In this document: piece after piece, positions 1 to 64,000 of the stretch
How the letters are laid out: every line of letters starts with the position of its first letter
Position numbering within the stretch: the first letter of the stretch is position 1
NCBI GenBank assembly: GCA_030407315.1
Contig: JALQPE010002192.1
Location: 1-64,000, forward strand
Reading direction: 5' to 3'
Source: Asparagopsis taxiformis
Taxonomy: Eukaryota; Rhodophyta; Florideophyceae; Bonnemaisoniales; Bonnemaisoniaceae
Length of the DNA: 64,000 nucleotides
Program-made: the position numbers and the translations under genes
Notes under the pieces: model-generated
Seen by the model: the letters and a program-made list of their open reading frames with translations, nothing else
What the model was told of the DNA's origin: nothing
Database searches by the model: none

Positions 1-730
1 TAAAGAACGATACCGACAAATCCTGCATCCCACAGCTGGTAGAAACAGATCCCATACTCTAGTATCAAGCTCTGTATTGCCATCATCACCAGTACTCGTG
101 AAGTTCCGCACTGATTGCCAATGTTAAACGTGTGGCGGTGGTACGCATATGAAAACCACCTGTCAACGATTACGATGGCTTCTAGAGATGGTAGATTGAA
201 TCTGTACAGACTGCCCACAGCCCTTCGAACGCTGAGAGTGAACGTTCTTCGAGTGGAACGTTATCTTCGTCCTTCTCTCTATTATGCCAGCAGTCCCGCA
301 TGTAAGCTACAATTGACACACTTTCGTAGAACGGAATTGTCCTTTCGCTCTCCAGAATGTGATACAGAATCAAGGCAAGCGTATGCGGTTTCGTGGAAAT
401 AGACTCATAGCACATGCGGGGTAAATACCTTGAAGTCTTGGTTCGGGGGCGTGACAATACCTCTTCTCGCACACGTCCATACCTCCAACCAGGGTAACGT
501 CCCCGTTTTCCGCTATGGTACCGTACAGATAGAGAGCATCGAAGTTTAGGTGCGTTCCGCGGGGAATATCAGAGGCAGGAGTGGCAGCCCCTTCAATCGC
601 TGGAATTGAAACAACGCGCGCCGGATCCACCCAGAGAATTGTTCCGTCTCCGTACAAAATCATGCGGTTCTGTTGGTCCATTTTCGCTGCGTGTTACGAC
701 GAGCCCATGTCGCCGTCGTACTTCCGCCAT
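1..730 (-). pseudogene. ORF-E copy of TE-a: 5' part of a DNA methyltransferase-SET gene, frameshifted
   Basis: The reverse strand from 730 downward encodes a protein close to the N-terminal third of the intact methyltransferase-SET protein at 27669..31142. Shared stretches include HGLVxTxSExGP, GTILWVDPARVVSIPAI, LYGxIAxNGDVTLVGGMDVCE and SxPHTLAxILxHxLExER. The similarity moves between three reading frames (730 to about 655, about 655 to 440, about 470 to 185), so at least two frameshifts break it. The start at 730 is chosen because MAEVRRRHGLV matches MAQPQPRHGLV of the intact copy. The methyltransferase and SET domains would lie beyond the left edge. The gene runs away from its neighbour ORF-A, whereas in TE-b the same gene points towards ORF-A. 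Reading this as a decayed paralog is secure; whether it is transcribed is unknown. Confidence 0.85.
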
Positions 731-1086
731 TACTTGTGAGGTGAAGAGAAAAGGGAGAGCAGGGAGAATGGAAAAAGATGAGTGGGGAAAGTTTTCGACG
801 ATCAAAGGGCGGACTGAAGTCCACGCCCTCCAAAGTCCACGCGGCGCCAATAAATTCGAAATCGGAAATTCTGGAACCGACACGCCGCCGATATCTCGCG
901 AGGGGACGTGAGGATGGCGACAGAAGCCAGAGTTGTATTGCAGGGATTAGAGTAGGGGTTTGTACTAGTTTGGAAGGGGTGCGTAAGTCGCTTGCACTCT
1001 GTGCCAGTAAACTAACTTCAACGAGCGCGAATGGCAAGGAGATAGTAGAGAAATAATAGTAGCAAGACTCGTTCTCGATTCACAAT
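731..1086. other. Upstream flank of the ORF-E remnant, no gene seen
   Basis: This 356-base stretch lies between the start of the decayed ORF-E and the first hairpin. It probably held its leader and promoter. The short open frames in it have no relatives elsewhere in the window and I see no domain signature. Confidence 0.5.
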
Positions 1087-1205
1087 TGAAATTTGGTAAT
1101 TTTTTTCGCTCTGAAATTACTGCAGCAAAAAGTGATCTAGCCAAGTGCACTTTGCTAGATCACTTTTTGCTGCAGTAATTTCAGAATGAAAAATTTCCAA
1201 ATTTA
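1087..1205. repeat. Family-1 intergenic hairpin (full form)
   Basis: Long imperfect palindrome. The outer arms are of the AAATTTGGTAATTTTTT type, then CTGCAG, then AGTGATCTAG, with a GTGCAC centre. It is the same structure found between genes throughout TE-b. The arms carry several mismatches (for example TTACC has become TTTCC), so this copy is older than the ones around ORF-D. Confidence 0.85.
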
Positions 1206-1741
1206 AAGCACCGCTCTAATCGTTCATGCTTTATTCCAGAACTAACCAACTGAAACGTCTGACTAGTTATGGAACGATAATCATCAGATTCTTCTTTTAC
1301 GAATAAAATCTTGCTGGGAATTCCTAGTTTTGGATATCGATCGTTAAACTAGTCTAGACTTTTAACTAACTTCGCGGACGTCCTGCGATACATTCAGCGC
1401 ATGATGATGGCGTCGTACTGCTGTTCAGCATGCTGACAAGTGCACTAGTGTGTAAAATTGCGCAATGTTATACATGTGTGCTGCAGAGTAAGGGGGCTAT
1501 CACTTGCTCTGCTTATTGCACTCTGCGCATATTGGAATGCACAGAGCAAAAAGTTAGCTTTGCTGTCGTTAACATTGCGGGGCACCAATGTGCTCTGCTA
1601 CGTACAAATTCCCGGTCGTGTATTACCAAAGTATACGGCCGAAAAGCTCACCGAGTTTCCCAGTGCCGCACCTTCACAGTCTCTGAGCAGAATAAGCGGT
1701 GGTAAAATACTAGATCATGTATTGTTGGCCGTCATGGTTTG
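1206..1741. other. Spacer between two hairpins, no gene seen
   Basis: No open frame here has a paralog in the other element copies and no repeat unit was recognised. It separates the hairpins at 1087 and 1742, and so lies between the divergent ORF-E remnant and ORF-A of TE-a. Confidence 0.4.
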
Positions 1742-1873
1742 TAGAGTTGAAATTTGGTAATATTTACGGTCTGAAATTACTGCAGTAAAAAGCGATCTAG
1801 CAAAGTGCACAATGGTAGATCGCTTTTTACTGCAGCAATTTCAGAACATAAAAATTACCAAATTTCAACTCTA
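1742..1873. repeat. Family-1 intergenic hairpin (full form) upstream of ORF-A
   Basis: Palindrome with arms TAGAGTTGAAATTTGGTAAT and its complement, inner CTGCAG boxes and an AGCGATCTAG stem around GTGCAC. The equivalent hairpin precedes ORF-A of TE-b at 31845..31962, so its position relative to the gene is conserved. The 225 bases between hairpin and ORF-A start also resemble the TE-b leader at 31990..32261. Confidence 0.85.
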
Positions 1874-2098
1874 GCCTACATTGCTGGTTTCACTGCTTCT
1901 CAGTATGCCGAGGACCGTTACAGCCCTCATATTTCGTAACGGCACTACCATTGCACTTGTCCGTTACATGATTGGTCTGCTTACGACAGACATTTCCCTC
2001 GAGTCTTTCTATTTATCTTTCTCGTTGGATAATCAATTTGCTCGTGCACCTCAATTCTCCTCTCCCGGACGTGGAACATCCCATCATTTTGAGCTGAA

Positions 2099-3780
2099 AT
2101 GCGAGATGAATTATCATTGTCAAGGTTTGCAAAGTTTGAGGAACAGTTTGCATCCCTCGAACAGTATATGCGCGACTCCCTTTCGTCCATTGAAATGCAG
2201 CTTGCTTGCATTCGGTACATGACCTCGGCTGCTGCAGGGACAAACACTGTACCTTCAGTAGTTCTCGAGGAGAGATCAAGAAAATCAGGTCAAATTACCA
2301 CTCTAGTGTCCTCTTTGTTCAACAATAGCATGTGACATCTAGATTCGTCGCTTTCAGAACCGTTGCAGAGCTTACCAAAACTTCAGTAGATCCAAGTTTG
2401 CTCAGGAACTTGAATGCAAGGTCTGAAGAAACCCCGCAAGAGAAGTCCTGCACAACATTGCTACTTGCTGCATTGTCGTTTTCGCAGACTTCCAGTTCTA
2501 ATGCAGAGGTAAGACAATCCAAGAAATCTCTAATTGGCACGGCGGTTGGGAAACGGCATATATTCTTAAAACGCTCTATTGTCGGAACAGCATTTATTTC
2601 GATGGCGAATGACAGAATTGTACGATGGAAGGACTCGGCCACCAGGAATGCCGGCATCCTGGACCCCGGCGAAGAAGAGGACTTGAACAGCAATACTATC
2701 TCAAGAGATTATGCACTACGCAATGCAACAATTGTGCCCATCGATAAACCATCTTGGCTGCACATTTCGCAGCGCGCTCTTTTCCATGCCATGGATATTT
2801 CGATGCCCACGGAGGCGGAACGCAACATAGAACAGTCCACGAGTTTGCAGGTTGGATCTTCAAAGCGTCGGCGACTGTCTGGTTCGAAAGGAGAAGCACG
2901 CCGTGCATCTACATCCTCCTCTTCGTCTTCCGCTATGCCCAACCTGTCACCGTCAGATATACAGTCCATTCCGATCATTACCTCTGCTCTACGGCAGCTC
3001 ACCCAGTTCTTCAACAGTTCCCGTAAGCAAATGAAAATGGAATTGGTCAAGCAAGCATTCTTCCTCATCCACCGAGATATGAAGGCAACTATTGCTGTTC
3101 CACTTGACTCTGATGTGTCCACGTCGGACATGTGTCCACTTGACTCAATTCCGACAACTTTGAAAGCTTACGGAACAGGAGAAGACGCTCTAGAAGTGTA
3201 TTCAAGAAATGATTCTACCTTCTCAAATTTCATTCTCAGTCGTCCCGAGCTTCACGTTCAGGTTACTTACAAAGTTCAGGTAAGCGGCGATATCGTTAAT
3301 GGAAACATTACAACTGCGCAGAATCCAGTGGAGAAATTGGCTGTATGTTCATTCTCTTTTCTTACTTTAGCTATGATATTGTTATGCAGTTTCTGCCAAT
3401 GCACACAACTGGAGATGCTTTGTCATGAGCCCCATGCCATTCAAGCTTGTTATCGGATAGCAATATGTCTCCAAGGTTTATTCAATGCGGCCCTCAGCAA
3501 GTTACCTACACCTCAGTTCGGGAAAGATGGATTCCCTTTGCGAGTTTCATGGGGAAATCTAGAGCTGCGGGACTACCTCATGGGAGGTGATTGCCTGTTC
3601 GGAATCATCCGAAAGAAGAGAAATCTCACTGCTGAAGAATACGAGTCTGTACGTTTCGATTCAAGCATCGTACAAACCGAACCTTCCTTTGAAAACTCGG
3701 CAGACAGGCGCATTTCCAATCCTGATTGCGTCCCTCTACAGGAGGATGACGAGCTTGGTATTTCTCTAATTGATGTGTAG
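2099..3780 (+). pseudogene. ORF-A of TE-a, single frameshift
   Basis: This is a conserved protein of unknown function, present four times in the window. The ATG at 2099 (MRDELSLSRFAKFEE) matches the TE-b start at 32262. The frame runs to about 2330, where one base is missing relative to TE-b (AATAGCATGTGAC here, AACAGGCAGGTGAC there). The rest then reads openly in another frame to TAG at 3780. An apparent ORF starting at 2332 begins with GTG and is only the continuation. Family traits: a possible short coiled coil at the N-terminus, a conserved VGKRH.FLKRS block, an MANDRIVRWKDS block, a basic KRRRLSG cluster that could be a nuclear signal, and a helical ALRQLTQFFN segment. It is followed convergently by ORF-B, 132 bases away. 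I recognise no enzyme motif. A DNA-binding partner of the transposase, like En/Spm TnpA, is only a guess. Confidence 0.85.
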
Positions 3781-3912
3781 TTTGATTAGAAACTTTATAT
3801 CGGTATGGTTCATTAGTAGTTCTAGGAAAAGTTCCCAACGCTCAACTAGTTATGCTTTGCAATGCATGCATCATCTGTATTAAAGTATTTCTCATTCATC
3901 CAACTGCTGGCA

Positions 3913-5607
3913 TCATTTAATGTACTTCTCTGCCTTTTTCTCTGACGCACTATACCCTACTACGTCGTTCACTACATCTTCTGTTATCAACTTGTCTATA
4001 CGACAAGGTTCTTCCACACCACGGAATACGACGTACGGCATATGCACTCTCAGAGATCCCCACAATACATCCCCTGCCTTTCCTCTCTTTCTTTGCATCG
4101 CAGGCTCCCATTCTATACGGAAACATTTGTTTCCTTCGCTTTTCCACCCTTCCAGACTCCCTTCACCGTCGCTCCTCCCGTGCAAATCACATGTCAAAGG
4201 ACATTTCTGCAGCTCCATTCCGTGCACGTATTCACCTTGGACCACAGAACTACTTTTTCGAATTAGACACCACACGTTTGATGTTGTTTCCACAGTGCAG
4301 AATGAGCTACTGCCAATTGCAACAGATGTCGACTGTGCTTCCATGATTCCCGAGCACAATATCGTACCAAACAACCGCAAACCACATGACCTCGCCGAAC
4401 CGTTCATGTAACTACACTCTTCATTGTCCTCCTCTTCCGAGTTGCTGATATTACGCCTGTGAACCAGACACTCGGTTCGCCATCGGTGCCCCAATCCTAG
4501 CAGATCTGATAGTGTTGCAAAACTGGAACACGTAATGTTCAAAGCTTCCCCACCAGTTCCAGCCACTGCCGCGTGAAGCCCTGGGTAAACTTTGTAATAC
4601 CCCTCTCCATAGATTTCTGCTGTTCCCTTTAGCATTTCCCGGAATAACTCAGTGCTCAATGAGATGGGAATCTGCACCGGTCCGCTAATAGCCGTTCCAC
4701 TTGTACAGGCACCGTCAATCTCACTATGTGGGTAGCCGCCACCTGAGTTTGACAAAGTGCTTCGATTAACCTGTTCCACAACTTTCTCTACCGCACGCTG
4801 TAAGAGCATCAATAAAACCTTACCAGCTGATACTGTTGATCCACAATTTCGAACCATTCCGTTCCAACCAAGCCGACACTCGCTACCATTTCCAGAAAGC
4901 ATTATATTTTCTAGTGTTCTCAGCCTTGTCTCCATACCACCGTATGTGTTGGCGTCAAGTGCTGATTCCACTTTTTGCTTCTTCCTCTGCGGTGATATCC
5001 CTTCAGATTCTCCATCTGATTGTTCATGAAATTCTACTCCCACCGCTTCGTAGTCCACAACCTCTCTGTTGCTCCTTCGCCACTGTGTCGGTGGCTGACC
5101 CCCGGACATTAACTTACTTCCCATCAGAAATTTTACATGTTCGTAGGAAACACAAGGGTAATTCCTTTCAGGGATAGCATCATATAACAATCTGCCTTCC
5201 GCAACCACCATTTCATCGTGCCTTGGCTTCACAGCATCCGAGTACCGCCACTTCGATACTTCCATCACTGCAATATCCTTTTCCTCTGTCGTCAACCTCA
5301 CAATTGCATCACTCACATCCTGTCTATTGTGCTCCACCACACCAGGCGTGTACACGCCATCTCCTCTGTCTACATCGATGCGGTCTCCCACTGACGGCTT
5401 ACCACTGCAAACAGGATACTGCTCAGGAAGTTTGATTTCCACAACAGTAGCCTTCCACCATATTGCGTCATCACCCACTTGGAACCACACGTCTATTTGC
5501 GTTCCGACACAGGGAAGTGCATCTACGGCCGCTGCTCGCTCACGCTCACGGCCAGCTTTCGCTTTTTCGCTCTGTCGCCTAATTCGCAATGATTCACGCC
5601 TAGTCAT
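3913..5607 (-). CDS. ORF-B of TE-a: Tudor/Agenet-like N-terminal domain protein, intact
   Basis: 564-residue protein, same length as its TE-b paralog (44694..46388) and about 90 percent similar by eye. The basic start, MTRRESLRIRRQSEKAKAGR, is conserved in all four copies and supports the ATG at 5607. Residues about 35-110 contain IDVWFQVGDDAIWWKATVVE followed by a second small beta-rich block (VGDRIDVDRGDGVYTPGVVE). That resembles Tudor/Agenet-type chromatin-reading barrels, with the WWKA motif as the signature. The middle has an acidic linker with RKKQKVES, a possible nuclear signal. The C-terminal 300 residues are conserved but unrecognised. It is transcribed towards ORF-A and lies next to the right end of the element in every copy. 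A reader or architectural role is inference. Confidence 0.8.
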   Translation of the reverse strand: MTRRESLRIRRQSEKAKAGRERERAAAVDALPCVGTQIDVWFQVGDDAIWWKATVVEIKLPEQYPVCSGKPSVGDRIDVDRGDGVYTPGVVEHNRQDVSDAIVRLTTEEKDIAVMEVSKWRYSDAVKPRHDEMVVAEGRLLYDAIPERNYPCVSYEHVKFLMGSKLMSGGQPPTQWRRSNREVVDYEAVGVEFHEQSDGESEGISPQRKKQKVESALDANTYGGMETRLRTLENIMLSGNGSECRLGWNGMVRNCGSTVSAGKVLLMLLQRAVEKVVEQVNRSTLSNSGGGYPHSEIDGACTSGTAISGPVQIPISLSTELFREMLKGTAEIYGEGYYKVYPGLHAAVAGTGGEALNITCSSFATLSDLLGLGHRWRTECLVHRRNISNSEEEDNEECSYMNGSARSCGLRLFGTILCSGIMEAQSTSVAIGSSSFCTVETTSNVWCLIRKSSSVVQGEYVHGMELQKCPLTCDLHGRSDGEGSLEGWKSEGNKCFRIEWEPAMQRKRGKAGDVLWGSLRVHMPYVVFRGVEEPCRIDKLITEDVVNDVVGYSASEKKAEKYIK

Positions 5608-6596
5608 AGTTCCTCCACGAAATAAAGATACTACAACGCACTATCTGCAATTTTGTTTAGGACAAGTCTTCGTCAACTTCTTCACCAGATACTACTTCAC
5701 CCATGTCTGTAACGTCCAATTTTTTCATTTTTATAGTATGATACGAAATCAATACCATGTTCCCTACTGCCATACAAGTTGTCAAACACACTACTACTGC
5801 GTTCAAGATACTAGTCACGCTTAAAGCCAGGGCGAAACTCACTATTCCGGTCAATCCTGTGCATGCGGGGAGTGACTTCATTAAAAATTTTAGCGACCGC
5901 GATAATAACTATGCCGTAGTATCTGTGCTAAAAATCTACATAGATGGTTCCATTCTGTACGAAGTAATACTAGAAAAACTAAACTCAAGTACAATTGTCT
6001 ACTCTTTCCACCATACCCTACCTATGGTACAACAATGGCCATATCGAGATTAGCTAGTTAACGTCATACACTTTGCATTTCGCCTCTTCCATATGATATC
6101 ATATTCCTCATGGACGCCCAAAACGTGACGCCATCGAAGGGTATGGCGCGTTGGAACCAGTCCATCACGCTAGCCTCACTACACTGCTACGAATGCCATC
6201 CGTACTACAGACCGGCATAACCATCCAAGTTCATGGTTCGAGTCCAACATGGTACTGTCATACATATGGCTCCCCCGTTCCGTCATTCCACCATGAAAAT
6301 TATAAAAATCGTGGAATATGCCACCTCCGGTCACCGTCATGACCAACGCGACGTGTCTTTGTCCTTTCCATTGTTATTTTTCCGTACAGTAGTGGAAAAT
6401 TCCACCATGTCACGCTGCTTATACCCACTCCCACGGCGCAGTTTCATTCCACTATATTCTTTACGGTATTTCCACTACTTATCTATGGCACGGCGCCGGT
6501 AATTTCTGGGATTTTTTGATGGTTTGTCATTCCACTAATTTCTAATGGTCCAGACCATAAAATTTACTGGTTTTTCAAAAAATTGCTTATCCTGTG
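5608..6596. repeat. Right subterminal region and terminal inverted repeat of TE-a
   Basis: Non-coding 989 bases, collinear with 46389..47378 of TE-b. Shared blocks include AACCATC.A.GTTCATGGTT and the stretch about 6310..6596. It has repeated ATGGTAC and CCACCATG-like motifs and ends in TTGCTTATCCTGTG. CACTA elements carry subterminal transposase-binding repeats, so this is the likely binding region; that part is inference. Confidence 0.75.
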
Positions 6597-9509
6597 ATGA
6601 AGGTTTGGTTTGTTGTCCAAAGTCCTTCGGGGACGAAATCCTGTGCCTTTAGTCTCGTAAGCGTCGGCTTCTGAGTCTGGAGCAATAGAAGCTCCAGAGT
6701 CTAGCTTTCTTTTCTTTCGAAAAGAACCTTTTCGCTGCCTCGGGGGTGCAGTGCGAACGAGCTCATCGACTTTGCGGGCATACTGCTTGGACAGCTGCTG
6801 CAAATGTTTAAAGTGAGCCATACCTGAATTCGTTGTTGCATTTTGAACCGCAGGCATACCGTCTATGTCCAACCTCGGCAAGTGGTAGGTAGCAGAAATT
6901 AGATTGGACAATAGATTGACAAGATCAAGGGAAAGAGTCCTCTGGTGGTCGGATGCCGTTGTAGAGGAAGATTTGGGTGGGTGGTCGGGGGAGCGGGAGA
7001 AGATGAGTGCTTTTTGAAAGCACGTAGGAGCGACAAGAATGACGGAGAAGCGCTCGCTCATACCCATTGTGTATGTCTCCGAGCTGGAGTGGTTGTAAAC
7101 TGTCTTTTGTTGCTGTAGACCGAGTGCTTTCAAAGCATCGACGATGAAATGGTTAGCAAAATGTCTTGCATCATCGGTAGGGAGGCTGCAGAAAGCATTG
7201 TCCAGCGCATCCTTTGCCAAACCCTGAAGGAGATGGTCGACACCAACGAAAGTGGAGCGGTAGCAGTCTATAGTGGCTGGCACCACTGGAGATGGTTGTT
7301 TTGAACCTGCATTGAGAGGAACACGTCCGGAGTCACGTGCTTCTCGAAGGAGGTCCACAATGAGAAGAAGTGGAGTTTCGGTGATGTCCTCTATGGATTT
7401 CAAGCCCAGCCTTTTATGGTAGAGAGCAGCTCCTTGATGAGCACTGGTTCGTAACGCCTTTGTACGCTCTGAAGTGCGGAAAGTGGAGTCTGTAGAGTGG
7501 TGTATGTTGGGATTATAACCGAATTGGGAGTTTTGTGAAAACATATCGCCCCTCGGGAATGTACAAACATGGCACGGGACGTCGCTGATATGACCCATGA
7601 CGTCTAGCACATGTGAGCAGGCCGGATAATCGGAAACGAAACCGATAAAGTCGAGGAAGATGACGCAGTCATTACCGTAAGGGTCCTTGTCTCGGAAACC
7701 AGAAGTGCAGCCTTGAACGATGTCTCTCGCAATATAGCGGAGCACATGGTTGGTGCTGACTCCGGGGCCGGTGACACCAAGAACGCGGACAGCAGAGGTG
7801 CTACGGCGGCAGTCTAGAGGGAGACCCATGGGGAGCATGTAACACCCACCTGCGCTCCCTTTTTTTCCTGTTGCCTCATTGAAGTCATCACAGTAGAGTA
7901 GAAAAGGATAGACGTAGTAGATAGTTTCATCTTTTAAAGTTCCTTTGATTTGCGTGGCTGGAGAGGTCGGAGAAGGGGCGGGAGAAGTTAAAGATATAGC
8001 ATTGACGGATCTAGTTCCACCAATGACAGACACAGAACCGTTTGAATAGGTGAAGAAAAGAAGTTTCTGAGAGGGAGGAGGGCCGGGGGAACTAATGATG
8101 AGGCCAAAGAAGATGGGGTAGTCCTCTTCTTTGTGGGGATAGACGGGGGATAGAACTGTAAGATGGTCTCCGGGTACAGCAAATCGAGCGAAAATACTCT
8201 TAGAAATGGAGAAGGAAGGTTGGTAGGTATGGGGGGAGACAACGTCTGACTTGCTTCGAGTGTCGCCTAGAATCCAGGATGCAGATGTGGATGCATCATA
8301 AATTTCGTTGAAGTGCTGAATCTGCTGCTGCCGAAAGCAGAGGGCAGCTTGAGGGTGTAGTGAGACAGCTTTCTGACCTGCTGTAACTGATATTTGGACA
8401 GTAGAGCCGGCGAAAGCGGTGGAGGCGGTGCCTGTTGCGTCGAATGACCGCAGTGCGATGTTTTGCGATTTCAAGAGTAGCTCTCTATGTTTTCCCAGAT
8501 TGGTGCAGTATATGTTTCCATGCATTGAAGACATAGACTCGGCTGAATCTTTAGAGAAGCCATCTGGTCTCCATACGAGATTGAAGAAGTCTGGCGTTGC
8601 GAGGTCTGCGCGTGCATATTCACTTGGGAGAATGACGACTACGGGGGCAGTAGGAGTTTTCGTTTGTAGTTCAATGCGACTTTTACGTATAAGTGCATCT
8701 GAAGAAACTCTAACACCACTGCTGTCGACGTTGACGGGGAAATGGACGGTTTCGGAACGGAACCAGGAATTATGGAAGAGCCATCTTCTGACTGTACGAT
8801 TAACCGTTGTGTAATGCGGTATAGCGCTTTGAACGTGTGGGTTTTTGGAATCCTTCCTGCCGTGATTGTAAAGAATGGAAGCTTCTTCGAGGCTTTCGAC
8901 GGTGGTTTTGTTAGAACCAGAGAGTCTGGCCGCGGCATAGAGGGAAGTCCATTGTAGCATGAATTTGCGAGCTTTCTTCTCGTTGCAGTACTTTTGGATG
9001 AAGTCGGCTGTGACGAGGTTGCGAGAGGCGGCAACTTCTCGACGAAGAATGTCGTCGGATTGTGTTTTTGGAAAGCATGGATATATATTGCGGGATTCCG
9101 AGTTGTCAGAATTGTCGCTGCTAGAAGAAGAAATTGTGCCCTGCTCTTGGTCGGTTTTTTGACGAGAGAGGTGTTGAGGGGAGGGTGGATGTGGAGAGAG
9201 GCAGAGTCGGGGTGGATTGAACATCTGCTGTTGGACTGTTTGACTAGGTGTTGGTATTACAGGAGATGGGAAGTCTTGATGTATAGGTGCATTTGTGGGA
9301 GACGGAGAGGGTTGGGGTTGTTGTGGAGTGCTAGATAGCGTAGGTATATCCTGGGAGGACTGCGGCCTGTGAACATGGTGGGAGGGACGACGTTGGGAAA
9401 TGGGATTGGAGACGGTTCTGGACGCTGGCGCTCTAAGGGGAGGATTGGAGACCGTGCGTGGCGCATAAAGAAGGCGATGACCACGGCGGGACTTTCTTGT
9501 GCGAGGCAT
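6597..9509 (-). pseudogene. ORF-C of TE-c: Tnp2-like transposase, 3' end cut off by TE-a
   Basis: DDE-type transposase of the Tnp2/Transposase_21 kind that mobilises CACTA/EnSpm elements. About 971 native residues stay open from ATG at 9509. Signature blocks in order: YCDDFN with acidic residues 541-542, followed by GGCYMLPMGLPLDCRR (the counterpart of the DGFNP...NLPP block); VSDYPACSHVLDVMGH (Asp 627) followed by PCHVC; and VGVDHLLQGLAKDAL (Asp 758, His 759). These match the expected acidic triad and the zinc-like C..C. The N-terminus is proline-rich and basic (MPRTRKSRRGHR). At 6597, after NKPNLH, the frame enters the end of TE-a and stops at 6564. Comparison with the TE-b copy shows that about 300 C-terminal residues are displaced beyond TE-a. 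Family assignment is firm. The gene is probably non-functional. Confidence 0.88.
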
Positions 9510-9727
9510 TTCGGGAAAAAAGAGTGAGGGTGGATGGACGGGAGCGGGAGGAAGGCGTCGTAAGACTTGCCAAGCGGATAAAACTGAACATGGTGGTGGG
9601 GATGGAGATAAGGAATGAACGAAATGTCATGAAGGAAACGAAACGGGTGGTGATGATGGGGATAAGGGACGAAATGTCATGAAGGAATCGCAACAGGTAT
9701 GAGGTATGCTGTTCTGCTGCGTTCAGC
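9510..9727. other. Upstream flank of transposase ORF-C
   Basis: Promoter side of the leftward transposase gene. Contains a short direct duplication around ACGAAATGTCATGAAGGAA (about 9618 and 9670). No gene seen. Confidence 0.5.
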
Positions 9728-10075
9728 TTGGTCGAGTAATACTCAATCCGAGAATCTCCGAATACCGGATTGAGTATTGCTCGACCAACTTTCAGGTATC
9801 CATTGAGGCGAAAAGTTTGTAAATAATGCCTTTAATTGTAAAATTTTATATTTGGAAACATTTATGAATTTTCGTAAATGTTGGATGCAGTGTAAATTGG
9901 TCGAGCAAAACTCAATCCGGCATTGTGCAATTGTCGGATTGAGTTTTACTCGACCAAGTGCAGTATGACAAATGCCTGCTGACAGGCATGTGTAAGCAAT
10001 TACAGTCAAGAAACTTGGTCGAGCAAAACTCAATCCGGCATTGTGAAATTGTCGGATTGAGTTTTGCTCGACTAA
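9728..10075. repeat. Three family-2 hairpins in a row
   Basis: Near-perfect palindromes at 9728..9788, 9897..9957 and 10015..10075. Each has arms TTGGTCGAGCAAAACTCAAT plus CCG and a loop of about 15 bases. They are spaced about 120-170 bases apart. The same unit stands between other genes of TE-c and TE-d but never inside TE-a or TE-b. Confidence 0.9.
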
Positions 10076-10366
10076 GTGGAGTATGACACATCAGCTGCTA
10101 TGGAAGGGAACATCAGCTCCATGGCTGATTGTGGCTAACTGCGCAGATGGACACAATTAGCTGATTCCATTAGTACTATAGTCCTCCCGTATTCGGGAGA
10201 GAGGGAAAGTTGAAAACGGGAAGCTGACATAGTGATGAGTAGAGAGATAGACGGTCATGTATGGGAGAAAAGGTAGAAGTATAGGTGTTATGCTGAGAAG
10301 AAAGTAGTAGAACAAGAAAGTGAGAAAAGTTTAATGGGTAGAGTGCTCTATTGCACGTGGAATTGT

Positions 10367-10594
10367 CTACGAAGTCTTGTTGAAATACTCGGGACCGTAG
10401 TCAAGGAGTAGTTCCTCATTGGGTGAGATAGGTCGAGTGGCAATTATTCTAACAGTAGAGTACTTCTGAAGCATATCGACATCAATAATATCTTCATCGG
10501 GACACTCGAAATCAACGTTGGGCTCACGGAAGTCGGCTTCCATGCTTGAGATCGCGACAGGACCTGTGCTTTTAAAAATAAAATTGGCAGTATT
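10367..10594 (-). pseudogene. C-terminal SET-domain remnant of an ORF-E gene in TE-c
   Basis: A 75-codon open frame on the reverse strand (first stop upstream at 10595, TAG at 10367). It reads TANFIFKSTGP, then an acidic stretch DECP-like, then ATRPISPNEELLLDYGPEYF. It aligns with the end of the intact ORF-E protein (TANVSFSSPVQ ... TANEAISAGSELCIEYGHDYF). The I..xEEL..DYG..YF ending is the classic close of a SET domain. No methyltransferase part is visible upstream, where two hairpin clusters begin, so this is a stump. It shows that the TE-c family once carried ORF-E too, in reverse orientation relative to TE-b. Confidence 0.75.
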
Positions 10595-10653
10595 TCATTT
10601 AGGGCATTGACGGACATGTCACTTGTCAGGCATCTTCCAGCCGCAGTCGTATT

Positions 10654-11007
10654 GGACTTGCCCGAGCAATACTCAATCCGAGATGTGAACTAGTTCGGAT
10701 TGAGTATTGCTCGAGCAAGTCCAGGCGCCCAAAATGGCCGAAATTGGGCGGAAATAATTTCTGAAAAAAATATTTTCAATTTTGCGGCCGCCTGAACTTA
10801 CTCGAGCAATACTCAATCCGAGGTACGAACTAGTTCGGATTGAGAATTGCTCGAGCAATTTCTGGCGCCCAAAACGGCCGAAATTGGGCGCAAATAATTT
10901 CTGAAAAAATATTTTCGATTTTTGCGGGCCAAGTGACCGCCAGAAATTGCTCGAGCAATACTCAATCCGAGCTAGTTCGTACCCCGGATTGAGTATTGCT
11001 CGAGCAA
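10654..11007. repeat. Three family-2 hairpins with a duplicated spacer
   Basis: Palindromes at 10654..10722, 10800..10860 and 10945..11007 with CTCGAGCAATACTCAATCCG arms. The spacer containing GGCGCCCAAAA.GGCCGAAA and TTTCTGAAAAAA is repeated (about 10724..10795 and 10862..10930), so a hairpin-spacer unit of about 140 bases was tandemly duplicated. Confidence 0.88.
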
Positions 11008-11289
11008 GTCCAGTATGACAAATCTACCCCAAGAGGCTCTGAAGCAGATATGGGTCTCCCTGAGTACTACTCCTGCTGCCTCTGCATCACCAAGGCTGTC
11101 CTCGTCCGTTAGCTAGTAGTAGAATTATTAGGCAATAGGGGTAATACCCCAAGGTATAGCGTAGTATAGGCCTATAGTACTGCTGGCCTGGAAGGTATGG
11201 AGATGCTGTTCAATACTGAGACGTTTATGAGTTAGAGTTTAGTTCTAGTTGCATGCTAAGTATCTAGTACTAAACTTAAGCAAATAATA
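11008..11289. other. Junction region before truncated ORF-D
   Basis: No recognisable gene. The ParB and zinc regions expected upstream of the ORF-D C-terminal half are absent here, so the deletion junction lies close to 11290. Confidence 0.5.
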
Positions 11290-12876
11290 ATGTACTTACG
11301 CAAATGTTACGATGGCAAAAATGAGGGAGACCTTCCTTCTTTTGCCCCACCTCCCGGCGTTTCCGTTCAGGAAGCATGGAAAGGAGATCCTTTCGACCCC
11401 TTCAAACCCAGCACTGCCAAGTCTCCTCTCAAGTCCACTCCGAAAAAGAATACCTCAAGGAGTACTACGGCCGGGAAATCCCCCATCCTCCCCACTCCGA
11501 AGGGAAGCAAATCTTCTGCCGCTCCCACACCCTCCCCTTCCACGCCAAAAACGCCTGCGGAGAGTGCGCGTACCCCGGTTGCCGAGAAAAGTGCAGATAC
11601 GCCCTCCACTGCGACTGTGCGTAAAAGTCCCCGCACCAAGAGAAACGTTACCTCTCTATACACTCCGGAGCGCAATGTCAAGCAAAAGATTTCTCGCTCC
11701 GCTTCCAAGAAGGGCCCGAAAACAAAAACTCTCAAGGGCTCGGAAACCAATTCCGCATTTCCAGCACCGTTCTCTGCCGTACCCCATCCAAAGAACGAGG
11801 AAAAACAGCAGGACGTCCCTCCTGCCGTGTTGGAAAAAGTTTCCACCCAGAAGGCCGCCCGCAACGTTCACCTCGCTTCCTCTCTACTACCAGACAACCA
11901 TAGAAGCGGTTTCTATCTCACCGTGGAGAAGATTCAGTCCATCAAGGACTCTATTGCTACCGCCGCAGCGACCGAGCCTCTACAGCAAGAAATCTTCTTT
12001 GAACGCGCAAGAGGTTCCATTGAGTCCCTCGGTTATGCTGTTCTTGATGATATCCTCAGTCAGCCCATTGTCAAGGCTTCCGTGGATGTTCTCTGCAAGT
12101 CGTTTGCAGAAATGTTCACCAATCAAAGCAAGAACTCTTGGATGCTTATACCTAACATTGGCACCACGAACGTCGGCGCTGCCACCAGTGAAAACGAGCG
12201 TCGCTACATGACTCCCTGTTCCGCCGTCACCGACGATCTAGAGAATTCCAACGAACCGCTTTTCTCTGATAAGCTCATTGTGGACGTCGCTTTGGCTGTT
12301 GTCGGACATCAGCTCCATCTGCGCTCTGCTATATCCAGCCTGCGTGAATATGCTGAAGGCTCGGAGTTGAAGTTTCAAGGGTCCGGACTTCGACTTCTTC
12401 TTACAGGCAATGGCACTAAACGCCAGGCCTCCCACTTCGCCTTCAATCCCACTACCCCCGGCAAATTGTGGAAGACTAATGTTGACGCAAACCCTGAACC
12501 GAGCTATGTCTTTGTTGCCACCGGGGCTGTGGGGTCTCCAGTGCTCGTTCGCCCGCGCTCCCATGTCTACATCAATTGCGCCCCGCGTTATGTCTCGAAA
12601 ATTTGGCATCTTCTTCCTCCTCGGATTGTATGGATCCCCCCCTTCTCCGTCATGGTCATGCGCGGTGACGTCGAACATGCTGGTCCCGGTTGGGATGACC
12701 ATGCCCTAATGAGAACCATGCATCCCAATGATGGTCAGCTCTCTACGTACGGACAGTATGTCCGTATTCAGTCTCTAGCTGTTCGCGAGGGTGCCATGGT
12801 TCCTGAAGACATGCAATGCATCGACAACTCCCCCAAACGCTACAAATTCCCACATGACGACGTCCAAGTCATCTAA
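11290..12876 (+). pseudogene. ORF-D of TE-c: C-terminal 2OG-dioxygenase-like half, N-terminus lost
   Basis: 528-codon open frame starting MYLRKCYDG. From CYDG onward it follows the C-terminal half of the intact ORF-D protein at 22908..26447 (CYDGRQPDDPPSW). The ParB-like region and most of the zinc-binding cluster are missing. A low-complexity Ser/Pro/Lys linker is followed by the conserved domain: LLPDNHRSGF, RYMTPCSAV, LRLLLTGNGT, then the expected metal-binding HxD, which reads His-Phe-Ala here (codons 12432..12440). GDVEHAGPGW and QYVRIQS follow with the distal His and the Arg. The first Asp is therefore replaced by Ala. The frame is otherwise intact, which suggests recent truncation or retention of a non-catalytic form. 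The ATG at 11290 may be accidental. Confidence 0.75.
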
Positions 12877-13110
12877 ACCTCCATCAAATGATGTCCCACA
12901 GACTCCCTTTCCATTCTCTCTACCATCATCTTCACCATATTCTGTAGGGTTTCTCTCTATTCTTCTTCTACTTTTGCCTACTCCTAGCTAGTGTTTTGCA
13001 TCTCTTAAAGTGATTGCCACACTTCTTTTCCATTTCCACTTCTCTCATTCCATCTCCGTCCTTCGCTGGTGTTCTCATTTCACAGTCTCCACTCTTCACC
13101 CTTCACATAG
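12877..13110. other. 3' flank of truncated ORF-D
   Basis: Pyrimidine-rich non-coding spacer before the hairpin cluster. Nothing recognised. Confidence 0.4.
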
Positions 13111-13376
13111 TTGGTCGAGCAAATCTCAATCCGGCATTGCTTGGTTCCCGGATTGAGTATTGCTCGACCAATTTCAGTATGACAATATTTCAGTATGACA
13201 GATACAAATTGGTCGAGCAAATCTCAATCCGGCATTGCGTGGTTCCCGGATTGAGTATTGCTCGACCAATTTTAGTATGATAATATTTATTTAATTTCAG
13301 TATGACAGCTACAGATTGGTCGAGCAATACTCAATCCGGGAACCTCGCAATGCCGGATTGAGATTTGCTCGACCAA
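13111..13376. repeat. Three family-2 hairpins before ORF-A
   Basis: Palindromes at 13111..13171, 13209..13269 and 13316..13376 with TTGGTCGAGCAAATCTCAAT arms. The loop of the third is inverted relative to the first two. They are separated by CAGTATGACA-type spacers. The same arrangement, with two hairpins, precedes ORF-A of TE-d at 61680..61855. Confidence 0.92.
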
Positions 13377-13568
13377 TTCACTTTGCAATGTAACGGTCAT
13401 CCCTGACGTAAACTGCCTGCCTCCCGTCCCTTCCGATTCTGGGTGATCACCAAACCCAAGCGCCGTCCCCTCTACCAAATACGGCTCGGTATCCGAACCC
13501 GTCCGTATTCCGTCTGTTCGCTCCTTTCCCTCGCCAGACTTTCTCTCCCACACACCTTTCTCTCCCTC

Positions 13569-15144
13569 ATGGCTCCTCCCAACAATGAAAACATCCACCG
13601 CGACGTGGAAGCGCGCTTCTCCGCTCTTCTCCAACAGTTCCTCGCTCCCATTCAGGAAGAACTGGCCGCTCTACGTTACCTTTCTTCCCTCCTCGCCGGC
13701 ACCAACACTGTTCCAGCTGCCAGCGCTGAGGATCCATACAGGAGCGTTCATATTGCCTGTCAGCTTGTGAACAGCATTTTCAGCAACAAAGCAACCGTCT
13801 CTCGCTTCGTTGCTCACTGCACAGTCAAGGAGTTGGCCAGGACTGGCGCTCCGTTCCAGACCAGCTGTCCTAGTTCCTCCCATCCTTCCAACTCCTGTCC
13901 GACTCTGCTCCTCGCCGCACTGTCCTTCTCCCAATTCTCTTCCACTCCCGCGGACTCCGCAAAGTCCAAGCGTTCCCTCATTTCCAGCCCCGTAGGGAAA
14001 AAGCACGTCTACTTGAAGCGCTCAATCGTCGGTTCCGCTTTCTTCTCAATGGCCAACGACCAGGTCGTTAGGTGGAAGGACTCGACATCGCGTAAAGCCG
14101 GCAACGTAGACCCTGGAGAAGAGGATGACCTTAACATGTCGACAGCCATCCGCAGCTACCCCCTCCGAAACGCCACCGTTGTACCTCAGGATAAGCCTGC
14201 CTGGGTGCGCCTCCCGCCTCATGCTCTTCGAGAAGCCTTTGCACTTGCAATGCCCACAGATGAAGACAACATCGTTGTGCCGCCTTCAAAGCGGAAGCGA
14301 CTATCTACCGGCACCGATGTAGACTCCATCCGAGCTCCCCCTGCCTCTTCCTCGACATCCAGAAACTCCGCTATCCCTGCAGCAGATACTGGACCCGTTA
14401 TGTTGGCTACGTCCGCGCTGCGTGCTCTTACAAAGTTCTTTAACAACTCTAGAAAGAATATGAAACAAGAGCTTCTCAAATCATGTTTCTTTCTTCTTCA
14501 CCAAGATTTCGACGCCGTTCTTCTCGACAACTCCCCAGATAGTAATCAAGCATCGTTCATGACGTTCAATAACGACTTTCCCCTTCGTTCCGATGATTCT
14601 ATTCCTACCACTGCTAGAGCGTACGGGAACAGTGCAGAAGCAAACAAGGTATATGAAGAAAACGACAGAATCTTCAATACTTTCACGCTCGACTGTCATG
14701 AGCTCATCGTTCAGGTCACCTATACAGTTTCCGTCACAGACTCCGAAGCCGACTCCTCTCCGTCTCGTTCCTCACAGCAACGAAAAGCTCTGACCAAATT
14801 CTCCTTCCTCACCACTGCCATGGTACTGCTCACCAGTTTCTGCCACTGCCCTCAACGCCATCTTCTGTGCCACAATACGCAAGCTATTCTTGCCTCTTAC
14901 AAGATAGCTATATGCTTAAAATCACTATTCTCCTCAATGATAGACTCAGATGAATATGGTAGAGATGGCTTCCCGCTTGTTGGAAGTCACGGATGCCTTG
15001 ACCTCCGCGACTATATTCCTGGTGGCGAGCTACTCTCCAGCTTCATTCGAAAGAAGAAGAATATATCCGCCCACGAATACGATGCAATCAAATTCGACAC
15101 AACAGATCTTTGTTCCATAGCAACTGAGGACCTCGATCCTCCCT
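13569..15144 (+). CDS. ORF-A of TE-c, 5' part, split by TE-b
   Basis: Starts MAPPNNENIHRDVEARFSALLQQF, which matches the TE-d copy exactly at its start and supports the ATG at 13569. The frame is open to the TE-b insertion at 15144/15145. The remaining 68 bases lie at 47381..47448, and skipping TE-b plus one CT duplicate rejoins the frame (547 residues in all). A possible coiled coil is at residues 5-40, then LLAGTNTVPAA, VGKKHVYLKRSIVGSAFFSM, MANDQVVRWKDST, a basic KRKRLSTG cluster and an ALRALTKFFNNSRK helix. Function is unknown. The clean reading frame on both sides of the insertion suggests that TE-b landed in a still intact gene. Confidence 0.85.
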
Positions 15145-16735
15145 CACAGGATAAGCAAAAATAGAGAATATTCCATGGAAAATGCCGTATTGTACAGTAG
15201 AACTAGTCACCATATTTTAGCGGAACGCCCATCCCCAACGTTTGGATAAGGCCCATCGAAAAAAATGTAAAAAATCATGGGCTGAGACCAGCACGGCGAT
15301 TTTGTTTTACAGTAGGCAGGAACCAAGCAGAACTATGGTGTGGCCGTGAGGTGATGGCTGAACCATGTACGGAAGGACACGTAGGGATGGAAATGAACCA
15401 CGTCCATATATGAGCAGGACGGCGGGTTGACTAGAACGGGCCAAGTCACGCAGGCACGGACTGTTGGAATGGAACCAGTACTGTATATGGGTATAGTTAG
15501 ATATGGGGTGCACCGTGACTGCGATATGTGGTGGAAGGTGCAGAGCGATTCGTAGAAATAAACTATAAAATATAATGGGCACACCGTGACGGTCCGGTGT
15601 CTGAAACCAGGCGTAAGCAGCACTCGCTGAATGGACGGTGACCAAAGTATGATTATTGTATTCATTGGAATAATTCCAGAGTAGGTGACTTATTGCTCAT
15701 GGGACGTGACCAAGCTGACTTGTGGAACTGGCCAAACGATAATTTAGAAAGGGACCATTGACTGGGCATGTGCGGCCCAAGGCAAAGCGCGGTTAGTTTC
15801 CAAACTACAGTACTGTGTAAAGCCCGGATATATTCTATTATAACACCTGCTCGTGACACTGGTATTATTCCACCGTGGAGCACTGTAATGGGTACGGTTC
15901 ACTTCCACTGGATGTAGTGGTTGTACCGTCGGGTGGCGTGGACCATGTCCACTGGGTAGAGTGGTTGCACCGGTGGGCGCTCTGGGTAGAAACTGAAAGG
16001 TAGAACGGGCGGCACATCGCACTTTTGCGGAGAAACTGCAGGACGGATAGGTCTGACTGAAACGATATCTAGGTAGAATGGAAATCGGCATAGGGACAAT
16101 GAATTAGACTAGGTTGCAGCCAGTAGCGGGTACGCAAGATTTACGATATGGTGTAGTGGATATGGAATAGGTAAATGGGCAGCTAACGCCAAAAGTTTAA
16201 CGACATGAAGATCATCTGTACACTGCACTACGGAACTATGAACTATGCCACCATGGCAGATACTAAACGGCAAAACACTAGCTCTACATAAAGTAACTAC
16301 AAATACATATAGGCATGAAAAGAGAGATGAGGGGAAGCCAGAAATTTCTGTTGGCACCTGGAAGGAAAAGAATAGATGAATCAATGGTTAGTGCTAGGAA
16401 TGTAACTTCATCAACGCTAGAAGCATGGTTAGAAGCGAGAGAACATACCGTTGATAGTGGAGCCAGAGCTTGAGTAAGCGGATTGTAGAGAACCCAGAAA
16501 CTTCTGCTGGCACATAGATGGAAAGAAGTGGATGACACAGTGGTTAGTGCTGGAAACGGTATGCCAAAAGCTCGATTAGAAGTGAGAAAACGTAGTAATG
16601 ACAGTAGCCCTGGAGAAAGACGAAACAGAAAGTAGGAAAGGCAGAAAAGTATGTTAGCAGAAGAACAACGAAGAACCGCAGAAAAAGACAATGGGAGGAA
16701 TGGCTAAAAGACTAAATGAGCAGGAAAACCTTATC
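15145..16735. repeat. Left subterminal region of TE-b
   Basis: About 1.6 kb with no gene. Many scattered short inverted motifs such as ACCATGTAC, GGACCATGTCC, ACCGTGAC and GGTACGGT occur in both orientations; related ATGGTAC and CCACCATG motifs occur in the right subterminal region. An imperfect direct duplication with a period of about 156 bases covers about 16337..16650 (CAGAAA.TTCTG.TGGCAC and AGTGGTTAGTGCT.G). The open frames here are short and unconserved. Confidence 0.6.
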
Positions 16736-16804
16736 GTAGGATGGAGGCGGCGGGGCACAATCACATCCGTAGGGATGTGATTGCACTCCGCCGCCCCATC
16801 CTGC
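16736..16804. repeat. GC-rich hairpin
   Basis: Inverted repeat with arms AGGATGG.GGCGGCGG and CAATCACATCC around a GTAG loop. The stem is about 30 bp and far more GC-rich than its surroundings. It is present once in the window. Confidence 0.8.
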
Positions 16805-17146
16805 GTAGGTGGTGTGCTCCGAGCGACAGGTGCTGGCGATGTTGCCCGGCGTGACGCAAGGCTTAAATACTGCTGCAGAGTGAGCCCAGAGGTCGCGTAT
16901 TTCACTTGCGTAGTGAGAAAGCGCGCGCTTTTCGTACTGACAAATCAGAAACAAATCATCGATGATCTATGAACACGTCATGGACACGTCATGGACTCGA
17001 GATGGACTCGTCATGAATACGTAATGAAATAGAACACTAGGTAGTATTCTATTTCATTACAGCTGGCGTGGAGCTGCACGCTTGTGAGCGGAAACGTGTA
17101 TTGCAGGCTGAGGAGCCAATGATGAAAAATTAGAAAAAATGACTAG
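16805..17146. other. Spacer, no gene seen
   Basis: Contains a small cluster of CATGGACACGTC-like and CTCGAGATGGACTCGTC-like direct repeats (about 16976..17020) and the inverted pair AATGAAATAGAA / TTCTATTTCATT around 17020..17058. No coding signal. Confidence 0.5.
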
Positions 17147-17207
17147 TTACTGCAGTAAAAAGTGATCTAGGAAGATGCATTTGGTAGATCAGTTTTTACT
17201 GCAGTAA
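17147..17207. repeat. Family-1 hairpin (inner part only)
   Basis: TTACTGCAGTAAAAA..GATCTAG and its complement around a GATGCAT centre. The outer AAATTTGGTAATTTT arms found in other copies are missing. It stands downstream of the transposase gene. Confidence 0.8.
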
Positions 17208-17501
17208 AAGAAACCTAATTGTACTTTAATTTTATTGTGGTACGTTCCGCCCTGAGGATGCTGGTTCATGCTTGAGGCAGTTCAAGGAAAGGATAAGCTC
17301 TGGAAGAAGCATGAATGGTATAGACGAGGAATTAGAGATGGTTACATAGAATAGAACATAGTGTCTCACAGGTTTTGGGACAAGGGACTTAAGTATGGCC
17401 AATGTCAAGGTGGATGTATGTGACGGAAACGCTACAATATGAGGAAGTTTGTTTACGGGAAGTAATATGGTAGAAAAGCTTATGTACTAGACCCTAGAGT
17501 A
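17208..17501. other. 3' flank of transposase ORF-C
   Basis: Non-coding spacer between the inner hairpin and the transposase stop. Nothing recognised. Confidence 0.4.
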
Positions 17502-20500
17502 TCATGCAGTCCTTGGCGGATATCCATCTGCTCTTGCAAAAATAGAGAAGGAACCACCATCCATAAACGAAGGACCTCCATGCGTAATTCCTCCATTCGA
17601 AGTGCCTTGCTCCACAGAACATAATGAAGGGCTACAATTGTGGAGGAGACCAACCTTACGAACCCCTGAAGTGAGAGGGAGAAACCAGGAGCCGGAATCG
17701 GTGTTCGGAGCAAACGTAGTGGGGGACGACTTCTGCTTGATAACTGGAAGAACAATAGCGTGTGGTGGAGACAGGTTTTCCTGGTGAGATTCGTGTATGC
17801 AAACGTTTCCAGGTGAAGCAATGTTTCCATCAATAGTCAGGTCAAACACAGTGGTAACAGCCCAAAAATAAGGCGAACAGGTCTTCTGTAGAATTCTAGA
17901 AGACGGGGAAGCTGAGTAGCAAGCTTGTACTACACAGCCAGAAGCTATTTCTTGTGGCTTTGAAAAGTCCCGAGACGCAGCAGAGGGCGAAGCTGCAAAG
18001 GCAGGGTGGGCAGAACTGAGACGTGCTCCCTTGCATGGTTTTCCACGAAGCATGACTGCATCCGAATTCTGCCCACAGGAAAAATCCTGCTGTGGTAATG
18101 AAGAGGGAACTCCTGTCCACGAGTAATATGAATATGGAGAAGAGAAGAATGGTAAAGAAGACCTATTCAAATGTTCGAGAAGAGGTTCTTGACAGAGGTC
18201 ATGCAGCGTACTAGCCGGGAGGTTCTCCATGGATTTACAGTGCTCCCGTCCGAATAGAACACGAAGGAGAAACCGTTTAGAACGTTGTCTCTCCACAGAT
18301 GCTGGAGTAGAATTGGAGAAACTTTTCAAAGCAAGATGGAGGCTTCCTTTCCAATAGTTTCCGAGTGCCGCTAACATAGCATCCAACTGTCTGTCAGCAC
18401 CTCCGGAATGCTCTAGACCTCGTTTCATTTGTTGATGTGTTCCTTCGAATGATAGCTCAGCTACCTGGCGAGCGTGTCCGAGCAGAGGAACAGTGTGTTC
18501 AAATGCCTCAATGAGACGGTGCAAGTTTGGCTTATTGTCAAGAATCTTCCTTGCCCGGAATCCAGCAGTCTTGTTTTCCATCTCAATGTGGTCATTATCA
18601 TTCGTTACTATACCTTCTGTCTGCATCTTCCGTTTCTTCGAGACCGCTGTGCTCCGCTGTCTGGTAGGAACAGTCTTGAGCAGGTCATCCACTAGAGTAG
18701 CATATTCTTTCGATAGCTGCTGCAGACGACGGAGACCGTTGTGCGCAGAATTCCCTGTAGCTCTCTGTACTGCCTCAGAACCGTCGATATTTTTCGTGGT
18801 AGGAAGTATGTAGCTGCAGATATAGAGGACAGGAGACGAACAAGTTCTAGGGACAGATGGCGTTGCTCTTCAGAAGCCTGGAGTGACCTTGAACCGCTAC
18901 CTTCGGATGACCTTGTAGTCTGCGATTGGAATTTCAGAGAAGACCTGAAGCAGTGTTCGGCGACGAGGAGAACTGCAAATCTGTCCGAGATTCCCATTGT
19001 ATGAGTTTCACCTGCGTTGAAGTTATATATCCTGTTCTGATTTGCGAGGCCCAATACACGGAGGGCATCCACCATGAACCTGTCGGCCAGCTTTCTCACA
19101 CCATCATTAGGCAAGCTTGAAAAAGCATTGTCCAGAGCATCCTTTGCCAGTCCATGGAGGAGATGGTCAATTCCAACAAACGTCGAACGGTATGGGTCCA
19201 GAATAGCAGGCACGACAGGGATTCGTAGACCATCGTTTCCGAGTGGTGTCCCGGTTGGAACCAGCCCTTTGGACCTAGCTTCATGAAGTAGTCTTTCAAT
19301 GAGATGCAATGGAGTGTCTGTGATATTTTGCACTGTTCTCAAACCCAGATACTTCAAGATGTTTGCAGAACTTTCCGATGACTGAACAGCAGCTGTTCGC
19401 TCGGATGTGCGAAAGTGTGTATCAGAGGTCGAATGTAAACGGGTGTCGTAGCCAAACTGCGAGTTCTTCCCATATTTCCCCCCTCTTACAAAGAAACACA
19501 AATGGCATGGGCAGTCTGCGTTGTGCCCCATGACATCCAGCACATGAGAACAGGCAGGATAATCCGATACGAAACCAATAAAGTCCAGGAAAATTAGACA
19601 TTCATTGCCGTCTGGATCGACATCACGAAACCCCGACGTACATCCTTGAATAATGTCTCTAGAGATATGTCGAAGGATATGGTTTGTACTAACACCAGGA
19701 CCTGTGACACCGATAACGCGCACAGCAGAACTGTTCCGGCGACAGTCCAGCGGAAGACCCATTGGGAGCATATAGCATCCTCCAGCACTCCCTTTCTTAC
19801 CAGAGGCTTCATTGAAGTCATCGCAGTATAAAAGAAATGGATAGACGTAGTATGTGGTACCGCAGCTGAGAACCCCACGGAGATGTGTAGGATGAAAGGG
19901 GCTGGGGCTCGTGCCTGGTTTCAATAACTTGACATTATTGATTGCACGAGTTCCGCCGACAACTTTGTAATGCCCTTCAGAGTTGACGAGAAAGAGCAGT
20001 TTTTGTGATGGGCCTGGCGGTCCGGGAGAGCTGACGACAAGCCCAATGAAGAACTGTATACCACAATTTTGAGTAGGGTTACACTCAGGACTGGGTGATA
20101 AAACTGTCAGGTGATCACCCGGCCGAGCATATTCCCGGAACGACTCTTTCTGAAGGATGAAGGCGGACCCATATGAATGCGGGGAGACCGAAAGCCTACT
20201 ATGAAATGTGGCACCGGAGTTTATCCATGAAGAAGATGTGATAGCTTTGAACGACTCATGGCTGGAAGATAGTAATTCATGTTGGAAAAGGGAACTGAGA
20301 GTAGGATCTAGAGAAGAGGCGTGCTGCCCTGATGTGACATGCAGTTCCACAATACTACCCCCGAAAGCAGGAACGGGAAAGCCGTCTTTATCCGCCTCCG
20401 CCCTCATCGTGTAGTTTTGTCCTTTTAAAGAGTACTCTCTGAATTTTCCTATCCTCGACTGTACACACGTTACCATGTAAACTTAGTATGTCATCCGAGT

Positions 20501-21551
20501 CGGAAGCATCCAATTGTGTGTTATCACGCCACGCAAGGTCGAATATATGTGGTGCAGTAATGTCTGCTCGTGCATATTCGCTTGGTGGAACGATAAGTAC
20601 AGGTGCTGATTGACTAGCTTTGTTTTGTTCGACCTTGCTTCTTCGTAGAATTGCAGAAGAGGCAACACGAGCTGCACTACGCTCTGCGTTTACAGGGAAG
20701 TATACGGTTTCCGAACGTAACCATGCGTTGAAGAACAGCCACGGTCTTACCTTCCGCATAATTGTCGAATAATGGGGTAGACTTCGCTGAACGTGTTTGT
20801 TCGTGGAACCTTGTCTAGCGAAATCGAACAACACGCGATCTTCCTGAAGGTTTGCTGCGGTGCATTTCGTCGACCCTGTCAGTTTGGCGACAGCGTACAA
20901 CGTTGTCCATTCTGTCATGTAATTGCGAGCTTTGTCTGGATTGGACGTGTTCATGATAAAGGGAGAAGAGATTAGGAGCTTCGCTTCTGCCTCCTCCTGT
21001 AGAAACAGGTCGTTGTCATCCGAATCGGAGTCGTTTGTTGCGGTGACGTTCTCATGATGGTCGGAAGCAGCGGGATGGCACAGTTTAGGAACTGTCGCAG
21101 CAGAAGTGACGGGGTCTCTGCCGGAGGATAGTACAATATCATCGTCGCTAGGAGTAATACAAGCTTTTTGAACTTCTGGAACAATTGTTCCAGAAGTATA
21201 CTTGAGTATATTGTTCTGCTGCCCACTATTGGCGTACGTCAAAGGGAGGGTGGTATCCACAGAATTGCTCCCAGGTCTGAAGATATCCTGTGAAGGCGAG
21301 GAAGGGAGGACTGGATCTGGATCTGGGGTCTGCGAATTGGTAGCTATGGGAGCATGGGGAGGGTTCGAAGTGCTACCATACTCTGTTGCCGGGCGAGGAT
21401 GATGGGTTTCTGGTGTATTGCAGTCCATTTCCTGAACGGCAAAAGGATTTGAGACTGTTCTGGATGTCGAGCGTCTAGTCCGATTGCGGACAGGGGCTAC
21501 ATAGTTGAAACGGAGCCTCGGGCCATTCCTAGACTTTCTCGGTCTAGCCAT
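17502..21551 (-). pseudogene. ORF-C of TE-b: full-length Tnp2-like transposase with two 1-base frameshifts
   Basis: Same family as 6597..9509. The ATG at 21551 is chosen because MARPRKSRNGPRLRFNYVAP matches the other copy's MPRTRKSRRGHRL. All core blocks are present: YCDDFNEASGKKGSAGGC, MLPMGLPLDCRR, VSDYPACSHVLDVMGH, CHLC and VGIDHLLHGLAKDAL. The C-terminus extends about 390 residues beyond VDDLLKTVPTRQRS, including DNKPNLHRLIEAFEH, which is missing in the TE-c copy. Two frame changes interrupt it: near 20435..20470, between DRKIQ and REYSLKGQN, and near 18800, between TYFLPR and NIDGSEAVQ. Both sit beside short A-runs, so either recent mutation or consensus error is possible. If intact it would be about 1350 residues, large for Tnp2. 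Confidence 0.87.
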
Positions 21552-21854
21552 ATCTCGATAACCTGGATTGAGGTAGCACCTAGGTGCAAACAGCTGTTTG
21601 GAAGGGAGGGAAACGCTGTACGCCTCTATATTATGAGGATACAAATCTCTATAGTCTATCAATCTGTAGAAGAACGAAATTGGAAGGGGAGATCTCAGAG
21701 CTGACCGTTACAGTCGTTGCAGAGAACATGTTCTCTATTTCCATGGAAGCCAGGAAATAGTGCAAAGTACTGATGAGTATACATGAAGACTGAAAACTTC
21801 AAAGAATGACATAGTTTTTACCAGAATCGTAATTCATCCTATAGTGTTTACTTA
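21552..21854. other. Upstream flank of ORF-C in TE-b
   Basis: Leader and promoter side of the leftward transposase gene. The frame stays open upstream of 21551 to 21662 but is not conserved in the TE-c copy. No promoter element can be named with confidence. Confidence 0.4.
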
Positions 21855-21918
21855 GCAAGAAACACTGTCAAGTAGTGAAGGAGATGCCTCTCCTTCACTA
21901 CTCGACAGTGTTTCTTGC
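21855..21918. repeat. Compact near-perfect hairpin
   Basis: Arms GCAAGAAACACTGTC plus AGTAGTGAAGGAGA and their complement, with a 4-base loop and a 30-bp stem with one mismatch. It lies between transposase and ORF-D, next to but distinct from the family-1 hairpins. It is a candidate small-RNA precursor or regulatory stem. Single copy here. Confidence 0.85.
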
Positions 21919-21996
21919 AGCTTCGCAACTGCAGACAGAGCACTCAGTGCAAACACTATACTCCATGGAGTGGCACGGAGAAGTTCCAGACTAGTC

Positions 21997-22118
21997 TAAA
22001 ATTTGGTAATTTTTTGGGCACAAAAATTACTGCAGTAAAAACTGATCTAGCCAAGTGCACTTTGCTAGATCAGTTTTTACTGCAGTAATTTTTGAGCCCA
22101 AAAAATTACCAAATTTTA
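21997..22118. repeat. Family-1 hairpin (full form)
   Basis: Almost perfect palindrome of about 122 bases: TAAAATTTGGTAATTTTTTG, GGC, then ATTACTGCAGTAAAAACTGA, a CTAG stem and a GTGCAC centre, all mirrored. Together with 22409..22449 it forms the left half of a structure mirrored on the other side of ORF-D. Confidence 0.95.
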
Positions 22119-22408
22119 TGCCCCACTCGTAGTGACCGTATGGCTCGTACACCGCCCTGCTTTGTGCTCCCGTCCATATTCCATGAAACACTCACCACCA
22201 TCGGTCAACACCACGTGGGCAGCACCTTCTATAGTTCCTTTCAAATACGTTTCTGGACTGCTGGTGCACAACAGTCTCAATGTACTACGACGAACACCGT
22301 CGGAATATTCAGAAACATACATCATTAAAGCATCGAATGCGACGACTAGACGAAATGTGGAGCAGGAGCGGTTGTCCAAATCTGGTGCAGACGGTCGCCA
22401 GACTAGTC
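22119..22408. repeat. Left arm of the inverted repeat flanking ORF-D
   Basis: Runs from TGCCCCACTCGTAGTGACCG to the short hairpin and is repeated in inverse orientation at 26754..27169. Shared blocks: ACGGTCACTACGAGTGGGGC, AAGGTGCTGCCCACGTGGTG and GGAGCAG.AGC.GTTGTCCAA. Short open frames visible in both arms mirror each other because of this repeat and are not counted as genes. Confidence 0.85.
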
Positions 22409-22449
22409 TAAAATTTGGTAATTTTTGTGCCCAAAAAATTACCAAATTT
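22409..22449. repeat. Family-1 hairpin (short form)
   Basis: Only the outer arms remain: AAATTTGGTAATTTTTGTGC followed at once by CCAAAAAATTACCAAATTT. The inner CTGCAG-GATCTAG segment of about 80 bases is absent. Confidence 0.92.
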
Positions 22450-22907
22450 CACGCCCCTTCTTGTACTCTCTTCACGACTGTTCATTGGGTACTGATTGAT
22501 TTGAACGCAACCGGTGAGTCTTTTGGCGCGTGGGCGCGAATTTATTCGCACCCCTTCAGTTAACCTTCCAAACGTTACGTCTACACGATTTCCTGTCACT
22601 CTCCTCTGCTACTCATCTACTACTCCTTGTAGTACTCCAGCACCTCAAAGGCAATTCAGATCGTGCATCTCCCTGCTTCAGCCCAACTCCCCCTGCTTTC
22701 CAAGCTTCGCTCTTCGCATCTCTCTCTGCTTCTCCCGCTTTGCATCCATCTGTCTCCCCACAGTGACAGTGTCCCATCCCTCTCTCTCTCTCTTCAATCC
22801 TTGCTCTCCCGTGCCCTCTCTTTCTCTTCACTCCCTGCCCTTTTCGTGCCCACTTCACCTCTATACACCGTTCAGAGTTCAAGAGCTTGTTTATCCCACC
22901 CACAAAC
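22450..22907. other. Leader of ORF-D
   Basis: Pyrimidine-rich 5' region (long CT-rich runs at 22680..22870) before the ATG at 22908. Similar CT-rich leaders precede ORF-A at 13500..13568 and the ParB gene at 56700..56728, which suggests a shared kind of transcription start region. No defined promoter motif is claimed. Confidence 0.5.
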
Positions 22908-25900
22908 ATGTTTCATCGTCAACGCTCTCGTCTCGCAGCTGCATCTTCCCGCGCTCCAGCTCGGGAGCTGACAGTCCCCGCGATGCCCCGGGCTGGTAGC
23001 ACGCTTGCGAACTACGAGTTCCGGCAGATGACACTTCCGATTGCGGACATTCATGTCACGGAAGAAACATCGCGCGAGGTTGATGAGTCGCATGTAGATG
23101 TGTTGTTTCAGAAGATGGTTCTTGAAGGCTTTCAGACCTCTTCCGTGGGCTCCGTGACTGTCGTTGGTCTAGCCCACGAGTCCGACGAAACACGCTTCTA
23201 CATCGCGGATGGTCTCCATCGTCGTGGCGCTCTTGTCCGAGCCAAAGCGGAAGGAGTTGAACGTCTGGCTTCTATTGTGGACAGCGTTCCTGTTCAGGAA
23301 GCGTTCAGGCCAGATGGACAAGCCATGACGATGGAAGACGTGCTCTACCTGAGTCAGCGGCTGAACGAACTGGTGCACACGGTTTTACCGACCACCATCC
23401 GCGACCGTATTCATGCTATCATCAGCATATACAACTGCAACTTGAAGTACGCGAAGGAAGGGGAAAGGAAACTCTCCAGTATGACAGCTTCGCAGCTGTG
23501 CAACTGGTTCTTCCAGCGTCACTTCAGTGGCATACTCAGGAAGAGTACGGTGACGTCTATCGTCAATGTGGCTCTGAACATGAGACGTTCACCACGCACG
23601 TACGAGGCGTACAAGATGGCCTCTGGTAGGAAGGAAAATGAGGTTGGAATCAGCCTTCTAGTGCTGAAGGACACCGCGTTCACAAAGGCTGAGGACCGTG
23701 CCAGTGAGCTGATGGTTAGGTGCATTCACTACCGCTCTGTGAAATTGCTCCAGTCCTTTGGTCGCATCCCAGGTCTCCAGCTCAGGGTGTATCTCAATTA
23801 CATCAGAGATTTCTACCTGGTAATCCGTGAAGTCGCACCCAAGGTTGGGATGACTACGGACGAGCTGGCAGACCTGGAGGACCTCGAACCGGATGGAACG
23901 GACATGATCCCGACCTGGAAATCCGTGTTCAAGCGCATGGTTCAATATGAAGAAGAACCTGTGCCAAAACAGGAGAAGAACCACGAGCGTCGCCGAGAAG
24001 ATTTCCGAACCGTCATCCTGCAACGTTTCAACATTGCACCGGATCGTGAGACTCCGCCCCCTCCTCCCGGAGCATCTGGCGATGCAGTGCTTGCCACTGC
24101 GGCCAGTCAAGGCGCAAAAGATGTGGGGAAGGAGAGCGAGAAAGCGGCAGAGAGCGTTCCTGCTCCTGCCCCTGTGGCATCAGCCACTCCTCCGAAGTCA
24201 CCATCACAGGTGACTCGGCAGGCTCGCTCTCCGACCCAATTCGGGGAGAATATCATGGAACCTCTCCCCGTTCCCCTTCCCTCACAACCCCTTCCTGAGG
24301 ACGAAATCAATCCGACGGACATTTCTCCTCCTGACTCCCAAGCCAAGCCGGACTCAACAGCCCGCGCCCCTTCCCCCTCGAAGCCCAACTCTCCTCCCCC
24401 TTCCCCCTCCAAACCCAACTCTCCTCCCCCTCCCCCTTCCCCCTCACAACCCGACTCACCCCCCCGCTCCCCCATGGCCGTCTCCCCACCCACGTCTGCT
24501 CCTGTTCCCGACTCTGCTATCGCCACGGAACAGCAGAACCCCGAAACCTCGGTTGAAGCTTCTCAACCGCAGGGGGGTGGTGGGGGGACAGTAGTTTCAC
24601 GCTCTGTGCGCATTCCGCCCGATGAAACTACGCCACGCCCCTTTCCCTGCTCGCTTGGATCACACTGTCGCTTCCCCGGCTATGCCGCTGTGCACAAATG
24701 CACAGCGTGCAACATTAAGCCAGTACACAACCTGTGCGACTATCCTCGAGTATATCACCTCATCCCCATCAAGTACCTCAACAACGGTGAGCGAGACATG
24801 GTGTTCGTCTGCTCCCGTGAGTGCTACGATGGCCGTCAACCGGATGACCCCCCTTCTTGGACCCCTCCTGCAGGGGTCACGTTACAAGAAGCGTGGGAAG
24901 GTGATGCGTACAATCCTTTCGAAAAGGACGCGTCCTCTACCGAGTCTGCTGAAGAAAAGGATAAGCAGACCGGTGAGGCTCCGCGGAGTACGATGGGAGG
25001 GAAGGCGCCCATATCCCGGGAACCAGCCAAGAAAAGTGCCTCTGGAACACCGCGGCGGGGAGAAAAGAGGAGGAGAGAGCCGACCACTCCTCCTCCGACT
25101 CGGATGACTCGGTCCAAGACCAGAAGTGCCGCTATCGCAGAGCAACTCATCGCTCTCGGTAGCCCGTCTTCTCCCCCTGTCTCCCTTCCGCTTCCTGCAC
25201 AGCCACCCTCATCTGGCGAAAAGGAGCGTGAAGGTGAGATAGAAGACGGCGAAACCCTTACAAAGACGAAGGTGACTTCCAAGGGGTTTCGGGTACACAG
25301 GTATGAGGACGAGCAGCCACCGCCACCTTCCTTTCTCACGGAGCAGACCACGCTTGCCCAAGCTGCTACGTTCGTGCGTTCAATTTCGGGTCTGCTCCAT
25401 CCTGAACACCGCTCTGGATTCATCATGACGAGTGGGGAGGTGGAGGAGATCAGGGAGGATATCAACTCCGCGGCTGGTGGTACATCCGAGGAGAGGATTG
25501 TTTATTGGGAGCGGGCAAGGGCTAGTATTGATTTCGATGGATACATCGTCCTCGAAGACATACTAGGAGCTTCCGATGTACGGTCTGCAATCCACGAACT
25601 GCTCTCTGGGTTTGCCCAAAAGTTCGATGACAATGTGGAAGGGGCGTGGGGCACGATTCTGAACTCCGGTTCAGCTGCCCAGGATGCCCGGGGTGGCGCG
25701 TCTCGCCAGCGGTACATGACCCCCCGCTCGGCTGTCATTGAAGACCTCGACGGGGAGCAATCCATGTCGCTGGCTCATGACAAGGTTTCCGTGGATGTCA
25801 TCCTCGCAATTATAGCGGAAATGTTGCACTTGGAGGATTCCGTTTCATCTTTGAACGGATTCAAGAAAGGCTCCAAGCTGCGCTTTGGGAGGACAGGACT

Positions 25901-26447
25901 TCGGATGCTCCTGACGGGTTCCAACTGTACTCGTCAGATCCCGCATCTCGACTTCACGTACCCAGGACCGCCACGCGAGGAACCGAACCGCTATTGTGGG
26001 ACCCCTGCACCAGACCCAGACTATTCTTTCATAGCTACTGGTGCAGTTGGGTCCCCAATTCTGGTACGACCGCGGAGTCATGCCTTCCTCAACGCCCCTC
26101 GTGATGCCTTCCTGGCCATCTGGCCCCATCTCCATCCAAAATTGGTTTGGATTCCACCCTTCTCTGTTCTCGTGACTCGTGGTGACGTAGAGCACGCTGG
26201 TGCGGGATGGCAGGATTACGACTTCGTGAAGGACAAAATTTCTAAGACTGGAGTACAATACGGTCATCACATTCGAGTCCATAGCATGGCTGTACGTGAT
26301 TCTTCCGAGCTAGTCAATGATCTCGTCTACGCACCGGTGCAGAGTGACGACCCCAATCGTCTGCCGAAACCTTACGAGTTCGCACACGACTTTGAGTCGG
26401 ACGATGAGGTACCGGATAGTAGTGAAGATTACATAACAGTTGAGTAG
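22908..26447 (+). CDS. ORF-D of TE-b: ParB-like, zinc-binding and 2OG-Fe(II) dioxygenase-like fusion, intact
   Basis: 1179-residue protein. ATG 22908 is preferred to an upstream TTG. Residues about 40-150 resemble the ParB/Srx fold: LPIADIHV, then Asp101-Gly-Leu-His-Arg-Arg, the DGxHRxxAL signature. A helical region follows to about 360 and a Pro-rich linker (PSKPNSPPP repeats) to about 570. Residues 580-645 hold a metal-binding cluster: C..GSHC, KCTACNIKPVHNLC and VCSRECYDG. A second linker contains a basic RMTRSKTR. The C-terminal domain has His1013-x-Asp1015 in PHLDF, GDVEHAGAG with His1096 and HIRVHS with Arg1123, the usual order for a 2OG-Fe(II) oxygenase. The His-Arg spacing is longer than usual, so this is putative. 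The gene is flanked by mirror-image hairpins and lies upstream of the methyltransferase gene in the same direction. A role in oxidising or otherwise modifying bases is inference; protein or histone oxidation is possible. Confidence 0.82.
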   Translation: MFHRQRSRLAAASSRAPARELTVPAMPRAGSTLANYEFRQMTLPIADIHVTEETSREVDESHVDVLFQKMVLEGFQTSSVGSVTVVGLAHESDETRFYIADGLHRRGALVRAKAEGVERLASIVDSVPVQEAFRPDGQAMTMEDVLYLSQRLNELVHTVLPTTIRDRIHAIISIYNCNLKYAKEGERKLSSMTASQLCNWFFQRHFSGILRKSTVTSIVNVALNMRRSPRTYEAYKMASGRKENEVGISLLVLKDTAFTKAEDRASELMVRCIHYRSVKLLQSFGRIPGLQLRVYLNYIRDFYLVIREVAPKVGMTTDELADLEDLEPDGTDMIPTWKSVFKRMVQYEEEPVPKQEKNHERRREDFRTVILQRFNIAPDRETPPPPPGASGDAVLATAASQGAKDVGKESEKAAESVPAPAPVASATPPKSPSQVTRQARSPTQFGENIMEPLPVPLPSQPLPEDEINPTDISPPDSQAKPDSTARAPSPSKPNSPPPSPSKPNSPPPPPSPSQPDSPPRSPMAVSPPTSAPVPDSAIATEQQNPETSVEASQPQGGGGGTVVSRSVRIPPDETTPRPFPCSLGSHCRFPGYAAVHKCTACNIKPVHNLCDYPRVYHLIPIKYLNNGERDMVFVCSRECYDGRQPDDPPSWTPPAGVTLQEAWEGDAYNPFEKDASSTESAEEKDKQTGEAPRSTMGGKAPISREPAKKSASGTPRRGEKRRREPTTPPPTRMTRSKTRSAAIAEQLIALGSPSSPPVSLPLPAQPPSSGEKEREGEIEDGETLTKTKVTSKGFRVHRYEDEQPPPPSFLTEQTTLAQAATFVRSISGLLHPEHRSGFIMTSGEVEEIREDINSAAGGTSEERIVYWERARASIDFDGYIVLEDILGASDVRSAIHELLSGFAQKFDDNVEGAWGTILNSGSAAQDARGGASRQRYMTPRSAVIEDLDGEQSMSLAHDKVSVDVILAIIAEMLHLEDSVSSLNGFKKGSKLRFGRTGLRMLLTGSNCTRQIPHLDFTYPGPPREEPNRYCGTPAPDPDYSFIATGAVGSPILVRPRSHAFLNAPRDAFLAIWPHLHPKLVWIPPFSVLVTRGDVEHAGAGWQDYDFVKDKISKTGVQYGHHIRVHSMAVRDSSELVNDLVYAPVQSDDPNRLPKPYEFAHDFESDDEVPDSSEDYITVE

Positions 26448-26707
26448 GTAGGATTTCACCTATAGGTTGCTCTCAACTAAAGTTTCTATTGTTTTCTTAA
26501 TGTTCCTCCATTGCTTCACCTGTAGCATAGTATACTATATACTAACAGTATACTCTTCCCCATTGCTTACTGACAACTTGTGACATTCTGTGATCTACGA
26601 TATTGTTTTCCTCTCAACCCAGACTAACGAGTGCGTATCCATGAGCTAAGAGCGCTCCCGACCTCAGCAGTACCTCTACTTTGTCTTTTCCAGCTGCTAT
26701 TCAGGTC
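26448..26707. other. 3' flank of ORF-D
   Basis: AT-richer non-coding spacer after the TAG stop. Nothing recognised beyond likely 3' UTR. Confidence 0.4.
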
Positions 26708-26753
26708 CTAAAATTTGGTAATTTTTTGGGCTCAAAAAATTACCAAATTTTAG
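26708..26753. repeat. Family-1 hairpin (short form)
   Basis: CTAAAATTTGGTAATTTTTT followed by GGGCTC and the mirrored arm. It is a perfect short palindrome lacking the CTGCAG segment, and mirrors the short hairpin at 22409..22449. Confidence 0.93.
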
Positions 26754-27169
26754 ACCCATCCGGCGCCCACCTGTTCCAGATTTGGACAACTGCTCCTGCC
26801 CCAGGCTACGTCAGGTTCATACATTCCATGCTTTACTGATGTTTCTAAACATTCCAAATGCTACGCTTCTTCGCTGGATGGTTGTTGACGAACATTGACG
26901 GCGCATTGCAGCTCTGTTCAAAACCGAACCGGTATTACCATGACGTGCATCTATGTCCGTCTACTTCTCTCCTCATACAATCTTGAACATCTAGTCATCG
27001 TGATGCATCCAGACAGTTGTGCACCAATAGTCGATAAACATAATTGCACCGAACTATAGAAGGTGCTGCCCACGTGGTGCTTACTCGTGGTGGTGAGTGT
27101 CCCATGGCATAAGGTCGCTGGTACAAAGTAGGACGGAGTACGAGCCATACGGTCACTACGAGTGGGGCA
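26754..27169. repeat. Right arm of the inverted repeat flanking ORF-D
   Basis: Reverse complement of 22119..22408 with substitutions and a longer, unique middle. The sequence order (short hairpin, arm, full hairpin) is the mirror of the left side, so ORF-D sits inside a palindromic cassette of about 5.3 kb. Confidence 0.85.
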
Positions 27170-27291
27170 TAAAATTTGGTAATTTTTTGGGCTCAAAAAT
27201 TACTGCAGTAAAAACTGATCTAGCAAAGTGCACTTTGCTAGATCAGTTTTTACTGCAGTAATTTTTGTGCCCAAAAAATTACCAAATTTTA
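27170..27291. repeat. Family-1 hairpin (full form)
   Basis: Near-perfect palindrome with GCAAAGTGCACTTTGC at the centre, CTGCAG boxes and TAAAATTTGGTAATTTTTTG outer arms. Mirror partner of 21997..22118. It separates ORF-D from ORF-E. Confidence 0.95.
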
Positions 27292-27668
27292 GACTAGTCT
27301 GGCGACCGTCTGTAGCTAATGGGGCTTGAATTTAGGTGCAGTGTCTCTGTATTATTAGTGAAGCTAGCTCAAGGTTGTGGAGATTTTGTTTAATGCACTG
27401 TCATGATACAGAATGCGCCCAAGCTGCATACCCGTTCAAAACATTGCACCCCTTCACCAATCTTCAACAACAAAACTCCAAACTCTTTCATCATCCCGCG
27501 ACCCCTCGTCAGAAATCGGGGCTTCCATAAATTCCAATTTCAAATTTTGCGGGCGCGCGGAAAAATCTCCTTGCCGTCCTGTCAGGCACATGTGCCGGAT
27601 TGCATTGCAATCTTCTCTACCAATCTATCGCATTCTCTCTTCTCCCTCGTTCCCGAGCATCCCCTGAA
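27292..27668. other. Leader of ORF-E
   Basis: Starts with AGACTAGTCTGGCGACCGTC, shared in inverse at 22386..22408. The remainder is a non-coding leader. The frame is open upstream of 27669 to 27600 but lacks conservation in TE-a. Confidence 0.45.
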
Positions 27669-30600
27669 ATGGCGCAGCCACAACCCCGGCACGGGCTTGT
27701 CGAAACGTACAGCGAAGATGGGCCGATGCATCCATCTGACAAGTACGGAAACGGAACCATTCTATGGGTTGATCCCGCTCGCGTTGTTTCAATTCCTGCT
27801 ATCGCAGGGGCTAGCACCCCAGCCTCCGATGTCACATCCGTAGTGCATCTGGATTTCGAACGTCTCTATCTGTACGGTAGCATTGCGGACAATGGTGACG
27901 TAACCTTGGTGGGAGGCATGGACGTGTGCGAGGAGGTGTGGTCGCGGCCCCGACGGAACACATCGAGATATTTACTTCGCATGAGCTACGAATCTATTAC
28001 TACCAAACCACATACGCTTGCCTCTATTCTCTTTCATCTCCTGGAGAGGGAAAGGATTATTCCGTTCTACGAAAGTGTAGCAATAGTCGCTCACATGCGA
28101 GACTGTTGGCATGAAGCTGAGAAGAAAGAGGATCATGTGCCCCTTGCAGAACGTTCGCTCACAGCGTTTCGAAGGGCTGTGAGCAGTATGTACAAGTTTG
28201 ACCTGCCAGCGAATGCTTCAATCGTTCTGGATAAATGGTTCTCGTATGCCTACCATCGTCACACCTTTAACATTGTGCAAGCAGTCCGAAACTTCACCAT
28301 TTCTGCTGGTGAAGATGGTAGTGTAGATATAGACACAAGGGTATGGGATCTATTCCTCACGAGCTGTGGGTTGCTGGATTTATCCGTATCCTTCTTTATT
28401 CCCGTGTTTGTCCATGAGCGTGATGAGCAATCAGCAGAGGATCCACTCAAAAACTCTCAGAGTCCTGGACCACCACTTCCAGTTCAGAAAGAGTTCTACA
28501 CCGAGCATAACTTCTCCCAGTCCGCGATTGGTCGAGATGCCTTCTCAAGACAATCACTAGCATGCCAATTCTTCGTTTCACAGACCCAGGAGCGCGCTTC
28601 GCATCAAGATAGCTGGACAACTCCGAGACTTACCACAACTTTCGAGAGGGTTGTATTTCTCATGGCATTGATACAAATGGACCGAGACTGGAAGTTGCAG
28701 GCAGAATCCCGGCCACGCTCACGTACAAGAACGAGGTCTTCGAATAGACCCACGCCGCTTCTCAAGAAGGATAGTCCGTGGACTGCCCAGCGTCTTGGAT
28801 ATGGTATTCATGTGATTCTGAAGTCATGGGATGTATTGGCAAAGTCGCTAGGGGCTACCAATACCGAGGAGCTCTTGCAACCGTACCTTCTGTACGACCA
28901 GAGAGTATTCACGTACCACGTCCTGGACTCGGAAAATAGGGGCTTCGCACCGCTTCGAGAGCTGAAGACTTTGTTGCACGGCAGAGGAGCTGTTCGAAGA
29001 GTGCAGCACTCGGCAAGCATCTCGAGTGCGGCTGTCCATCGTACGCTGCTGCAAGATGCTCAGATGCGCCTCTGCGCAACGTCCTTCTGGGAGCACATAA
29101 TGACGATCTGTCGGCACAAAGAATTGTTCGACCAAACCGTTTCTTCACCGCGAGCAATACCTTTCCTACAGGGCTTCCAGGCGTCGACTGGTTCCCCGGA
29201 TGCTGGGAGGTTTACGACTATTCGGGCTCTGGGTATGGTTGAAAGGCAACTCACGGCATTCAGCCTCACAGAAGAGCCACAATCAACGCCCGACCCTAAT
29301 GAGGAGCTGTTCGGAGATACTGAGAGAACAGTTTCTCCAGTACGGGATTATCCGCCCGGCGGGAACGGAACGAGCCCGAATGCTAAACGCAGACGACTAG
29401 ATGAAAGCCCTTCTGGTGCAGGAAGCTCGAGCAGGAATAGCGGTAACAGCGGTACCGCCGAAGCGGCCAGAGCTGATATAAAATCCATGCGTGCAGAAGA
29501 TGAAGTGTTGATTCCTCCAGAAATGGACAACATGAAAGGATCTGTCCTGCATACTTTCAACTGCAGCTTCAGAGACCTTTTGAAGAACTATGACGCTGTT
29601 GACAATCCTCGAAAGCCGCAAATCCGGGAAGGTGCTCAGTTGGTACTCACTGACCCGCCGTACAATACTAGGCGTATGTCTGGCAGAGGAAACTCTGGTT
29701 ACGATGTCCTCCGTCAGGAAGAAATCGAAGACACGGTAGCTGAAATTTCCAAGGTGACGCGCAAGGGTGGTCATGTTCTCATATTCACATCTGCTGCTCT
29801 GTTCTACAATTGGGTATACGAGCTTCGCAAAGTGAAATACTCTACGGGTAGTCCTATGTTCGCGGTTGATTCGCAGCCTATCGTCTGTACTCGGAGCCCC
29901 ACCCATTTTACTTCGCCTCCATATAGGATTACAACCAGTTTGTTAAATATGGTCGAGCTGGTTGTACATGCTACGAAGCTGGGTAAGGGTAAAGAAGGCT
30001 GGGGGATGGTGAACTACCGAAATGCAGGATACATCCCTTCTAGGTTCAAGGCTTGGACAAATGTCATCGACAACATCCCGCGCATCACAGCATCGGAGAC
30101 AGTGAAATATTTGGACAAGGACAAGAAAAAGGTTACGTTGCGCCCCGAGCAGAAGACCGTAGCTCTCATGCAAGAGCTCATTGGACGTTTCTCAAACCAG
30201 GGAGACTTGGTCGTGGACATGTTTGCTGGCACTTTCTCTACTGCAGTTGCATGCCTTACTATGCACCACGGTCAGTACAGGAGGTTTGTGGGGTGTGAGA
30301 AGTTCACGGACTGCTTTGAACTATCCCTTCCTAGAGTTAATCTTGCATTTCTGCAGCAGGTCTCCATTGGGAACTTTGCTCAACAGTCCACGCCCGCCCT
30401 GCAGCAGCTGGCCACTTCTCAACTCGAAACTTCCGATGACGATTCCCACTCGAAGAACCCCTCCAGTTTACCAAGTTCGACACAACTTCCACCCCACCTC
30501 ATCAGCTTTCTGACCGCCATTTGGTGCATCCCAGACCAGCACAATGACTTGATAGACCTTCCTATTCACAAATGGCCACAATCACTGCTGGGCTTGTTGT

Positions 30601-31142
30601 CCACCATGGATAGTAAAACCCTGCTATCAATTGATGCAATGGCACACAATGTATACGTTGCAACTTCAACTATACCTGCAGCTGGTGATGGACTCTTCGC
30701 AAGAGTAGATATTGATCCAGGAGATATCGTCGGGTACTATTTTGGGGCAGTGGTTTACAAGGATCTCTACCAAGCAAAACTGAAGACGTTTGGTACGGGT
30801 CCGACTTCGTTCTCGATTGAGCGCTTCCAGAAGTACGCAGTTCAAATCAAGGACCCAAATATCACTCGCTTGCTTCCGTCTACGTCTGGCCGCCCCATCT
30901 TCATTGTTCCATTCGAGTATTGCGCTGCTTCGAAAATCAACGACCCAACGTTCGTGGATCCAGCAGAGGGAACCGATCGCCCGTTGCGAACTGCTAATGT
31001 TAGTTTCTCCTCCCCTGTACAAGAACTCATCAGTGAGAGCTCTGTGTCTACCTACCAAGTTGTATGTGTTACTGCTAACGAGGCTATCTCAGCTGGATCC
31101 GAGCTGTGTATCGAATACGGTCATGATTACTTCACTGTCTAG
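27669..31142 (+). CDS. ORF-E of TE-b: beta-class DNA amino-methyltransferase fused to a SET domain, intact
   Basis: 1157-residue protein. The ATG at 27669 (MAQPQPRHGL) matches the TE-a paralog. Residues 1-560 are conserved but unrecognised. A linker with KRRRLDES follows. Residues about 635-900 carry an N6-adenine/N4-cytosine methyltransferase: catalytic motif IV LTDPPYNTRR (Asp662-Pro-Pro-Tyr) precedes the SAM-binding motif LVVDMFAGTFSTAVA (from about residue 847). That is the IV-then-I order of beta-class enzymes, with GGHVLIFTSA between. Residues about 990-1155 form a SET domain: IPAAGDGLFARVDIDPGDIV at its start, TANVSF in place of the usual NHS block, and ISAGSELCIEYGHDYF at its end. SET domains methylate lysines. 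The protein could mark DNA and histones together, which is inference. The N-terminus has no signal peptide, fitting a nuclear protein. Confidence 0.87.
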   Translation: MAQPQPRHGLVETYSEDGPMHPSDKYGNGTILWVDPARVVSIPAIAGASTPASDVTSVVHLDFERLYLYGSIADNGDVTLVGGMDVCEEVWSRPRRNTSRYLLRMSYESITTKPHTLASILFHLLERERIIPFYESVAIVAHMRDCWHEAEKKEDHVPLAERSLTAFRRAVSSMYKFDLPANASIVLDKWFSYAYHRHTFNIVQAVRNFTISAGEDGSVDIDTRVWDLFLTSCGLLDLSVSFFIPVFVHERDEQSAEDPLKNSQSPGPPLPVQKEFYTEHNFSQSAIGRDAFSRQSLACQFFVSQTQERASHQDSWTTPRLTTTFERVVFLMALIQMDRDWKLQAESRPRSRTRTRSSNRPTPLLKKDSPWTAQRLGYGIHVILKSWDVLAKSLGATNTEELLQPYLLYDQRVFTYHVLDSENRGFAPLRELKTLLHGRGAVRRVQHSASISSAAVHRTLLQDAQMRLCATSFWEHIMTICRHKELFDQTVSSPRAIPFLQGFQASTGSPDAGRFTTIRALGMVERQLTAFSLTEEPQSTPDPNEELFGDTERTVSPVRDYPPGGNGTSPNAKRRRLDESPSGAGSSSRNSGNSGTAEAARADIKSMRAEDEVLIPPEMDNMKGSVLHTFNCSFRDLLKNYDAVDNPRKPQIREGAQLVLTDPPYNTRRMSGRGNSGYDVLRQEEIEDTVAEISKVTRKGGHVLIFTSAALFYNWVYELRKVKYSTGSPMFAVDSQPIVCTRSPTHFTSPPYRITTSLLNMVELVVHATKLGKGKEGWGMVNYRNAGYIPSRFKAWTNVIDNIPRITASETVKYLDKDKKKVTLRPEQKTVALMQELIGRFSNQGDLVVDMFAGTFSTAVACLTMHHGQYRRFVGCEKFTDCFELSLPRVNLAFLQQVSIGNFAQQSTPALQQLATSQLETSDDDSHSKNPSSLPSSTQLPPHLISFLTAIWCIPDQHNDLIDLPIHKWPQSLLGLLSTMDSKTLLSIDAMAHNVYVATSTIPAAGDGLFARVDIDPGDIVGYYFGAVVYKDLYQAKLKTFGTGPTSFSIERFQKYAVQIKDPNITRLLPSTSGRPIFIVPFEYCAASKINDPTFVDPAEGTDRPLRTANVSFSSPVQELISESSVSTYQVVCVTANEAISAGSELCIEYGHDYFTV

Positions 31143-31329
31143 CTGTTACCCTCTCACAGTCAAATTTCACAACTAAATCCATCTCCATTAATGTTTTCAC
31201 TCTGTTTCCCATACCTTCAATTTATTTTTATCGTAATGTACTCTTTCCCCCCAAGCAAGCAATGCGTAGAAGAATTTCCCGTTTGGTACGTAATGCGTCT
31301 GCATAAGGTTGGACAAGGTATATTCTGTG
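31143..31329. other. 3' flank of ORF-E
   Basis: Non-coding spacer before the next hairpin. Nothing recognised. Confidence 0.4.
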
Positions 31330-31455
31330 CGTAAAATTTGGTAATTTTTTGGGCTCAAAAATTACTGCAGTAAAAACTGATCTACCCGAGTGCACTTTGC
31401 TAGATCAGTTTTTACTGCAGTAATTTTAGAGCCCAAAAAATTACCAAATTTTACG
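31330..31455. repeat. Family-1 hairpin (full form)
   Basis: CGTAAAATTTGGTAATTTTT arms, CTGCAG boxes and a CTGATCTA stem around GTGCAC. Near-perfect. It separates ORF-E from the ORF-A leader. Confidence 0.94.
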
Positions 31456-31844
31456 CTGCCTTGTATGTGTTCTGGCATAGCCACGGGCACCACACAACCC
31501 TACATGGCATGTCGAAGGCTGAGGTTTGGATACCAGCCGTTCTTAGTTGTTTGCCTTGTTCCACATGCGGACGGTCTCCGCTTGTTTTTCAGCACAATGA
31601 CAATGTAGAGAGAAATGCAGGTACCACAACTGTCTTGTACATTGTACATCCATTCTCGCATTTCGTACATCATGCATGTACCACACGCAGGAAAAGCTGC
31701 TCAATGTACATTCTATGTGGTATGAAGTTTAACGCTTCTATAATTATAGCGTTAACGCTCCTAGCAACAAAACAGCCCGGAAGAACAAACTGAGCCGTGG
31801 TCATCTACATAGTCAGCTAGTGCTGCTTACATAGTGCTGAGATT
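31456..31844. other. Spacer between hairpins, no gene seen
   Basis: Holds several TGTAC/GTACA motifs (31620..31690) but no conserved frame. Corresponds in position to 1206..1741 of TE-a without clear similarity. Confidence 0.4.
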
Positions 31845-31962
31845 AAATTTCGGTAATTTTTCTAGCTATGAAATTACTGCAGTAAAAACTGATCTACCTA
31901 TGTGCACTTGGGTAGATCACTCTTTACTGCAGCAATTTCAGCGCAAAAAAGATTGCCAATTT
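31845..31962. repeat. Family-1 hairpin (full form, degenerate) upstream of ORF-A
   Basis: CTGCAGTAAAAACTGATCTA inner stem with decayed outer arms (AAATTTCGGTAA / TTGCCAATTT). Same place as 1742..1873 in TE-a. Confidence 0.85.
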
Positions 31963-32261
31963 CCTTGCCCCGAATATACCTTAGCCTACGTTCTGCAAAC
32001 ACATAGAGATGTAACCAAAATAACTTCTCTGGCTGATTGCATTGCTGGCTCCATTGCTTTTGGGTATGCCCAGGACCGTTACTGCCCGCAGCTTTTGTAA
32101 CGGCCGTACCAATGTCCTTATCCGTTACATCTTCCGTCCATGCTCGAGACAAGTTTCCCCCTGGTCTCTTCTACTTATCCTTCCCTTCTCCTCAGCAATG
32201 TTTCCAGTTCTACTCAAGTACTCTATCCTGGGCGTGAACCATTCAACGGTTTCCAGCAAAA

Positions 32262-32598
32262 ATGAGAGATGATTTATCTTTGACTAGGTTTGCAAAGTTC
32301 GAAGAACGGTTCGCATCCCTCGAACAGTACATGCGCGATTCCCTTTCGTCTATTCAATTGGAGCTGGCGTGTATTCGATACATGGCCTCCGCTGCTGCCG
32401 GAACAAACACTGTCCCTTCAGTTGTTCTGGATGAGAGATCAAGAAAAGCAGGTCAAATTGCCACGCTGGTGTCTTCTCTGTTCAACAACAGGCAGGTGAC
32501 ATCTCGATTCGTCGCTTTCAGAACTGTTGCAGAGCTTGTTAAAACCTTTGTTGACGCCAATTTGCTCAAGAATTGTAATTCGAGGTCTGCAACATCAC
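32262..32598 (+). CDS. ORF-A of TE-b, 5' part, split by TE-n
   Basis: MRDDLSLTRFAKFEERFASL start and SAAAGTNTVPSVVLDERSRK match TE-a. The frame is open to 32598, where TE-n begins with CACTAGG. The 3' part resumes at 43234. Dropping TE-n and one copy of the AC duplicate joins the frame exactly and restores a 556-residue protein whose junction (SPQVDSCTT) fits TE-a (TPQEKSCTT). This shows that TE-n entered after TE-b was complete. Apparent codons after 32598 read into the transposon end. Confidence 0.88.
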
Positions 32599-32960
32599 CA
32601 CTAGGAGGGCATGAAGGTTCCAGAACAGTAAAAATAGTGTTTCAGAACAGTATTTCTAGTGTTCTTCAGAAGAAACAGTACCAACATCGTCTCAGGACAG
32701 TGTGCAGTGCGCCATGAACAGTGAATGTACTATTCTTCCTCGAAATACACAGATTTGAGAGCGGTGTATATTGTTCTGGAGATTCGAATGTACTGCTCTA
32801 CGAAAGAACAGTAAATAGTGTCCTGAAAAACGGTGAAAACAGTATTCATTGAACACAGAACGGTAAATGTGGTAACCGAGATGGTGAACTGCTCTCATAC
32901 GGAACATTGTAAACTGTTCCAAAGATTTAAATCAGTGTTGTTTCGGGTCAATGTTACTAC
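32599..32960. repeat. Left end and subterminal repeats of TE-n
   Basis: After the terminal repeat, about a dozen copies of AGAACAGTA, AACAGTGT or their complement lie within about 320 bases, in both orientations. This is the organisation of TnpA-binding subterminal regions of CACTA elements. Confidence 0.82.
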
Positions 32961-33670
32961 GAATTGATCTGTTTAAACCGAACTCGGTCTAAAGCACGAA
33001 CTGAAATTTCCGGATAAAGTTCTGGTCACTGGCGTGGCAACCAGAGGAGAGTAGTCGAAGAGATAGTAGATTCGATTGTAGAGGCAAAGAAGAGGGCGGA
33101 CAGCGAAGGAGGAACTGGGCTTAGCGGTGCGAAGGTGTAAGATATGGGGTAGAAGACAGTAGAGGAGGTAAAGCAGTGCTGAAGATTTGAGTATCACATG
33201 GCCAAGAACAAACATGACCCCTTTTAATCGATCTCAGTTTCCTTTATTACCGGGACACAGCGGCATGGTGGGATACTCATTGTAGATGTGGCGCTTCGCC
33301 AGTGAGAGTGTACCAAAGTTAGATGCGATGATGCAGAAGAGCTAAATCTGGAAACGGTGCGCTGAAATGCCAACTGTGAAAAACGCCGAATGGTTGTCCG
33401 ACTGGGCAGTTGATAAGTATCATTCATGGGCGTGAGGTGCTTCTGTTGGAACAGATCACAGGCAGCGCTTGCTGTCGTTGTAATATTGCGCACAGGATTG
33501 GTACTACCACCTGCAGTACAAATCGCAGCGTCGATTGATCTCTCGTACATGCCATTCCTCGCTCCACATGTCCTAGGACAGAACCATGCTATTGCATAAG
33601 AAATGGAGAATAAGAGGAACTAATCCGTCTCTCCATTCCCCACCTACCCTCCTCCCTCGTCTGTCCCAAC
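32961..33670. other. Spacer inside TE-n, no gene seen
   Basis: About 700 bases with no convincing open frame on either strand. It may hold the promoter of the rightward gene that starts at 33671. Confidence 0.4.
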
Positions 33671-35152
33671 ATGGCAGCCGCAGTTGTCTCGTCCTGCACC
33701 CGCGCCCAAGCTCGCCCCACCCGAACCGCCCATGACTTACATTCGAATTCAGCTTCGTCTGCAAGCTCTATCCGGTCCTCAACTGCGCCCCGCACCCACG
33801 ACCTACTCGGCAGCCTGGGAGCGCCCCTTCGCACCGACCAGCGCCCCGATGATACTTTGCAATCGCCTGGGTTTCTCTCCGATTTTGTAAGCAGCGCCTA
33901 CGTTCTCATGTGCGACCTTGTGTGGTTCGCAGATGATGACTTGATGGACGAAGAGCTTGCTATAATTAACGACATTTGGACCACATATTCAGAGAGGCAC
34001 AATTGCTTGGCTGGAGTGTTTCCGGTACTGCTTTCCGCCACCTCTGGTGAGAACCACGAAATCATAGAGCTACTAAACAGCACATGCAGCCTGATGTTTC
34101 TGGAAGCATGCGTGAGGGTCAGCTTAATTTGTGGATCAGATGAGGTGAATGCTGTGGAGACGGCATTGGAATTCTCGAAAGCCATCGACAAGTTGCGATG
34201 CATACGCGAAGTTTCCGAAAACGAAACAAATCGTGTCTACACGGCAGATGATTTGATGATTTTGCCAGGCATCACAAATACGGATTACTTCTTAATGCGT
34301 CTACATGAAACGTTGAACGCAGTCAGCTACGATTATATGACGATGAATTCAACCATGCACCCCACCGCAACAATGACACTATCCGAATAAGCGGTTTCTA
34401 TAGACCAAGAGCTGGAGGGATTGATATTCGCAGCACGAATTACTAGCAGGCCGGAGACGTCTCGCTACGAAATGAAGACTGGCAAGACGGTGGTAGGCAA
34501 GTAATACGTGACGTATACGGCGGTGATGGGTGGCAGTGAATTGCGCTGCACGATAAAAAGTCAATTCTCAAGCGGAGAGCGCAGAAGCTACCGCATACTG
34601 GAAACGAGGTCAGCGGCTAGTGTTCCTTTGCATGAAAGCGCCGAACAAGATGAAGATTGTAAAGAAGTAATCAATTCATTTCTGTCGGGCGAGTGTGGAC
34701 AAGAGGCGGCGAGATGGGCTCTTGACCGAATTGTTGAGGGACAGATTAAGGTGAGCGAGAACTCATCTTGCAGTATCAAGCATTGCGTTGAAACATATGC
34801 AGACGGTCCGGGAGTTTTGCGCATTGATCGTTGCATCTCTGCTTTGACAATACAGGAGCGTCTAGTGCTGTATCACAGCGGGAAAAACGTTGGATGTCTA
34901 GTGCTTCACGAGGACCTTGAAGCCCAGATAGTGGAAATGCGAAACGGGCGATACTTGATCACGCAGAAGGAGACGGGAGTAGAGTTGGACTCGTCCGGTT
35001 GGAAGCAGTGTGCGCTGAAGTACGTAATGCAGCTGGCAAAGCCGCATGAAGTTATAGAAAAATTTGATGAAATTGTTCACATGCTGAACAGTATATTATT
35101 GGCTGTATCCCGATGCGATAGAAATGTCAAACTCTCAACCCAGAACGAATGA
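33671..35152 (+). pseudogene. Cargo gene 1 of TE-n: unknown protein, frame kept but two in-frame TAA codons
   Basis: A single frame of 494 codons from ATG 33671 (MAAAVVSSCTRAQARPTR) to 35152 is interrupted only by TAA at 34388..34390 and TAA at 34502..34504. All three segments are in the same frame and look coding: an acidic helical part (CDLVWFADDDLMDEELAIIN) and a mixed C-terminal part (GVLRIDRCISALTIQERLVL). The N-terminus is Ser/Thr-rich and low complexity. I recognise no domain and there is no paralog in the window. It converges on the NB-ARC remnant. It is likely a captured or cargo gene disabled by nonsense mutation. Readthrough is an alternative. Confidence 0.6.
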
Positions 35153-35262
35153 AAACCATTTGAGCACACGTCCTGTGTGACCAACGTAAATGCGAAAGGA
35201 ATCAGAGATTTATCGAATGAGGCATTGAATCAAGCGGTGCAGATGCGCATCACAAACTAGAA

Positions 35263-36474
35263 CTATGTTTGCTTTTGTACAATGCAAAATGAGTGAAACA
35301 TGTCTTGCACTGTGAGGTGATCAGCGAGCTTTTCTGGCGCTTTCGTCGACTCCCATCCATCCTCGACAAATTTTATGCTCGTCTCCAAGATAGATGTCAT
35401 GCCTAGATGTTTTTCTACACCCTCTGCCCCTGCAGGAGACCGGGTCCTCGATGCCAGTCCCCCCCAATACCGACCGATCGCACTCTGATCACATTGATCT
35501 ACGCTAGGGTACATAAGCTGCCTGACGGTAGATCCAGCCATTCTCAATGGGAGCGGAAGTCCTTGGCATATTTCCAGAACGTGGTCCAGGGCGTCTCGGT
35601 TCTAATCGGAGAGTAAAGAAACATCTGACATCTCCAAGGCTGCGTAGTGACAAAATATTCGAAGGCTTCTTTCAGCGTCAGAGTTTCCAGGGTCGATCTC
35701 TGCACAAAGGTTGTGACTAAATACATCGGAAACAACTCTGCTGCTTGTGGATGTCAGAATCTTCAATGATGTACAGTTGTTCCCTTGCACGGCTTGACAC
35801 GTAGCACAGGCCAATCTGTACTCATCTGCATTGACATCGCTAACGTCATCGAATAGAAGCAGGAAGTGCTTCATGGACAAAGGATGGTTGATCATCATGC
35901 AGTGCGTATCTTCTGAAGCAGCGAGCTACTTGAAATCTGCTACAAAATCTGGACATGCGGATTTGACAAGCAACTCGAGTTGGCGGATGAAGGAGGAGAG
36001 TGTTATGTCATGACCAAGTCTGAAAAACCACAAGCCATCGCGGTATTTGTCGCTGATCTCCTCGTCATTACCGAGAGCACAGAGGATAGTAGTCTTCCCT
36101 GCGCCACCAATACCAACAAGCACGACGGAATTAACGCCTGGGTCTTCAGACAGAAGGGCGTACTTCACAGCGCTTTCTGGAGTCGTGGAGGATGGCGATA
36201 AATCCAGTACCGGGGGCAGAATGATTGGAACGTAGAAAGGTCTCCTGAGGAATTGCGGCTGGGGGATGAGACGTGCAGATGGATCTGATGAATTTGGAGC
36301 GGGGGAACATGGAGACGTGGAGGATGTCAGAGTTGCAGACGAGATGGCTGATGCGCTGGAATGGGCGGCGGATGCGATGGTTCGGTGAGACGTCGGTTGA
36401 TTTGCGCGGTTAAAACGAAAAGTTGGGTTAGGTGAGCTTAGATTGGAGCGGTTTGATGGCGGAGCAAAGCGCAA
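35263..36474 (-). pseudogene. Cargo gene 2 of TE-n: NB-ARC (STAND) NTPase, two in-frame TAG codons
   Basis: From ATG 36474: a Ser-rich N-terminus, then VVLVGIGGAGKTTIL (Walker A, residues 121-129). After TAG at 35926..35928, in the same frame, come KHFLLLFDDVSD (Walker B) and LKILTSTSSRVVSD (sensor-like). After a second in-frame TAG at 35602..35604 comes ICQGLPLPLRMAGSTV, the GLPL motif. The frame then closes at TAG 35263. NB-ARC ATPases are switch modules of immune or apoptotic sensors and normally continue into winged-helix and repeat domains. Those are absent here, so the gene is also short. Motif order and spacing are normal, which makes the identification firm. The two nonsense codons make it a probable pseudogene. 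Confidence 0.85.
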
Positions 36475-37139
36475 TTGCCCATTATGGACGAGAGAATGTT
36501 GTTTCCTGTGGAGAAGACCGGGAGACTAACAGGACGGTAAGACCAAAAGCTGTGGATGTCGCATGAGCGGGTTGCCATCGACAAGACGGCGTGTGACGAC
36601 CTATTCAGGCTGATTTTGGGCGTCTTGTATGTCTGAAAATTGTAAGCTAATACAAGACAGCCTGTCATACGCACTGTCGTCGAGACCAGGATATGATCAG
36701 ATACATAGTAAACTTGGACGGAAGCCGACCAGAGTTCTAAAGCAACATGGGACTTCCACTCACGCCATTCAACGAGGCATAATTCTATATCCGGGAATGG
36801 CAGGAACCAATCAGAGGAACTCGTCCAATCACTCGCTTCCGATATTTTCGATTTCCTTTTCGTCTCTATCACATGTTGTCCACCTAGATTACACTGTTTT
36901 CCCGGCCACAAATTAGTAGTCGCCGTACTTGCGAGAAATATGATGACAAGTACAGCTCTCAAAGTGGGCAAGGCACCTATGGGTTTATGCTTCAGCGTCT
37001 TTGCGTCTAGTAATGTATCTCTGGCGCAGTGCGGCTGTAGTGTACGCGATTCAAATGGAGATCCCAAATTGGGGTGTACTGAAGGTCGTGCAGGCGATGA
37101 ACACACGTGTAGCCAGGACACATTATGCTACACGTGTTA
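36475..37139. other. Region upstream of the NB-ARC remnant
   Basis: An open frame runs on the reverse strand (36438..37121) but overlaps the NB-ARC start in another frame and shows no domain. It might be shifted 5' exon sequence. Left unassigned. Confidence 0.3.
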
Positions 37140-37640
37140 TGGTCAGCGTTTGCACGAGTGTATTTGTGCAGATGGCTTGTGGGTGGTCGTGAACCGGTGA
37201 CGAAGTCGACACGTGCGTAGCTGCGCAAATAGCTCGTCGGTGGTCGTGAAACCGGTGACAAGGTCGACAGCTGTCCCTCTCTGAAGCCGGGTTGAGCCAG
37301 AATTCACTAGACGCGTTCCCACCTTTGCTAGTTGCCGGGTCGAGATGGATAAGATTCCAGGGTTACCTTTCGTCCTCGGTCGTGCGAGTAGTGACAACAT
37401 CGACACGTGTGTAGCTGTGCAAATGGCTTGTCGGTGGTAGTGAAACCGGTGACGAGGTTCACACGTGTGTGGGCGTGCAGCTGGCTCCAGGGTAGTTGTG
37501 AAGCCGGTGACGAGGTGCACACGTGTGTAGCTGTGAGAATGGCTTGTCGGTGGTCGTGAAACTGGTGACGATGTCGAAATGTGTGTAGTTCGTGCGCAGT
37601 CGTGAAGCCGGTGAGCGCCATGTGTTGGTTGCAGTACATG
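37084..37640. repeat. Minisatellite of about 58-60 bases in TE-n
   Basis: Units such as GTCGGTGGTCGTGAAACCGG followed by TGACGAGGT..ACACGTGT recur at about 37190, 37246, 37439, 37499, 37557 and 37604. The stretch at 37084..37150 also contains one copy of the 125-base unit found at 38797..39420, so the arrays are related. Confidence 0.75.
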
Positions 37641-38207
37641 GGCGCATTAGTGGCTGTATCAGTTGGTGGTATCTGAGTCAGGGAGAATGCAGGATGGAAT
37701 TCTGATGCTGGACAGGTAGAACACACAGATCTCACAATTATTTCAAGCTCCTGAATTGTGCTGTCGGGGCTGACGGATATGAGACCTGTGCTAAGTGTGT
37801 CAATACCAAGATCAGAGTCCGGATTTCTCCCCTAGGTAATGGCTGTTCCCGGTGCTATGCTATTTTACGTCTCAAATAACCAAATATGCGATGCAGAACT
37901 GCATCGGAATCATGGACACGAGCAGTTCCACTGTAAAAACCATGGTAGAAGACACATGTTCGCTCCATGTGTTGAAGACTGACATGGAAGTGAGAAACTT
38001 TTCCAACCAGTGTGGACTACACGGGACTGCAAGAACCTTCGTCCAGAACTGAGGAAGTAATGCTGTATTCATATACGCTGTGTGTCATAAGTGATTGGCA
38101 TCTTGAAAGGCATTCACAGAGTCTACAAAGTAGATGAGTACAGCGCGCTAGAAAAGGATCCCGCAGAGCAGAGGGAGTTTCTTCCATGAGCAAATGCCAA
38201 GACAAGC
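37641..38207. other. Spacer inside TE-n, no gene seen
   Basis: No conserved frame or recognisable repeat. Short open frames only. Confidence 0.4.
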
Positions 38208-38570
38208 CATGTCACTGGTTGTGCAACCTGTGCTGGGTGCAACCCTAAATGACAATTTGCTCCGAAATTTCGGCTCGTACCAAGCATAGCTTCTCCTGGT
38301 GGGTCCAAAAGCCATGACGAACCATGTCACTGGTTGTGCGACCAGTGATGAGTGTAACCGTAAATGAAATTTGGTCTGAAATTGGTGTTGCAAGGGTGGG
38401 AGGTACTCCTTTTGGTTCCGAAAGCCATGACGATCCATGTCACTGGTTGTGCGACTAGTGCTGTGTGTAACCCTAAATGAAAATTTGCTGCGAAATTTTG
38501 GCTGGTAGCATGGCCTCTCCTGTTTGATCCAATAGCCATTGTAAGCCATGTTACTGGTTTTGCAACACAC
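38208..38570. repeat. Tandem array with a unit of about 113 bases
   Basis: CCATGTCACTGGTTGTGCRA recurs at 38208, 38322, 38435 and 38546, followed by CTAAATGA.AATTTG and GAAATTTTGGCT-like blocks. The units are about 80 percent alike. Confidence 0.82.
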
Positions 38571-38796
38571 CCGACAGATACCGAGTTGGCCGCGACACGG
38601 TGCATGGCAAACAATATCAATAATTTCAATTTCACCAAACATCATCTGTGTTTGCATTGCTGCCATCGCCCGCGCAGCTGAGCTGAGCCATGCCGTGCCG
38701 ACTGGTTGGTGAACCGAAACAATTGATACGGTACAGAGCAGCGCCAAGTCGAGCCCAATCCGTTGATTTCGATCCAACTTTCCCCATTGTGAACCA
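38571..38796. other. Short spacer between arrays
   Basis: No gene or repeat recognised. Confidence 0.4.
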
Positions 38797-39420
38797 GAGG
38801 TCGTGCGGCCGATGACTACACGTGTAGCAAGGACACATTATGATACACGTGTTATGGTCAGCGGTAGTGAAACCAGTGACATGGATGGTCTCACTGAGGA
38901 ACCAAAATGTGGGTGTGCGCCAGAGGTCGTGCAGCCGATGACCACACGTGTAGCCTGGATACATTATGATACACGTGTTATGGTCAGCGGTAGTGAAACC
39001 AGTGACATGGATGGTCTCACTGAACACCAGAAATGGGGCGGTGTGTACCGGAGGTCGTGCGGCCGATGACTACACGTGTAGCAAGGACATATTATGATAC
39101 ACGTGTTATGGTCAGCGGTTGTGAAACCAGTGACACGATTGGCTCACTGAGGAACCAAAATGTGGGTGTGCGCCAGAGGTCGTGCGGCCGATGACCACAC
39201 GTGTAGCAAGGACACATCATGGTACACGTGTTATGGTCAGCGGTAGTGAAACCAGTGACACGAATGGCTCACTGATCAGCTGGAGGAGGGGGTGTACCGA
39301 AGGTCGTGTGGTCGATGACCACAAGTCTAGCCTGGATACATTACACTACACGTGTTCTGGTCAGCGGTAGTGAAACCAGTGACACAAACGCACTCATTGA
39401 CTGTACAATGTGGTCTGGAA
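38797..39420. repeat. Tandem array with a unit of about 125 bases, five units
   Basis: GAGGTCGTGCGGCCGATGAC or close variants start at 38797, 38923, 39051, 39176 and about 39300. Each is followed by ACACGTGTAGC, GATACACGTGTTATGGTCAG and GTGAAACCAGTGAC. The two ACACGTGT boxes form an inverted pair in each unit. Confidence 0.88.
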
Positions 39421-39798
39421 CACTTATGAGGGGTAGCGAAATCAGTGACGAGTATGTTCACAACGTTATTGAAACGTGAGTCCTAGAAGCAGTGATATCG
39501 TTGACCCCCACCAATGCTAATGGAAATGTTGACTGTTTTGTTTTCGTCCGTGGCAGAGAAGCAAGTGAAACGCACATGCACGATACTGTCATCGTTGTAT
39601 CAACGACGGTCCTGACTCTGCGGATAGGTAACATATCTCAATTGCACCGTAACCTCCGGTGTGCTTAATGGGCCATTTTTTATCTCTAGATAGGTGATAA
39701 ATAAAAGTACACCGGGGATCTCAAATCTCGCTTAGTTCTATTTCCGAGGTCAACGGATTCGTACTCTGCTCTTCGCAATTCATTGTACCACTGGTCGT
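39421..39798. other. Spacer inside TE-n, no gene seen
   Basis: No conserved frame. Contains one more decayed GAAATCAGTGACG block and the inverted pair CACCTATC.AGAG / CTCT.GATAGGTG-like around 39680..39700. Confidence 0.35.
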
Positions 39799-40236
39799 GT
39801 GGTATCGTGGTATTCATCTCATTCGTTGGCAACCAGCCTGGAAATGGTTCGGCGCAGACTTATACGTTCTGGACCGCATTGCAGGCTGCGGAAAAATCGA
39901 TTCAGATCTTGGACAACTCCTGGAAACGCAACTGCAATAGCATGTGTTCCACCTACGAGGGAAAGTCTTCCCAGCCGGGCTAGCTTTACAGACAGTGTTC
40001 TGGATAAAGATGCTGATGCTGTAATCGACAGGATACTCAGCAACCCCGATGAGGAAGACGAGTCTGATACCGAAAACGGCGAGGAATACTCTTTCCACTT
40101 TACATGGCAATCTTTGATAGCTGTTATGTCCGTGACTGGATCAGTGCGTTTTTCAGTCGATCAGAACACATTTTTTGTTACCTGTGTGAACTGCCTCACT
40201 TCTTCCGTGATTCGAGTTGCAGCTATACATGCATGA
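39799..40236 (+). pseudogene. Possible gene fragment in TE-n
   Basis: A 145-codon frame beginning at GTG. The middle, ADAVIDRILSNPDEEDESDT, has an acidic, coding-like composition, but no ATG, domain or paralog supports it. It could be an internal piece of a captured gene. Low confidence. Confidence 0.25.
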
Positions 40237-40404
40237 TCCACAGAACACAAATGTTCTGCAAACACTACCCTCCACCAGGTCAGCCACTCATCAGCACTCC
40301 TGGATGGCGGTTCACATTACGTCGTAGATAGATCCCTGGGTTACCCTCCTAGAACGGCATAAACTGTACTGATCCACAACCCGAAATATACAATTCGTTT
40401 CGGC
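40237..40404. other. Spacer inside TE-n
   Basis: Nothing recognised. Confidence 0.3.
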
Positions 40405-40495
40405 AGTCACCGGTTTCAAAACCTGTTTCTGCTTCAGTGTCACCGGTTTCAAAACCTGTTTCTGCTTATGTGTGTTCGTCACTGGTTTCGAAACA
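40405..40495. repeat. Short direct repeats CACCGGTTTC..AACCTGTTTCTGCTT
   Basis: Two nearly exact copies of about 42 bases and a third half copy (TCACTGGTTTCGAAAC). They share the CACTGGTTT/AAACCAGTG core with the larger arrays at 37084..39420. Confidence 0.75.
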
Positions 40496-41899
40496 ACTGC
40501 CATTGTTCTATTACGATAAATTGGTTACATTAGGCAGCCCTTGCATATTTTTCCGCTCTTCTATTCTCGCGTGAAAGGTGCAGCTTTCTTTCTTTCTTGC
40601 ATTTCATGAAATGCAAGTGCACTTGAGAAGGAAATCCTCCGACGTCTGAGGCTTTCCTTCTCCAGTTAAACTACATTTGCGCTAAACCGCTGCCCTCAGC
40701 TGTCAGTGGTTGTGCAACCCATGGTCTCTTCAACAACTGCAGCCCTCCATCTCATGTTTCACTACTGTGCATACCCATCAATATGCAGACAAACACACAT
40801 GCTTGTCAGAGGTTCTCCAGCCGATGACATCCTCCGTCATGGGTTTTCACAAAGTACCTATTACGGGCAACATCACACACATCCCAAGGCGTATCTCTAG
40901 CCGTCATCACAAACTTCTATATCACTTGGCATTAATGTTCCCAGACTGTGCCAGGTCATTCCTTCAACAGGGCGTGAGAGTGGTTATTTCCTCCTTTCTA
41001 CGATGATTCTATTTTTAATATTCAACCATGATTGTATTGCCAGGCCAGTCTACTCAAATAAATTGACAGATGATTGAGTTCCACTGTTCACAGCTGTGAC
41101 TTGGCAAGCGATACAAACCGTTGGCAGGTAGTACGTCCCAATTCACATTGTGTCTTCCGGGCCAATGACCAACAAGTTTGCCAAATCACTCAGCCCGCGA
41201 ACCTAGGTTTTTCTCTACTCCTGACACCTGCCGCAAGTTCCCAATTCTGCCCCTAGACGATCCTCCACTCCTTCTTGCCTCATATAAATTGAGAGAGAAC
41301 TCAATAACCTCTCTCCAGGAAAATTTCGCTCATGCAATTTCCTCACACTATCGTTCCGAACACCTTCTACCTGTTGCACGCTTCTTGGCAGGTTCATTTT
41401 CCTCATCAATCAACTACTTCACATATCATCTTCATCATTGCATGGTTTTGCCGACTCACATTTATCCCAACTCCGAATGGCCTCCTTGGACAATGGATTG
41501 AATCGATCCAATGGAGACAGCACTACTTTCAAACTATTTTGCTCCCTTCAAGTAACAATATTTCGTTGGTACTCGACTACTTGTTCATGGCATGGGATTG
41601 TGCCGGTCCGTGGATTTGTACTCACCATTCCCAGACGCTCAAAAACCCGCCAGTGGTTGTGCAACCTGTGTTTCCTGATATCACTCTCCACTATCATTAC
41701 CCAGGCTGACCAATTGTTTTTCTTCACTTGTACATTTCTTCATTCTCTTCACAGTCTGTACATCAACCACACTCCATCCATCTCAAATTCAAATACCAAG
41801 AGCCGGATACTGTTTTGGTGATGCATCTATTACTCTTCATTATCGTTAATATAGCTATGGTGATCTTTCCTTCCCAATAAATATTGCTTCAGAGCGTCT
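40496..41899. other. Long spacer inside TE-n, no gene seen
   Basis: About 1.4 kb. It contains isolated GTGGTTGTGCAACC motifs (about 40706 and 41655) and AT-rich stretches. The longest open frames are unconserved. Confidence 0.4.
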
Positions 41900-43231
41900 G
41901 TTGCCTATACAACTACACTTCTTTACCATATCTGTCTTCAAAACATCCCGAAATCTAGTGTTCCCAGAGCACATTGTGGCATTTCTGGTTTGAAAATTAG
42001 GTTTCAATTTACACCGTTATGGTATTTCTGGTTCCGTAATTTAGAGCTCTTAGAACGGTGCACAGCATCCATGTCTTTTAGTGATAGTGGTCCCAGAGCA
42101 ATTTATGACGTTCCTGTTCTCAAATAGCATTGTTCCTAGAACGATATATACTGTTCATGACTTCAACTTGCATTAATCACAGAACGCTCTCTACTGTTCA
42201 CCATTTCGATGTTCACTGTTCTCAGAACTTCTCAGGCTCTTCTAGGTACGGTCCGTGATGTTCCAGGTTCAGACTTTCTTACTTCGCAGAACAGTCTACA
42301 CCGCTCTCGGCTCCTCAAAACAGCGTTCTGGGAATTGTCCGCGGGTTTCCTGAATACACTTCTTAGTATTCCTCTGCCGGTATGTGCTGTTCCTGGCTAT
42401 ATACTTCTTCATCTCCGGGAACAGTCTCTACTGAACCTCTCTACACTTATCACTGTTCATGGAACATCACTCATCGTCTCTATGTTGCTCCTTTGGTATT
42501 CGAAGAACAGTCTGTGATGATCCATGCCGTCTTTTCTGCTCTTCCGAGGACAGTATATGGTGTCCTTGTTAGTTGGATTCATTGTTCCCAGGCCTTTCAA
42601 CAGTGTTCCTGGTTTCTATGCATACTGGCTCCGGATCAATCTTCGGTGATCCCAGTTTCCATCTATACCACTTCAGGGACTGTCTTTGCTGTTTTGTTGC
42701 GTTCCATGTCTGCATTCGTATAACAATCGTTGTCGTTCCTGTTTCCAAGTTCACTGTTCCACGAACGCTATGTTCCGTTTTGCTCCTCTCAATACATTGC
42801 TCCACAGAACGGTTGTTATTGTTCGCAGTTTCGATATTACGTCAGACTACACCGTTCATGTGGTGTCGTTTGTATAGTTCCTGGAGTATTCGAAGCTGTT
42901 CCGGGTACTCAACCACACTGTTCCCAGAACAATGATTACTGTCCCAGTATGTAAACATAGTGTTCTTAGAACAGTAGGATTACTGTTCCAGGATGTAAAC
43001 ATAGTGTTCTTAGAACAGTATGATTGGTTACTGGCTGTCCAATACAGCACTCTCAGGAACGGTCTTCATCGTTTCTCATGTTTGAAATATCGTTCTGGAC
43101 ATTGTCCGTACTGTTCTCAGTTTTAAATATACTGTTCTCTGAACAGTGCTCTTCTTGTTCCATGAACAGTGTTTGGTGACACAATAAAACACTGTTTCAC
43201 TGTTCTCAGCGCATTTCGTGCCTTCCTAGTG
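41900..43231. repeat. Right end and subterminal repeats of TE-n
   Basis: About two dozen copies of ACTGTTC / GAACAGT or one-mismatch forms, many as pairs (TGTTCTTAGAACAGT at about 42961 and 43011), occur over the last kilobase and end in the terminal repeat CTTCCTAGTG. The region is about three times longer than the left one. Confidence 0.85.
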
Positions 43232-43233
43232 AC

Positions 43234-44567
43234 CACAGGTGGATTCCTGCACAACGTTGCTTCTTGCTGCCCTGTCGTTTTCGCAGACTTCAAGTTCAAC
43301 TTCTGAGGTAAGGCAATCTAAGAGATCTCTTATCGGAACGGCAGTAGGGAAACGACATGTGTTCTTAAAACGCTCTATTATCGGAACTGCGTTTATTTCA
43401 ATGGCAAATCACAGAATTGTGCGATGGAAGGACTCGACGAGCAGGAATGCTGGGGTCCTCGATCCTGGGGAGGAGGAGGACTTGAACAGCAATACTCTAT
43501 CTCGAGACTATGCACTACGCAATGCTACAGTAGTGCCCATCGAAAAGCCGTCTTGGCTGCACATTTCCCAACGAGCTCTTTTCCATGCCATGGATATTTC
43601 GATGCCCACGGAGGCAGAACGAAACGTGGAACAGTCTACGCATTTGCAGGTTACTCTTTCAAAGCGTCGCCGACTGTCTGGTTCGAAAGAAGCACGCCGT
43701 ACTGGTACATCCTCTTCATCTTCTTCCGCTGTATCCAACCTTTCTCCGTCTGACTTACAGTCTATTCCGATTATTACCTCTGCACTACGGCAGCTTACAC
43801 AGTTCTTCAACACTTCCCGGAAACAGATGAAAATGGAATTGGTCAAACAAGCATTCTTCCTCATCCACCGAGATATGAAGGCAGCTGTGGATGTTTCTCC
43901 TGCCCATGCTGTTTCCACAACAGAAATGTGTCCACCTGACTCTATTCCGACAACTTCGAGAGCTTACGGAACAGGAGAAGAAGCTCTCGAAGTGTACTCA
44001 AATGATTCCATCTTCTCAAATTTCATTCTGAGCCGTCCTGAGCTTCACATTCAGGTTACTTACATAGTTCAGGTGAGCGGTGATATCGATGGTGAAAACA
44101 TTGCGAGTACGCGAGTGGAGAAGTTGGCTGTCTGTTCATTCTCCTTTCTTACTCTAGCTATGATATTGTTATGCAGTTTTTGCCAATGTACACAACTGGA
44201 GATGCTCTGTCATGAACCTCATGCTATTCAAGCATGTTATAAGATTGCAATATGCCTCCAAGGTTTATTTAACGAAGCCCTGAAACAACAGCCTACATCT
44301 CATTTTGGGAAGGATGGATTCCCCTTGCGCGTTACATGGGGACATCTTGAGCTCCGGGACTACCTCATGGGAGGTGACTGCCTCACGGGGATCATTAGAA
44401 AGAAGAGAAACCTAACAGCACAAGAATACGAGTATGTCCGTTTCGTTTCAGGCTTCAGACATACTGAGCGCTCAGAAGATAACCCAGCAAACAGACCAGT
44501 TTCCAATCATGATTGTGTACCTCTCGAGGAGGGTGATGAACTTGGTATTTCTTTAATTGGCATGTAG
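43234..44567 (+). CDS. ORF-A of TE-b, 3' part
   Basis: Continues the frame of 32262..32598. SCTTLLLAALSFSQTSSSTS, VGKRHVFLKRSIIGTAFIS and IVRWKDSTSRNAG follow TE-a closely. KRRRLSG and ALRQLTQFFNTSRKQMKMEL are conserved, and the end EGDELGISLIGM corresponds to ELGISLIDV and ELGISLVV of the other copies. An apparent GTG start at 43239 is not needed. Convergent with ORF-B, 126 bases away. Confidence 0.87.
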
Positions 44568-44693
44568 AACTGTTCTAGCTGGAACACCGCCGTCTTCATG
44601 TGACTGTAGTAGTTCCCATTGCTTGCCTCTGCTCCGCAATGTATGCTTCAGAATAATTAAACTAGTTCTTCCATGTTCATCTCACTACCTGTA

Positions 44694-46388
44694 TCATTTT
44701 ATGTACTCCTCTGCCCTTTTCTCTGACACACTATACCCCACCACATCATTGACCACATCTTCCGATATTAACTTGCCTATTCTACATGGTTCTTCCACAC
44801 CACGGAATATGACATACGGCATATGCACTCTCAATGTTCCCCACAACATGTCACCAGCCCTTCCTCTTTTCCTTTGCGTTGTAGGTTCCCATTCAATGCG
44901 GAAACATTTCTTTCTTTCGCTTCTCCACCCTTCTAGACTCCCGTCACCATCGAACCCCCCGTGCACGCCACATATCGAGGGACATTCCTGCAGCTCCATT
45001 CCGTTCACATATTCACCTTGGACTACAGCACTACCGTTGCGAGCCAGACACCATACGTTCGATTTAGATCCGGCAATGCAGAACGAGCTACTGCCAATTG
45101 CAACAGATGTCGACTGTGCTTCCATCGTTTCCGAGCACAATATCGTACCAAACAACCGCAGAGCACATGGCCTCGCTGTTCCGTTCACGTCACCACACTC
45201 TTCATTCTCCTCCCCTTCCGAGTTGCTTATGTTACGCCTATGAACCAGAGACTCAGTTCGCCATCTGTGCCCCAATCCTAGCAGATCCAATAGTGTGGAA
45301 AAACTGGAACACGTAATGTTCACAGCTTCTCCGCCATTTCCAGCCACTGCCGCGTGAAGCCCTGGGTACACTTTGTAATACCCCCCTCGATAGGTTTCTG
45401 CTGTTCCCTTTAGCATTTCCCGGAATAGCTCAGTGCTCAATGAGATTGGAATCTGGACAGGTCCGGTAATAGCCGTTCCACTCGTGCATGCACCGTCAAT
45501 CTCACCATGTGGGTAGCCACCCCCTGGGGTTGACAAAGTGCTTCGATTAACCTGTTCCACGACTTTCTCTACCGCACGCTGCAGGAGCATTAACAAAACC
45601 TTACCAGCCGATACTGTTGATGCACAATTTAGAACCCTTTCGTTCCAACCAAGCCGAATCTCGCTAGCATTTCCAGAAAGCATTATATTTTCTAGTGTTC
45701 TCAGCCTTGTCTCCATACCACTGTATGTTTTGACGTCAAGTGCTGATTCCACTTTTGGCTTCTTCCTCTGCGGTGATATCGCTTCAGATTCTCCATCTGA
45801 TTGGTCATGACATTCTACTCTCTCCGCTTCGTAATCCACAGCCTCTCCATTGCTCGTTCGCCACGGTGTCGGGGGCTGGCCCCCCGACATCAACTTATTT
45901 CCGAGCAGAAACTTTACGTTTTCGTAGGCGACACAAGGATAATTCATTTCAGGAATAGCATCGTATAACAATCTGCCTTCTGCCACTGCCATTTCATTAT
46001 GACTCGGCTTCACAGCGTTCGAATGCCGCCACGTAGTGACTTCCAAGACTGATATCTCCTTTTCCTCCCTCGTCAACCTCACGACTGCATCATCCACATC
46101 CTTTCTATTCTGCTCCACCACACCGGGCGTGTACATTCCATCTCCTCTGTCTACGTCGATGCGGTCTCCCACTGACGGCTTACCACTGCAGACAGGATAC
46201 TGCTCAGGAAGTTTCATTTCCACAACCATAGCCTTCCACCATATTGCGTCATCGCCAACTTGGAACCATACGTCTATTTCCGTTCCGACACATGGGAGTG
46301 CATCTACGGCAGCTGCCCGCTCACGCTCACGACCAGCTTTCGCTTTTTCGCTCTGTCGCCTAATTCGCAATGATTCACGCCTCGTCAT
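44694..46388 (-). CDS. ORF-B of TE-b: Tudor/Agenet-like N-terminal domain protein, intact
   Basis: 564 residues, same start and same stop context as the TE-a copy. The N-terminal Tudor/Agenet-like block (TEIDVWFQVGDDAIWWKAMV) and the second barrel-like block (VGDRIDVDRGDGMYTPGVVE) are conserved. A linker with RKKPKVES follows. The C-terminus is conserved (TLSTPGGGYPHGEIDGAC; QIPISLSTELFREMLKGT; YPGLHAAVAG; FRIEWEP; LRVHMPYVIFRGVEEP). Differences from TE-a are scattered substitutions with no indel, which suggests protein-level constraint. Function unknown beyond a probable binding domain. Confidence 0.82.
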   Translation of the reverse strand: MTRRESLRIRRQSEKAKAGRERERAAAVDALPCVGTEIDVWFQVGDDAIWWKAMVVEMKLPEQYPVCSGKPSVGDRIDVDRGDGMYTPGVVEQNRKDVDDAVVRLTREEKEISVLEVTTWRHSNAVKPSHNEMAVAEGRLLYDAIPEMNYPCVAYENVKFLLGNKLMSGGQPPTPWRTSNGEAVDYEAERVECHDQSDGESEAISPQRKKPKVESALDVKTYSGMETRLRTLENIMLSGNASEIRLGWNERVLNCASTVSAGKVLLMLLQRAVEKVVEQVNRSTLSTPGGGYPHGEIDGACTSGTAITGPVQIPISLSTELFREMLKGTAETYRGGYYKVYPGLHAAVAGNGGEAVNITCSSFSTLLDLLGLGHRWRTESLVHRRNISNSEGEENEECGDVNGTARPCALRLFGTILCSETMEAQSTSVAIGSSSFCIAGSKSNVWCLARNGSAVVQGEYVNGMELQECPSICGVHGGFDGDGSLEGWRSERKKCFRIEWEPTTQRKRGRAGDMLWGTLRVHMPYVIFRGVEEPCRIGKLISEDVVNDVVGYSVSEKRAEEYIK

Positions 46389-47378
46389 AGTTCCTCCACG
46401 AAATAAAGATACTACAACGCACTATCTGCAATTTTGTTTAGGACAAGTCTTCGTCGACTTCTTCACTAGATACTACTTCACCCATGTCTGTAACGTCCAA
46501 TTTTTCATTTTTTATCGTATGATACGAATTCACTACCTTGTTCCCTACTGCTGCACAAGTTTACAAATCCACTAATATTGCGTTTAAGATACTAGTAACG
46601 CTTAAAGCCAGGGCGGAACTCACTATTCAGGTCAATCTTGTGTATGCGGGAGTGACTTTATTACAAAATTTTGCGACTTCGACAGTTACTATGCCGTAGT
46701 ATCTGTGCTAAAAATCAACATAGATGGTGCCATTCTTTACTAAGTAATACTACAGGAACTAAACTCAAGTACAATTATCTACTCTTTCGACCGTACCCTA
46801 CCTATGGTAGAACAATGGCCATATCGAGATTAGCTAGTTCACGTCATACACTCTGTATCTCGCCTCTTTCATATGATTCTGCATGGACGTCCAAAACGTG
46901 ACGTCATCGAAGCGTATGGCGCGTTGGAACAGTCAGTACCACTCCATCCCTCTACCGTCACTACATTGCTACGACTACCACCAGTACCTCAGACCGGCGT
47001 GACCATCAATGTTCATGGTTCGAGTCCAACATGGTACTGTCATACATATGGTTCCCTCGTTTCGTGATTCCGGCAAGTAAATTCTAAAAATAATGGAATA
47101 TGCCACCTCCGGTCACCGTCATGACCAACGCGACGTGTCTTTGTCCTTTCCAATGTTATTTTTCCGTACAGTAGTGGAAAATTCCACCATGTCACGGTGC
47201 TTATACCCACTCCCACGGCGCAGTTTCATTCCATTACATTCTTTACGGTATTTCCACTACTTATCTATGGCACGGCGCCGGTAATTTCTGCGAATTTTTT
47301 ATGGTTTGCCATTCCACTAATTTCTAATGGTCCAGACCATAAAATTTACTGGTTTTTCAAAAAATTGCTTATCCTGTG
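46389..47378. repeat. Right subterminal region and terminal repeat of TE-b
   Basis: Collinear with 5608..6596 of TE-a over almost its whole length, including TCCGTACAGTAGTGGAAAAT and GCACGGCGCCGGTAATTTCT, and ending in the shared terminal repeat. No gene. Confidence 0.82.
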
Positions 47379-47380
47379 CT

Positions 47381-47448
47381 GCAACGTTACGGAAGACCAT
47401 CAAGCTTTGCAGGAGGATGAGGAGCTTGGAATATCCCTCGTCGTGTGA
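47381..47448 (+). CDS. ORF-A of TE-c, last 68 bases
   Basis: Completes the gene begun at 13569. After the CT duplicate the frame reads CNVTEDHQALQEDEELGISL and ends in TGA. The TE-d copy has the same ending uninterrupted, which fixes the insertion site of TE-b to the base. Confidence 0.9.
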
Positions 47449-47568
47449 CTTCTCCTTTCCCCTTATGCCTAGTAGACTCAAACAATAATGTAAACTGTAG
47501 TCTTCTTTGAAACCTTCAAACTTTTACCGTTCTCCTTTCATATTCTACTCATCCATTTATTTATCGCT

Positions 47569-49308
47569 CTATAGCAGGTACTTCTCGGCCAGTTTTTCCA
47601 TTCTTCCCGCTCCTACTGCCCTGTTCACTACTTCTTCGGACAGCAGTTTGGCTATTCTTCGCGGTTCGTCAATACCATGGATTAAAACATACGGTACGTA
47701 AACTCGCAAACAACCCCACTGTCCCTCTCCATTCCTTCCACGTTTCCTCTGCCCAACAGGCTCCCATTCCACCCGGAAACTCTTCACAACTCCGCTCCTT
47801 CGACTTCTTCCCCCATTAACACATCCACTGCGAACCTCTGAATGAATTGGGCACACCCCCTCTCGACTCTCAACCTCCATCTTCGAAACGTACTGTCCCT
47901 GCACTATTGTGCGATCCCTTCGAACTGCACACAGTGCAGATTGTTCCCTCCGCAGCGCACAGAACATGCTGCTCCCGATGCTCATCGATACCGGTCCATT
48001 CTCACTATTCCCTCCATCATCCTCACAAAGTGCCGTCCCCAATATTTGCAGGCTACTCTGTTTCCAAAACCTGTCTTCATTCTCTTTCTCTTCTTCTTTC
48101 CCGTCAGTAGTAGACACGTTACGGGTGTGCACAAGCATTTCGCTGCGCTGCAATAAAGATATTCCTAGCATGTCGGATAGCACAGCAAAGTTGCTGCAAA
48201 CCACTGTGATCGCTTCGTTTCCAGTTCCATGCATTGCCGAGTGTAAACTAGGATACACATTGTACCGACCTTCACCGTATAGGTCTATTGTTCCCTTCAG
48301 TAACTCTCGGAATATCCCGCTGCACAATGTAGCAGGAACTTGTATCGGAGAGGTCACGAGATTTCCGCACATCATAGCTCCGTCCACCATACTTGTAGAG
48401 AACACGCGACTAGAGCTTCCAGTCGGTATTCGTACAGCCTGTTCTACCATCTTCTCCACTCCTCTCCGCATCATTGACAACAGCATCAGACCAACATTAT
48501 CAACGATGCTGCTGGAACAATTAAACTTCCCAGCGTCCAACAACGACATTGCATCCTCCAGAACTCGCACCCTGGTCTCCAGCTGGCTCTCATTCGACGT
48601 CCTCTGTGCCCTCACTGCTCCATCTTCGGTTTTAACACGCTTGTAATCCGGCTCCCCAGCTTGCCGGCTATCCTCAGCGCTACTGTAGCTGGACTCCTCC
48701 GACAGTTCAATCTCCTCCCCCTCATCGTGACCGTCAACGTTTCCGACAGAGCATTTTCCTCTGCGCCACGCAGTCGGCTGCTGTCCGGCGCACATAATTC
48801 TCCGTCCGAGTAGGAACGTTCCATCATCATATCCCACGCAGGGATATCCCTTTTCCGGCATTGCATCGTACAGAATCCTGCCTTCAGCGATGATCTCTTC
48901 CTCGAATTTCGGCTGCACGCTACCCGAAAATCTCCAAGACCTTACATCCGAAAACACCACCTTTCTCCCACCTTGTATAATATGGATCATGATCACCGAC
49001 GCGCCGTCTCCATCCTTAGCGTCCCCAGATTCCACGACCCCGGGCACGTACACTCCACTTTCCCTCTCTACGTCTACGAGGGCTCCTGGTGGAGGAGCTC
49101 CCGTGCATACTGGAAACTCTTCGGGGAGGCTCAGTGACACCACCTTCCCGCCCCACCACATCCCCACACCAGACACCTCAAACCACACCTCGATCCTAGA
49201 CCCCACTTTCGGCAAGTCTTCGATACCGAGTACCCTCTCTTGGGCACGGTTCGCAATCGCTTTTTCGCTCTTGCACCTAATCCTCGCTGACTCACGCCTG
49301 TTCGTCAT
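47569..49308 (-). CDS. ORF-B of TE-c: Tudor/Agenet-like N-terminal domain protein, intact
   Basis: 579 residues, a divergent cousin of the family-1 ORF-B and almost identical to the TE-d copy over the part they share. Start MTNRRESARIRCKSEKAIAN, then SRIEVWFEVSGVGMWWGGKV and ALVDVERESGVYVPGVVES, the two barrel-like blocks. An acidic EGEEIELSEESS linker is followed by DYKRVKTEDG. The C-terminal part has IQVPATLCSGIFRELLKGT and YPSLHSAMHG, equivalent to family-1 blocks. It converges on ORF-A and lies nearest the right end of TE-c, as in all other copies. Confidence 0.82.
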   Translation of the reverse strand: MTNRRESARIRCKSEKAIANRAQERVLGIEDLPKVGSRIEVWFEVSGVGMWWGGKVVSLSLPEEFPVCTGAPPPGALVDVERESGVYVPGVVESGDAKDGDGASVIMIHIIQGGRKVVFSDVRSWRFSGSVQPKFEEEIIAEGRILYDAMPEKGYPCVGYDDGTFLLGRRIMCAGQQPTAWRRGKCSVGNVDGHDEGEEIELSEESSYSSAEDSRQAGEPDYKRVKTEDGAVRAQRTSNESQLETRVRVLEDAMSLLDAGKFNCSSSIVDNVGLMLLSMMRRGVEKMVEQAVRIPTGSSSRVFSTSMVDGAMMCGNLVTSPIQVPATLCSGIFRELLKGTIDLYGEGRYNVYPSLHSAMHGTGNEAITVVCSNFAVLSDMLGISLLQRSEMLVHTRNVSTTDGKEEEKENEDRFWKQSSLQILGTALCEDDGGNSENGPVSMSIGSSMFCALRREQSALCAVRRDRTIVQGQYVSKMEVESREGVCPIHSEVRSGCVNGGRSRRSGVVKSFRVEWEPVGQRKRGRNGEGQWGCLRVYVPYVLIHGIDEPRRIAKLLSEEVVNRAVGAGRMEKLAEKYLL

Positions 49309-49500
49309 GATTCCCCTTCCAAATTAGTTGTAATACTAGAGAAGACGACAATTTAACAATGCAGTTGATGCAATACCATCTTTTCACTACGGCGATACAG
49401 CCTAATATATGTGTACATACTCATGATGAATCATCTACTCCGTAACGTCATTGCGTTTACCACGAAATGGCATGACTCGCTGATCGATTCTCATACTCAA
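49309..49500. other. Upstream flank of ORF-B in TE-c
   Basis: Mirrors 58381..58569 of TE-d closely (for example TCATGCCATTTCGTGGTAAA in inverse), so it is conserved leader or promoter sequence of ORF-B. Confidence 0.5.
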
Positions 49501-50700
49501 CTTACTCGAGCAAAGCTCAATCCGGCATGTCAACCAGCCCGGATTGCGATTCCGACCATTTTTAAATTCAATTTTTCTTCACATTCCCTTTTAATTACCC
49601 ATTATAGCTCCCGATCAAACTACATTTCGTGATTGGTAGTTCAGATTAATTTGGCTGATCCTCAGCTACTTCCCTCTCGAGAGTATATATAGTGTCTTTG
49701 GCTCCAGCGACCCGTACGGACGGGCCGGTTCGGTCGATGCAGACCCATACGCCAAACGTGAACAAGACCCGTCTGGTTCTCGCATGCCATATGGGTTTGC
49801 ATCGACCGAGCGGGCACAGCGGTTGTTCAAAATCGATCTTGGTAAGTAGAAGAAGTCAGGTTGTTACTAGACTTACTCGAGCAAAACTCAATCCGGCATG
49901 TCAACCAGCCCGGATTGCGATTCCGACCATTTTTAACTCCAATTTTTTTCAATTTTTCATATTCGCTTCTAATTACCCATTATAGCTCCCAATCACACGT
50001 GTGTAGTACTCCATTTCGTGATTGGTAGTTCAGATTAATTTCGCTGATCCTCAGCCACTTCCCTCTCGAGAGTATATATAGTTCCTCTGGCTACGACCCT
50101 TACGCCGGCGTACGGGTGCTTTTAAACGGACCCGTTCGCACACACCGGATCCCTATGCAAAGCGCGACGAACCAAACGGGTCTGGTTCGTCGCGTTTGGC
50201 GTACGGATCTGGTGTGTGCGAACGGGCATAGGGGTAGTTCAAAATCGATCTTGGTAAGTAGAAGAATTCCGGTTGTTTCTAGATTTACTCGAGCAAAACT
50301 CAATCCGGCATGTCAACCAGCCCGGATTGCGATTCCGACCATTTCTAACTCCAATTTTTTCTTCATATTCGCGTCCAATTACCCATTATAGCTCCCGATC
50401 AAACTACATTTCGTGATTGGTAATTCAGACTAATTTTGTGGATCCTCTATCACTTCCCTCTACAGATTGTATAGTGAATGACAGGTACTACTGCGGCAAG
50501 GTCCCATACGTAAATTGATTCTCTGGCTACAACGAACCCTATGCCCGCTCGCATGCACCCGATCCATATGCGAAGCGGGACGAACCAGACGGGTCTGGTT
50601 CGTCTCTTTTTGCATACGGATCGGGTGCATGCGAGCGGGCGTAAGGGTCGTTCAAAATCGATCTTGGTAACCGGCAGAATTCCGGTTCTACGGATTCGTA
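49501..50700. repeat. Three tandem 370-415 base units with embedded palindromes
   Basis: Units start at 49501, 49872 and 50284 with TTACTCGAGCAAA.CTCAAT and CCGGCATGTCAACCAGCCCG. They continue through AATTACCCATTATAGCTCCC, and through CTCTCGAGAGTATATATAG in the first two. Each contains a palindrome of 100-150 bases centred near 49770, 50170 and 50590, whose loops carry GACGAACCA..CGGGTCTGGT, and ends with GTTCAAAATCGATCTTGGTA. TE-d has only one such unit (57970..58380, inverse), so two were gained here. Confidence 0.88.
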
Positions 50701-50722
50701 TGCATACGCGGTTGAAGTATTA

Positions 50723-50814
50723 GCATTCCAATACTTCAGGTGCTTACGCCCCCAAACATGACAGACTATAGTCTGTCATGCTTTGGGGCGTAAGCACCTG
50801 AAGTATTGGAATGC
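50723..50814. repeat. 92-base near-perfect hairpin, insertion relative to TE-d
   Basis: GCATTCCAATACTTCAGGTG plus CTTACGCCCC, a short arm with CATGACAGACTATAGTCTGT, and the mirror. TE-d has uninterrupted sequence at the matching place (about 57914..57930), so this is a mobile or expanded palindrome. Confidence 0.92.
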
Positions 50815-51576
50815 CAATCTGCAGATATGAAGATTATGACCGCGACGCCAAACCATTTCCTGACCTTCTGTACAATGTCAATCCCTCCACTCTTCACTTC
50901 ATTGTAATTCCCGCGTTCACTACGGCCCCATCGCCCAATTGACCTCCCTTCCAGCACTACCATACTATACTACCTATCAATTATTTCCTAGCTTTCATCT
51001 TCTCACCTACCTCAACATAGGAAATTTCCCTCGTCCACAGCAACGCCAGAGTATATTCCAAGAAACATTTTCATACATGCACCTAGCCTACAAGTAGCTC
51101 ACCTTAAGACATTGCCCATGCGTAATTTCATTTCCATCATGTCCCAAATTACACCTACTGTAATGGAACCACCAAAACCAGTGAAACCAGCCTCCCAAAC
51201 CAGTCCATGCACTGGTTTCAACCACCCTCCGTACTGTACCCGTCGCTGGTTTGCCATTCCCGTCATTCCATAGCTGAAATTAGTAATTTCAATGGTTTTT
51301 TTCCACCCACCGCCGGCCGCCAGCGTATGGACGGGCGCAAATCTAAAACCATCAAAAAAATCATGCCCAACTACAGTACAGAACCAGCCTTTCAGCCTGG
51401 CCTGGCCAATGCTTTTCTCTGGTTTTTTTCCATCCCATTTCTCTACTGTATCCAGCCACGTCGCGTGGTTTTTTCCACTAAAATTTACAAATTTTGCTCT
51501 GGCCGGCTATTCCATCCAAATCTACTGGTTCAAACCAGTGAAATCAATGGTTTTCTCAAAAATTGCTCATGCTGTG
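50815..51576. repeat. Right terminal region of TE-c
   Basis: Inverse copy of 57152..57910 with few differences. Rich in CACTGGTTT / AAACCAGTG motifs near the end (51180..51545), ending TTGCTCATGCTGTG. No gene; the open frames here are mirrored in TE-d because of the repeat. Confidence 0.85.
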
Positions 51577-52157
51577 TTTGTTCCATGCGCATAAATAAAG
51601 TGTGTTTTGCGAAGAGCGTACGCACTTACTTACGTATGACGCCATTGGTACTAGAGATGGAGCCGCGAGTTGCCGGACTCCTAGTTCCACAAAGTTGAGT
51701 TCGCATAATCCAATGGAGAGCCGGCACCTGGCCAATGAAGTGGAAAATAATACCCGGTATAGTTTTTTGGCTCCAGTGACAAGTGGAGTATTGTGACTGA
51801 TGGCTGTCTGCTGACCAATAGGGAGCCGGCACCTGGCCAATGAAGTGGAAAGCAATACCCGGTATAGTTTTTTGGCTCCAGTGACAAGTGGAGTACTATG
51901 ATTCATGGCAATGGGATGGTTTTGGGAACGAAGGAATTGTGTGTGGGAAGTCCTTCGTCGAGGAATGACAGATGGCCGAATACAATTGGAGCGCGTGGAA
52001 GGTGAATCAATAACTGATATTTCACGTTTAGACGTGTAGGGAGATCGTTTCCCGCCAAATACCACCTTGAAAGAGGAATATCTCTTGATCGTGTAGTAGG
52101 AGAGAAAAGGTATCTTTGTTATCCTGAAAGGCTTCTCTACGCGTCCAAATCTTTGCA
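51577..52157. repeat. Flank of the TE-e ParB/2OG gene with a direct repeat
   Basis: A block of about 80 bases (GGAGCCGGCACCTGGCCAAT ... CAGTGACAAGTGGAGTA, with a CAATACCCGGTATAG core) occurs at about 51715 and 51821. Related palindromes lie on the other side of the gene at 56039..56290. Confidence 0.8.
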
Positions 52158-55100
52158 ATGGCCGGAAGCGACACTGAGCGCGCTGCGGAACCAAAGGATA
52201 CCGTCGAAAGCGTTGCAGAGAGACTTGCAACGACGGTAGGCGGTGATAAAACACCCTCCGGAGTTTCTGCTGATGGAGGGGCTCCGTCTGCAGCGGGAAG
52301 GGAGACGGCAGATAGCCGTACACCCATTCAGGGAGCAGACGATGCCATGATAGAGGCAGCAAAAACCCTTGGCGATATATCACCATCTGGGAAAAACACT
52401 CTACGCTTTCCATCTACTCCTGGGACGGTGAAATCGAAAAACAGGGAGAGGTCTAACGTCCGTGAAGGCGAGGGGAGTCCTGCTGGCATGGAAGCATCAG
52501 AAGAGTCTGTGATGGGGATTGACATCAACATTGTCGAATGCAGGACTGAACCTAAAATGATCAATCCGCTAGATGTTGCCAAACCGGAATCAACTTCTCG
52601 TCTTGTGCAGGAGGCCAGAGTGCGCGATCTGGTCAGCAAAATATCTACCGAGGGCTTTCTGGAAACTGGCACCCGAATGACCATCTACGAAACAATGGGG
52701 TCAGACGGACGGAAGAAACTGCAGTGCATTGATGGAGGTCATCGTATCAGCGCTTTGCAGTCGATTGTGGAAAACAAACTGACAGTTGCTGATCGATGGA
52801 GACTGAGGAGCATTAGCGTTGACTTCATCCGACCACCTGGAACCCGTGAAATGTTTCATCCTCTTGAAGTGATGCGAATATCGCAGAAGCTGAACGAAAA
52901 GACTCATGACGTGATAGAAGTTTCTATTGCTGACCACGTCTGTACGGTCATGAAGTTCATGATGATGAAGGGCTTGATGAAGGCGAAGGTAAATGTGTGC
53001 ACAAAAGTTGTAGTCGAGAACAAGGTCATTCCAGGTTGTCAGGAAGGAATTATGATGAAGTACGTTTCGATTGCGCAGGGCTTCGGAGACGAAAATAACC
53101 CGGCGTTCGAACATTGGTCAGCTATCCCAAGTCGATTTGCAACTGAAACTAGTCCGCCAGACTCGAAGAATATGCAGGGATGCACTGTGGACGTCCTATT
53201 CGCTTCTGCGTTTCCAAAAGCTTCGGTGGACACCAAACTTGTCATTCTAGAGCTCACTGCAATGTGCACATTGCACGTCCATGGACGATGTGGAAACGTA
53301 GGAAAGGAGATGGTGGTATACGTCTAAAGACATGCGCGCAAAAGTGGTGCTACAGCATGTGTGAAATATATGACATACTTGAGAAAGCTGTACGGAAAGA
53401 AAACTCCTGGCATTCCTCACCTCATCCATGTTTCAGGAAGTTACATGAAGTACCGGAGCCAGGTGGACGAACACGAAAAACCATACGATATCGCATTTTG
53501 ACTGTCCTCAAAGATTTCTATCCTTCCGACGCACCAACTGGGAGAGGTATACGTGCAGCATTGACGCGGTCTATGATGAAAGAAATCCGTTATGTGGTTT
53601 TCAACGGCCCAATTCTATCGGATGACTCTCTCGACCATTCCGTCGCGCCTGAAATAGGTGTGCAGGAAAGGCGGACTAGGCGAAAATCCTTTGAAGGGAA
53701 TACTGCACCTCGACCACGACAACAATCCGCATCGTATGGTGATACTTCAAATGCTGCCATTGATCGCTCGGACGTGGTACAGAGTCCAAATGTACTTACC
53801 CAACAGCAGACACAGGGCAGTCTGGAAATATCGGATCGTGTTAACGCTGAGGTCGGTGCTGCAACACAGGTTGGTGAAGAGGCGACAGGGAAAGCGGCAG
53901 ATTCCGAAAGCGCAAAGCAGGTTACAACGGACCGCGCAGTGCCTACTGCGCCTACCGAGAACAATTCTTCGAAACCTGGAGATTTTGAAGTTGGGGATGT
54001 GTTGCAGAAGAACGTAGGAACTCAAGGGCTTGAACCAACTGGTGCAAATCGAGGAAGAAATGACCACGGTGATGAAAATGACCTGCAACAATCACCTAGC
54101 CCAGTGGCAGCCGGAAGTGCCACGCTCAGACCAGAGCAGGGTGGAAAGTCGCCGGCGAATATGTCAGTTGGTCATCCAAGAACTGGTCGAGATGGTGAAG
54201 GAGGTCCTGAATCTAGGAAGAGCGATGGGTCTGGAACGAAAGATGTCCGCGAAGAATGTCCCGAACATTCTTCTGGAAGGACAACGGAGGACCCGATGAA
54301 AGGTGTACGAAATCAGGGTGATGGCACTGGAGACGCTATGTTATCTACAGCGGATGTCGGCCTACCTGTTTTACCTGAGCTGGAGGACACGGAAACACCT
54401 GTTACCAGTTCTACGCCTAGGAAGTTGATGAAAGCCAAGCACAGCAGTGGTTTCGTGCCCTTAAAGGCAAAGCCGAGGAATACGGAGACGCCGCCAATGA
54501 TTCTACGATCCAAACGGAAATTGGTGGATGTCACCCCTCAAGAGGTTATTGACCTGGTGGGAGAGGATACCAGCAGGCCGCGGCAGAAGAAGAAGCAAAA
54601 GATGCGTGAAGACGCAAATTTGCAATCCGGCAAAGACGCTGCAGTCCACGCGGTTCAAGGAGGTCAGTATTCGGACAGGCAACAAAATGATGTCCCTGAC
54701 AAAGATGTGGAGGAAGGTATAGAAGCGAAACTGCCTGTTATCATTCATCCCGACAGTCGAATGAAATACTATGTGAATGGGAAACTGGTCGATACGCTTC
54801 GAGCCGAGGTCGCTGAAGTAGCAGCGAGTGCCTATTCGGCACAAAATGTTTCCGCTGAGTTTCTCTCGAGGGCTTATTTCCGAGAGAAACGAAATGAAAT
54901 AGACTTGGTTGGGTTTACAATTCTGGACGGAATATTCAAGTCTTCTACTACTGCAGATGCGATCCACGAACTGCTCCTTCATTTTTCTGCGTTGTTTGGG
55001 GAACGTCTCGAGGATGCCAAGAAGAACTCTGAATCCGGTGACACCCGCAGAGATCCGGACTGGACACCGTGGTGCATGACTATGATGGATGGGAAAAACT

Positions 55101-55699
55101 CTGATGAAGAAGGTGAGAAGGGCAGAGGAATCTTTATAACAAAGCGGAAGAGCTTATGGGATGACCTCGAGGATAACAATAATAATCTCTATCGGAAGAA
55201 GATGATTGTTGAGCTCGGTCTAGGTATTTGTGCGGAAGGTTTGGAATTGAGGACTAGTGGGAAGGACCCGATGGCCTTCCCCAGCACTGGAACTACTTTA
55301 GTGCTGACTGGAGAGCGGACTAAACCTCGTGCTGGACATACAGACTATGAAGTGGGAATCGATGAAGTTTACAGTCCCCCTTCTCCGCCATCCTACTTCA
55401 TGATGTCAAGCGGCGCAGATGGATTCGGCCTCGTGCTTGCACCCTACAGTCATGTCTGTTTATCCCATCCCAACAGAGAGTTATACAGAGTTCCAATGAA
55501 GAGGTGTGAAGTACCACCATATTCTGTTCTTGTCTGCCGAGGGGATGTTTATCACCACGAGGAAGGCTTTGAGAGCGATAAGGGTCTTCAATACAAGTTC
55601 CCGATCCGATCTCACATATTCCTCAAAACTGAGCAGCATCGAAGTGAAGAAGGAGAATATGTCGTTGGACATTGGGAGGGCAATTCGAAATTGAAGTGA
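52158..55699 (+). pseudogene. ORF-D relative in TE-e: ParB-like plus 2OG-dioxygenase-like, one frameshift
   Basis: N-terminal part 52158 to about 53300: MAGSDTERAAEPKD start, a disordered lead, then CIDGGHRISALQ (Asp192, His195, Arg196), the ParB/Srx-like signature. The frame then changes by one base near 53290..53325 and continues open to 55699. C-terminal part: a long polar linker, then DLVGFTILDGI, LVLTGERTKPRAGHTDYE (the His-x-Asp pair, codons from 55336), LVLAPYSHVCLSHP, VCRGDVYHHEEGF (distal His) and FPIRSHIF (Arg). The cysteine cluster of the TE-b protein is not visible. The intact catalytic residues suggest the break is recent or a sequence error. An intron at the frame change is possible but no clear splice pair was chosen. 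Confidence 0.78.
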
Positions 55700-56038
55700 T
55701 GAAGGGCATCTGTCCTGCCGTGTTGAAGCCTTAGTTGGGTATGAATCCGTAGAGTAATAAACACAATTCCAATAGAACATGATAAAAGAGAAACTGCATG
55801 GATTCTTTATATAGTCAGATAAATTTCACAAATGTAACAAACACCACATGCAGAAAGCTATTCTCCGCAGAAAGCTCTACCTACAGGAGCTGCAAATTCT
55901 AAACCTCTTCAGTAGATGCAAGAAACGATAGCAGATAGTAAAACCTGGTATTTTATTACATCGTTTACTATCCTCGGTAAAATTTTCAGTTCCTGAGAAC
56001 AGTAGGAGTCTGGCCGGGTATAAAGTTGGGTGGGTGTA
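55700..56038. other. 3' flank of the TE-e gene, no gene seen
   Basis: AT-rich non-coding stretch. Nothing recognised. Confidence 0.4.
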
Positions 56039-56290
56039 GACCAAGTGCACCAACCCCATTGCCTGGGGGTACTCCGGATAACCTCAGCCAATGGCGTTGG
56101 TGCACCTGGCTTTTGGGAGGCCAAAATAATACCCGGTATTATTTTGGGTCGGTATAGACCAAGTGCACCAACCCCATTGGCCGAGGTTGTCCAGACTACC
56201 ACCGGCCAATGGCGTTGGTGCACCTGGCTTTTGGGAGGCCAAAATAATACCGGGTATTATTCCTAGTTTCTCAAGCCAGGTGCAGTGCAC
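56039..56290. repeat. Duplicated palindromes, third family type
   Basis: Two units about 120 bases apart. Each contains AAGTGCACCAACCCCATTG and its inverse CCAATGGCGTTGGTGCACCT, followed by CCAAAATAATACCCGGTATT or its close variant. They stand downstream of the ParB/2OG gene, as the other families' hairpins stand between genes. Confidence 0.88.
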
Positions 56291-56728
56291 TCATTGGCCG
56301 AAGCCCACTTATTCGTGGTTCATGTTGAATACAGACGCATTTGGTATGTACGCATCAGCTCCACGAGTTGGTGCAAAATGCTGGGAAGTATGTGACTTCA
56401 GCATTATGTAGTTATTACTTGAGTGGTTTTGGGGTAATCACCATGACCAACTCGTACCTGTTTAGCCACTTTGAGTATGAACTCGTCGTATAGCGATTGT
56501 ATTTGGCCGCAGAAATTAACTGAATTTTGAGTATTACTCTTGATCTGAGTCAAGTGGTCTAGAAATAAACAAAGAATTGAAATCAGAGTTGAAACGGATT
56601 GTTCACGTTTGATCCTTTATCAGACTGCAGCAGCGAAATAAATCTATCTTAATCGTCTCTGTATCGTCGTTATCGGGGTCGTACACTCAACAAAGCTTCT
56701 CTCCATTCCTGCTTTCCCTCATCCTTCA
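56291..56728. other. Spacer and leader of the second TE-e gene
   Basis: No gene. The last 40 bases are CT-rich, like the leaders of ORF-A and ORF-D. Confidence 0.4.
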
Positions 56729-57151
56729 ATGGCTCCTCGCACTCGCTCCAAACCCTCTGCCCCCGCCCCTGCTCGCGCTTCGACTCGCGGTCGGGCCTCC
56801 GCTCGCTCTCGCGCCCCTTCTCGCAGCCCTGGTCACGATAACTCTGTCACCGCCGAGGTTCAGTTGTCAGACTGTCCCAAAGCTGACCACAGGCTGTCTC
56901 CCTTGGATTTGCACGGACCTCCCCTATTCTCTCGTCATATTAGGGAAGGGAGAGTGCTTGAGCTGAAGGAGAAGTTCCTGAGGGAAGGATTCACCTCCTC
57001 AATCTCCCGAATCCTTGCCTGCAAAATGCTCCTTCCTAGTGAAGGCAGCACAACCCCCACCCTTCAAACGTTCTACATCGATGGTGACCATCGCGTTGCG
57101 GCTCTCCAGAAGTGCATTCGTGAAGACCCGGAAGGGCAACATCCGTATGCT
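56729..57151 (+). pseudogene. Second ParB-like gene in TE-e, cut by TE-d
   Basis: From ATG 56729 (MAPRTRSKPSAPAPARASTR) 141 codons are open. After an Arg/Ser/Pro-rich N-terminus come SPLDLHGPPLFSRHIREGRV and FYIDGDHRVAALQKC, the DGxHRxxAL signature of the ParB/Srx-like fold (Asp118). At 57152 the CACAGCATGAGC end of TE-d follows directly. The two bases before it are CT, the same dinucleotide duplicated at TE-b. The rest of the gene should lie beyond TE-d, outside the window. It resembles the N-terminus of ORF-D, so a 2OG domain may have followed. Confidence 0.8.
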
Positions 57152-58569
57152 CACAGCATGAGCAATTTTTGAGAAAACCATTGATTTCACTGGTTTGAAC
57201 CAGTAGATTTGGATGGAATAGCCGGCCAGAGCAAAATTTGTAAATTTTATTGGAAAAAAACCACGCGACGTGGCTGGATACAGTAGAGAAATGGGATGGA
57301 AAAAACCAGAGGAAAGTATTGGCCAGGCCAGGCTGAAAGGCTGGTTCTGTACTGTAGTTGGGCATGATTTTTTTGATGGTTTTAGATTTGCGCCCGTCCA
57401 TACGCTGGCGGCCGGCGGTGGGTGGAAAAAAACCATTGAAATTACCAATTTCGGCTATGGAATGACGGGAATGGCAAACCAGCGACGGATACAGTACGGA
57501 GGGTGGTTGAAACCAGTGCATGGACTAGTTTGGGAGGCTGGTTTCGCTGGTTTTGGTGGTTCCATTACAGTAGGTGTAGTTTGGGACATGGTGTAAATGA
57601 ACTTACGCATTAGAAATGTCTTAGGGTGAGCTGCTTATAGGCTAGGTGCATGTATGAAAATGTTTCTTGGAATATATTCTGGCGTTGCGGTGAGCGAGGG
57701 AAATATCCTATGTTAAGGTAGGTGAGAAGGTGAAAGCTAGGAAATAATTGATAGGTAGTATAGTACGGTAGTGCTGGAAGGGAGGTCAATTGGGTGGTGG
57801 AGCCGTAGTGAACACGGGAATTACAATGAAGAGTGGAGGGATTGACATTTTACAGTTGGTCAGGAAATGGTTTGGCGTCGCGGTCATAATCTACATATCT
57901 GCAGATTGGCAATCCAATACTTCCACCCGGTATGCATACGAATCCGTAGAACCGGAATTCTTCCAGTTACCAAGATCGACTTTGAACGACCCCTATGCAC
58001 GTTCCCACGCACAGGACCCATACGCATCTCGCGACGAACCAGACCCGTTTGGTTCGTCGCGCTTTGCATAGGGATCCGGTGCGTGGGAGCGCGCGTAAGG
58101 GTCGTTGTAGCCAGAGGCACTATTTACGTATGGGACCTTGGCGCAGTAGTACCCAGAGACTCTATATATATATAGAGTATATGCTCTCGAGGGAAGTGGC
58201 TGAGGATGGGCAACATTGATTTGAGTTGCCAATCACGAAATGGAGGATCACACACGTGTGATCGGGAGCTATAATGGGTAATTAGAAAGCGAATGTGAAA
58301 AAAGTTGAAATTAAAAATGGTCAGCATCGCAATCCGGGCTGGTTGACATGCCGGATTGAGTTTTGCTCGAGTAAGTTGAGTATGAAAGAATCGATCAGCG
58401 AGTCATGCCATTTCGTGGTAAACGTAATGACGTTACGGAGTAGATGATTCATCATGATTATGTACACATATATGAGGCTGTATCGCCGTAGTGAAAAGTT
58501 GGTATTGCATCAACTGCATTGTTAAATTGTCGTCTTCTCTAGCATTAGAACTAATTTGGAAGGGGAATC
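57152..58569. repeat. Left terminal and subterminal region of TE-d
   Basis: Inverse copy of the TE-c end. CACTGGTTT-type motifs lie at 57180..57560. One palindrome unit is at about 57985..58112 (ACGAACCAGACCC / GGTTCGTCGC arms), followed by a TATATATATA stretch at 58164..58176 and a half hairpin GGATTGAGTTTTGCTCGAGT near 58350. ORF-B starts at 58570. No gene. Confidence 0.82.
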
Positions 58570-59790
58570 ATGACGAACAGGCGTGAGTCAGCGAGGATTA
58601 GGTGCAAGAGCGAAAAAGCGATTGCGAACCGTGCCCAAGAGAGGGTACTCGGTATCGAAGACGTGCCGAAAGTCGGGTCTAGGATCGAAGTGTGGTTTGA
58701 GGTGTCTGGTGTGGGGATGTGGTGGGGCGGGAAGGTGGTGTCACTGAGCCTCCCCGAAGAGTTTCCAGTATGCACGGGAGCTCCTCCACCAGGAGCCCTC
58801 GTAGACGTAGAGAGGGAAAGTGGAGTGTACGTGCCCGGGGTCGTGGAATCTGGGGACGCTAAGGATGGAGACGGCGCGTCGGTGATCATGATCCATATTA
58901 TACAAGGTGGGAGAAAGGTGGTGTTTTCGGATGTAAGGTCTTGGAGATTTTCGGGTAGCGTGCAGCCGAAATTCGAGGAAGAGATCATCGCTGAAGGCAG
59001 GATTCTGTACGATGCAATGCCGGAAAAGGGATATCCCTGCGTGGGATATGATGATGGAACGTTCCTACTCGGACGGAGAATTATGTGCGCCGGACAGCAG
59101 CCGACTGCGTGGCGCAGAGGAAAATGCTCTGTCGGAAACGTTGACGGTCACGATGAGGGGGAGGAGATTGAACTGTCGGAGGAGTCCAGCTACAGTAGCG
59201 CTGAGGATAGCCGGCAAGCTGGGGAGCCGGATTACAAGCGTGTTAAAACCGAAGATGGAGCAGTGAGGGCACAGAGGACGTCGAATGAGAGCCAGCTGGA
59301 GACCAGGGTGCGAGTTCTGGAGGATGCAATGTCGTTGTTGGACGCTGGGAAGTTTAATTGTTCCAGCAGCATCGTTGATAATGTTGGTCTGATGCTGTTG
59401 TCAATGATGCGGAGAGGAGTGGAGAAGATGGTAGAACAGGCTGTACGAATACCGACTGGAAGCTCTAGTCGCGTGTTCTCTACAAGTATGGTGGACGGAG
59501 CTATGATGTGCGGAAATCTGGTGACCTCTCCGATACAAGTTCCTGCTGCATTGTGCAGCGGGATATTCAGAGAGTTACTGAAGGGAACAATAGACCTATA
59601 CGGTGAAGGTCGGTACAATGTGTATCCTAGTTTACACTCGGCAGTGCATGGAACTGGAAACAAAGCGATCACAGTGGTTTGCAGCAACTTTGCTGTGCTA
59701 TCCGACATGCTAGGAATATCTTTATTGCAGCGCAGTGAAATGCTTGTGCACATGATAAAAATGATAAACAAATGGATGAGTAGAATATGA
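58570..59790 (+). pseudogene. ORF-B of TE-d, 3' part deleted
   Basis: Nearly identical to 47569..49308 for about 395 residues (MTNRRESARIRCKSEKAIAN through SLLQRSEMLVH). After GTGCAC at about 59754 the sequence jumps to what in TE-c is the region just past the ORF-B stop (AAATGGATGAGTAGAATATG), so about 560 bases are deleted and the last dozen codons are spurious. The Tudor/Agenet-like block is intact and the C-terminal conserved domain is lost. Because the remainder is almost unchanged, the deletion must be recent. Confidence 0.87.
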
Positions 59791-59909
59791 AAGGAGAACG
59801 GTAAAGGTTTGAAGGTTTCAAAGAAGACTACAGTTTACATTATAGTTTGAAGCTACTAGGTATAAGGGGAAACGAGAATTCTCCTTTCCCCTTAGTCATG
59901 TGACTTAAG

Positions 59910-61553
59910 TCACATGACGAGGGATATTCCAAGCTCGTCATCCTCCTGCAAAGCTTGATAGTCTTCTGTAACGTTGCAGGGAGGATCGAGGTCCTCAGTT
60001 GCTATGGAACGAATATCTGTTATGTCGAATTTGATTGCATCATATTCGTGGGCGGATATATTCTTCTTCTTTCAAATGAAGCTGGAGAGTAGTTCTCCAC
60101 CAGGAATATAGTCGCGGAGGTCAAGGCATCCGTGACTTCCAACAAGCGGGAAGCCATCTCTACCATATTCATCGGATTCTATCATTGTGCAGAATAGTGA
60201 TTTTAAGCATATCGCTATCTTGTAAGAGGCAAGAATAGCTTCCGAATTGTAGCAGAGAAGATGGCGTTGAGGGCATTGGCAGAAACTGGTAAGTAGTACC
60301 ATTGCAGTGGTGAGCAAGGAGAATTTGGTCAGAGCTTTTCTTTGCTGTGAGGAACGAGAAGGAGAGGAGTCGGCCACAGAGTCTTTGACAGAAACTGTAT
60401 AGATGACCTGAACGATGAGCTCATGACAGTCGAGCGTGAAAGTATTGAAGATTCTGTCGTTTTCTTCATATACCTTGTTTGCTTCTGCACTGTTCCCGTA
60501 CGCTCTAGCAGTGGTAGGAATAGAATCATCGGAACGAAGGGGAAAGTCGTTATTAAACGTCATGAACGATGCTTGATTACTATCTGGGGAGTTGTCGAGA
60601 ATAACGGCGTCGAAATCTTGGTAAAGAAGAAAGAAACATGATTTGAGAAGTTCTTGTTTCAAAGTTTTTCTAGAGTTGTTAAAGAACTTTGTAAGGGTAC
60701 GCAGCGCGGACGTAGCCAACATAACGGGTCCAGTATCTGCTGCAGCGATAGCGGAATTTCTGGATGTCGAGGAAGAGGCGGGGGGAGCTCGGATGGAGTC
60801 TCCATCGGTGCCGGTAGATAGTCGCTTCCGCTTTGAAGGAGGCACAACGATGTTGTCTTCGTCGGTGAGCATTGCCAGTGCAAAGGCTTCACGAAGAGCA
60901 TGAGGCGGGAGGCGCACCCAGGCGGGCTTATCCTGAGTTACAACGGTGGCGTTGCGGAGGGGGTAGCTGCGGATGGCTGTCGACATGTTGAGGTCATCCT
61001 CTTCTCCAGGGTCTACGTTGCCGGCTTTACGTGATGTCGAGTCCTTCCACCTAACGATCTGGTCGTTGGCCATTGAGAAGAAAGCGGAACCGACGATTGA
61101 GCGCTTCAAATAGACGTGCTTCTTCCCTACGGGGCTTGAAATGAGGGAACGCTTGGACTTTGCGGAGTCTGCGGTAGTGGAAGAGCATTGGGAAAAGGAC
61201 AGTGCAGCGAGGATCAGAGTTGGACAGGAGTCGGAAGGATGGGAGGAACTAGAATTGCTGGTCTCGAACGGAGCGCCAGTCCTGGCCAACTCCTTGACTG
61301 TGCAGTGAGCCACGAAGCGAGAGACGGTTCCTTTGTTGCTGAAAATGCTGTTCACAAGCTGACAGGCAATATGAACATTCCTACATGGGTCCTCAGCATT
61401 GGCGGCTGGAACAGTGTTGGTACCGGCGAGGAGGGAAGAAAGGTAACGTAGAGCGGCCAGTTCATCCTGGATGAGAGCGAGGAACTGTTGAAGAAGAGCG
61501 GAGAATCGCGCTTCAATCTCGCGGAGGAGTTCAGCATTGTTGGGAGGAGCCAT
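59910..61553 (-). pseudogene. ORF-A of TE-d, one nonsense codon; carries the empty TE-b target site
   Basis: Starts MAPPNNAELLREIEARFSAL at 61553 and follows the TE-c copy closely. It is open to 60072, where a codon that is CGA in TE-c (IRKKKN) is TGA. In the same frame the coding sequence then continues to TGA at 59910 (ELGISLVM). The change is C to T in a CpG. Around 59971..59990 the sequence CCTCCCTGCAACG (minus strand) is uninterrupted, so it shows the state of the gene before TE-b inserted in TE-c. Function unknown as for the family. Confidence 0.88.
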
Positions 61554-61679
61554 GAGGGAGAGAACGTCTTGCGAGTGAAAGGAGTGAACCGACGGAATAT
61601 GCTCGGAGCAGAATGTAGTGGAGGGGACGACGAGGCAGGCAGTTTACTTCTAGGATGACCGTTACACTGGGAAGAGAAA
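61554..61679. other. Leader of ORF-A in TE-d
   Basis: Mirrors 13377..13568 in part. Non-coding. Confidence 0.4.
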
Positions 61680-61855
61680 TGGTCGAGCAAATCTCAATCC
61701 GGCATTGCGTGGTTCCCGGATTGAGTATTGCTCGACCAATTTGTAGTTGTCATACTGAAATGAGGTATTGTCATACTGAAATGAAATGCTGAAATTGATC
61801 GAGCAATACTCAATCCGGGAACCAAGCAATGCCGGATTGAGATTTGCTCGACCAA
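61680..61855. repeat. Two family-2 hairpins
   Basis: Palindromes at 61680..61739 and 61795..61855 with GGTCGAGCAAATCTCAATCC arms, separated by CATACTGAAATGA repeats. Equivalent to 13111..13376 in TE-c, which has three. Confidence 0.92.
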
Positions 61856-61856
61856 C

Positions 61857-61994
61857 GTCTGTGTTTTCGGAAGTGGACGCGGACGTCCAGTCTCTCTAGT
61901 ACGGGTCCTAGTCGGCCCCGAGATTTACTAGAACAAATGAACGTCCGCGTCCAAAAAAAAATAAAAATTTTTTGGATGCGGACGTCCACTTTCT
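61857..61994. repeat. Imperfect inverted repeat before the minisatellite
   Basis: GTGGACGCGGACGTCCAGTC and CGGACGTCCACTTTCTCTAG flank an A/T-rich centre with CCAAAAAAAAATAAAAATTT. The arm contains the core of the following 43-base unit, so it is probably the source of that array. Confidence 0.75.
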
Positions 61995-62592
61995 CTAGTA
62001 CATATGGCGGAATACTAGGGCCCGACATCCACTTTCTCTAGTACATATGGCGGAATACTAGGACCCGACATCCACTTTCTCTAGTACATATGGCGGAATA
62101 CTAGGACCCGACATCCACTTTCTCTAGTACATATGGCGGAATACTAGGACCCGACATCCACTTTCTCTAGTACATATGGCAGAATACTAGGACCCGACAT
62201 CCACTTTCTCTAGTACATATGGCGGAATACTAGGACCCGACATCCACTTTCTCTAGTACATATGGCGGAATACTAGGACCCGACATCCACTTTCTCTAGT
62301 ACATATGGCGGAATACTAGGACCCGACATCCACTTTCTCTAGTACATATGGCGGAATACTAGGACCCGACATCCACTTTCTCTAGTACATATGGCAGAAT
62401 ACTAGGACCCGACATCCACTTTCTCTAGTACATATGGCGGAATACTAGGACCCGACATCCACTTTCTCTAGTACATATGGCGGAATACTAGGACCCGACA
62501 TCCACTTTCTCTAGTACATATGGCGGAATACTAGGACCCGACATCCACTTTCTCTAGTACATATGGCGGAATACTAGGACCCGACATCCAGT
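61995..62592. repeat. 43-base minisatellite, 14 units
   Basis: CTAGTACATATGGCGGAATA followed by CTAGGACCCGACATCCACTT and TCT, repeating every 43 bases from 61995 to 62554 with almost no change (GGCAGAA in two units, GGGCCC in the first). The near identity points to recent expansion. Confidence 0.97.
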
Positions 62593-63175
62593 ATACAATA
62601 TATCAGCGAAAACCGGGAGGGAAGAAATTACAGCGGATGGTAAATTCAGGGCCCATATCGGACCGTATTTTATTCTCTCATTTAGGAAACTGCTCGTATA
62701 CAATACGTCTCTCTAGAATAGGGAATACATATCTGGTCAGAATAGGAAATAAATACCCGGTTAGAATAGGAAATAAATACCCGGTTAGAATAGGAAATAC
62801 GTATCCAGCCAGAATACAAAATACCTGTCAGCATATCGTCGATCACCCATCTCCCTCACTATCGCGTTCTCCCTACCATCCGAACGCCATGCACCACCAT
62901 CCGCACATACTGCAAGAACCCTCACGACCTAGATTACAAAAAATACGCTCCTTCCCAATACCATCCCCGCTTTCCTCGACACCACCCCAGCCCATTAAAT
63001 CATCAAGACATCAAACACGAACATGGTCAGCAAAATCTTACACCACTTGAAACGCACTCTCACTTCTATCGTATGCCCCAAAATATACACATACCAGAAA
63101 CACCTCACAGCTTCATTCCCCATCTTCCTACATCCCTTCTTCACTCTCCTTCAGTCCTGCCGTTCCTGCTTCACC
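62593..63175. other. Repeat-rich non-coding region
   Basis: Includes short tandem copies of TAGAATAGGAAATAAATACC (about 62710..62815). The open frame across them is a product of the repeat. No gene recognised. Confidence 0.5.
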
Positions 63176-63660
63176 ACTCCTGCATCACATACACAACATC
63201 AGAATCAACCACAACAGTCAGACTCAAAAGCAACGCTTACCACGACAGATATCCTAGAAACTCCCTTACTTACCTCTCCGAGAGGATGACTGAATCATCC
63301 ATCCTACACAAAATACAAACCATGATCCAAAAACCTTGCAATGAATAATCAAAGTCAGCAGTCCATATCTTCGCAAAACAAGTCTTGGTGCTCAGTAAAA
63401 CTTACCTTCTGTCATCAACATTCCTGCATCATCTACACAACATCGGAATCAACCACAACAGTCAGACTCAAAACCAACCTTCCATCACAGCATACTTTCA
63501 AAACTCGCACACTTACCTTCGCTCCACACAATACACACCATGACTCAATAGGCTTCCAATGAAAAATATCGCATCAACGGAAATAGTCAGACTCAAAACC
63601 AACCTTCCCTCGCTGCTTACTTTCAAAACTCGCACACTTACTTTACCTGTTCCATCCACT
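63176..63660. repeat. Dispersed repeat with CCACAACAGTCAGACTCAAA
   Basis: The block CTACACAACATC.GAATCAAC plus CACAACAGTCAGACTCAAAA occurs at about 63190 and 63433, and its second half again at about 63575. In the last two copies it is followed by CTTTCAAAACTCGCACACTT. The spacing is irregular. Confidence 0.75.
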
Positions 63661-63671
63661 ACGGTGTTGGG

Positions 63672-64000
63672 AATGGAAAAAGACAGTAAATTTACTGTCT
63701 GAGACAGTAAAAATTACTGTCTGGCCAAGACAGTGCGCGGAGACAGTAAAATTTACTGTCTGGAAATTTCAGAATACTGCTGCAGCAATAAAATGGCACG
63801 AAATCTGGACAGTACCAAAAACAGTAAAATTTACTGTCCAGAACAGTAAATTTTACTGTCCGGAAGTGTTGCCGCCAGACAGTATGTGCAGACAGTACAT
63901 TTTACTGTCTGAGGCAGTGCATTGTATTGTATTACTGCACTGTCTGGGGAAATCTGTAGACAGAAGTGTAGATAGCAAATTGTATTGTCTGCGGGTAGTA
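63672..64000. repeat. Palindromic ACAGTAAATTTACTGTC cluster
   Basis: At least eight ACAGTAAA.TTTACTGTC palindromes or half sites in 330 bases, running off the right edge. The density and form resemble the subterminal repeats of TE-n, so this may be the end region of another element. Confidence 0.8.

Follow-up and report, generated by a model that had tools for sequence, protein, structure and literature searches.

Single epigenetic enzymes are already known as transposon cargo. Among DNA transposons, the CMCT clade is marked by 5'-CA..TG-3' termini, short inverted repeats, a 2–5 bp target duplication and a DDE transposase in which C(2)C and H(3-4)H motifs occur (PMC12730594). The red alga Chondrus crispus has enlarged EnSpm/CACTA families of 16–20 kb with 4–5 ORFs instead of 1–2 (Kojima et al. 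2013, cited in Arkhipova and Yushenova 2019, PMC6431247), and fungal DNA transposons bearing a TET/JBP oxygenase include some in the CACTA-related CMCT clade, with 2–5 bp duplications (Kojima 2025, PMC12730594); the word ParB is absent from that text, and the parts of it considered here do not list a DNA methyltransferase as cargo. The HarbingerS and MuDR transposons of Phytophthora that carry a SET gene (cited in PMC12730594) belong to other superfamilies than the element described below, and the passage citing them makes no mention of a DNA-methyltransferase fusion. At the level of titles and abstract openings, in a literature search that excluded Repbase Reports and most subscription journals, no transposon-borne PF01555-SET fusion or ParB-oxygenase is described. 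In the element reported here, a methyltransferase-SET fusion (MTSET), an oxygenase-like protein (ParB2OG) and two more conserved proteins travel jointly, in many near-identical copies and with palindromic sites of their own.

The element, A2, lies in the window, by which we mean the whole 64,000-nucleotide stretch of DNA analysed, and is laid out as follows.

15143..15144, unstranded: left copy of the CT target-site duplication (B2 has the empty site, near 59979)
15145..15158, plus strand: left terminus CACAGGATAAGCAA, recurring in the assembly
17147..17207, unstranded: palindrome core, past the transposase on its 3' side
17502..21707, minus strand: transposase region, in three reading frames here and a single frame in other copies
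21997..22118, unstranded: 122-bp palindrome between transposase and ParB2OG
22908..26447, plus strand: ParB2OG, one open frame with a ParB-like N-terminus, a Cys/His-rich stretch and a 2OG-dioxygenase-like C-terminus (motifs DGLHRR and H-x-D...H...R)
27170..27291, unstranded: 122-bp palindrome between ParB2OG and MTSET
27669..31142, plus strand: MTSET, one open frame, a beta-order DNA amino-methyltransferase (PF01555) fused to a SET domain (PF00856)
31332..31453, unstranded: 122-bp palindrome downstream of MTSET
31844..31962, unstranded: 119-bp palindrome upstream of ORF-A
32262..32598, plus strand: ORF-A, 5' part (a 565-aa single frame in unbroken copies)
32599..43231, unstranded: nested 10,633-bp CACTA-type element in ORF-A, outside the compact unit, with CACTAGGA ends and an AC duplication; missing from copy C1000
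43234..44567, plus strand: ORF-A, 3' part, beyond the nested insert
44694..46388, minus strand: TUD, a 564-aa gene labelled 'Tudor-like' from sequence, without a family match
47365..47378, minus strand: right terminus CACAGGATAAGCAA, recurring in the assembly
47379..47380, unstranded: target-site duplication CT, right copy, seen in the sequence

The 12-bp inverted ends, CACAGGATAAGC, match exactly at 15145 (plus strand) and 47378 (minus strand), and near 59979 a minus-strand B2 copy preserves the empty site, with one CT against two at the filled site, so that the matching ends, CT duplication and empty site of the original prediction are all three verified in the sequence. In the 141-Mb source assembly the 14-mer end occurs 225 times (96+129; reversed-pattern control, 0+0), a 26-bp left-end form 119 times and a 28-bp right-end form 74 times, both as exact matches with control counts of 0; chance does not account for the ends. 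A two-base duplication, expected by chance in about 1 in 16 cases, flanks eight of twelve end pairs and is missing from the other four, in a count that leaves out C98, whose flanks are the same as those of C384. In each of five further contigs the ends enclose relatives of all five genes, amounting to four independent insertions, with additional inserted DNA inside and some genes broken in C384/C98, C635 and C1000. The original prediction was to fall if the ends were unique or the genes did not move together; the copies with the same ends and genes that we looked for in the source assembly were found, and neither situation holds. These observations support the view that A2 is a copy of a high-copy CACTA-like DNA transposon carrying five genes as a mobile unit, for which cut-and-paste movement is predicted.

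The termini, CACAGGATAAGCAA...TTGCTTATCCTGTG, are those of CACTA/EnSpm (CMCT) elements, and the 2-bp duplication at those eight end pairs, together with the empty site, fits the 2–5 bp of that clade. Plant-type CACTA elements have multiple short subterminal repeats. Such repeats were not found in the window copy, in which neither terminal 1.2 kb contains any 10-mer or 12-mer in three places. Plavaka elements, including the PlavakaA/B of the fungal TET/JBP transposons, have TGT..ACA or CATCA..TGATG ends in the account available (PMC12730594), and the CACAG..CTGTG ends of A2 differ from these and argue against membership; what A2 has in common with the fungal elements is a 2OG-type oxygenase gene, here predicted from its motif, on a DNA transposon. 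The giant 32-kb size first proposed was overstated, as 10,633 bp of the 32,234-bp span of the window copy belong to the nested and separate CACTA-type element, and compact copies are about 22 kb (21.5–22.8 kb). The family resembles the enlarged EnSpm of Chondrus in being CACTA-type and multi-ORF, with larger compact copies, and is very probably of the same general kind, as judged from size and ORF number.

A2 itself lies among relatives, as follows.

1..6596, plus strand: second same-family copy A1, right part, with an MTSET fragment (minus strand), ORF-A, TUD, the right end at 6596 and two palindromes
6597..15144, unstranded: host element B1, left part, with a transposase (minus), a 2OG-like gene at 11290-12876 (plus) and ORF-A from 13443
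9727-10077, 10653-11012 and 13111-13379: B1's own palindromes
47381..51576, unstranded: B1, right part, with a TUD homologue at 47569-49308 (minus) and the right end CACAGCATGAGC at 51565-51576

A1 interrupts the transposase gene of B1. The earlier reading of ORF-A as an interrupted host gene is incomplete, since A2 has an ORF-A homologue of its own. In the B sequence within the window no MTSET was seen, and in the B relative of the dioxygenase the H-x-D aspartate is replaced by A, which suggests that the full enzyme pair is dispensable for some related elements. Element B, like a possible third family, has genes related to the A cargo.

The transposase, spread over three frames in the window copy, is one open frame in C635 (1401 aa) and in C86 (1408 aa), as counted from stop to stop, and because its own frame is broken the window copy likely depends on transposase from other copies. 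Alignment shows conserved YCDDFN (DDF), DYPA, CHxC (CxxC) and FEATHQ (E-x2-H) stretches and an indistinct H(3-4)H motif. The Tnp2-like label given to this gene is a motif-level one and was not confirmed, no Pfam entry exceeding the cut-off.

Of the cargo assignments proposed at the outset, the amino-methyltransferase fused to SET proved firm, with Pfam matches in the window copy to N6_N4_Mtase PF01555 (E 8.9e-14) and SET PF00856 (E 4.5e-5) and 22 full-length intact copies among 40 match rows; copy C2234 is broken by three stops. Both domains were also found by Pfam in all five distant relatives scanned, and the fusion is present in relatives down to 26% identity. In beta-class amino-methyltransferases the DPPY motif precedes the AdoMet motif, and across seven MTSET sequences DPPYN and then a G-T stretch are invariant in that order; by its motifs, the methyltransferase part fits a beta-class DNA amino-methyltransferase. 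The SET domain, which scores above the PF00856 cut-off, keeps the final YG tyrosine and has N-V at the site where the canonical catalytic motif is N-H. Viral contigs contain at least 78 loci matching MTSET, with best segments of 20–51% identity, but the tblastn matches stop before the SET part, and a viral or phage origin was rejected. A eukaryotic likeness is N4CMT of bdelloid rotifers, where a bacterial-type amino-methyltransferase domain is also joined to a chromatin domain; N4CMT is a host gene with SPPY and a chromodomain (PMC8885841), whereas MTSET is transposon-borne with DPPY and SET. If active, the MTSET fusion would link the methylation of DNA to that of protein within a single polypeptide.

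For ParB2OG, of which 12 full-length intact copies were found among 49 match rows, the proposed ParB and 2OG-dioxygenase labels stand as motif assignments and found no backing in Pfam or in a credible PDB sequence match; a TET/JBP identity likewise has the H-x-D...H...R motif in its favour and no profile match. The DG(L/G)HR motif is kept in five aligned ParB-region sequences, and the strand and helix order of the ParB-region model looks fitting; its pLDDT of 44 is too poor for use, Foldseek gave no match at E<=0.001, and profile searches of the PDB gave no match to any ParB chain. A ParB region common to MTSET and ParB2OG was rejected, at a profile comparison probability of 0.5%, although the motif DGAHR does occur in P0008, one of the distant relatives of MTSET. 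It is possible, if doubtful, that the multi-gene transposon is real and its ParB2OG is no DNA oxidiser, the C-terminus having another fold or being a dead dioxygenase and the pairing of writer with oxidiser a misreading: Pfam gave it no family at E<=0.1, profile searches of the PDB brought no credible match, the 2OG-region model has a pLDDT of 35, too poor for use, and element B has lost H-x-D. That reading has to contend with the H-x-D, distal H and R retained in the aligned A copies and in a metagenomic relative at 55% identity, and with a dN/dS of 0.19 for the dioxygenase-like domain.

TUD has no Pfam match over the cut-off, and its Tudor-like label, resting on motifs, was not confirmed. 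Between subfamilies, with one copy pair per gene, dN/dS is 0.167 for MTSET, 0.20 for ParB2OG, 0.155 for ORF-A (C1000 versus C86) and 0.255 for TUD, that is 0.16–0.26 at dS of 0.34–0.97, values indicative of purifying selection for each of these four; the transposase gives 0.47. Large transposons often carry captured genes, and the extra genes here might be passengers, taken from the host or from bacteria, that do nothing for the element, some copies being broken, as in C2234. We consider this very improbable, given the low dN/dS at dS of up to 0.97, the intact MTSET and ParB2OG that consistently survive in recent copies, the related genes in B and possibly a third family, and a gene order and spacing that are the same in many copies. 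MTSET lies 4990-5010 bp from ORF-A at 20 of 39 MTSET loci; six have ORF-A at a different distance, and 13 have no ORF-A ahead among the matches listed.

On balance, the five-gene cargo of this ~22-kb CACTA-like transposon, with its methyltransferase-SET protein and predicted dioxygenase, likely places marks on the DNA or chromatin of the element itself and would thereby keep it expressed and mobile. The transposase would act on the CACAGGATAAGC ends, the MTSET methyltransferase would mark DNA at N6 of adenine (or N4 of cytosine), the SET domain would methylate a histone or other protein, and the ParB-like protein would bind the palindromes and bring the oxygenase domain there. Weighing against this reading are the N-V of the SET domain, the altered H-x-D in element B and the lack of MTSET in its sequence here, the motif-level standing of the ParB and dioxygenase assignments, the four end pairs with no duplication, the missing subterminal repeats, the gaps in the palindrome pattern and the transposase dN/dS of 0.47. 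A parallel may be proposed with VANC of Arabidopsis VANDAL, which is described as element-encoded, acting on the element's sites and countering silencing, as does TnpA of maize Spm; neither VANDAL nor Spm elements, to our knowledge, have a methyltransferase or oxygenase gene. The cargo enzymes might instead restrain their own or neighbouring elements, by a mark that silences instead of activating and so curbs copy number or competitors. The SET domain could lay down a repressive mark, a writer and oxidiser pair would permit on/off control, and N4CMT is a bacteria-derived enzyme that places 4mC at transposons and silences them together with histone methylation (PMC8885841). We nevertheless think restraint unlikely, as the 119 left ends and near-identical intact copies point to recent spread, and for enzymes kept intact on a selfish element the simpler explanation is that they help it. 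Copies of both kinds, intact and broken, occur within one genome and provide natural controls for whether a transposon writes its own DNA mark.

The ~120-bp palindromes are family-specific and intergenic; of 17 complete ones, spread over four sequences, none lies inside a gene, and their half-site has 441 occurrences (control, 0). No palindrome was found in the ORF-A/TUD interval, and between transposase and ParB2OG C635 has partial arms only. Two enzyme genes are inverted in place between subfamilies, and palindrome-to-palindrome recombination would flip whole gene cassettes. Self-marking by A2 could then take a more elaborate form, which we offer tentatively, in which MTSET writes DNA and chromatin marks, the ParB-like oxygenase edits them at the palindromes, and the flipping of palindrome-bounded enzyme cassettes switches expression states.

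The fungal frame in which the element had first been placed fared poorly. Fungal_trans and DUF6534 have no match in the source genome, a result that does not prove absence, as 14 prokaryote control genomes are also without a match; the same kind of family search did succeed for ribosomal L3. That uL3, a single open frame, scores 639 bits against 8azw and 638 bits against 8esq, which we take to be plant and fission yeast chains, and being as near to the one as to the other it leaves a fungal host unsupported. The source genome likewise gave no match to a 5.8S pattern for fungi and oomycetes, the 5.8S present reading differently at that place. A fungal host was rejected as unsupported. The rDNA has stretches that may match those of red algae, and a red-algal host is tentatively suggested.

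The original prediction described a transposon with matching ends, a CT target duplication and an intact empty site, all of which are present in the window sequence. The element studied, A2, has these termini, identified by sequence inspection of the window:

15145, plus strand, A2 terminus CACAGGATAAGC
47378, minus strand, A2 terminus CACAGGATAAGC

CT flanks A2 on the left and the right, and when the two flanks are joined they align with a homologue on the minus strand, near 59979, that carries a single CT, the empty site. A count over the source assembly including the window (141.5 Mb, 3156 contigs) gave 225 occurrences of the 14-mer CACAGGATAAGCAA from the element ends, against 0 for its reversed sequence. 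Extended versions of the left end (119 matches) and of the right end (74 matches) recur as well, and their controls gave 0. An identical 2-bp flank was found at 8 of 12 independent end pairs (CT in the window and, on other contigs, TC in C635, TG in C1000 and C86, AC in C2263, GA in C1986, CA in C1844 and C1931), and was not found at those of C384, C1847, C1754 and C2026.

The element travels as one unit. A genome search for copies with the same ends and genes showed that the ends recur and that the five genes lie together in four independent insertions. Sequences were retrieved for five other contigs with facing ends, and in all five the ends enclose relatives of the transposase, ParB2OG (ParB-like and 2OG-dioxygenase-like), MTSET (methyltransferase-SET), ORF-A and TUD, several of them broken or split by additional inserts. 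As C98 and C384 have common flanks and are 99.7–99.9% identical over aligned blocks, they represent the same insertion in two versions, which leaves four independent insertions among the five contigs. End-to-end length is 21.5–22.8 kb in eight copies (C86, C2263, C1847, C1754, C1986, C1844, C1726 and C2078), of which C86 was retrieved in full. By match coordinates, C2263, C1726, C2078, C1847 and C1986 have at least one cargo gene between the ends, and C1754 (copy at 149–171 kb) and C1844 have none among the matches listed. MTSET-to-ORF-A spacing is 4990–5010 bp at 20 of 39 MTSET loci, and coordinate subtraction places MTSET 4.6–4.75 kb downstream, on the same strand, for 10 of 12 intact ParB2OG copies. 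Most likely, the unit would be moved by the transposase acting at the element ends.

The window copy itself is swollen and damaged. The predicted giant unit, 15145..47378, is indeed bounded by matching ends, but 10,633 bp of it belong to a separate nested element, which has CACTAGGA termini, is flanked by an AC duplication and lies within ORF-A; C1000 has the ORF-A site without this insert. The A2 transposase is scattered over three frames, and single frames exist in C635 (1401 aa) and C86 (1408 aa). A2 in turn interrupts the ORF-A of B1, a related element with its right end, CACAGCATGAGC, at 51576, and a second A element, A1, terminates at 6596 within the B1 transposase gene. Taken together, the window consists of related CACTA-like elements nested in one another:

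6564-9509, A1 into the B1 transposase
13443-15144, A2 into the B1 ORF-A
32262-44567, CACTAGGA element into the A2 ORF-A

Genes of related elements are the targets in all three nested insertions seen in the window. The nested CACTA-type element holds an NB-ARC-like P-loop fragment (35929-36525, minus strand; E 6e-4, below the cut-off). At 52158-55699 (plus strand), two overlapping open frames resemble ParB2OG in its ParB (about 30%) and 2OG (about 27%) regions, and a CACTAGGA end lies nearby at 57041 (minus strand); together these may represent a third element family. Self-comparison also revealed a tandem array at 61981-62590 (period 43 bp, repeats about 96–99% identical).

The predicted fusion of a methyltransferase to SET was borne out, as MTSET is a single open frame in which Pfam recognises PF01555 (E 8.9e-14) as well as PF00856 (E 4.5e-5). 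It has eight relatives in the protein database, and both domains exceed the cut-off in all five distant ones scanned (P0007-P0011, 26–39% identity). In the alignment DPPYN precedes the AdoMet motif, which is the order of the beta class. PF01555 membership is compatible with either N6-adenine or N4-cytosine as target, as PMC8885841 indicates. For ParB2OG, the ParB and dioxygenase labels would follow from motifs that are present, DGLHRR and H-x-D...H...R, but there is no Pfam match, and the AlphaFold models are poor (pLDDT 44 for the ParB region, 35 for the 2OG region); its one relative in the protein database is 55% identical. A rival reading of this protein is that it is something other than an oxidiser. 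The transposase has conserved acidic and CxxC stretches that would fit a CACTA-type enzyme, as predicted, but no form tried gave a Pfam match. TUD and ORF-A have no Pfam family match above the cut-off, which leaves the Tudor-like label of TUD unconfirmed. A putative gene, a minus-strand open frame of 288–307 aa, lies ~190 bp inside the left end in C635, C384 and C86. Another element, nested in the MTSET of C384/C98 (L011:3199-9052, from C384), encodes a further PF01555 methyltransferase, with which no SET was found and whose neighbour is a DUF7869 protein (E 2e-49); transposons of this genome may often carry DNA methyltransferases.

The two subfamilies were compared using a single pair of copies for each gene, with dN/dS values of 0.167 for MTSET, 0.20 for ParB2OG (0.11 in its ParB region, 0.19 in its 2OG region), 0.155 for ORF-A and 0.255 for TUD, at whole-gene dS of 0.34–0.97; the transposase pair gave 0.47 at dS 0.16. 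The left 6 kb, with the transposase, is ~97% identical between subfamilies and the enzyme genes 76–80%, which suggests recent module exchange. Window MTSET differs from two others of its own subfamily by dS below 0.01, indicating recent spread. At least 22 full-length intact MTSET frames were found among 40 match rows, a lower bound with 39 of 3828 candidates scored, and at least 12 for ParB2OG among 49 match rows (97% or more), likewise a lower bound (39 of 8651 scored); two haplotypes may double some of these counts. A group of 12 ORF-A loci (e.g. C91, C207, C226, C348) matches at 78% identity with exactly the same score throughout, and looks like a third subfamily in a very recent burst.

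Self-comparison further identified palindromes between the genes of A2:

21997-22118, near-perfect 122-bp palindrome, between genes
27170-27291, near-perfect 122-bp palindrome, between genes
31332-31453, near-perfect 122-bp palindrome, between genes
31844-31962, 119-bp palindrome, between genes

No palindrome was found in the ORF-A/TUD interval, and between transposase and ParB2OG C635 has only partial arms. None of 17 full palindromes in the window, C86, C1000 and C635 falls within a gene, with gene borders set by the analyst and the two of A1 placed by eye between MTSET and ORF-A matches. A half-site occurs 441 times (control 0), an assembly-wide count taken irrespective of element boundaries, with 100 of the positions listed. 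Element B has a separate palindrome family, likewise between its genes. Relative to the window, C1000 and C635, the copies in C86, C98 and C384 have both ParB2OG and MTSET in inverted orientation at the same positions, with gene order unchanged, for which a simple explanation would be that the cassette flips by recombination between flanking palindromes. The palindromes would most likely be docking or promoter sites, and the cargo proteins would most likely mark the element's DNA and chromatin so that expression is kept up. The rival to such upkeep of expression is that the marks silence rather than activate.

A fungal host finds no support, as searches for the Fungal_trans and DUF6534 domains and for a fungal/oomycete 5.8S pattern gave no match; these negatives are weak, because a match was not to be expected in the control genomes either, although the ribosomal L3 family was detected in this genome. 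Its uL3 is a single open frame that scores about the same against a plant chain (8azw, 639 bits) and a fission yeast chain (8esq, 638 bits), and the rDNA includes stretches that may be of red-algal type. A red-algal host would bear on the comparison that follows. The element is best filed with the giant CACTA-like kind of the red alga Chondrus crispus, in which enlarged EnSpm/CACTA families are 16–20 kb with 4–5 ORFs (PMC6431247); compact copies here are 21.5–22.8 kb. The nearest functional parallel is the TET-bearing transposons of fungi (PMC12730594). Neither methyltransferase-SET plus ParB-oxygenase cargo nor palindrome-bounded, flippable cassettes are described in the titles and abstract openings of the literature searched. 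Finally, 5.8S-like sequences of more than one type occur in the assembly (C3152, C2568, C1320 and C1142, at 147, 134, 63 and 45 bits), so it may contain DNA from more than one organism.
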